This document shows, in pieces, positions 1 to 23,646 of a DNA stretch of 23,646 nt. The position numbers and the translations under genes are program-made. The DNA lies in IMG/VR virus record IMGVR_UViG_3300044996_000692, positions 1 through 23,646 of that record, one strand, 5' to 3'. The DNA comes from a virus. The notes under the pieces are model-generated. The model did not search any database. It was not told where the DNA came from and was given only the letters and a program-made list of their open reading frames with translations. The first letter of the stretch is position 1, and every line of letters starts with the position of its first letter.

Positions 1-1
1 A

Positions 2-226
2 CACGAAAAGCACCGGTTCCCCTGTCAGTTCCTCCCCGCATTCATCATATCCACCGGCAGTCGTCATGCATTCGATGTGCTGACCCGGAGGGCCGGACTT
101 TTCGCGCTGCCGGGGCCGGAAGCGCTGCGGGCTGAGATCCAGCGGATAGATGAAGAGATCAAAAAGAAACAGTCAGAAAAACAAAAACGGCAGATATTTT
201 TGAAGGAGATTGAACATGGGAGCTGA
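2..226 (+). CDS. C-terminal part of an unrecognised protein (5' end outside window)
   Basis: The reading frame is open from base 2 and stops with TGA at 224-226. It gives about 74 residues that end in a highly charged, helix-forming tail rich in Glu, Lys and Gln (from about residue 44 of the visible part). The stop overlaps the ATG of the next gene at 216 by 11 bases, a typical spacing for translationally coupled phage genes, which supports this frame over the others. No domain is recognised. The gene belongs to the early operon that leads into the transposase. The start and true length cannot be known from this window. Confidence 0.55.
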   Translation, partial: HEKHRFPCQFLPAFIISTGSRHAFDVLTRRAGLFALPGPEALRAEIQRIDEEIKKKQSEKQKRQIFLKEIEHGS

Positions 227-413
227 TTATACCGGACAGGCCGAGGCAATCGAAGAGCTTCGGTCATTAAGCGATGAAGCAAAGAAGTTTCTCATGCATC
301 ATTTCAGGAACTCCCTGACCGTAGTTATCTGCGGCATAGAAACCAACCGGCTGCAGGACGCAAAGACCGCAGCGCATCACATGGTTGAAGACCTGACAAG
401 AATAGGCTGTTAA
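216..413 (+). CDS. Small helical protein of unknown function
   Basis: This 65-residue protein starts at ATG 216, six bases after the GAAGGAGA-type ribosome-binding site at about 202-209; a TTG at 210 is too close to that site. The sequence is predicted helical throughout. Residues 29-36 read HHFRNSLT, which looks like the phosphoacceptor H-box of HisKA histidine kinases (an H-E-L/F-R-N-P-L type motif), followed by a second helix with another HH pair. That resemblance is only a motif-level inference; there is no kinase domain next to it. The stop codon overlaps an ATG at 413 of the next frame. It could be a short dimerising helical hairpin. Function unknown. Confidence 0.6.
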   Translation: MGADYTGQAEAIEELRSLSDEAKKFLMHHFRNSLTVVICGIETNRLQDAKTAAHHMVEDLTRIGC

Positions 414-427
414 TGGGAGGTAGAAGG

Positions 428-727
428 GTGGCAGAAGAGATTAAAAGAGAAAAGAAGACTGATTTTGAGACCGAGACCCAGCAGAACCTTATCCGTATCG
501 TGGAATACCTGGCTGTGGACGTGCTCCGGCCTATCACGATGAAAGAGCTTCAGGACGCCCTCGGTCTGACCTACAACAAAACCCTCTGGACATTGCAGAA
601 CCTTAAGCTGGCCGGCTGGGCTGAGCAGATCGCCGACGGCTGGAGGCTCGGCCCCCGGCTGCCGAAGATTGCCATGGATGTACGGAAGGGGATTGCGGAT
701 ACGGTTAAACGATATGTCGGGGAATAA
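428..727 (+). CDS. Winged-helix DNA-binding protein (IclR-like HTH)
   Basis: The preferred start is GTG 428 because GGGAGGT at 415-421 lies seven bases upstream; an in-frame ATG at 413 overlaps the previous stop but has no ribosome-binding site. The 99-residue product has a winged-helix fold of the IclR type at about residues 20-75: a first helix around LIRIVEYLA, a helix-turn-helix with the segment MKELQDALGLTYNKTLWTLQ, and a wing ending in GWRLGPRL. In full IclR regulators this domain is followed by an effector domain, which is absent here. It therefore looks like a stand-alone DNA-binding protein in the phage early operon, possibly a Ner- or repressor-like regulator (inference). Confidence 0.75.
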   Translation: MAEEIKREKKTDFETETQQNLIRIVEYLAVDVLRPITMKELQDALGLTYNKTLWTLQNLKLAGWAEQIADGWRLGPRLPKIAMDVRKGIADTVKRYVGE

Positions 728-754
728 ATTATCAAAAAACAAGGGAGTGAACTA

Positions 755-961
755 ATGAAGAAAGGAACGCAACTTGTCGAATGGGACCCGGTAATTATAG
801 CTGAAGCATGGGTTGAGTGGTATTCTGCGCCCTATGGATTAAAAACATTTTCTCTCAGAAAATGGTGCAGCCTTTTAAAGATAAGCCCCCAGCATCTGCA
901 TAGGATACTCAAGGATTTTAATAATTTCAGACCCTATATGGAGGCCAAATATGGCAAATAA
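755..961 (+). CDS. Small putative HTH-like protein
   Basis: This 68-residue protein starts at ATG 755, after AAGGGAGTGA at 741-750. Its middle (about residues 29-55) has the spacing of a helix-turn-helix: a Leu-Arg-Lys-Trp helix, a short turn at KIS, and a recognition-like helix around PQHLHRILKDF. It overlaps the next gene by 11 bases (ATG at 951), so it is probably co-translated with the DUF3102-like gene. No family is recognised with confidence; the DNA-binding call is an inference from the helix pattern. Confidence 0.6.
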   Translation: MKKGTQLVEWDPVIIAEAWVEWYSAPYGLKTFSLRKWCSLLKISPQHLHRILKDFNNFRPYMEAKYGK

Positions 962-1781
962 AAAACAACAACCGGAGATGACGCCGGAACGGGAACAGGA
1001 AATCATTGCTCATATGGATGCAATGAAGATCATAGATGAGCATAACCTTGCGATCGAACCCTACACAGGGAACATGCCCTACGATAAGGCAAGGCTCATC
1101 GCAGAATGTCATTTTTTCCTCATTCATGAAGCTGCCTCAAAATACGAAATTGGGAAAAGGTTATTGATTTTAAAGGATAAAGAAGCTGTCCAAACGTTTG
1201 CACAGCTTCTGGAAGATGAATTCGGAGGCATGGGAAGAAGTGCTGCATACAACTATATGGCCTTCGCGAAAAAATGCACTGAACTCGCAAAGGTCAAGCA
1301 GTTTGGGGAAAAGAACTGGTCAAAGGTGCTTGTGCTGATGAATAGCTGCACAGACGAGCAGCTTAAGGAGATTGAGGATAAAGGAATAATGGGTAACGTG
1401 CTGGATGAGTTTGACGGAATGGGCGTGCGTGATTTCAAGCGTCTTTTGAAAAAGTATAAAGATGATTTTAACAAAACCCTTAAAGTTGAGACCCATGCCT
1501 TAAAGGTAGAGCTGGACGCTGCTATTAAAGAGCTTAAAGATACCCGCATGCTGCTGCCGAAAGAAGAAGACATTGAATGGCAACTCGAACAATTCAAACA
1601 CGTCCAAAAGCTGGCTGACAGCTTTGTCATTGCCTGCCGCAAATTTATTTTTGACAAGAGGATGAAGGCAGATGAAAACCGGCATATCGCGGGAGCGATA
1701 GACAAGGTAATCATTGAAACGCTTAAAGATATGAAAGCCCTTGCAAAAGACTGGCATCAATTAACGGAAGTGGATGAATAA
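951..1781 (+). CDS. DUF3102-like protein, 276 aa
   Basis: The segment at about residues 60-110 (EIGKRLLILKDK, then a Glu-rich stretch, then GRSAAYNYM) resembles the core of DUF3102, in which a GRxL-x-IK helix is followed by a helix-turn-helix that ends in a Ser-x-x-x-A-x-x-YM motif. DUF3102 proteins are found on phages and other mobile elements, and their biochemical role is not settled. The second half (residues 150-270) is almost wholly charged helix and probably coiled coil. The TAA stop abuts the transposase ATG at 1782 with no gap, so the two are expected to be co-translated. A role in early replication or control of transposition is a guess from position only. Confidence 0.65.
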   Translation: MANKKQQPEMTPEREQEIIAHMDAMKIIDEHNLAIEPYTGNMPYDKARLIAECHFFLIHEAASKYEIGKRLLILKDKEAVQTFAQLLEDEFGGMGRSAAYNYMAFAKKCTELAKVKQFGEKNWSKVLVLMNSCTDEQLKEIEDKGIMGNVLDEFDGMGVRDFKRLLKKYKDDFNKTLKVETHALKVELDAAIKELKDTRMLLPKEEDIEWQLEQFKHVQKLADSFVIACRKFIFDKRMKADENRHIAGAIDKVIIETLKDMKALAKDWHQLTEVDE

Positions 1782-3386
1782 ATGACGCTATCTCCGGCGC
1801 TGCTCGAACGCATAAGAATTGACATAGATACCGCCCCCTATAAGGCAAAAACATGCAGGGGCAAGGAATGGGCTGCGCTTATCGGCCTGTCTTATGCGCA
1901 CATGTGCAGGATGTTGTCTCCTGTGAGCGAGAAAAAACGGAAGACTGAATCCCTGAGGCCGGAGCTGAAGGACTGGACAAAAATAATATTTGCCATAAAA
2001 AAATCACCACCCGACGGCGGAGGAGAGATCAGCACAGACCAGGCTGTTGATATTGCCGTTAAATGGGGCAAGGTTTCTGCTGATGCGCTGCAAGTAAACC
2101 CCGGCACATTCAACCGCGTAGCGCGCGCCATGGGCCTGAATAAAAAACAACGCAGGGTCAGCCGCTTTCAGGCAGACAGACCTAACCGCCTTCATCATTT
2201 TGACGCTTCCAGTTCCAGGTTTCTTTATATAGCCAGGGCATCGGGCAATGATTATATTCTGAAAATCCACAAACCCGGAAGCGGTGACTATAAGAATAAG
2301 CCAATTCCATGCGACAGACTCAGACCGTGGTATTACGGCGTGGTAGACGACCATTCGGGACGTTTCCATGGTTCTATTTTTGCGGCTGAAGGTGAAAACG
2401 GCATCCATAGTTTAAAAACTCTCTGCGCTGCATGGTCTGAAATAGGCTTGCCCGAGGAATTGCTTGCAGACCAGGGCATGCTGAAAAAGAATCTGATATC
2501 TAAAGAGCTTGTCAACAGGCTCGGCGTGAAGCTGCCCGAATCCATGCCCTATGCCAAGGAAGCGCACGGCAAGATTGAACGTCCCTGGAGAACGATCTGG
2601 CAGAGATTTGAACGGACTTTTTATGTCGGCGAGTGGAAAAAGTTCGAGATATCACTTGCTGAATTTGAAACGCACTTTAGAAATTTCGTTGTCAATGATT
2701 ACAACTTACTACCCCACAGATTTGAAAAAGACATCACAAAATTGCAGGCATGGAACCGGATAAATCTCCATGGCGGCATTGTGAAAATCCCTGAGAATGC
2801 CCTGATGACGGCAGCAAAGCGCAAAGACCGCACGGTCGGCGCGGACGGTATATTTGAATATGAAGGCAAATCCTATGAAGTCAAAGGTCTCCATAGCGCA
2901 AAGGTAATTGTTTTTGAAGGAGTGTTTGATGATAGGTTCATTGTTCAGGACAAAGCAGACGGCAAAAAATATGAAGTCAAAAAATTCCTGCCACTCAATA
3001 TAGGTGAATTTAGAACGCATGCCGACACCCCGCACCAGAGACTAATAAAAGAATCAGCGGCAATGCTAACAAGCAAAGGCCCAATGCTTTACTCAGATAA
3101 AGAGAAATCACACCTGCACCCCTCACGGGAGGGGGCTGAGAAGGTTATCGAGATGCCGATCAAGACTAAAGAGATACGGCAGATCGATGACCCGTTTGAC
3201 ATTGATTCATATCCATCCATGCAGGAAGCAATGCGCGAGTTTTGCGCAATCGTCGGAACTTTTATACCGCAGGACCAGAGGGAGGTGATAGCAGAGCAGA
3301 TCGAGGCCAGCGGCCTCAGCAAGACGTTTGTTGAAAACTTCGCCCTTGAGGTGAGGGCGCAGCTATCCAGAAGGGCAGCAATGTAA
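1782..3386 (+). CDS. Mu-type DDE transposase (MuA-like)
   Basis: This 534-residue protein carries an RNase-H-fold integrase core. The catalytic acidic residues are most likely D141 (in HHFDAS), D230 (in LLADQG) and E265 (in HGKIERPWR), giving a DD35E spacing. This is tighter than in phage Mu A (D269, D336, E392) and closer to retroviral integrases and IS families. The N-terminal 120 residues should bind DNA, with HTH-like segments around GKEWAALIGLSYAHMCRM and near residues 84-118. A small beta-barrel follows the core at about residues 345-400, as in the Mu transposase C-terminal domain. The tail (430-534) is variable and helical, and in Mu contacts MuB and ClpX. The MuB-like ATPase follows. 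The protein would catalyse strand transfer during replicative transposition. Confidence 0.93.
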   Translation: MTLSPALLERIRIDIDTAPYKAKTCRGKEWAALIGLSYAHMCRMLSPVSEKKRKTESLRPELKDWTKIIFAIKKSPPDGGGEISTDQAVDIAVKWGKVSADALQVNPGTFNRVARAMGLNKKQRRVSRFQADRPNRLHHFDASSSRFLYIARASGNDYILKIHKPGSGDYKNKPIPCDRLRPWYYGVVDDHSGRFHGSIFAAEGENGIHSLKTLCAAWSEIGLPEELLADQGMLKKNLISKELVNRLGVKLPESMPYAKEAHGKIERPWRTIWQRFERTFYVGEWKKFEISLAEFETHFRNFVVNDYNLLPHRFEKDITKLQAWNRINLHGGIVKIPENALMTAAKRKDRTVGADGIFEYEGKSYEVKGLHSAKVIVFEGVFDDRFIVQDKADGKKYEVKKFLPLNIGEFRTHADTPHQRLIKESAAMLTSKGPMLYSDKEKSHLHPSREGAEKVIEMPIKTKEIRQIDDPFDIDSYPSMQEAMREFCAIVGTFIPQDQREVIAEQIEASGLSKTFVENFALEVRAQLSRRAAM

Positions 3387-3417
3387 CTCCACTTCAGAAG
3401 TCATAACCCCACCTTAA

Positions 3418-3439
3418 CCTCCCCTTGCTTAAGGGGAGG
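3418..3439. repeat. Short family A-like hairpin between transposase and ATPase genes
   Basis: CCTCCCCTT (3418-3426) and AAGGGGAGG (3431-3439) form a perfect 9-bp stem around a GCTT loop. It is a shortened relative of the family A hairpins found at many other gene junctions here. It falls in the 83-base gap before the GTG start of the ATPase gene, and its AGGGGAGG arm could also act as a weak ribosome-binding site. Confidence 0.8.
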
Positions 3440-3469
3440 ATGGGAGGAGTTAAAGAGGAGGTGAAACAG

Positions 3470-4867
3470 GTGGGCAATTATAAGAAGATATATCAAAAGC
3501 CTTACAACCCGTGCATCGTGCGCGACCTGCTTGCAGAGTGCGATATCGCGCAGCATGAGATCGCGGACGCCGTTGGTGTCAACAGAGAAACCCTCCGCCT
3601 TGCCGTAAACCGCGGCTACATTCCCGGATACAAAAAAGACCTCCGCAAAAAGGTCGAAGCATTCATCCTATTGCACCTTGCGGCAGTGGCCTGGCTTCGT
3701 AAAAACAGGCTTGGGCCGGCAGACCTCTGGAAGCGCACAGGGAACCGCAGTAAGGTTTATTTATCAGGCCACGGAGAGCGACTATACCGGTCGCGGAGAA
3801 ACAATCTCGCGGCAAAGCCGCGGGAGACACAGGCACTAATAATAGTAAAAAAACAGAAAGAAAGGAGAAAGGCATTTATGGAAAACGGTTTTGCGACACT
3901 GGCCGCGTTCGGCTACAGGAAAGACCCGTTTGAGCCGGTCCGCATACGCACCGGAGATGGAGATATATTAAGAAGAATATTTCAGATGGCCGTCATGAGC
4001 AACGCCATCTTTTCCGTGGTGGCTCCATGGGGCGCAGGCAAGACAACCGCCATTGAGATGGCCTCGGCAGAGATAGACGCTCATATAATCCGTGTCATCA
4101 CCGCGGATAAAGAGAGGGTCAAGGTGCACGACATCGAGCGCACGCTTATCAAACAGCTCCTCCCGGCAGAATCCATTGTCCGCGACCGTGACGCGCGGGC
4201 GCACCAGCTAAGGAGAATCGTCGGCGAGGCAGCAAAAGAAAAGCCCGTAATCCTGCTGATCGAAGAGGCCCACTGCCTGCACAACTCAACCCTCCGGGCG
4301 CTCAAGCGGATCCGCGAGTATGAGTGGCTCGGCAAGCGGCCCCTGCTCAGCATGATCCTCATTGGCCAATACGACAAGCTCCGCTCCGGCAACCTTGAGG
4401 AGCTGCGCCTCGGCACCCGGTCAGACACCTACCGGCTGAAAGGTCTGGCGCCGTCAGAGTCCGCGAGATATATCAACGAAACCGTGGGAGAGCACTTTGA
4501 GGAGGAGGCAATCAAGGCCATTTCCGAGCTGCCTGTGGCACGGAACTTCCTTGAGCTTCAGGAGGCCCTCATCACCCTTATGAGTTCGGCCATCGCCAAT
4601 GGATCAAAGACCATCTCAATATTTGACGTGTTCTCAGTCTACGGCGGCGGCGTTAAGCAGCTGATGGAAAAATACGACATCGCCGCGGGCACGATCTGCG
4701 ATGCAACCGGGCTGGACAAGACCACGGTATCCCTGCTTGTGAACAACAAGCCGCATACCCTCTCCGGAGACACCGAGCGCACCGCGCGCGAGGCCATCAA
4801 CGCAGCCCTGAAAAATCTTATCCGGAATCCCGGAGGAAAGCGGCTGAAAGCGGTCAGCAATGAATAA
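3470..4867 (+). CDS. MuB-like AAA+ ATPase with N-terminal HTH extension
   Basis: GTG 3470 is preferred because AGGAGGTGA lies six bases upstream; the product is 465 residues. Residues about 20-65 form a helix-turn-helix (IADAVGVNRETLRLAVNRG). A basic, low-complexity linker follows. An AAA domain then begins near FGYRKDPFEP, with Walker A APWGAGKTT (about 185-193), Walker B VILLIEEAH (about 260-268), a sensor segment ILIGQ and an arginine-rich C-terminal lid. A second HTH is at about 400-440 (IAAGTICDATGLDKTTVSLL). MuB binds DNA as an ATP-dependent filament and delivers target DNA to the transposase. Usual MuB proteins are near 310 residues, and the segment from an internal ATG at 3878, with AAAGGAG ten bases upstream, would be 329 residues. 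The gene may therefore be a fusion or have two starts. Confidence 0.9.
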   Translation: MGNYKKIYQKPYNPCIVRDLLAECDIAQHEIADAVGVNRETLRLAVNRGYIPGYKKDLRKKVEAFILLHLAAVAWLRKNRLGPADLWKRTGNRSKVYLSGHGERLYRSRRNNLAAKPRETQALIIVKKQKERRKAFMENGFATLAAFGYRKDPFEPVRIRTGDGDILRRIFQMAVMSNAIFSVVAPWGAGKTTAIEMASAEIDAHIIRVITADKERVKVHDIERTLIKQLLPAESIVRDRDARAHQLRRIVGEAAKEKPVILLIEEAHCLHNSTLRALKRIREYEWLGKRPLLSMILIGQYDKLRSGNLEELRLGTRSDTYRLKGLAPSESARYINETVGEHFEEEAIKAISELPVARNFLELQEALITLMSSAIANGSKTISIFDVFSVYGGGVKQLMEKYDIAAGTICDATGLDKTTVSLLVNNKPHTLSGDTERTAREAINAALKNLIRNPGGKRLKAVSNE

Positions 4868-4869
4868 GG

Positions 4870-4941
4870 CAATGCAGAATGAAAAATGCAGAATGCAGAA
4901 TCAGGAAAATTCTTCATTCTCAATTCTTAATTCTGCATTTA
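4870..4941. repeat. Family B palindromic repeat (copy 1)
   Basis: The left arm has repeats of AATGCAGAAT; the right arm has ATTCTTCATTCT and ends in ATTCTGCATTT, so the two arms pair as a long imperfect hairpin. The element fills the whole gap between the ATPase stop and the ribosome-binding site of the next gene. Confidence 0.9.
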
Positions 4942-4961
4942 AAGGTTAAAGGAGATTGGAA

Positions 4962-5264
4962 ATGGAAACAAAGCAGTATATCTGCAACAAGTGTCTGGGT
5001 GTCATTAACAGCAGCGGATATACAGTTATTACAGACTGCCACGCGACCGGAGAATTTCTCAATATCGCCATTATCGGAGGCATATTGCAGAAACCCGAAA
5101 TGCGCCCGCAGACAGTCCATGGCGTCATGCACTACTGCGGCAAGCACTGCCTGATGCTCGCGCTGAACACAATGGTGGATTCAATAAAAACAGGGAGAAG
5201 TACTGCTGAAACGGCAGCTGCTCAACCTCCCCTATCCCATCCCTGTGAAGGAGGGGGAATCTGA
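4962..5264 (+). CDS. Small Cys/His-rich, probably zinc-binding protein
   Basis: ATG 4962 follows AAAGGAGA at 4948-4955. The 100-residue product has CNKC near the N-terminus, a single Cys-His at CHATG, and YCGKHC near residue 64, a pattern expected to bind zinc. It is not the Mu Com protein, which is shorter and has a different Cys spacing. The last ~16 residues (from about AAAQPPLSHP onward) are encoded by a family A repeat at 5226-5264, which also supplies the stop codon, so the original C-terminus was probably replaced by repeat insertion. Function unknown. Confidence 0.65.
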   Translation: METKQYICNKCLGVINSSGYTVITDCHATGEFLNIAIIGGILQKPEMRPQTVHGVMHYCGKHCLMLALNTMVDSIKTGRSTAETAAAQPPLSHPCEGGGI

Positions 5265-5308
5265 CCACCCCTATCCCCTCCTTGCCAAGGAGGGGAAAAG
5301 GGGAGGTT
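5226..5308. repeat. Two tandem family A hairpin repeats
   Basis: A degenerate copy (5226-5264, with CCTCCCCTATCCCATCC and GAAGGAGGGGG arms) is followed by a good copy (5265-5308, with CCCCTATCCCCTCCTTG and CAAGGAGGGGAAAAGGGG arms). The first copy encodes the end of the upstream gene. The second ends in GGGGAGGT, which resembles a Shine-Dalgarno sequence. Confidence 0.9.
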
Positions 5309-5309
5309 A

Positions 5310-5374
5310 AAGGATAACGAAAAGGGTAACACGCGGAGCGAAGCGGAGTCGTCGTTGACCCGCTTGTTATCCTT
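5310..5374. repeat. Inverted repeat element with GCGGAGCGAAGCGGAG core (family E)
   Basis: AAGGATAAC (5310-5318) pairs with GTTATCCTT (5366-5374). Nested inside, GGGTAAC (5324-5330) pairs with GTTGACCC (5354-5361) with one bulge. The centre holds CGGAGCGAAGCGGAGTCG. It directly abuts the family A copy on its left and the ribosome-binding site of the next gene on its right. Only one copy is seen in the window. Confidence 0.75.
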
Positions 5375-5388
5375 CCAAGGAGGTATTT

Positions 5389-5688
5389 GTGAAAATTATT
5401 TATAGACCACGGCAGATGGGAAAGACCACGGAAATTATCAAGATTGCGGCGGAGAACTATTCGTATATCGTATGCCTCTCTCACAGGGAATGCGCCCGTG
5501 TAGCCAAATATGCTGAAGAGTTGGGCCTGAAAATTCCCTTTCCCATGACGATGGATGAGTTTATGAACGGCAGATTTTACAGGCCTGGAATCAAGGGAGG
5601 TTTTGTAATAGATAATGCAGAGGCTATTATTCAGAGGTTGGCAAAGGGCGTGACAGTAAGGGCGATGAGCGTGAATGAGGAAGGATAA
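5389..5688 (+). CDS. Mini P-loop protein, 99 aa
   Basis: GTG 5389 follows a strong AAGGAGGT ribosome-binding site at about 5377-5384. Residues 6-13 read RPRQMGKTT-like, a Walker A motif; FVIDNAEAII near residue 72 could serve as Walker B, with the acid in the IDN position. At 99 residues it is about half the size of a normal P-loop domain. Small phage proteins with this layout are known to me only as uncharacterised AAA-like proteins. It could bind a nucleotide or be a decoy partner for another ATPase (inference). It is followed after two bases by a membrane protein gene. Confidence 0.7.
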   Translation: MKIIYRPRQMGKTTEIIKIAAENYSYIVCLSHRECARVAKYAEELGLKIPFPMTMDEFMNGRFYRPGIKGGFVIDNAEAIIQRLAKGVTVRAMSVNEEG

Positions 5689-5690
5689 CC

Positions 5691-5828
5691 ATGAATATTC
5701 TAACAAAAATCGTAATTGTAGCCACGGTAGTTTACCTGCTGCTTCAGGTTGGCAGGTTCTGGGGGCATCAGGAAATGAAGGTGCAGGCGGCATATGACAA
5801 GGAATACAAATGCTTGCAGGCATACTGA
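5691..5828 (+). CDS. One-helix membrane protein, 45 aa
   Basis: ATG 5691 follows GAGGAAGGA. The 45-residue product has one hydrophobic helix at about residues 4-21 (TKIVIVATVVYLLLQV) followed by a charged, Lys-rich tail ending in CLQAY. It starts two bases after the stop of the mini P-loop gene, so the two are probably co-translated. Function unknown. Confidence 0.6.
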   Translation: MNILTKIVIVATVVYLLLQVGRFWGHQEMKVQAAYDKEYKCLQAY

Positions 5829-5840
5829 CCGGCTTGCTGC

Positions 5841-5889
5841 CCACCACCCCTATCCCCTCCTTGCCAAGGAGGGGAAAAAGGGGAGGTTA
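5841..5889. repeat. Family A hairpin repeat
   Basis: CCACCCCTATCCCCTCCTTG pairs with CAAGGAGGGGAAAAAGGGG across a CC loop-edge. It sits between the membrane protein gene and the next small gene and covers most of that gap. Confidence 0.92.
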
Positions 5890-5922
5890 AGTGTAGGCAG
5901 GGATTCGGGAGGAGAGAAATAA

Positions 5923-6087
5923 ATGAGCGACATATTGAATGAAGAAATGAGAATGATGATGGACAAATACGGCAAGCTGGAGGTATTGAGGGCAATGCTC
6001 TTTATCCTCCGGCGGGAAGAGCTTTCAAACACGATGGAAAAAGTATTGAAGGAGGCAGAAAAGAATGGTGACTCTCACAGAAATTGA
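5923..6087 (+). CDS. Small helical protein, 54 aa
   Basis: ATG 5923 follows GGAGGAGAG at about 5908-5917. The product is methionine- and glutamate-rich and predicted wholly helical (EEMRMMMDKYGKLEVL, then LFILRREEL). It overlaps the Gam-like gene by 23 bases, and its own 3' end carries the AAGGAGG ribosome-binding site (6049-6055) for that gene. No family recognised. Confidence 0.6.
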   Translation: MSDILNEEMRMMMDKYGKLEVLRAMLFILRREELSNTMEKVLKEAEKNGDSHRN

Positions 6088-6592
6088 CGGACTCGCGCGG
6101 GATTTCGCGGTGTCAAGAAAAACCCTACAGGACAGAATGCAGGAGCTCGAAGACGAGCTGTCGCAGGTAAAGAAGCGCCACCTCGGCGGCATCAGAAAGG
6201 CCGTAACCATAGCGGCAACCTATCAGTCAAGGCTCCGCGCCGCGATAGAAGACAGCCCGGAGCTGTTTGTAAAACCCCGCAGCCTTGTACTCTACGGCAT
6301 CAAAGTCGGGTTTCAGAAGGGCAAGGGAGAGCTGAAATGGGAAGACACGGAGCAGGTGGTAAAGCTTATCCACAAACACTTCCCGGAGCAGGCCGAGACG
6401 CTTATCAAACTCACGGAAACACCGGTAAAGACAGCCCTCGCCCAGCTCAGCGTTCAGGACCTGAAAAGGATCGGCGTTGCCGTAACTGAAACCGGGGATC
6501 AAATACTGCTAAAGCCGACGGACTCGGATGTTGATAAATTAGTTGATGCGCTGCTGAGAGATGAGCTGCAGGAAGCAAGGGATGCGGCGTGA
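6065..6592 (+). CDS. gam: Probable Gam-like host-nuclease inhibitor
   Basis: This 175-residue protein is the same length as Mu Gam (174). It starts with a coiled-coil region (residues 15-45), then a basic region with SLVLYGIKVGFQKGKGELKW, which matches the Gam pattern of a T/S-x-x-L-x-x-G-x-V-x-W/F strand. Near the end, an EA-like helix and GVAVTETGDQILLKP match the G-I-x-V-x-x-x-x-x-F-x-I-x-P tail of the family. Mu Gam binds the ends of double-stranded DNA and protects them from RecBCD. Its place just after the transposition genes is the expected one. The match is by pattern only, so another DNA-binding role is possible. Confidence 0.6.
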   Translation: MVTLTEIDGLARDFAVSRKTLQDRMQELEDELSQVKKRHLGGIRKAVTIAATYQSRLRAAIEDSPELFVKPRSLVLYGIKVGFQKGKGELKWEDTEQVVKLIHKHFPEQAETLIKLTETPVKTALAQLSVQDLKRIGVAVTETGDQILLKPTDSDVDKLVDALLRDELQEARDAA

Positions 6593-6603
6593 AGCATAAT
6601 TAC

Positions 6604-6648
6604 TTGACAGCCTTAATGGTTTTAACTTATCCTGATGATGTTAAAACC
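6604..6648 (+). promoter_or_regulatory. Candidate promoter overlapped by a palindromic operator
   Basis: TTGACA at 6604-6609 is a perfect -35 box; TATCCT at 6628-6633 is a 4/6 -10 box after 18 bp. A perfect inverted repeat, GGTTTTAAC (6618-6626) and GTTAAAACC (6640-6648) separated by 13 bp, embraces the -10 box, as expected for a repressor operator. Further out, GACAGCCTT (6606-6614) pairs with AAGGGCTGTC (6651-6660) with one bulge, so the same DNA could form an extended hairpin. Confidence 0.45.
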
Positions 6649-6786
6649 AGAAGGGCTGTCTCCGGCCTCCGCAGAGATGCGGGAAGGAGGTTTTTATTTT
6701 CAGGGCATTTATGCGCGCCCGAGTGTCTTCATGTCGCGAGGCATGGAGGGGTTCTTCTGGACCTTAACAGCACTCGGGTTTTTTTA
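6640..6786 (+). ncRNA. Candidate structured leader or small RNA in a 230-base gene gap
   Basis: If the promoter at 6604-6633 is used, the transcript would start near 6640. It would contain a first hairpin followed by T5AT4 (CCTCC at 6666-6670 with GGAGG at 6686-6690, inner CCGCA/TGCGG) and end at the terminator at 6718-6785. The frame is open through this region but has no credible start, and the strong structure argues for an RNA role. This is an inference; no known RNA family is recognised. Confidence 0.3.
6718..6785 (+). terminator. Rho-independent terminator-like hairpin
   Basis: CCCGAGTG (6718-6725) pairs perfectly with CACTCGGG (6771-6778), followed at once by seven T (6779-6785). The 45-base loop holds its own small stem, TTCATG (6728-6733) with CATGGA (6742-6747). 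It lies upstream of the gene at 6823 and could end a short upstream transcript or attenuate readthrough. Confidence 0.6.
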
Positions 6787-6822
6787 TTGCCCGTAAATGT
6801 TAAAACCAGAAGGGGGTGCCAC

Positions 6823-7029
6823 ATGGCACAAAAAGAAAAAGAGGGCGCGGCCCTCGAAATGGACGCAGCGCGTCTGGCTTCATCTCTCCGCTGTCTTGAG
6901 CTAACCTGTAGACTTCTTCTCATAGCCTCCGCCGTCGAAGGCTTTCAGCTTCAGGCCGCTGATGTCCAATGCATATGCAAGATATTCATTGAGAATGTCC
7001 ACGACATAAAAACGATCATGGAGGTATAA
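6823..7029 (+). CDS. Small helical protein, 68 aa
   Basis: ATG 6823 is preceded by AGAAGGGGGT from the second copy of the 18-bp repeat. The product is predicted helical, with a Cys-rich middle (RCLELTCRLLLIASAVEG and DVQCICKIF). The stop is one base before the ATG of the KilA-N gene. Upstream the frame stays open to 6589, but that extension runs through the terminator and operator region and is judged non-coding. Function unknown. Confidence 0.6.
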   Translation: MAQKEKEGAALEMDAARLASSLRCLELTCRLLLIASAVEGFQLQAADVQCICKIFIENVHDIKTIMEV

Positions 7030-7030
7030 C

Positions 7031-7633
7031 ATGGACGCATTGAAAGTTGTTGACACCGAGATAAGACAAGACCCCGAAGGGAGATACTCCCTGAGCGACC
7101 TACACAGAGCGGCTGGCGGACAGAAAAAACATACGCCAAGCAGATGGCACAAGAACAGTCAGACAAATGCCCTGATCGGGGAATTAGAGAAGGAAAATAA
7201 AACCCTAATTAGGGTTTATTACACGGCCCAAAAACGCGGGGCTTTTGTCGTAAAAGAACTCGTTTACTCTTATGCCATGTGGGTTAGCCCTGCCTTCAAC
7301 CTGCGGGTGATCCGGGCCTTTGACGCACTGGTTAACGGCGAATTTGTGCTGCCGAGCATCCAACATGAAAACTACTGGTTTGCCCGGCGTCCCCACTGGC
7401 CGCCAATCCGCCTCAGGGTGCTTGCCGGAGAAGCCTACCGCACAATAGCCGAGGTTCTTAAAATCAGCAGGCACAGTGTGGCAAGGGCTGTTAAAAGCAT
7501 GATTCGTGTCGGCCTGCTTTCACCTATGCGAGTTGCGCTGGCACAGAAGGGCCCTGCAAAAAGAGCGGCCTTGCGTTATGGTCAGGGCTGGGGCCAGCAG
7601 CAGCTTCTGCCTTTTGGCGTACAAACAGGATAA
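7031..7633 (+). CDS. KilA-N domain DNA-binding protein (probably frameshifted at its 3' end)
   Basis: ATG 7031 follows GGAGGT five to six bases upstream. Residues 8-100 match the KilA-N domain of phage antirepressors and DNA-binding proteins: GRYSLSDLHRAAG, PSRWHKN, then RGAFVVKELVYSYAMWVSPAFNLRVIRAFD. Residues 125-165 hold an added helix-turn-helix (GEAYRTIAEVLKISRHSV). This frame stops at 7633, but a different frame stays open and encodes a well-formed helical tail that ends in a stop overlapping the next start at 7715. The natural protein probably continues into that tail by frameshift. A regulatory role in the early or middle phase is likely. Confidence 0.8.
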   Translation: MDALKVVDTEIRQDPEGRYSLSDLHRAAGGQKKHTPSRWHKNSQTNALIGELEKENKTLIRVYYTAQKRGAFVVKELVYSYAMWVSPAFNLRVIRAFDALVNGEFVLPSIQHENYWFARRPHWPPIRLRVLAGEAYRTIAEVLKISRHSVARAVKSMIRVGLLSPMRVALAQKGPAKRAALRYGQGWGQQQLLPFGVQTG

Positions 7634-7718
7634 AGATGAACTGCTCAAAATCAAACGCACCCTGAATGATATCAGGGATTTGACCGGAGCGGAGATACCA
7701 AAACCGGACTGGATGTGA
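7578..7718 (+). other. Out-of-frame C-terminal tail of the KilA-N gene, or a small coupled ORF
   Basis: In the frame one base ahead of the KilA-N gene, an ORF runs to TGA 7716-7718. Its protein-like part starts near 7614 and reads as a charged helix (DELLKIKRTLNDIRDLTG) ending in EIPKPDWM. The final ATGTGA overlaps GTG 7715 of the gp16-like gene, a classic coupling arrangement, so this frame is very likely translated. The only ATG, at 7578, lacks a ribosome-binding site, which favours a frameshift from the KilA-N gene near 7605-7625. Confidence 0.45.
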
Positions 7719-8215
7719 ATAACAGAAAACCAATAGACGCTGTCCAGGTGAAGCTTATCCATATCGCGAAGGCGAAGCTCTGTTTGAGCGATGTGGATTA
7801 CCGCACACTGCTTTCTGAGCGCTACTGGGTCAACACCTGCAAAGAGCTTAGTTATGACGAAGCCACGGACCTTATCAAGCATTTCCAGACGCAGGGGTTT
7901 AAGATCATCACGAAAAGACATAACCATCTGACCTCCCCTATCCCCTCCTTGCCAAGGAGGGGAAAAAGGGGAGGTAGGGAGGCAGGGGGAGTTAACAATA
8001 TCACCCGGCTTGTCTCCCCCCAGCAGCTTGCGAAGATCGAGCACCTGCGGGCAGACATCCAGTGGCGCATCAAGCCGGATGGTTATTGCCACTGGCTCAG
8101 GAAGTATCTTAAAAAAGACCGCATCACAACAGAAAAAGAAGCCAGGAACGTCATCGAGGCATTAAAGGGAATGGTTCAACGGCAGGGGGCAAGGGAAAGG
8201 CAGGAGGCAGAATGA
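7715..8215 (+). CDS. GemA/gp16-like regulatory protein (DUF1018) with in-frame repeat insertion
   Basis: GTG 7715 overlaps the preceding stop. The 166-residue product shows the DUF1018 layout: an N-terminal half with KLIHIAKAKLCLSDVDYRTLL and a C-terminal half with QLAKIEHLRADI and EARNVIEALKGM. Family members (Mu GemA/gp16) are linked to late control of host supercoiling and gene expression. Residues about 72-93 (including SPIPSLPRRGKRGG) are encoded by a complete family A hairpin repeat placed exactly between the two halves, with the frame kept. The last ~12 residues come from a family D stretch, and the stop falls in a family B fragment. The insertion probably lengthens a flexible linker. 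Confidence 0.82.
   Translation: MNNRKPIDAVQVKLIHIAKAKLCLSDVDYRTLLSERYWVNTCKELSYDEATDLIKHFQTQGFKIITKRHNHLTSPIPSLPRRGKRGGREAGGVNNITRLVSPQQLAKIEHLRADIQWRIKPDGYCHWLRKYLKKDRITTEKEARNVIEALKGMVQRQGARERQEAE
7930..7975. repeat. Family A hairpin repeat inside the gp16-like gene
   Basis: A full-length copy, with CCTCCCCTATCCCCTCCTTG and CAAGGAGGGGAAAAAGGGG arms, is nearly identical to the intergenic copies at 5265, 5841 and 17830 but lies in frame inside coding sequence. It is translated without a stop. Confidence 0.93.
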
Positions 8216-8230
8216 AGAATGCAGAAATAC
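8180..8230. repeat. Family D and family B fragments at the gp16-like gene end
   Basis: GGCAGGGGGCAAGGGAAAGG (family D-like) is followed by GAATGAAGAATGCAGAA (family B left arm). Together they encode the last residues and the stop of the gp16-like gene. Confidence 0.65.
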
Positions 8231-8240
8231 AAGATGATCA

Positions 8241-8319
8241 GCCACAGAGATCACCGAGGTCACAGAGTTATATCAAAAAGAATGAAGCTTTCCTCTGTGT
8301 TCTCTGTGTGCTCTGTGGC
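8241..8319. repeat. Family C palindromic repeat (copy 1)
   Basis: GCCACAGAG (8241-8249) pairs with CTCTGTGGC (8311-8319), with further CACAGAG and CTCTGTG units inside both arms. It fills the gap between the gp16-like gene and the ribosome-binding site of the next gene. Confidence 0.9.
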
Positions 8320-8334
8320 AAATAAGGAGATTTT

Positions 8335-8622
8335 ATGATGTTAGACCCGGAATCAAAAGCGCTTTGGGACGAGCTGAAACAACAGGGTTCATGGGAAATG
8401 AAGAATGCAGAATGTGGAATGAAGAATAATGATCAACAGGGGCCAAGGGTTCAAGGGCTCGAGGGGCCAAGTGAAATATCCTTGCCCCCTGCCCCTTGCT
8501 GCCGGATAATGATGTCAATGAAAAAGAATGGCATGGACTTCCTTAATTTCTTTCAGAACGGGTTATTTGTCAGCAGCCTTGAAATCAATAACTGCCCGCA
8601 GTGCGGGAGGAAGCTTGACTGA
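8335..8622 (+). CDS. Small zinc-ribbon-like protein with nested in-frame repeats
   Basis: ATG 8335 (or 8338) follows AAGGAGA at about 8322-8328. The first 19 residues (DPESKALWDELKQQG) and the last ~35 (KNGMDFLNFFQNGLF to CPQCGRKLD) look like native protein. Residues about 20-58 are encoded by a family B half-element (8397-8430) followed by a family D palindrome (8436-8502), in frame. The CPQCG motif is half of a zinc ribbon, so metal binding may need a dimer or partner. It overlaps the Mor-like gene by eight bases. Function unknown. Confidence 0.6.
   Translation: MMLDPESKALWDELKQQGSWEMKNAECGMKNNDQQGPRVQGLEGPSEISLPPAPCCRIMMSMKKNGMDFLNFFQNGLFVSSLEINNCPQCGRKLD
8397..8502. repeat. Family B half-element plus family D palindrome inside a gene
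   Basis: AAATGAAGAATGCAGAATG is the family B arm. The family D part has GGGGCCAAGGGTTCAAGGG on the left and CTTGCCCCCTGCCCCTTG on the right, which pair imperfectly. Both lie in frame in the small zinc-ribbon gene. Confidence 0.8.
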
Positions 8623-8920
8623 TAACGACCTCAAGATAATGTCGCGCCTGTCCGGAGAGCTGAAGCGTTTTGCCGAACTAATCGGCATTGAGAATACACT
8701 GCTGATCGCGCGCGAATTTGGCGGGGCATATCTCTATATCCCCAAGCTCGACGGCCTTGCCCGCGAGATCAGAGATGCATCCATACGGTGCGACTTTGAT
8801 TCCGGAAGGACCGTGCGCGAGCTTGCGCGCAGGCATAACCTGACAGAGCGGCATATATATACTATCCTCGGCGTCCAGCCGGAAGAAGACAAATCCTTTA
8901 GTCTGCCATTTGAGCTTTAA
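8615..8920 (+). CDS. mor: Mor-family transcription activator
   Basis: TTG 8615 is preferred because GGGAGG lies at 8605-8610; an ATG at 8639 is in frame but has no ribosome-binding site. The product has the Mor/C fold: an N-terminal dimerisation helix region (LKRFAELIGIENTLLIAREFGG), the conserved AYLYIPKLD strand, and a C-terminal helix-turn-helix (TVRELARRHNLTERHIYTIL). In Mu, Mor switches on the middle promoter and hence late genes. This gene is the last before the lysis and head genes, with a candidate binding site just after it. At 101 residues it is a little shorter than Mu Mor. Confidence 0.9.
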   Translation: MTDNDLKIMSRLSGELKRFAELIGIENTLLIAREFGGAYLYIPKLDGLAREIRDASIRCDFDSGRTVRELARRHNLTERHIYTILGVQPEEDKSFSLPFEL

Positions 8921-8924
8921 GATA

Positions 8925-8963
8925 GTTCACCTGAACAACTTCAATTGAACCCCCGCATATATT
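8925..8963 (+). promoter_or_regulatory. Candidate activator-dependent middle/late promoter with tandem dyads
   Basis: Two 12-bp dyads of the form (G/C)TTCANNTGAAC lie at 8925-8936 and 8939-8950, with centres 14 bp apart. A -10-like TATATT follows at 8958-8963, and no good -35 box is present. This layout, directly after the Mor-like gene and before the late genes, suits a promoter that needs an activator dimer on each dyad. The binding protein is inferred, not shown. Confidence 0.5.
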
Positions 8964-9040
8964 AGACTTCTCTCTCCTTGCATTATCTTCTTTGTGTGTA
9001 TATCAAGTGTCTCGAAAGCTGCAGGCTTCACCTCCCACCT

Positions 9041-9068
9041 GGCGGGGATGTTCGCACCCATCCCCGCC
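9041..9068. promoter_or_regulatory. 10-bp perfect hairpin in the late-operon leader
   Basis: GGCGGGGATG (9041-9050) pairs perfectly with CATCCCCGCC (9059-9068) around an 8-base loop. No T-run follows, so it is not a typical terminator; it may be an mRNA stability or processing element. The rest of the 190-base gap 8921-9111 holds the dyads and a family D-like stretch at 9083-9111 that supplies the GAGGGGG before ATG 9112. Confidence 0.55.
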
Positions 9069-9111
9069 TCACCTCTTCAACCGCAACAGGGTTCAAGGGG
9101 GCGAGGGGGCA

Positions 9112-9543
9112 ATGAGTTACGCCATTTTTGAGGCCCTGCCGGACCAGCATCTTATGGCGCTCTGCATATATGGCGAGGCGCGCAATCAGGGGCTTGACGG
9201 CATGCTGGCCGTCGGCTCGGTCATCATGAACCGCGCGAAGAACCCCTCATGGTGGGGCGGGGATATCAAGTCGGTAATCCTCAAGCCGCAGCAATTCTCC
9301 TGCTTCAATACAGACGACCCGAATTTCCCGCAGCTTGTAAAAATGGCCGGAAATTTTGACGAATACCTGAAAGAGTCCGGAGTGCTCCGCGCCTGCAATT
9401 TAATCGCGAGGGGTGTTATCGAAGGGCATCTGATATCAAACGTCGGCAGCGCGACGCACTACCACACCCGGCAGGTAAAGCCGTCGTGGGGTGAGAAAAT
9501 GCAGAAACTGACGGCAGTCGGGGATCATGTGTTTTATGCGTAA
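9112..9543 (+). CDS. Endolysin, SleB-type cell wall hydrolase
   Basis: ATG 9112 is preceded by GAGGGGG. The 143-residue product is almost only the Hydrolase_2/SleB domain: LCIYGEARNQG near residue 15 with the presumed catalytic Glu, GMLAVGSVIMNRA, WWGGDIKSVILKPQQFSCFN, and a C-terminal SATHYHT segment with VKPSW. SleB enzymes cleave peptidoglycan glycan strands. There is no signal peptide, so release would depend on a holin; a candidate membrane protein follows. The open frame extends upstream to 8992, but that part crosses the leader hairpin and has no start signal. Confidence 0.88.
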   Translation: MSYAIFEALPDQHLMALCIYGEARNQGLDGMLAVGSVIMNRAKNPSWWGGDIKSVILKPQQFSCFNTDDPNFPQLVKMAGNFDEYLKESGVLRACNLIARGVIEGHLISNVGSATHYHTRQVKPSWGEKMQKLTAVGDHVFYA

Positions 9544-9551
9544 GAGTCTTT

Positions 9552-9651
9552 GCCACAGAGGCCACAGAGGCCACAGAGGGGATAGGGAAAATAAAGATTC
9601 GGGTTTTTTGTTTTGAAAACTTTCCTCTGTGCTCTCTGTGTCCTCTGTGGC
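9552..9651. repeat. Family C palindromic repeat (copy 2)
   Basis: GCCACAGAGG occurs in tandem on the left (from 9552) and pairs with CCTCTGTGGC at 9642-9651; CTCTCTGTG units lie in the right arm. It fills the gap between the endolysin and the holin-like gene. Confidence 0.92.
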
Positions 9652-9676
9652 TGAAAATTAAGGAGGATTGGATTTG

Positions 9677-9856
9677 ATGGATAAAGCAAAGTTCAAAACG
9701 GGCATTAAGACTTCTGAATTCTGGATGGCGCTGATCACGGCGCTGGTCAGTATCGGCAATGAACATCTGGGACTGGGTTTATCGCCGGAAGTTGTTTATG
9801 TTGTCGGCGGCATCGCGATCTCCTACATCCTCGGACGTTCCTTCGTAAAGAAATGA
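9677..9856 (+). CDS. Holin-like small membrane protein
   Basis: AAGGAGGA at 9659-9667 precedes ATG 9677; a TTG at 9674 is also possible. The 59-residue product has a hydrophobic N-terminal segment (FWMALITALVSIG) and a second one (VVYVVGGIAISYILG), joined by a short polar loop with NEHLG, and a basic end. This two-helix hairpin and its place right after the endolysin fit a class II-type holin, but homology is not shown. The stop codon lies within a family B repeat. Confidence 0.6.
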   Translation: MDKAKFKTGIKTSEFWMALITALVSIGNEHLGLGLSPEVVYVVGGIAISYILGRSFVKK

Positions 9857-9911
9857 AGAATGATGAATTAAGAATGAAGAATCCTGCATTCTGCATTTTT
9901 CATTCTGCATT
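9851..9911. repeat. Family B palindromic repeat
   Basis: AAATGAAGAATG and AAGAATGAAGAAT on the left pair with ATTCTGCATTTTTCATTCT and TGCATT on the right. The left arm contains the stop codon of the holin-like gene. Confidence 0.88.
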
Positions 9912-9931
9912 GCTTTGTATCGGGTCAGGAA

Positions 9932-10270
9932 ATGACGCCTGAGCAGATAGGCACATTGCAGATTATCGCGCAGTTATTCGACAAGCTCGGCACCCTGCCG
10001 GTTGCATCAACAGTAACGCTGATAATTATCGGGCCCTGGGTGGCGGTTATCTATATCACGATGGGGCACAGAAAGCGCTTTGAGGAAGTAGTGAAGAGGT
10101 ATGAAAACAATATATCGCTCGTAAAGGATTACGAAAAACTGGCGACAACGCTGCAGGACCTCGTCATCATGAATACCGAAGTCATGACAGACGTAAAGGT
10201 CAAGGCAGAGCACAACCTGTTCTGCCCTGTTGTCCGCAGACAGACAAAACAGACGGAGGTGATGGTATGA
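9932..10270 (+). CDS. Membrane-anchored coiled-coil protein, 112 aa
   Basis: ATG 9932 has a weak ribosome-binding site (TCAGGA). The product has one strong transmembrane helix at about residues 24-43 (TVTLIIIGPWVAVIYITMG) followed by a basic start and a long charged helix (residues 47-95), so the C-terminal part likely lies on one side of the membrane. This shape resembles inner-membrane spanin subunits or phage holin partners, and the setting next to an endolysin fits, but no matching outer-membrane lipoprotein overlaps it. It shares an ATGA overlap with the next gene. Confidence 0.6.
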   Translation: MTPEQIGTLQIIAQLFDKLGTLPVASTVTLIIIGPWVAVIYITMGHRKRFEEVVKRYENNISLVKDYEKLATTLQDLVIMNTEVMTDVKVKAEHNLFCPVVRRQTKQTEVMV

Positions 10271-10509
10271 GCAGGCTTGAACTGAAGGGCGCGCTGGCTG
10301 ATTTGAGGCAAAACAAAGTGAAGCTTGCCCTGCAGGCGAACACCAAGATAACCGCCATCAAATCCCTGCTGTCAAACTCGGCGATCCATCAGATTCAGGA
10401 GCTTGATATTGAAGGCGTGGCCTCCCTCGCTGAAGAACTGCGGGAGTTGTATCACGAATACAAGGACGTCCTCGACAAGATCCGCAGGATAGAGCAGGAG
10501 CTGGAATGA
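10267..10509 (+). CDS. Small coiled-coil protein, 80 aa
   Basis: ATG 10267 overlaps the upstream stop in ATGA. The protein is helical throughout, with two predicted coiled-coil stretches (residues 1-28 and 45-80, the latter ending in YKDVLDKIRRIEQELE). In Mu-type phages small helical proteins of this kind precede gp27, in the position of gp25/gp26. The assignment is by position only. Confidence 0.6.
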   Translation: MSRLELKGALADLRQNKVKLALQANTKITAIKSLLSNSAIHQIQELDIEGVASLAEELRELYHEYKDVLDKIRRIEQELE

Positions 10510-10513
10510 AGAC

Positions 10514-10585
10514 AATGCAAAAAATAAATGCAGAATGCAGAAGACGGGGAAATTCTTCATTCTGCATTTCTGATTCTGCATTTTA
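10514..10585. repeat. Family B palindromic repeat
   Basis: AAATGCAGAATGCAGAA on the left pairs with ATTCTTCATTCTGCATTTC and ATTCTGCATTTTA on the right. It lies between the small coiled-coil gene and the gp27 gene. Confidence 0.9.
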
Positions 10586-10590
10586 AAGAA

Positions 10591-11118
10591 ATGGGAGGTC
10601 CGCATGTCAAGACCAGACGGCACAGCAAGGTCACGGATCAGCTGTCTGACGAGCTCCGCGCTGAGGTGGACCGGCTGCTGGTTGAGGGAGCTGCCTATGA
10701 GGATATTGCGGATTATCTTCGGGGAAAAGGATATGACATTTCAAAGAGCAGCATTGGACGCTATGGCAAAGAATTCCTCTCGGCATACCAGAGGCTCCGG
10801 GTCATTGAAGACCAGAGCCGCACGCTGGTTTCGGAAGCGGGCGGAGACGGACTGATACTTGAGGAGACCGGCGCGAAACTGTTCGCGCAGAAAATCATCG
10901 AGCTGCTCATGCAGAGCGATGTTGACATCAGGAAGATCCCGAAGCTGGTTTCCGGGTTCGCAAGCCTTCAGGCGTCGAGCGTGCACAGGGAGAAATTCAA
11001 ATCAGAATTGAAAAAGAAGGTGGAGAAGGTCTTTGAGAAAACTGAAAAGAAGATGGAGAAGATGACCAAGGAAGAAATGCTCAGGACCTTAAGGGAAGAG
11101 GTGTATGGACTCACCTAA
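10591..11118 (+). CDS. gp27-like DUF3486 protein (probable small terminase role)
   Basis: The product matches DUF3486 (Mu gp27) over RRHSKVTDQLSDELRAEVD, then GYDISKSSIGRYGKEF; the second half is a long charged coiled coil. It precedes and overlaps the large terminase by 14 bases, which suits a DNA-recognition subunit. The start is uncertain. ATG 10591 is in frame but lacks a good ribosome-binding site. The strong GGAGGT at about 10594-10599 instead serves ATG 10604, which is in another frame. Removing two bases (CC at about 10613-10614) would give the expected N-terminus MSRRRHSKV. A small frameshift or sequencing error near the start is therefore possible. Confidence 0.85.
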   Translation: MGGPHVKTRRHSKVTDQLSDELRAEVDRLLVEGAAYEDIADYLRGKGYDISKSSIGRYGKEFLSAYQRLRVIEDQSRTLVSEAGGDGLILEETGAKLFAQKIIELLMQSDVDIRKIPKLVSGFASLQASSVHREKFKSELKKKVEKVFEKTEKKMEKMTKEEMLRTLREEVYGLT

Positions 11119-12454
11119 GGCAATAACTCCGGCCATAGAGCTGTATCCCTATCAGAAGAAATGGATACTCGACAACGCGAGATTCAAGGAAGGGCGCTGG
11201 GCGCGGCAGACCGGGAAATCCTTTGCCTGCGCCGCAGGCATTGTGCTTGAGTGCCGGGAGACAGATAAAAACAAATGGGTCGCCATCTCATCAGGCGAGC
11301 GGCAGGTGAAGGAGTTCATGGAAAAGGTTGACCTGCACGCGCGAATTACAGAGAAGGCCATCTCCTGGCATGAAGACGTCTTTGGCTTCGTCAACGCGGA
11401 CGGTCACAAGGAGGAATACAAGGTGACGGAATGCAGGCTCAGAAACGGCTCGCGCATTATCGGCGCCCCCGCAAACCCGGACACGGCAAGGGGTTATTCC
11501 GCCAACGTCTACCTCGATGAATTCTCCGTGCACAAGAATTCCCGCGAGATGTGGGCCGCGGTGTTCCCCATAGTTTCGCGCGGCTTCAAGCTCTGGGCGA
11601 CCTATACGCCCAAGGGCAGGCAGAACATGGCCTATGACCTGTCAAAGAATCCGGTCTTCAGCCACCATGTTGTGGACATCTACCAGGCAGTGGCAGAGGG
11701 CTGCCCGCACGACATCGAAGCCCTCCGCGCCGGCATAGACCCCGATCTCTGGGCGCAGGAATATGAAGTGCAGTTCCTCGATGAGGCAACCGCCTTCATC
11801 ACCTACGACATGATCAACGAATGCGAAAGCGATAAGGCGCTGATTGATTTGCCTAAAGGCGTATTCATGATTCCATTCCCTCCGATTGAGGAAAGGGCCG
11901 CGGGGCAAATCTTCCTGGGCGTGGATATCGGCAGAAAAAAAGACCTGACTGTAATCTGGGCATGGGAAAAGCTGGGAGACGTATTCTGGACCCGCATGGT
12001 CAAGCGCATGAAAAACACCATGTTCAGGGTGCAGCGGGACGAGCTGTTCCGGCTGCTGCCGTTTGTCCACCGCTGCTGCATAGACTCTACCGGACTCGGT
12101 ATGCAGCTCGCTGAAGAGGCAATCGAGAAGTTCGGCAGCAAGGTCGAGGCGGTGACATTTACATCAAAAGTAAAAGAAGATCTCGCCTTCACCTTCAGGA
12201 GAAAGTTTGAAGACAGGCTGCTCCGCATACCTCCGGACAGGGATATCCGCGAGGACATCCATTCGGTGAAAAAAATCACCACGTCTGCGGGAAACATCAG
12301 GTTCGATGCTGAGCGCAGCGAAGCGGGCCACGCCGATCATTTCTGGGCAGGCGCCCTTGGAGTGCACGCGGGAAACAACCCTGTCGGCCTGATCGAATTC
12401 GAAACAGCCGCGCTCAAACGCGAGCACACGAAAATGGCGGGGTTTTTAAGATGA
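11105..12454 (+). CDS. Large terminase subunit (Mu gp28-like)
   Basis: This 449-residue protein has both terminase domains. The ATPase part has Walker A at residues 32-39 (WARQTGKS, Lys38) and Walker B at 135-140 (VYLDEF, with D138 and E139), followed by an ATYTPKG coupling motif. The nuclease part has D274 in LGVDIGRKKDL, D327 in CIDSTGLG and D411 in HADHFW, the three acids expected for the RNase-H-like site. It would package DNA by a headful mechanism, cutting host flanks as in Mu. The start overlaps gp27. Confidence 0.93.
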   Translation: MDSPKAITPAIELYPYQKKWILDNARFKEGRWARQTGKSFACAAGIVLECRETDKNKWVAISSGERQVKEFMEKVDLHARITEKAISWHEDVFGFVNADGHKEEYKVTECRLRNGSRIIGAPANPDTARGYSANVYLDEFSVHKNSREMWAAVFPIVSRGFKLWATYTPKGRQNMAYDLSKNPVFSHHVVDIYQAVAEGCPHDIEALRAGIDPDLWAQEYEVQFLDEATAFITYDMINECESDKALIDLPKGVFMIPFPPIEERAAGQIFLGVDIGRKKDLTVIWAWEKLGDVFWTRMVKRMKNTMFRVQRDELFRLLPFVHRCCIDSTGLGMQLAEEAIEKFGSKVEAVTFTSKVKEDLAFTFRRKFEDRLLRIPPDRDIREDIHSVKKITTSAGNIRFDAERSEAGHADHFWAGALGVHAGNNPVGLIEFETAALKREHTKMAGFLR

Positions 12455-12473
12455 AGAAAGATAAAACCCCTCT

Positions 12474-12518
12474 GACCACCCCTATCCCCTCCTTGGCAAG
12501 GAGGGGAAAAAGGGGAGT
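12474..12518. repeat. Family A hairpin repeat
   Basis: CCACCCCTATCCCCTCCTTG and GGCAAGGAGGGGAAAAAGGG arms. Its right end, GGGGAG, lies seven bases before an in-frame TTG at 12525, so the repeat may have created an alternative start for the portal gene. Confidence 0.92.
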
Positions 12519-12539
12519 CAGGATTTGAGATTAAAGGCA

Positions 12540-14093
12540 ATGGCGAAGAATAAAAAACCAATAACAGACGAAATCGCGACAGTAGAGAAAGACATCTTCC
12601 AGGACTATATCGGAAGAACGCTTCTAAACCCGGACAAGGTGCTGAAATCAGAATCCGGCGGCAAAGGGATTGAACTCTACGAAGACCTCCTCCGCGACGA
12701 CAAGGTGGGCTCAACCCTCCAGACGCGCCGGCTCGCGGTTATAGGCAAGGAATGGGAAATGCGTCCGGCCTCGGAGAAGAGGCAGGATGTGAAAATCTCC
12801 GAATATGTAAACGACGTGCTTGCCGATTTCAATTACGACGCTGCGCGCGGCGTGCTTCTCTCCGGACTGGTTATGGGGTTCAAGCCCTCTGAAGTGATGT
12901 GGGATTATTCCGAGGGGGCCGTCTGGATCCGCGAGATGATCGGCAGGGCCTCCCGCCGGTTTGTGTTCGATAAAGAGCGCAGGCTCAGGCTTCTTACCCT
13001 GAAGAACATGGTCGAGGGCGAGGAGCTGCCCGACCGCAAGTTTGTGGTGTTCACGAACACGTCAGACAACGGCAGCCCCTATGGCGACGGACTCGGCAGG
13101 ATGCTTTACTGGCCGGTATGGTTCAAGAAGAACGCCATAAAATTCTGGCTGATATTCGCTGATAAATTCGGTTCTCCCACTGCTGTCGGAAAATATCCCG
13201 CAGGCACCGACAAGGTGCAGCAGGACGCCCTCCTCGGCGCCATAGAGGCAATACAGCAGGAAGCGGCAATCAAGATACCCGACAATATGGTCATAGAGCT
13301 GCTTGAGGCAACCCGCTCCGGAACGGTAAACACCTATGAGGGCCTCTGCGATTACATGAACAGCGCCATCGCGCAGGTCATGCTGGGGCAGACGCTTACA
13401 TCCGATATCGGCGACAAAGGCAGTTACTCGGCGTCGCAGACGCATGAGGGCGTGCGGCAGGATTATATCAAGGCAGACGCAGACGCGCTGTGTCTCTGCC
13501 TCAATGAATCCCTGATCAGATGGATCGTGGATTATAACTTCCCCGGCGTGACCAAATACCCGAAGGTATGGATCCGCACCGAGGAAGAGAAAGATTTGAA
13601 GCCGCTGGCCGAGAGAGACCAGATACTTCTGAACATGGGCGCGCGCATAACGCACGCGTATATCCACGACACCTATGGGATACCGGAGCCGGATAGCAAT
13701 GAAGAGCTACTGCAGCAACAGGGGACAATTCAGAATGAAGAATCAAGAATGCGGAATACAGGGCAACAAGTGGAAGGCAACAGGCAACAGGCGGAGGGGT
13801 CAAAAGAAACGCTTGAGCAGTTTGCGGAACGCAAATCAGCTTCTTTCTTGTTCCCGGATCAGCAGGCTGTTGATGACGCGGCGGCGTCCCTTGCTCCAGA
13901 ACAGTTGCAGCAGCAGATGCAGGGAGTGATGAAGCCTGTTATTGATCTTATAGCTGAAGGCAATTCCTATGATGAGATTATGGAAGCTCTCCTCGAGGCA
14001 TATCCCTACATGAAAACAGAAGCAATCGAGGAGATGCTCGCCCGGGCAATCTTTGTCAGCGAATTGTGGGGGAGGCTGAATGCCGGCAAATAA
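12540..14093 (+). CDS. Portal protein (DUF935, Mu gp29-like) with in-frame repeat insertion
   Basis: ATG 12540 gives 517 residues; TTG 12525 has a better-spaced purine stretch from the repeat. The body matches the DUF935 portal family: YEDLLRDDKVGSTLQTRRLAV near the N-terminus, VMGFKPSEVMWD, FADKFGSPTAVGKYPAG, and AQVMLGQTLTSD. Portals form the dodecameric DNA channel at the capsid vertex. Residues about 395-421 (IQNEESRMRNTGQQVEGN and on) are encoded by a family B half-element and a family D-like stretch, in frame, between the portal core and a helical C-terminal part. The 3' end overlaps the MuF gene by 14 bases. Confidence 0.92.
   Translation: MAKNKKPITDEIATVEKDIFQDYIGRTLLNPDKVLKSESGGKGIELYEDLLRDDKVGSTLQTRRLAVIGKEWEMRPASEKRQDVKISEYVNDVLADFNYDAARGVLLSGLVMGFKPSEVMWDYSEGAVWIREMIGRASRRFVFDKERRLRLLTLKNMVEGEELPDRKFVVFTNTSDNGSPYGDGLGRMLYWPVWFKKNAIKFWLIFADKFGSPTAVGKYPAGTDKVQQDALLGAIEAIQQEAAIKIPDNMVIELLEATRSGTVNTYEGLCDYMNSAIAQVMLGQTLTSDIGDKGSYSASQTHEGVRQDYIKADADALCLCLNESLIRWIVDYNFPGVTKYPKVWIRTEEEKDLKPLAERDQILLNMGARITHAYIHDTYGIPEPDSNEELLQQQGTIQNEESRMRNTGQQVEGNRQQAEGSKETLEQFAERKSASFLFPDQQAVDDAAASLAPEQLQQQMQGVMKPVIDLIAEGNSYDEIMEALLEAYPYMKTEAIEEMLARAIFVSELWGRLNAGK
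13730..13800. repeat. Family B half-element and family D-like stretch inside the portal gene
   Basis: ATTCAGAATGAAGAATCAAG and GAATGCGGAAT match the left arm of family B; GGCAACAGGCAACAGGCGG resembles family D. The frame is kept open through both. Confidence 0.7.
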
Positions 14094-15447
14094 CATAGAT
14101 CTGAAATACGCTATCGGGCTTAAACCCGAAGAAGCGATTAAATACTTCGACTCCAGGGGATATACATTTTCTCACGACTGGCAGGACACCTGGCAGGATG
14201 CCCACGCAAAGGCGTTCACTGTTGCAAAGGCAATGCGCATGGATGTGCTTCAGGACATCCGGGGCATGGTCGGCGAGGCAATTGATAAAGGCCTTACCCT
14301 GCGGGAATTTCAAAAGGCACTTGAACCGAAACTCAGGGCAAAGGGATGGTGGGGCAGCCAGCTTGCCGGAGATGAAACCCCTCTGTCTCCCCCCTTGGAT
14401 AAGGGGGGAATGAAGGGGGGTTATTCTGTGCAGCTCGGCTCTCCTCACAGGCTGAAGACAATTTATCAGACAAATCTCCAGACGGCATACATGGCAGGCA
14501 GATACAAGGAATTCGCTGACAATGTTGATGACAGACCCTTCTGGCAGTTTGTCGCTGTGATGGACTCGCGCACACGTCCCGCGCACGCGGCCTTGAACGG
14601 CAAGGTTTTCCGGTATGACGATCCGTTCTGGGATACCCATTACCCGCCCCTGGGGTTCAACTGCAGATGCAGGGTGCGGGCATTGTCAGATAAAAATATA
14701 AAAAGCAGAAACCTTTCTGTTGAGAAAAGTGAAGGCAGAATAACCTGGCAGGATGAGCTCGTCAGCAAAAAGACAGGAGAGCTGAGGCCGGTTGCCGCGT
14801 ATCACGACCCGCTTACCGGACAAAGCATAAAGACTGATGCGGGCTGGAGCTACAATCCGGGGAAGGCGTGGATGGAGCCTTTTACCCCGGGACCCTTTGA
14901 CCCTGATGAGTTTGAAGGCGGCTTCAAGACAGTCGGAGCAATGTATTATCCCAAACCTCCGATAGAAAAACTTCCGGCAAAGCCGCTGGCAAAAGAGATG
15001 CTTTTATCCCCGCATCAAAATACAGGAATGACCGATAAAGACTACATTAATGTCTTTCTGAAGGAGTTCGCCACAGAGATCGGCAAGCCGGTTGTCTATA
15101 AAGATGTGATTGGCGACCCGGTGATAATCTCTGAAGAGCTTTTTAAAGACCGTTCCGCGGGCGGTTATAAGGTCTTAAAGTCAGACAGAGAAATCTATCT
15201 GCCGATGCTTGCGGACACTATCAGGGACCCTGTGGAAGTATGGCTGGTGTGGGTGCAGGGGAAAGGGGAAGCAAGGCTCTGCAAGAGATATATAGGCGTC
15301 TATAAGGATGCATCCGGGAAGTTTGGCGGATACGCGGTTTTTGACCTTATAGATGATGTATGGCAAGGCACCACGGCGTTCAAGCCGAGAAAACTGGAGT
15401 ATCTTGATGACTACAGGACAGGAACATTGCTCTACACAAAAAAATAA
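14080..15447 (+). CDS. MuF head morphogenesis protein fused to a PBECR2-like nuclease domain
   Basis: Residues about 120-205 form the MuF (gp30/gp7 SPP1-like) domain, with FWQFVAVMDSRTRPAHAALN, YPPLGFNCRCR and the conserved Cys pair. MuF proteins sit in the capsid, may be ejected with DNA, and are often fused to toxins. Residues about 318-455 (KDYINVFLKEFATEIGKPV, then WLVWVQG, CKRYIGVYKD and the TGTLLYTKK end) match the PBECR2 domain (phage Barnase-EndoU-ColicinE5/D-RelE-like nuclease), predicted to cut RNA. Residues 99-115 are encoded by a family A variant, in frame, between the N-terminal helices and the MuF domain. No immunity gene is obvious nearby. Confidence 0.87.
   Translation: MPANNIDLKYAIGLKPEEAIKYFDSRGYTFSHDWQDTWQDAHAKAFTVAKAMRMDVLQDIRGMVGEAIDKGLTLREFQKALEPKLRAKGWWGSQLAGDETPLSPPLDKGGMKGGYSVQLGSPHRLKTIYQTNLQTAYMAGRYKEFADNVDDRPFWQFVAVMDSRTRPAHAALNGKVFRYDDPFWDTHYPPLGFNCRCRVRALSDKNIKSRNLSVEKSEGRITWQDELVSKKTGELRPVAAYHDPLTGQSIKTDAGWSYNPGKAWMEPFTPGPFDPDEFEGGFKTVGAMYYPKPPIEKLPAKPLAKEMLLSPHQNTGMTDKDYINVFLKEFATEIGKPVVYKDVIGDPVIISEELFKDRSAGGYKVLKSDREIYLPMLADTIRDPVEVWLVWVQGKGEARLCKRYIGVYKDASGKFGGYAVFDLIDDVWQGTTAFKPRKLEYLDDYRTGTLLYTKK
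14387..14422. repeat. Family A variant inside the MuF gene
   Basis: CTCCCCCCTTGGATAAGGGG is followed by GGAATGAAGGGGGGTT. CCCCCCTT pairs with AAGGGGGG around a short loop. It is translated in frame as a proline- and glycine-rich segment. Confidence 0.8.
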
Positions 15448-15522
15448 CCTGAAAAGCATCCTACCCGGCAACCCGGGTTTGTTAACGGCCCCGGATAAGG
15501 TGGCCTTACCTCTTCAGGTTAT
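15444..15522. other. 79-base structured palindrome between MuF and gpG genes
   Basis: ATAACCTGAA (15444-15453) pairs perfectly with TTCAGGTTAT (15513-15522). Inside are ACCCGG/CCGGGT with a CAAC loop (15463-15478) and an AAGGTGGCCTT stem (about 15497-15507), giving a three-way-junction-like shape. The MuF stop codon lies in the outer stem. It could be an RNA control element, a repeat or a processing site; no known riboswitch or tRNA is recognised. The whole gap runs 15448-15557. Confidence 0.6.
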
Positions 15523-15557
15523 GACTTTATTTTACTCAGGCAGAGAGGTTTGTCAAG

Positions 15558-16076
15558 ATGATTGAAATCAGAATTGATGACCATGAAGTCAGGAATCTCC
15601 TGGGCACCCTGCAGGGGAGGCTCCGAACCCTGTCGCCTGCCATGAAACAGATCGCCGGCATTATGCATGATGCAGTTGAAGAAAACTTTGAGCAGGAAGG
15701 CAGGCCAAAATGGGATCCGCTGAAAAAGTCCACACAGGAGCAAAGGAAGAAGGAAGGCAAATGGCCCGGGAAGATATTGCAGAAAAGCGCCGGAGGCCTC
15801 GCTGCGTCAATCAGCCGCTCCTTTAATTCATATCAGGCGGTTGTAGGATCAAATAAAAAATATGCGGCAATTCATCAGTTCGGCGGAAAGACCGGCCCCC
15901 ATATTATCAGGCCAAAAAGGAAGCAGGCATTATTCTGGCCCGGCGCAAAACATCCGGCAAGGTCGGTGAACCACCCGGGTTCAGACATCCCCGCGCGGCC
16001 ATTTTTGAAATTAACCGATGGGGATATGTCGGAAATCAAATCAGCCCTGATGGATTACATTTTGAGAGGGAAATAA
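15558..16076 (+). CDS. Virion morphogenesis protein (Mu gpG/gp31-like)
   Basis: ATG 15558 follows AGAGAGG. The 172-residue product matches the phage virion morphogenesis family: an N-terminal LSPAMKQIAGIMHDAVEENF helix, the conserved KWDPLKKST, the basic ILQKSAGGLAASI, VGSNKKYAAIHQFGGKTG and IPARPFLKL near the end. In Mu the family protein gpG is needed for head and tail joining. Its place after MuF is as in Mu. Confidence 0.9.
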   Translation: MIEIRIDDHEVRNLLGTLQGRLRTLSPAMKQIAGIMHDAVEENFEQEGRPKWDPLKKSTQEQRKKEGKWPGKILQKSAGGLAASISRSFNSYQAVVGSNKKYAAIHQFGGKTGPHIIRPKRKQALFWPGAKHPARSVNHPGSDIPARPFLKLTDGDMSEIKSALMDYILRGK

Positions 16077-16080
16077 AACA

Positions 16081-16176
16081 AATGCAGAATGCAGAATGCA
16101 GAATGAAGAAAAACAAAAGAATAAAACCCGGCTCCTTATTCATATTTCTTCATTCTGCATTTTTAATTCTTCATTC
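16081..16176. repeat. Family B palindromic repeat (longest copy)
   Basis: Three tandem AATGCAG units on the left pair with CTTCATTCTGCATTT and AATTCTTCATTC on the right, around a loop of about 30 bases. It fills the first half of the 222-base gap 16077-16298. Confidence 0.92.
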
Positions 16177-16212
16177 AACAGAATGCCCCAGGATCGATTT
16201 AAGGAGGACAAC

Positions 16213-16308
16213 ATGAGGTTTGTATCGCGGTGCCCCGCGTTTTTTGAATGGCGCATGTTTATAAACAAAATTTGCGCTATCCGCGCAGGGAGGATGAGAT
16301 GGCTTTAG
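16213..16308 (+). CDS. 31-residue leader ORF upstream of the protease/scaffold gene
   Basis: ATG 16213 has one of the best ribosome-binding sites in the window, TAAGGAGGA (about 16200-16207). The peptide is basic and aromatic (MRFVSRCPAFFEWR and on) and its TAG stop at 16306-16308 overlaps the protease start ATG 16299 by 10 bases. Codons 5-11 coincide with a small terminator-like hairpin. The setup recalls an attenuation or coupling leader, but the ORF could also just bring ribosomes to the protease gene. Confidence 0.5.
   Translation: MRFVSRCPAFFEWRMFINKICAIRAGRMRWL
16226..16245 (+). terminator. Small terminator-like hairpin inside the leader ORF
   Basis: CGCGG (16226-16230) pairs with CCGCG (16235-16239) around TGCC and is followed by six T (16240-16245). 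The 5-bp stem is short, so termination would be weak and sensitive to a translating ribosome. Confidence 0.4.
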
Positions 16309-17420
16309 ACTGGTTTCCTGTATTCCGCACCGGGAAGCACACCGATTCCAACGGAAACGAGAAGGAATGGACGCGGGATGACCTCAATAAAATCGTCAGC
16401 TCATACGACCCGTCACATCATGAAGCCCCAGTGGTCATCGGACATCCTAAAGACAATGCCCCGGCGTGGGGATGGGTGGAGGCGCTGAAGCGGGAAGGAG
16501 ATATCCTGCTCGCAAAACCGGCGCGGCTTGTCAGCGATTTCGTGGATATGCTGAAGAAGGGCATGTTCAAAAAGCGGTCCATCTCTCTTTATCCGGATGG
16601 ATCTCTCAGGCATATAGGGTTTCTCGGAGCAATGCCCCCGGCAGTAAAGGGGCTGGAAGATATCCAATTTAATGAAGGAGGTGAAACAACGATTGAATTT
16701 GAAGAGATGCTTAGCCCCTCCCATTCTCACCCTGAGTCAAGGGGAGGTGAAGGCAGGGGTACGGAAGAATCTAAAAAGGAGGATAAGACTATGAAGTTTT
16801 TTGATTGGCTCAAAAGCCTCGCGCAGAAAGAGGGGGTGCAGCTTGACGACCTCCCCGCGACCTTCAGCGAGGCCGACGTCAGGGACGCTGCCGCAAAGGC
16901 CGCTCAGGAAGCCCGAGACAAGGCAGCGGCGGAATTTGCCGAACAGCAGAAAAAGAAAGACTCCGAAATTGCCGAGCGTGAACGAAAGCTGAAGGAGAAG
17001 GAGGCCTCGTACGCGAAGAAGGCCGTCTCTGAATTCTGCGAGGGACTGAAAAAACAGGGCGTGCTTACTCCCGCGATGGATAAGATCGGCATGGGCATAA
17101 CGGAGTTTATGCATCAGATATCCGCCATAGGGACAACCGTTGAGTTCGGCGAGGGAGACGCGAAAGGAAAGCAGACCCCGCTTGAATTCATGCAGGGGTT
17201 TCTCGCGAAACTGCCGAAGGCGATTGAGTTCAGGGAAGTCGCCGGGAACGAAAAGGACACCGGCAAAAGCGGCAACGCAGGCGAAAGGCTCGGCAGACTC
17301 GTAAGCGAAAAGATGAAGGCAAACAAGGAACTCACTTATGGAGCCGCATTCGCTGAAGTGCAGGAAGAAAATCCTGAGCTCGCGGCGGAATACGCTGAAG
17401 ACATGAAAGGAGGGAAATAG
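16299..17420 (+). CDS. Mu gp32-like protease/scaffold protein with in-frame repeat insertion
   Basis: ATG 16299 follows AGGGAGGA at about 16287-16293. Residues 1-130 match the Mu protease I family: FPVFRTGKHTDSNGNEKEW, SYDPSHHEAPVVIGHPK, then KKRSISLYPDGSLRHIGFLG and PPAVKGL. Family members cleave the scaffold during head maturation. Residues 160-373 are a charged helical scaffold, with a long coiled coil (EQQKKKDSEIAERERKLKEK). An internal ATG at 16791, with AAAAAGGAGG about nine bases upstream, would make the scaffold alone, as Mu makes gpZ from within gpI. The segment at residues 137-154 comes from a family A variant, in frame, exactly between protease and scaffold. Confidence 0.9.
   Translation: MALDWFPVFRTGKHTDSNGNEKEWTRDDLNKIVSSYDPSHHEAPVVIGHPKDNAPAWGWVEALKREGDILLAKPARLVSDFVDMLKKGMFKKRSISLYPDGSLRHIGFLGAMPPAVKGLEDIQFNEGGETTIEFEEMLSPSHSHPESRGGEGRGTEESKKEDKTMKFFDWLKSLAQKEGVQLDDLPATFSEADVRDAAAKAAQEARDKAAAEFAEQQKKKDSEIAERERKLKEKEASYAKKAVSEFCEGLKKQGVLTPAMDKIGMGITEFMHQISAIGTTVEFGEGDAKGKQTPLEFMQGFLAKLPKAIEFREVAGNEKDTGKSGNAGERLGRLVSEKMKANKELTYGAAFAEVQEENPELAAEYAEDMKGGK
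16712..16755. repeat. Family A variant inside the protease/scaffold gene
   Basis: GCCCCTCCCATTCTCACCC on the left and TCAAGGGGAGGTGAAGG on the right can pair through CCCCTCC/AAGGGGAGG. It is translated as a Ser-, His- and Gly-rich linker. Confidence 0.65.
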
Positions 17421-17422
17421 AA

Positions 17423-17818
17423 ATGGCAACAGAAAATGGAATTATGGATTTAAGCTATCCCGCTGATGAGGAACTGAGCAACGATCAGTACAGGATAATG
17501 GTGCTCGACGCCACATCCGGCAAGGTAAGACGTCCAAATGCCGCAACAGACATTCCGTTTGGCATATTGCAGAATGCGCCTCTGGCTGATGAAGCCGCGG
17601 TAGTGCGGCCGTTCGGCTGCGGCGGGGTTTCAAAAGTGCTGCTGGGCGCGACAATGGGAATAGGCACAATCATAGGCATGGAATATGTCAGCGCCTCTGA
17701 CGCAGGCAAGGCGATTGCCGCGGTGGTAACGCAATATCCCGTTGGAGTGCTTCTTGTTGGCGGGGTTGAAGATGATCTCGGGGTGGTCCTGCTTTCGCCG
17801 CTGACAGTTAAAGCATAA
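17423..17818 (+). CDS. Head decoration or cement protein
   Basis: This 131-residue protein starts at ATG 17423, three bases after the protease stop, with AAAGGAGGGAAA upstream. It is rich in short strands and Gly/Val (IPFGILQNAPLADEAAVVRP and PVGVLLVGGVEDD), the pattern of DUF2190-type capsid cement proteins that bind as trimers on the capsid surface. Its place between the scaffold and major capsid genes supports this. Confidence 0.72.
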   Translation: MATENGIMDLSYPADEELSNDQYRIMVLDATSGKVRRPNAATDIPFGILQNAPLADEAAVVRPFGCGGVSKVLLGATMGIGTIIGMEYVSASDAGKAIAAVVTQYPVGVLLVGGVEDDLGVVLLSPLTVKA

Positions 17819-17829
17819 AGAAACAACGC

Positions 17830-17920
17830 CCCCTAACCTCCCCTATCCCCTCCTTGTCAAGGAGGGGAAAAAGGGGTGGTGATGGGAAAAATAACGCCCC
17901 CTCTTAAATTAAGAGGGGGA
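17830..17920. repeat. Family A hairpin repeat and a second palindrome in tandem
   Basis: A family A copy (17830-17880, CCTCCCCTATCCCCTCCTTG and CAAGGAGGGGAAAAAGGGG arms) is followed by a different palindrome (CCCCCTCTT at 17897-17905 with AAGAGGGGG at 17911-17919). They fill most of the 131-base gap before the major capsid gene and may add mRNA stability ahead of a highly expressed gene. Confidence 0.9.
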
Positions 17921-17949
17921 AGGGGAAGCTAAAAAGGAGGAATTAACAA

Positions 17950-18930
17950 ATGCCACAGCCGAATGTTAAAGAATTGATCGTTGCGGGGCCGCTGCAGAAT
18001 GTCAGCATAGCCTACCGCAATCAGAGTTACATAGCCGACCGGGTATTCCCTGTCATCGACAACATCTCCCCGAAGGCGAAGATTGCCAGATATCTCAAGG
18101 GCGCGTGGTTCCGTGATGAAGCCGGAATAAGAGGCCCCAGCGCGGAAGCGCCGAGAGGCGGATATCCGGTTGACCTGCTCAGCGTCTCGACAAAAGAGTA
18201 CGCGTTCGCGAAAGAGGTGACTGACGAGGACCGTAAGTTTGCGAACTCCCAGGGAGCTCCGCCCTTAAAGCCGGATCAGGACGCGCTTGAATTTTGCGCC
18301 GACAAGATTGACCTGTCGAAGGAAAGAAGGGTCGCGTCAATGATAATCGCCGGGACCTGGTCAGGCGCTGCAGGAGAGGACGCTGCCGGGTTATGGGCGC
18401 CAAACGACGCGACAAACACGTTCATCGTCGATGTGCTGGCAAGGATCGAAACCATCAGGTCAAGCACAGGGATGAAGCCAAACGCCATGTGGATGGACTT
18501 CGGAACCTACAACACACTAAAGAAGCTTGACGCCCTGCTGGACCGCATCAAATACACCCAGCGGGGGATATTAACGGCGGAATTGATCGCCGCCATGTTC
18601 GACCTTGATGAGCTGCTGATCGGCGAAGCGGTCTATTCAACAGCGAAAGAGACCAAGGCGGGCACGGACTTTACCGCGTCCAATGTCTGGGAAAAGAATG
18701 CGGGCAAAGGTTCCGCGTTCCTTTATTACCGTCCGAAATCGCCAGGACTCAAGACCCCGTCGGCAGGATATCAGGCGAGGGTCGCTTATGATGAAGGCGG
18801 AGTAAGGAGAACGACCACCTGGAGAGAGGCGTCGAGACACCAGGACGTGTATGAGGTTGCGGAAGAAACGGATATCGTGCAGACCGGAGCTGACCTCGGC
18901 TTCCTGTGGTACGACACAATCCTGACGTAA
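17950..18930 (+). CDS. Major capsid protein
   Basis: ATG 17950 follows AAAAAGGAGG. The 326-residue protein follows the decoration gene and has features of HK97-fold capsid proteins of the Mu-like group distinct from Mu gpT: NQSYIADRVFPVIDNISPKA near the N-terminus, a tail of TREASRHQDVYEV type (TTTWREASRHQDVY), and the middle AMWMDFGTYNTLKKLD. A length near 330 is usual. It should assemble the icosahedral head. Confidence 0.85.
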   Translation: MPQPNVKELIVAGPLQNVSIAYRNQSYIADRVFPVIDNISPKAKIARYLKGAWFRDEAGIRGPSAEAPRGGYPVDLLSVSTKEYAFAKEVTDEDRKFANSQGAPPLKPDQDALEFCADKIDLSKERRVASMIIAGTWSGAAGEDAAGLWAPNDATNTFIVDVLARIETIRSSTGMKPNAMWMDFGTYNTLKKLDALLDRIKYTQRGILTAELIAAMFDLDELLIGEAVYSTAKETKAGTDFTASNVWEKNAGKGSAFLYYRPKSPGLKTPSAGYQARVAYDEGGVRRTTTWREASRHQDVYEVAEETDIVQTGADLGFLWYDTILT

Positions 18931-18939
18931 TAATAACCC

Positions 18940-18985
18940 AACCACCCCTTCCCCTCCTTGGCAAGGAGGGGAAAAAGGGGCGGTG
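18940..18985. repeat. Family A hairpin repeat
   Basis: CCACCCCTTCCCCTCCTTGG and CAAGGAGGGGAAAAAGGGG arms, lying in the 77-base gap after the major capsid gene. Confidence 0.92.
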
Positions 18986-19007
18986 AGGGGGGAGTTGAAG
19001 AGGAGTT

Positions 19008-19430
19008 ATGGCATACTCGACCATTACAGACATCAAAAAGCTGCTTCCCGAGGAAAGCGTCATCCAGCTTACGGATGATGAAAATCTCGGTGTTGTCAAT
19101 CAAACGAGACTTGACGAATCAATCGCCCAGGCGGACGCCGAGATAGATTCCTATTGCGGCTCGCGCTATACGGTGCCGTTCGCTGTTGTGCCGGACATCG
19201 TTAAGAAGCTCTCGGTTGACATCGCGATATATAACCTCTACTCACGCCGGGTCGAGGAGATCCCGGAGACGCGGGCGTCCCGGTATCGCAATGCCATCCG
19301 GCAGCTCGAAGGGATAGCAAAGGGAATTATCAGCATAGGAGAAACAGCCATCGCGGAAGAAGGCGGACCTGAAAGCAATAAAACAGACGACGATCGTATC
19401 TTCACGAGGGATACGTTAGGAGGATATTGA
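19008..19430 (+). CDS. gp36-like protein (DUF1320)
   Basis: ATG 19008 follows GAGGAG. This 140-residue protein has the DUF1320 pattern: YSTITDIKKLLPEESVIQLT at the start, LDESIAQADAEIDSYCGSRY, then DIAIYNLYSRR, and a tail with a Glu- and Asp-rich end. Mu gp36 family members are head-tail connector or completion proteins. The stop overlaps a TTG and lies just before the lipoprotein start. Confidence 0.92.
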   Translation: MAYSTITDIKKLLPEESVIQLTDDENLGVVNQTRLDESIAQADAEIDSYCGSRYTVPFAVVPDIVKKLSVDIAIYNLYSRRVEEIPETRASRYRNAIRQLEGIAKGIISIGETAIAEEGGPESNKTDDDRIFTRDTLGGY

Positions 19431-19432
19431 GG

Positions 19433-19867
19433 ATGAGACATAAAAGACAAATTATGGTTTTACTGGCATTAATGACGATAATCCTGTTGTCCGGGTGCTC
19501 GCTGCTGAAGAGCGGCAGCGTGGCGGCTTATGAAAGCATTGAATCAACGGCTCGAGCGGATACTCAGGCAGTGGATAAATACGAACTGACAGCAGTCATG
19601 CTGAAGGAAATACACGATAATGCTGTTGTGATGTGCGACGCGAAAGCGCTCACTGCAAAGCAGTGCGCCGATATAAACGTTTTGTATCAGGAAACACGGC
19701 AGGCATTTATTGAACAGGGAGACAGGCTGAAGGATTACATACTGGTGAAAACCCCTGAAACGATTAGGGGGTACATCAATGCCAGGACTGCGTTTGAAAG
19801 TCTTTTTCAGCAACTTAAAGACAGGGCCAAACACATGAAAATCAAATTTATGGAGGTGAAAGAATGA
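19433..19867 (+). CDS. Phage-encoded lipoprotein, 144 aa
   Basis: ATG 19433 follows GGAGGA at about 19420-19425. The N-terminus has basic residues, a hydrophobic stretch (MVLLALMTIILL) and an LSGC lipobox with Cys22, so signal peptidase II would cleave it and anchor it in a membrane. The mature part is helical and contains two further Cys (VMCDAKALTAKQCAD). It could be an exclusion or lysis protein, such as a spanin-type lipoprotein, but no family is recognised. It overlaps the next gene by four bases. Confidence 0.75.
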   Translation: MRHKRQIMVLLALMTIILLSGCSLLKSGSVAAYESIESTARADTQAVDKYELTAVMLKEIHDNAVVMCDAKALTAKQCADINVLYQETRQAFIEQGDRLKDYILVKTPETIRGYINARTAFESLFQQLKDRAKHMKIKFMEVKE

Positions 19868-20037
19868 ATGCAGCTACAGTTATTGCGGTTGCGGCCATTG
19901 CCGAGAAAATCATAAACGCGGGGATTGAATTGATTGAGTCGCTGAAAGGCGCTGAAGCGAAACAGGAACTGCTTGACAGAATAACAAAAGCTCAGGCAAT
20001 AGTGCCTGCTGAACCAATAGTAGGAGGTAAAGAATAA
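19864..20037 (+). CDS. Small amphipathic protein, 57 aa
   Basis: ATG 19864 overlaps the lipoprotein stop (ATGA), with GGAGGTGAAAG upstream. The N-terminal half is hydrophobic and helical (ATVIAVAAIAEKIINAGIE), and the rest is charged. It overlaps the next gene by one base (TAATG). Its close coupling on both sides suggests a joint role with the lipoprotein. Function unknown. Confidence 0.6.
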   Translation: MNAATVIAVAAIAEKIINAGIELIESLKGAEAKQELLDRITKAQAIVPAEPIVGGKE

Positions 20038-20693
20038 TGAAAAAAATAAGTGTAAAAACCGGATTGTTCAGAGGTTTATTGGGTGTTTTGTTGGCTTTGT
20101 GTTTATTTGTACCGGTCGCCGCTCAGGATATAGACCGCATAACCGGTATTCAGTCACTGTTTGGCAAAGAACTGTCAATAACCTCTGCTGATGTTCAGAC
20201 AGGAGTAATGCATGAGCTTGGGTATGAAGTCTTTACTCACGTCGCCGCAGACGGTAAGACACTACTATGGAAAGGCGTCGGCGGAAACGCCCTTGCTGAT
20301 GAAGGTGAGCAGAGCGTACTTGACTGCTATCTCCGGGCGCAGAATTGTCCCTCCACATTTTATCTGAGACTGTTTAACGACACACCTGTAGAAACTGACA
20401 CTCTCGCTGATATTACCGGAGAACCCTCTTCCAATGGCTACGTGGCAAAAGAGGTTACCAGGAACACATCGGGATGGGTCTCTCTTACCCTTGTTGACGG
20501 AGACTATAAGGCCGTCTCCGCAGAGCAAACCTTTGTAGCTACCGGCGGATCATGGGGGCCTGTAACGTATTGCGTTATGGCAACCACGTCAAACAATACA
20601 GGGAAACATATAACATTCTCGGCGCTGTCGACCAGCAGAACGCTGGCCAACGGCGAAACCCTTAAGGTCACGAAATCCATAGTTATGCAATAA
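20037..20693 (+). CDS. Signal-peptide-bearing, appendage-like protein, 218 aa
   Basis: ATG 20037 shares bases with the preceding stop and follows GTAGGAGGTAAAG. The first 29 residues look like a Sec signal peptide (basic start, GLLGVLLALCLFVP, then VAAQD as the likely cleavage site). Residues about 90-218 look like a domain found in phage structural proteins: STFYLRLFNDTPVETD, SSNGYVAKEV, GGSWGPVTYCVM, then a SALSTSRTLANGETLKV end. Such domains are normally made without signal peptides, so the combination is unusual. It may be exported, or the hydrophobic start may serve another role. Confidence 0.65.
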   Translation: MKKISVKTGLFRGLLGVLLALCLFVPVAAQDIDRITGIQSLFGKELSITSADVQTGVMHELGYEVFTHVAADGKTLLWKGVGGNALADEGEQSVLDCYLRAQNCPSTFYLRLFNDTPVETDTLADITGEPSSNGYVAKEVTRNTSGWVSLTLVDGDYKAVSAEQTFVATGGSWGPVTYCVMATTSNNTGKHITFSALSTSRTLANGETLKVTKSIVMQ

Positions 20694-20705
20694 AGGGAAC
20701 GTCCT

Positions 20706-20894
20706 GTGTTACTTAAATATAACGGGAAAAGGGTCTATTCTGTTCCCCCTCCCTCCGTATCATGGAAAGATAAATTGAAGGAGAAATGGAAGAATTGCAA
20801 ACTCTACTCTGAAAGTGATACACATATATCTTTTTTGCGTCCAGACGGAAAGGTCCAGTGGTTTTTTATTTCCATAGGTGGGAATAATGGCTGA
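20706..20894 (+). CDS. Small protein, 62 aa
   Basis: GTG 20706 is the likely start, with AAAGGGAA just upstream. The protein is basic and aromatic, with a helical middle (WKDKLKEKWKNC) and a beta-like end (GKVQWFFISIGG). It overlaps the fibre gene by eight bases. No family is recognised; it could be a small chaperone or adaptor for the fibre by position. Confidence 0.55.
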   Translation: MLLKYNGKRVYSVPPPSVSWKDKLKEKWKNCKLYSESDTHISFLRPDGKVQWFFISIGGNNG

Positions 20895-23205
20895 TTATCC
20901 GTGCATGACAGTGGATGGTTGGATTGAAGGCACGGGCGGGACTGCAAGTGCTTTCGATACGACAAGTGATTACTTCATTGTAGGCCAACGCAAGAATTCC
21001 TTTTTTGCGCCGGCTCTAAGCAGACGGGGATTACTCAAGTTCAACACTTCTGGCATACCGGATAATCACAACGTCACTGATGTCAAGATGACGTTGACCG
21101 TTAAGACCGATTACTCAACCTCCTACGATTTCGATGTCCAAATCATGAAGCACAACTGGTCTGCGCAGGATCCTATCACTTCGGGGAATATGGATGCCGC
21201 TTATGATGGTTGCATAGCCAGTAGTCAGGAAAGCAGCATTTGGAGAAACACGTCAGGAATTGCCTTGGATACTCCATACACATCCGGGTCGCTTGATACG
21301 ACAAGAGTGGACATAATGGGATACACGTATTACTCTCTTAAAAGTTCGAGAGACCCTGACTATCCGCCGGGGAATGGAATTATTGAGGAAATTGAGATTT
21401 ATTCGCAGGAAGCCTCCAATTCATCCTATCGTCCAATACTTGTTGTAACGTCAGAGGTTGGAGTACCTACAGAGTTACCGTCAACTACAGTTCAGTCTGG
21501 TTCCAGCGTTGTCGATATCATCAATAAGGAAGGTGTGACATCCACGGGTGTAGCGACAGAGTCACAATTCGATTCTTACTATTTAGCGAATGGTGCTTTG
21601 GTTATAACCAAAGGTGAAGGATTTGTCGACTATAACGCCTTCCCTGGATTCACTCGTATGGCGAATAACAAGTATATTTGCACTTATTCATCGTCTGAAA
21701 CGCACTTAACTGCGGCAGTCACAAACATGAAGACATCAGAGGATGGTACAAGATTTTCGCCACAAAGAACTATATACAGCTCCTGGCCATTAAGTATTAA
21801 TGGCGTGGCTATAATGAAACACTCAACTGGTAAATTGATGCTTACTCTATCCCAGCAAGATGTATCAGATCCTTTTGGAGTATATGGTCGAGAAAAGAAT
21901 AGAACGTTTGTGGGTATATCTCCGGATAATGGAGATAACTGGGGCAGCAAAATTTCCATGAACTGCCCGGCCCTCAAGTGGGATATGTCAACGGGCAGAA
22001 TTATAGAGAGACCTGACGGAACTTTGATGGGCGCCATGTATGGCAGCGATTCAACGACTTATGACCATGCTAATTGCTACCTTGTTAAATCTGTAAACGG
22101 CGGAACTGTGTGGACTCCCGTTTCCATGATTGCGAATGGCTACGCTGACGGCAAGATTTACGCAGAGCCTGAATTGTGTCCCCTCGACAATGGACGGATT
22201 CTTTGTTTTATCAGGAATGTTACAGATGGGAATACAATGGTATCTTACACTGATACTGAAGGTAGTTCATGGAGCACTCCTGTTGTGAAATTTACAGGAA
22301 CTGGCGCTCCGAGAGCAGTTCAACTTCAGAACAAGGTAGTCCTTTGCACAGTAAGAACAAGTTATGGATGTTCTTATTTCTATTCAACAGACCGCGCTGA
22401 AAACTTCTCGGGTCCCATAGTCTATGATGATAGACCTGATTTGTATTCTATGGCGTACGAAGAAACCATCAACTTTATCAGGGTGGTTTATGGCGCAATA
22501 CCTACAGGCGGAGATTTTGTTGAAGGTCCTTGCGATATACGTTTGATGGAAATTGACATACCCGTCGAAGTGCTGGAGACCTCCGCTTCTGCGACAACTT
22601 CAATTGCCGACAATATGAATTATATAGACGTTGCGCAAACGACTGCCGAGGCAACGACAAGCGTCTCACATACACAAGAATACAAGGAACTTCTTGAAAC
22701 TCTTGCTAATGCCGGAGTTTCGGCAACGGATATTCAAACCATGGTCTCGGACTTGTTGACAACAGCAGCGTCCGCAGTTGAAGTGTCTGCCATCGCAAAC
22801 CTCATAGAAACACTCTCCATAACAGCAACCGCTGTTGCTGCAGTCAATGAGTCACAGACATGGGTTGAAACCCTAAACAACATCCTGCAGATGACGACGT
22901 CACTGGAAGAAGTTGCCCCGTTCTGTGAATCTTTCCTGACAACCATGCTGGCGGTGGTAACAGCCGAAGACAAACAGCTTTATGTTGAGAACGTCAACAT
23001 CATGGCGGCGAGCCATGTATCGTTGGCAGAAATACAATCATACATCATGCAGGTGCGGACAGACGCGGTTGCCGGGGTTTCTCTGACGGATGTTCTTGTC
23101 GGAAATTTTGTCGGCACATATATAATCGGCGTGGAAGTCCCGGCCAGAGCGTTTGAAACAACAGTTCCTCCGCGCAGTTTTATTGACACAGTGAGGGCCA
23201 GGTGA
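20887..23205 (+). CDS. Sialidase-like tail fibre or tailspike, 772 aa
   Basis: ATG 20887 is preferred; GTG 20878 is also possible. Residues 1-190 resemble DNRLRE/CBM96-type carbohydrate-binding domains (RRGLLKFNTSGIPD). Residues about 215-550 form a BNR/Asp-box beta-propeller, with boxes at SPDNGDNWG (345), SVNGGTVW (402) and TDTEGSSW (455). The usual sialidase N-terminal arginine (in an R-I-P motif) seems replaced in YNAFPGFTRM, so it may bind rather than cut glycans. Residues 562-741 are nine 20-residue repeats, likely a shaft. The C-terminal 31 residues are short. It would recognise host surface glycans. Its base composition looks more AT-rich than the head genes. Confidence 0.78.
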   Translation: MADYPCMTVDGWIEGTGGTASAFDTTSDYFIVGQRKNSFFAPALSRRGLLKFNTSGIPDNHNVTDVKMTLTVKTDYSTSYDFDVQIMKHNWSAQDPITSGNMDAAYDGCIASSQESSIWRNTSGIALDTPYTSGSLDTTRVDIMGYTYYSLKSSRDPDYPPGNGIIEEIEIYSQEASNSSYRPILVVTSEVGVPTELPSTTVQSGSSVVDIINKEGVTSTGVATESQFDSYYLANGALVITKGEGFVDYNAFPGFTRMANNKYICTYSSSETHLTAAVTNMKTSEDGTRFSPQRTIYSSWPLSINGVAIMKHSTGKLMLTLSQQDVSDPFGVYGREKNRTFVGISPDNGDNWGSKISMNCPALKWDMSTGRIIERPDGTLMGAMYGSDSTTYDHANCYLVKSVNGGTVWTPVSMIANGYADGKIYAEPELCPLDNGRILCFIRNVTDGNTMVSYTDTEGSSWSTPVVKFTGTGAPRAVQLQNKVVLCTVRTSYGCSYFYSTDRAENFSGPIVYDDRPDLYSMAYEETINFIRVVYGAIPTGGDFVEGPCDIRLMEIDIPVEVLETSASATTSIADNMNYIDVAQTTAEATTSVSHTQEYKELLETLANAGVSATDIQTMVSDLLTTAASAVEVSAIANLIETLSITATAVAAVNESQTWVETLNNILQMTTSLEEVAPFCESFLTTMLAVVTAEDKQLYVENVNIMAASHVSLAEIQSYIMQVRTDAVAGVSLTDVLVGNFVGTYIIGVEVPARAFETTVPPRSFIDTVRAR
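22570..23109 (+). repeat. Nine protein-level 20-residue repeats in the fibre shaft
   Basis: Exactly 180 codons divide into nine 20-residue units with no gaps. Conserved columns are a Leu/Val at 2, Thr at 4, Ala at 6 and 8, Thr/Val at 10, Ser at 11, a small aliphatic at 12, acidic at 14, aromatic at 18 and Glu at 20. DNA identity between units is low, so the repeats are old. The alternating small/polar pattern suggests beta structure. Confidence 0.85.
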
Positions 23206-23206
23206 G

Positions 23207-23506
23207 ATGATCACAAAAACAGTCTACGAAGAATTCTTCCGGTATCACGAGTTCAGGCGCGCGGACAGCCAGGGCTGGCTGAACGAATCCGAAACTCTCT
23301 CTTCCTGCGAGGTGAAGTGTCATGAGAAGGATACGGACGCAGACAAATCATCCGCGATGGTGTCGGACGCAGGTGTCTACAACAATACAAAGGTCAAATA
23401 TAAATTGAAGGCCGGAGAATCCGGGAAACTGTATTACATAACCATCAAGGCAGTTACCTCGAATAGCCAGAAGTTTGAGGATCGCCTCGATCTGGCGGTG
23501 GGATGA
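23207..23506 (+). CDS. Putative structural protein, 99 aa
   Basis: ATG 23207 follows AGGTGAG, one base after the fibre stop. The N-terminal part is helical (YEEFFRYHEFRRADSQGWL), and the second half looks like beta strands (KVKYKLKAGESGKLYYITIK then FEDRLDLAV), as in small head or tail completion proteins. It overlaps the gp37-like gene by four bases (ATGA), supporting a connector role by position. Confidence 0.6.
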   Translation: MITKTVYEEFFRYHEFRRADSQGWLNESETLSSCEVKCHEKDTDADKSSAMVSDAGVYNNTKVKYKLKAGESGKLYYITIKAVTSNSQKFEDRLDLAVG

Positions 23507-23646
23507 TGAGCACGATATCAGAGATAGAGGACAGGCTGACAGAGGCCATCAAAGGCATTGAGGATTTTAAGCTCGTCGGCTCGCTTGGACGAAGAAACAA
23601 GCCCGCTGCCATGACTTATCCGTCGGCATTCGTCTATTTCCTGTCT
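23503..23646 (+). CDS. gp37-like protein (DUF1834), truncated by the window end
   Basis: ATG 23503 overlaps the previous stop. The 48 visible residues (STISEIEDRLTEAIKGIEDF, then GSLGRRNKPAAMTYPSAFVY) match the start of DUF1834/Mu gp37, a tail completion-type protein that follows gp36 in Mu. The 3' end lies outside the window. Confidence 0.72.
   Translation, partial: MMSTISEIEDRLTEAIKGIEDFKLVGSLGRRNKPAAMTYPSAFVYFLS

Follow-up and report, generated by a model that had tools for sequence, protein, structure and literature searches.

The palindromic repeats that crowd the gene gaps of one Mu-like phage raise the question of whether they are the debris of a decaying prophage, structures that the phage maintains or makes for itself, or elements that arrive from elsewhere and displace one another. 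Short palindromic repeats are common across bacterial genomes, and to our knowledge the mechanism by which most of them move is not known. Because phages have little dispensable DNA, a repeat-laden phage provides a clean map of the landing sites of such elements and of the speed of their replacement. The phage considered here is the isolated IMG/VR virus record IMGVR_UViG_3300044996_000692, whose entire 23,646 nt constitute what is called the window below. Its Mu-like character is evident from the genes identified in it (MuA/MuB, Gam, GemA, gp27, terminase, Mu portal, F, G and gp36); the core genes, which all lie on one strand, are open and match Pfam/PHROG families. A search of viral contigs with MuA as the query found no relatives.

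Four repeat families in gaps and genes

The window contains about 11 copies of family A, 7 of B, 2 of C and 4 of D, in line with the counts of about ten, about seven, two and about four given by an earlier sequence-only reading. The elements measure 35-110 bp and together occupy ~1.3 kb of 23.6 kb, a hand sum of their coordinates. They lie in most of the gene gaps between 3.4 and 19 kb and in at least four gene interiors. The claim that almost every gap is filled holds, with exceptions, between 3418 and 18985, and fails for five gaps (728-950, 7634-7714, 15448-15557, 19868-20036 and 20694-20877) in which none of families A-D is present.

Family A elements, all on the plus strand, end in TAACC..GGTTA. 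Six canonical copies, which share the strand of the core genes, have an asymmetric loop (TAT/AAAAA) and an exact core: 5261-5309 (core at 5275; fold z -4.8), 5840-5889 in the gap 5689-6064 (core at 5854), 7928-7977 in frame inside GemA, 7715-8215 (core at 7942; z -5.5), 12471-12520 in the terminase-portal gap, 12455-12539 (core at 12486), 17833-17883 in the gap preceding the capsid gene (core at 17847), and 18937-18987 in the capsid-gp36 gap (core at 18951), the last two also supported by folding. About five copies are diverged: 3404-3440 in the MuA-MuB gap, which contains CCCCACCTTAACCTCCCCTTGCTTAAGGGGAGG; 5224-5260, overlapping the 3' end of ORF 4956-5264; 14376-14424, a variant that adds 12 aa to F (14080-15447) without breaking the frame; 16713-16764, in frame in the protease/scaffold gene; and 17890-17928, a variant with core CCCCCTCTTAAATTAAGAGGGGG. 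Two further structures had escaped the sequence-only reading: a long quasi-palindrome (GGATAAC...GTTATCC), read directly on the same strand at about 5312-5380, and, within the MuB linker at about 3806-3826, a CGCGGCAAAGCCGCG palindrome.

No strand is assigned to the other families. Family B is built of heptads, with identical words at all of its sites in the window. It comprises four full palindromes, at 4866-4945 (supported by folding and by a period-7 array scan), 9847-9918 (folding), 10519-10584 and, in the G-protease gap, 16075-16178 (folding), and three single arms, at 8196-8229 at the 3' end of GemA (a B/D arm from the period-7 scan), 8391-8432 inside the small ORF 8335-8622, and 13719-13766 in frame in the portal linker. 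The two copies of family C, whose ends are GCCACAGAG, are full palindromes, supported by folding, at 8241-8322, where the period is 9, and at 9546-9654. Family D consists of loose copies: fragments at 8178-8195 (3' end of GemA), 9085-9110 (upstream of the cell-wall hydrolase gene) and 13768-13800 (portal linker), and a palindrome at 8436-8505 inside ORF 8335-8622. The element-bearing genes are thus GemA, F, the portal, the protease/scaffold gene and the small ORF, as the claim of intragenic copies had it.

The repeats are not chance patterns, since the exact A core occurs six times in the window while the reversed-pattern control occurs 0 times, and ten elements folded as single-stranded DNA have z values of -3.5 to -6.8. 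Nor are they assembly artefacts, since eight of them are reproduced exactly in the independent contig L072. Of 16 window gaps tested, 11 have z <= -2.5; a search of Rfam with the hairpins gave chance miRNA-like matches only.

Different palindromes at the same sites

Families A, B and C are essentially missing from 65 terminase relatives. The closest relative of the early region, L245 (MuB 57%, GemA 61%), is likewise saturated with palindromes, but of unrelated kinds (GTCATTCC..GGAATCCAG, and the heptads AGAAGGC/AGTAAGC), and some of these occupy sites that are also occupied in the window: a different palindrome pair lies in the same MuA-MuB gap, and another element lies in the same GemA linker. 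The B arm at 8391-8432 is missing from the L245 orthologue. In the decoration-capsid gap the palindromes differ from relative to relative. The insert in F has an empty site in L244, L085, L110 and L105, and independent A-type inserts are found in L100, in the same protease linker as in the window, and in the portal linker of L109. No relative with an empty site was found that is close enough at the DNA level for a target duplication or an insertion junction to be read. Across 131 gaps of relatives, 26% have z < -3, compared with 0.8% of random stretches. A dispersed 14-mer family is present in 24 of the 118 loci that are at least 8 kb long, so the repeat density is indeed unusual within the phage group, but the window, which ranks 8th, is not unique.

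The most direct comparison is provided by L072, which comes from another metagenome and equals the window over 9,477 bp, or about 9.5 kb (9,387 + 90), with zero SNPs in the flanks. The interval 12456-12537, in contrast, is wholly different: its 82 bp with one A copy are replaced in L072 by 217 bp (positions 91-307) made up of C and A-type repeats, both of which the window carries at other sites. The swap extends from 1 nt past the terminase stop to 2 nt short of the portal ATG, and it is a replacement in which no duplication is visible. It is a single case of exchange between identical backbones, and the other near-identical pairs of relatives, which differ mostly by small indels or gene-level changes, provided no second clean swap. 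An assembly chimera, which would leave turnover undemonstrated, is suggested by the fact that L072 starts just 90 bp before the differing interval, given that assemblers typically break at repeats; but both alleles are well formed, with terminase stop, ribosome-binding site and portal ATG intact, and a chimera would still require a close phage with the L072-type gap and an identical terminase end, so that we consider this explanation distinctly unlikely. The pair suggests that the contents of a gap can change fully while the genes stay identical, which would allow the mobility of the repeats to be measured directly by sequencing populations of a single phage.

Origin of the repeats

Outside the phage, cores of family A (<= 2 mismatches) were found at 1-56 per genome in 8 MAGs, compared with 0 for the control, and they recur in Neomarinimicrobiota, Ignavibacteria and Nitrospinota genomes. 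The presence of this superfamily in three bacterial phyla and in related phages, along with the one site that differs between otherwise identical contigs, agrees with the suggestion that the elements spread in this lineage. The exact A 43-mer had no match in genome contigs and the 38-mer none in viral contigs, but a shorter core did match; A is absent from 50,697 phage records, and C was represented only by fragments, on six plasmids. In none of the genomes tested were A, B and C shown to co-occur. A capsid-based host search (phyla of G005, G002 and G001; class of G007) yielded the sole genome G157, with a capsid 70% identical, which was rejected as a lead because its contig lacks A, B and C repeats and its family lacks A cores.

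The reading that we favour, with a probability of roughly 0.6, is that host-type non-autonomous palindromes repeatedly colonise permissive sites in the phage and replace one another there. The elements would be short palindromes of the kinds dispersed in bacterial chromosomes, derived from the host, put in place by a mechanism of mobility or copying, and either selfish or neutral. Their landing sites would be the few dispensable stretches of a compact phage, namely the gaps from a stop codon to the next ribosome-binding site and, provided that the frame is kept and is stop-free, the flexible linkers of proteins; insertions elsewhere would be purged by selection, which could produce the appearance that every gap is filled. 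The set of families in a phage would probably mirror the repeat repertoire of its host lineage, and repeat vocabularies might therefore link uncultured phages to hosts.

The gaps have the look of landing sites at which repeats change fast, not of remains left by a dying prophage. A long-resident, decaying prophage gathering repeats, as the sequence-only reading had also proposed, would account for a repeat load that is high for a phage, but it is extremely improbable in view of the open Mu-type core genes, the reading frames kept by the in-gene repeats, and the 9.4 kb of identity with a contig from another metagenome. It is also unlikely that the elements are functional intercistronic RNA hairpins, kept, as some E. 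coli REPs are, because they stabilise mRNA segments or insulate the translation of adjacent genes. The location of the core genes and the six canonical A copies, with their asymmetric loop, on one strand is consistent with such a role, and in relatives z lies below -3 for 73% of the capsid-gp36 gaps, where structure may therefore serve a purpose; but no such role is needed for copies within coding linkers, the dispersed repeats are missing in most relatives, and most of them lack structure in the terminase-portal gap (median 19 bp, only 6% with z < -3).

A tentative alternative, still well short of probable, is that the heptad palindromes (B and D, and C in period 9) arise and expand within the phage by replication slippage and quasi-palindrome template switching, only the A-type elements being truly dispersed. 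Period 7 is singled out in the phage group, where 247 arrays like those of B occur in 66 of 134 loci, compared with 0 in triplet-shuffled controls; the same scan gave 0, 7 and 1 arrays at periods 5, 10 and 11, and six cultured-host phages contained 0 period-7 arrays. The heptad words vary by lineage, and for 23% of the arrays a reverse-complement partner lies no more than 150 bp away, compared with 0.8% of controls. Slippage alone, however, leaves the recurrence of identical words at distant sites unexplained: the B copies of the window share their words and are thus related across sites, and the C and A units gained by L072 have counterparts at other places in the genome. Colonisation by host-type elements remains our preferred reading. 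A bolder and doubtful version of turnover would treat the gaps as palindrome cassettes that are exchanged at a rate above that of point mutation, the heptad-word palindromes, with a vocabulary specific to each lineage, being built or imported by a copying process not yet described.

Likeness to known repeat systems

In the literature search no account of such repeats from phages was found, and each of the known systems resembles these elements in part. The resemblance to REP/MITE-type elements with a mobiliser outside the window, proposed earlier, stands in the broad sense that the repeats are short, palindromic, repeated and mostly extragenic, several copies being intragenic, as is also true of some REP elements (GTAG and CGTC superfamilies), which are short extragenic hairpins of high copy number (PMC3733652). 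Formal membership of the GTAG-type, RAYT-mobilised REPs, which bear that tetranucleotide at one foot of the hairpin, does not stand: A, B, C and D are without a GTAG or CGTC tag, and an association of family A with RAYTs is rejected as far as tested, since no A core (<= 3 mismatches) lies near any of 30 Y1-transposase (Y1_Tnp) loci in six A-bearing genomes, which are incomplete MAGs. G008, the incomplete MAG with 56 A cores, has no Y1_Tnp match. For MITEs, which are characterised by terminal inverted repeats, a target-site duplication and a cognate transposase, the relevant observation is the L072 replacement, in which no duplication is visible.

Rickettsia palindromic elements (RPEs) likewise form several families that are inserted in frame in protein genes and in gaps (PMC10969869), as in the F, GemA, portal and protease linkers here, but they are about 150 bp long and chromosomal, and family A does not show the CGTC end that R. 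conorii RPEs are reported to have (PMC3733652). Family B alone, with its tandem degenerate 7-mers, fits the bacterial heptameric repeats, which are degenerate, mostly intergenic and in some cases paired as inverted repeats, as in the GGGAATC type of Xanthomonas/Nostoc and the P6b heptanucleotide hairpins of the Nostoc tRNA-Leu intron (PMC4692102, PMC3488679); those are known from bacterial chromosomes, whereas here Mu-like phages carry lineage-specific words. The terminase-portal swap, as a single case of two unrelated segments between conserved flanks, corresponds to the dimorphic microdiversity loci of bacterial genomes, at which a short segment is wholly replaced between near-identical flanks (PMC2884548), with the difference that it lies in a phage, has zero flank SNPs, and has two alleles that both consist of dispersed palindrome families. 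In Geobacter, an environmental bacterium, many unrelated multicopy families of palindromic or direct repeats fill the intergenic regions (PMC2996986), but of a chromosome and not of phages. Hairpins with GTAG/CTAC ends are borne by two relatives of the phage, L117 and L034.

Repeat families in a Mu-like phage with open genes

The linear IMG/VR virus fragment, which comprises 23,646 bp without host DNA, encodes MuA-like and MuB-like transposition proteins, Gam, KilA-N, GemA, a cell-wall hydrolase, gp27, terminase and Mu portal, together with F, a G-type (virion morphogenesis) protein, a protease/scaffold (labelled by position and alignment), the major capsid protein and gp36. The F protein (14080-15447) ends C-terminally in a PBECR2 (phage Barnase-EndoU-ColicinE5/D-RelE like nuclease) domain. 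A repeat search combined with direct inspection of the bases recovered the four palindromic families of the sequence-only reading (about 11 copies of A, 7 of B, 2 of C and 4 of D), with a summed length of about 1.3 kb. Family A forms a hairpin of two storeys, approximately TAACCWCCCC-TAT-CCCCTCCTTGnCAAGGAGGGG-AAAAA-GGGGWGGTTA, whose six canonical copies are oriented as the genes are; B is a palindrome with arms of the degenerate heptads AATGCAG, AATGAAG and AATTAAG, C has arms of CACAGAGGn with period 9, and D is a loose family. A chance origin is disfavoured by the core of A, which matches six times in the window as against zero for the reversed control, and ten elements fold far better than shuffled sequences (z from -3.5 to -6.8).

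The suggestion of a decaying prophage is contradicted: every named gene is an open frame on the + strand, and repeats within genes are tolerated in frame. The F protein carries a 12-residue insert (the TPLSPPLDKGGMKGGY region) that is not found in four relatives (L244, L085, L110 and L105), and the portal and protease inserts sit in variable linkers, where L109 (portal) and L100 (protease) have different A-type inserts of their own. The ORF at 8335-8622 contains about 32 extra residues, formed by a B arm and a D palindrome, which are missing from L245, the nearest early-region relative (MuB 57% overall, Gam 52%, GemA 61%); the same GemA linker holds a canonical A copy in the window and GATTCCGGACAAGCCGGAATGACA in L245.

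Different families at shared sites

Families A, B and C are essentially absent from 65 terminase relatives (best 68% at the amino acid level). Other members of the A superfamily occur in some capsid relatives (83% and below; L100, L131, L118 and L089); in L100, CCCCCTTTTCTAAAGGGGG..GGGGG is present seven times or more. A dispersed 14-mer family is lacking in 94 of the 118 loci that reach 8 kb, and the remainder have lineage-specific ones, such as GTAGGGGCAATTCATGAATTGCCCCTAC in L117, TTAGGCGTTAGGC in L017, GATTTTCGATTTTCG in L045, GTTTTCAGTTTTCAG in L048 and GATCGTTAACGATCC in L111. The repeat density is unusual within this phage group, as the sequence-only reading held, and the window ranks eighth. 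The decoration-capsid gap holds a differing palindrome in many relatives, and fold z is below -3 in 26% of 131 relative gaps, compared with 0.8% for stretches chosen at random; the capsid-gp36 gap accounts for some of that excess. L245 is the densest, and its families, GTCATTCCTGCGAAGGCAGGAATCCAGA and heptads such as AGAAGGC/AGTAAGC, are unrelated to those of the window and share its sites in the MuA-MuB gap and the GemA linker, with further repeats inside MuB. The L245 MuB gene (6819-8396) has two extra segments of 15 and 29 residues between the helix-turn-helix and ATPase parts, one of them encoded by a GTCATTCC..GGAATCCAG palindrome; its C-terminus bears an A-type element. One relative, L149, has a tRNA gene at 2061-2133.

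A candidate replacement on an identical backbone

Positions 12366-12455 and 12538-21924 of the window recur without a mismatch (9,477 bp in total) in the locus L072, from a different metagenome record (IMG 3300044489), and eight window elements are present in it base for base. Between these identical flanks, 82 bp of the window, with one A copy, are replaced by 217 bp in L072, in which D-like words come first, then a C palindrome whose loop holds an A-type element. The borders lie 1 nt past the terminase stop and 2 nt ahead of the portal ATG, and both alleles retain a ribosome-binding site. This swap is a candidate, a single case near a contig end. It is like the dimorphic microdiversity of bacterial genomes, in which short segments are replaced between near-identical flanks, a process ascribed chiefly to illegitimate recombination (PMC2884548).

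The best supported explanation, which draws on the anatomy of the elements, their in-frame tolerance, their absence from most relatives, the different families at shared sites and the one swap, is that host-type palindromes would land repeatedly at permissive phage sites and replace one another, with selection clearing them elsewhere; the host origin, the enzyme involved and the rate are what we infer. Each component resembles a known counterpart in chromosomes; the novelty lies in the repeat density in a phage, the turnover at shared sites and the swap between identical flanks.

Local generation, RNA hairpins and the host repertoire

The main rival explanation is that heptad types are generated locally in the phage. 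In 134 relatives (1.92 Mb, near-duplicates removed), a tandem-array scan found 247 period-7 arrays in 66 loci and none in triplet-shuffled controls, as against 0, 14, 38, 50, 7 and 1 arrays at periods 5, 6, 8, 9, 10 and 11. A reverse-complement partner lies within 150 bp of 23% of period-7 arrays (control 0.8%), and the arrays favour gaps, since 60% of their midpoints are in long ORFs compared with 92% ORF coverage. No period-7 array occurs in 193 kb from six Mu-like phages with cultured hosts, where about 23 would be expected at the relatives' rate. Many bacterial genomes have an excess of heptameric repeats (PMC4692102), and the Nostoc tRNA-Leu intron contains heptanucleotide hairpins (PMC3488679). 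Under a second rival, the elements are intercistronic RNA hairpins with a role. The capsid-gp36 gap folds with z below -3 in 73% of relatives (19 of 26 gaps tested), so that a terminator or stabilising hairpin of an ordinary kind may be the rule at this position, which an A element occupies in the window.

The 26-base A core pattern matches MAGs of Neomarinimicrobiota, Ignavibacteria, Nitrospinota and one unassigned bacterium, with 1 to 56 cores (at most two mismatches) per A-bearing genome and none for the control. Nearly all the copies sampled from one Ignavibacteria MAG fall outside long frames, and their outer arms, ACCaCCCC/GGGGaGGT, are window-like. None of 30 Y1-transposase loci in A-bearing genomes has an A core nearby, and genome searches by capsid found no host for the window. 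The contig of the prophage G157, whose capsid is 70% identical, is free of A, B and C repeats, and A cores are absent from the family of its host, which agrees weakly with phage and host sharing repertoires.

The F-G gap (15448-15557) is without A-D repeats and gave no Rfam match; its length in relatives clusters at about 113-133 bp. In several of the relatives L103, L104, L107, L143, L092 and L157 the region upstream of G has a hairpin in common, after which come complementary pieces of the GGCTCA...TGAGCC type, with apparent pair changes, and then G is preceded by a TATAG/TATCAC motif that is promoter-like; a late promoter region or a conserved structured RNA may lie here. Between L156 (9104-9288) and L157 (about 3660-3915), relatives 98-99% identical, there is an apparent partial duplication of the decoration gene adjoining the capsid gene.

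Follow-up and report, generated by a model that had tools for sequence, protein, structure and literature searches.

Rickettsia palindromic elements (RPEs) are repeats of 105-146 bp, described from Rickettsia chromosomes, that occur between genes and also in frame within conserved proteins of unrelated kinds, which remain usable (PMC2229807). REPs are short hairpins that are mostly intergenic, with some residing within ORFs where they encode peptides, and in recB of two Xanthomonas species different REPs are found at about the same site (PMC3733652). Multicopy sequences of Geobacter lie inside genes without causing a frameshift (PMC2996986, PMC2700814), and among the intergenic RU/ERIC-like elements of enterobacteria some are fused in frame to genes (PMC2759123). 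The repeats of Borgs evolve fast, occur between genes or in ORFs, give rise to disordered regions and have a conserved hot spot (PMC9879509).

We analysed a 23,646-base IMG/VR virus record of a Mu-like phage (the window, meaning this whole stretch), whose ORFs and Pfam matches include an AAA transposition-type gene, KilA-N, GemA, a terminase, a Mu-type portal and a MuF-like protein. Based on a hand-picked gene set, ~90% of the window is coding, and most repeat copies lie in the remaining ~10%. Ten perfect hairpins with arms of at least 9 bases are present, whereas eight simulated sequences gave a mean of ~0.6. The repeats of this phage belong to several families that are unrelated to one another: C-rich and G-rich hairpins, GAATGAAGAAT, GGGTTCAAGGG and CTCTGTG. 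Inverted CACAGAG...CTCTGTG repeats surround variable cores at 8238-8322 and 9549-9654 and at positions 140-307 of a second contig, L072, where the core contains a C-rich hairpin; these are nested composite repeats. An exact 18-base direct repeat, ATGTTAAAACCAGAAGGG, occurs at 6638-6655 and 6797-6814 inside one ORF. The MuF-like protein (14080-15447) has a C-terminal PBECR2 domain (barnase/EndoU/colicin-like nuclease) at residues 326-452.

Table 1. Repeat copies and the genes and spacers that hold them, in window coordinates.
Feature	Position	Strand	Remarks
Family A copy	5264..5308	+	Outside the genes accepted in the analysis
Family A copy	5843..5887	+	Intergenic; nearest match to the gemA copy
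gemA (Mu gp16-like, DUF1018) with insert	7715..8215	+	Pfam PF06252; orthologues in L094, L103, L104
Possible whole element around the gemA hairpin	7921..7994	+	Outer ends TAAC...GTTA
Family A hairpin unit in gemA	7931..7975	+	45 nt, translated as TSPIPSLPRRGKRGG
GAATGAAGAAT and GGGTTCAAGGG repeats in small CxxC (zinc-ribbon-like) gene 8335-8622	8392..8473	+	In frame
terL-portal spacer	12456..12537	+	L072 has 217 bases of different repeats instead
Family A copy	12475..12519	+	In terL-portal spacer; absent from L072
GAATGAAGAAT repeat in portal linker	13722..13765	+	In frame; other repeats in L094, L098, L099
Second hairpin type in MuF-like variable loop	14388..14409	+	In frame, peptide SPPLDKGG; homologues without it
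Imperfect palindrome in protease-scaffold linker	16710..16760	+	In frame; L098 short there
Family A copy	17836..17880	+	Intergenic; also in L072
Family A copy	18940..18984	+	Intergenic; also in L072

Family A has a hairpin core, CCCCTCCTTGNCAAGGAGGGG, with six exact copies in the window (at 5275, 5854, 7942, 12486, 17847 and 18951; Table 1) and none in dinucleotide-preserving shuffles of it. The copy at 7942 lies within gemA. Its surrounding unit is identical to the 5843-5887 copy at 44 of 45 positions and to the 17836-17880 copy at 43 of 45, establishing which repeat it is and bearing out an earlier note's claim of near-identity to intergenic copies. The folding energy of the unit is -37.9 kcal/mol (z = -4.05). 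Across the six copies neither stem has a mismatch, and the middle base reads C, C, C, G, T and G in positional order, a pattern that a constraint on structure or template-switch repair would give. In a comparison with MITEs, outer ends TAAC...GTTA were seen on several elements, those of L093 and L092 among them, and by this outer pair the gemA element may span 7921-7994 in full. Five of the six reading frames of the unit are free of stop codons, which would make survival inside genes easier. The 21-base core is present in only two other viral contigs. Genome contigs contained no exact match to a 37-base hairpin pattern, BLAST searches of plasmids and phages with the hairpin gave no match (the low-complexity filter may hide one), and in the literature neither the full core nor its peptides were found quoted in any paper.

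The same note placed this hairpin in frame in a gp16-like gene, and the gene confirms it. The frame 7715-8215 is open across the hairpin and on through the C-terminal half of the protein. The Pfam GemA profile (PF06252, formerly DUF1018) spans the insert, matching residues 24-156 over profile positions 1-119 (E = 5.8e-13; 50.2 bits against a curated cut-off of 27), which places the product in the GemA family. The note's linker of ~20 residues holds as an in-frame linker but not in size: the unit encodes 15 residues, and the linker is 18 codons longer than that of a relative, L103. An AlphaFold2 model of GemA from 12 sequences has two helical parts (mean pLDDT 79.3, pTM 0.42); in the linker, which is predicted to be disordered, residues 68-75 and 83-95 have pLDDT under 50. 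The insert thus appears to sit where the least harm would be expected.

The window GemA as a lone query gave nothing confirmed among genome and viral contigs, and a transposase query yielded no relatives; the close relative L094 was found by scanning for a second hairpin family, and L103 (IMGVR_UViG_3300020236_000130) and L104 then came from an alignment of two sequences. All three are syntenic (51-61% identity), keep both flanks of the GemA insert and lack family A. The linker has 31 codons in the window, 13 in L103, 17 in L104 and 20 in L094. L103 reads GFKVVTKKYERRKTAPNLIRLVSKQQLAKIEHL at the insert site and is near-empty. The L104 linker is a short tandem repeat, CAAAGTGTCAAAGTATCAAAG, that also occurs outside gemA in this contig (alignment score 20 of 24). 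In L094 the DNA of the linker, AGCAGGGGTCAAGGATTCAAGGGGTCAAGGGGTCGA, is similar to window 8437-8473 (score 25; best of 60 shuffles 19), and the site is filled by a dispersed repeat unrelated to family A. Near-empty and differently filled states of one site are established by these three phages. More distant GemA proteins, from TerL-related records and with L081 not counted among them, also lack family A and differ in linker length. At the C-terminal end of L103 GemA (L103:7998-8564) the segment LRQAQDEPGG looks like a further in-frame repeat, presumably of a kind resembling the CTTCGACAAGCTCAGG type.

The claim that the insertion did not break the gene stands as far as is visible, with the residues after the insert matching all three relatives and the codon differences mostly synonymous. 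Among the 18 codons just past the linker, 7 are identical in each comparison; the others comprise 10 synonymous and 1 non-synonymous in L094, 9 and 2 in L104, and 7 and 4 in L103. Much of this conservation is older than the insert and indicates a constrained domain, rather than proving function after insertion. Alignment with homologues lacking the repeat, which the note had proposed as a check, yielded such homologues and the near-empty site of L103 in place of an exact empty one, as the relatives differ by ~40-50% in protein. A homologue with the same peptide but no DNA similarity to family A, which would have spoken against insertion, was not found in L103, L104, L094 or the distant GemA proteins. 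On these alignments the insertion of family A into gemA is well supported, with relatives too distant to date it.

The gemA insertion does not stand alone. In-frame repeats also occur in the small CxxC protein, the portal, the MuF-like protein and the protease-scaffold of this phage, four proteins that in relatives are shorter or otherwise filled at these places. The small conserved gene after gemA occurs in three states: empty in L103 (DLNDAEMSWCCKFL), with a C-rich hairpin in L094 (LITPPSPSYLKRGPEEN) and with GAATGAAGAAT/GGGTTCAAGGG in the window. In the portal linker, L094 has a TGTCATCC...GGATGACA palindrome, and L098 and L099 have CCCCCTCTTAA hairpins. Two other related phages, L092 and L093, encode a large portal-MuF fusion, one linker of which contains a clean hairpin in L093 and, in L092, what looks like a decayed hairpin with the same outer ends. 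Further ORFs with in-frame hairpins were found in L093, L094, L098 and L099. Wherever a window repeat lies inside a gene, the frame is kept and the repeat is located in a linker or variable loop.

Turnover of family A between near-identical phages is established by L072, which matches the window at 100% over stretches of 9,387 and 90 bases and has a wholly different spacer between them. The terL-portal spacer has 82 bases and one family A hairpin in the window and 217 bases of CTCTGTG and CCCCCTCTTAA repeats in L072 (91-307), with the replacement beginning just past the stop codon of terL and ending just short of the start codon of the portal gene. The MuF insert and two copies of family A are also present in L072. 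That so similar a phage has a spacer with family A replaced indicates fast turnover: provided that the assembly of both contigs is right, family A copies are gained or lost faster than point mutations accumulate. From the sequences compared, this rate, and with it the recency that the note suggested, is shown for the terL-portal copy and not for that in gemA. A bolder version, that active exchange swaps whole repeat cassettes at junctions and linkers far faster than point mutation, seems unlikely to us; if true, linkers of structural and regulatory proteins would be rewritten in frame within one population.

Our preferred reading, which we consider likely, is that the gemA segment stems from a palindromic repeat, dispersed and non-autonomous, which came to lie in frame in a linker, one of a set of repeats that are often exchanged and filtered by selection. 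A copy would land where GemA is flexible, in the linker that joins its two helical domains, as part of a process in which dispersed repeats are often gained or exchanged. Copies that break a gene would be eliminated, so survivors would be intergenic or in disordered linkers, with the frame kept and no stop; those inside genes would be translated as Pro/Gly/Arg-rich peptides. Movement may be catalysed in trans by a host transposase or by recombination, the host chromosome may be the source of the repeats, and the peptide is probably neutral. We found no exact empty site, no target-site duplication by eye and no mobilising enzyme. The repeats are most likely passenger DNA left in linkers by selection.

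Linkers could instead be diversified adaptively, with the phage benefiting from swapping repeat-encoded linkers and the inserts selected for; selection has been proposed for the amino-acid tandem repeats of Borgs (PMC9879509). The same linkers are indeed filled repeatedly, in different phages and with different repeats, and the GemA linker is predicted to be disordered. Nevertheless, the proteins and peptides involved are unrelated and near-empty sites serve several relatives well, so tolerance alone suffices and we hold adaptive diversification to be quite unlikely.

Very unlikely, in our judgement, is a role of the hairpin as RNA in the gemA mRNA (translation, stability or termination) with its coding incidental. 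Such a role would fit the very stable fold, the stems kept beside a variable middle base, and the orientation of the family A copies in the window, all six of which face the same way on the coding strand. However, there is no Rfam match, no family A hairpin appears among those listed as terminator-like, and relatives lack this hairpin at the gemA site. We also considered uniform orientation as a sign of function in itself; this is weakened by the L092 copy, which has the opposite orientation relative to the L092 genes.

A native low-complexity linker that resembles the repeat in composition only is highly improbable: GemA linkers are basic and naturally variable in length, but the 44/45 DNA identity to an intergenic copy, with none expected by chance, and the orthologues without the segment argue against it. 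An assembly misjoin at the repeat is scarcely credible, even for a virus contig with dispersed repeats that can mislead assemblers and with gemA outside L072 coverage, since the two flanks of the insert are halves of a single gemA, share its frame and have homologues in relatives, and the MuF insert together with two family A copies is independently confirmed by L072.

Insertion as the origin of the gemA segment means that phage protein linkers can arise from non-coding repeats; here stray repeats repeatedly become linkers without visibly breaking genes. The earlier note had likened the gemA insert to the Rickettsia elements, a likeness that holds for behaviour and fails for membership. As with RPEs, one palindromic family has an in-frame gene copy together with intergenic copies. 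In contrast to RPEs, the family A unit is 45 nt long, at most 74, and is GC-rich; it is found in a phage, and repeats of unrelated families take its place at the same site in relatives. Family A differs from the RAYT-associated REPs of the GTAG/CGTC kind in that GTAG lies near two of seven copies, at differing distances, and CGTC near none of the seven, and also in its phage rather than chromosomal setting. The enterobacterial RU/ERIC-like elements are longer (103-168 bp) and MITE-like, and Borg repeats are tandem rather than dispersed and palindromic, and belong to archaeal extrachromosomal elements. By description only, the Geobacter multicopy families are similar, being palindromic and direct repeats that are intergenic and often several per region. 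Family A thus appears to work like RPEs and intragenic REPs, and on the features tested (size, tag) it is not a member of either. Bacterial chromosomes are known to carry palindromic repeats in frame, but the speed and location of insertion are hard to see there. New here are the phage setting, the unrelated repeat families that share linkers, and relatives with empty and alternative states; with a near-identical pair alongside related phages whose linkers are empty, hairpin-bearing or otherwise filled, the tempo and targeting of insertion become measurable.
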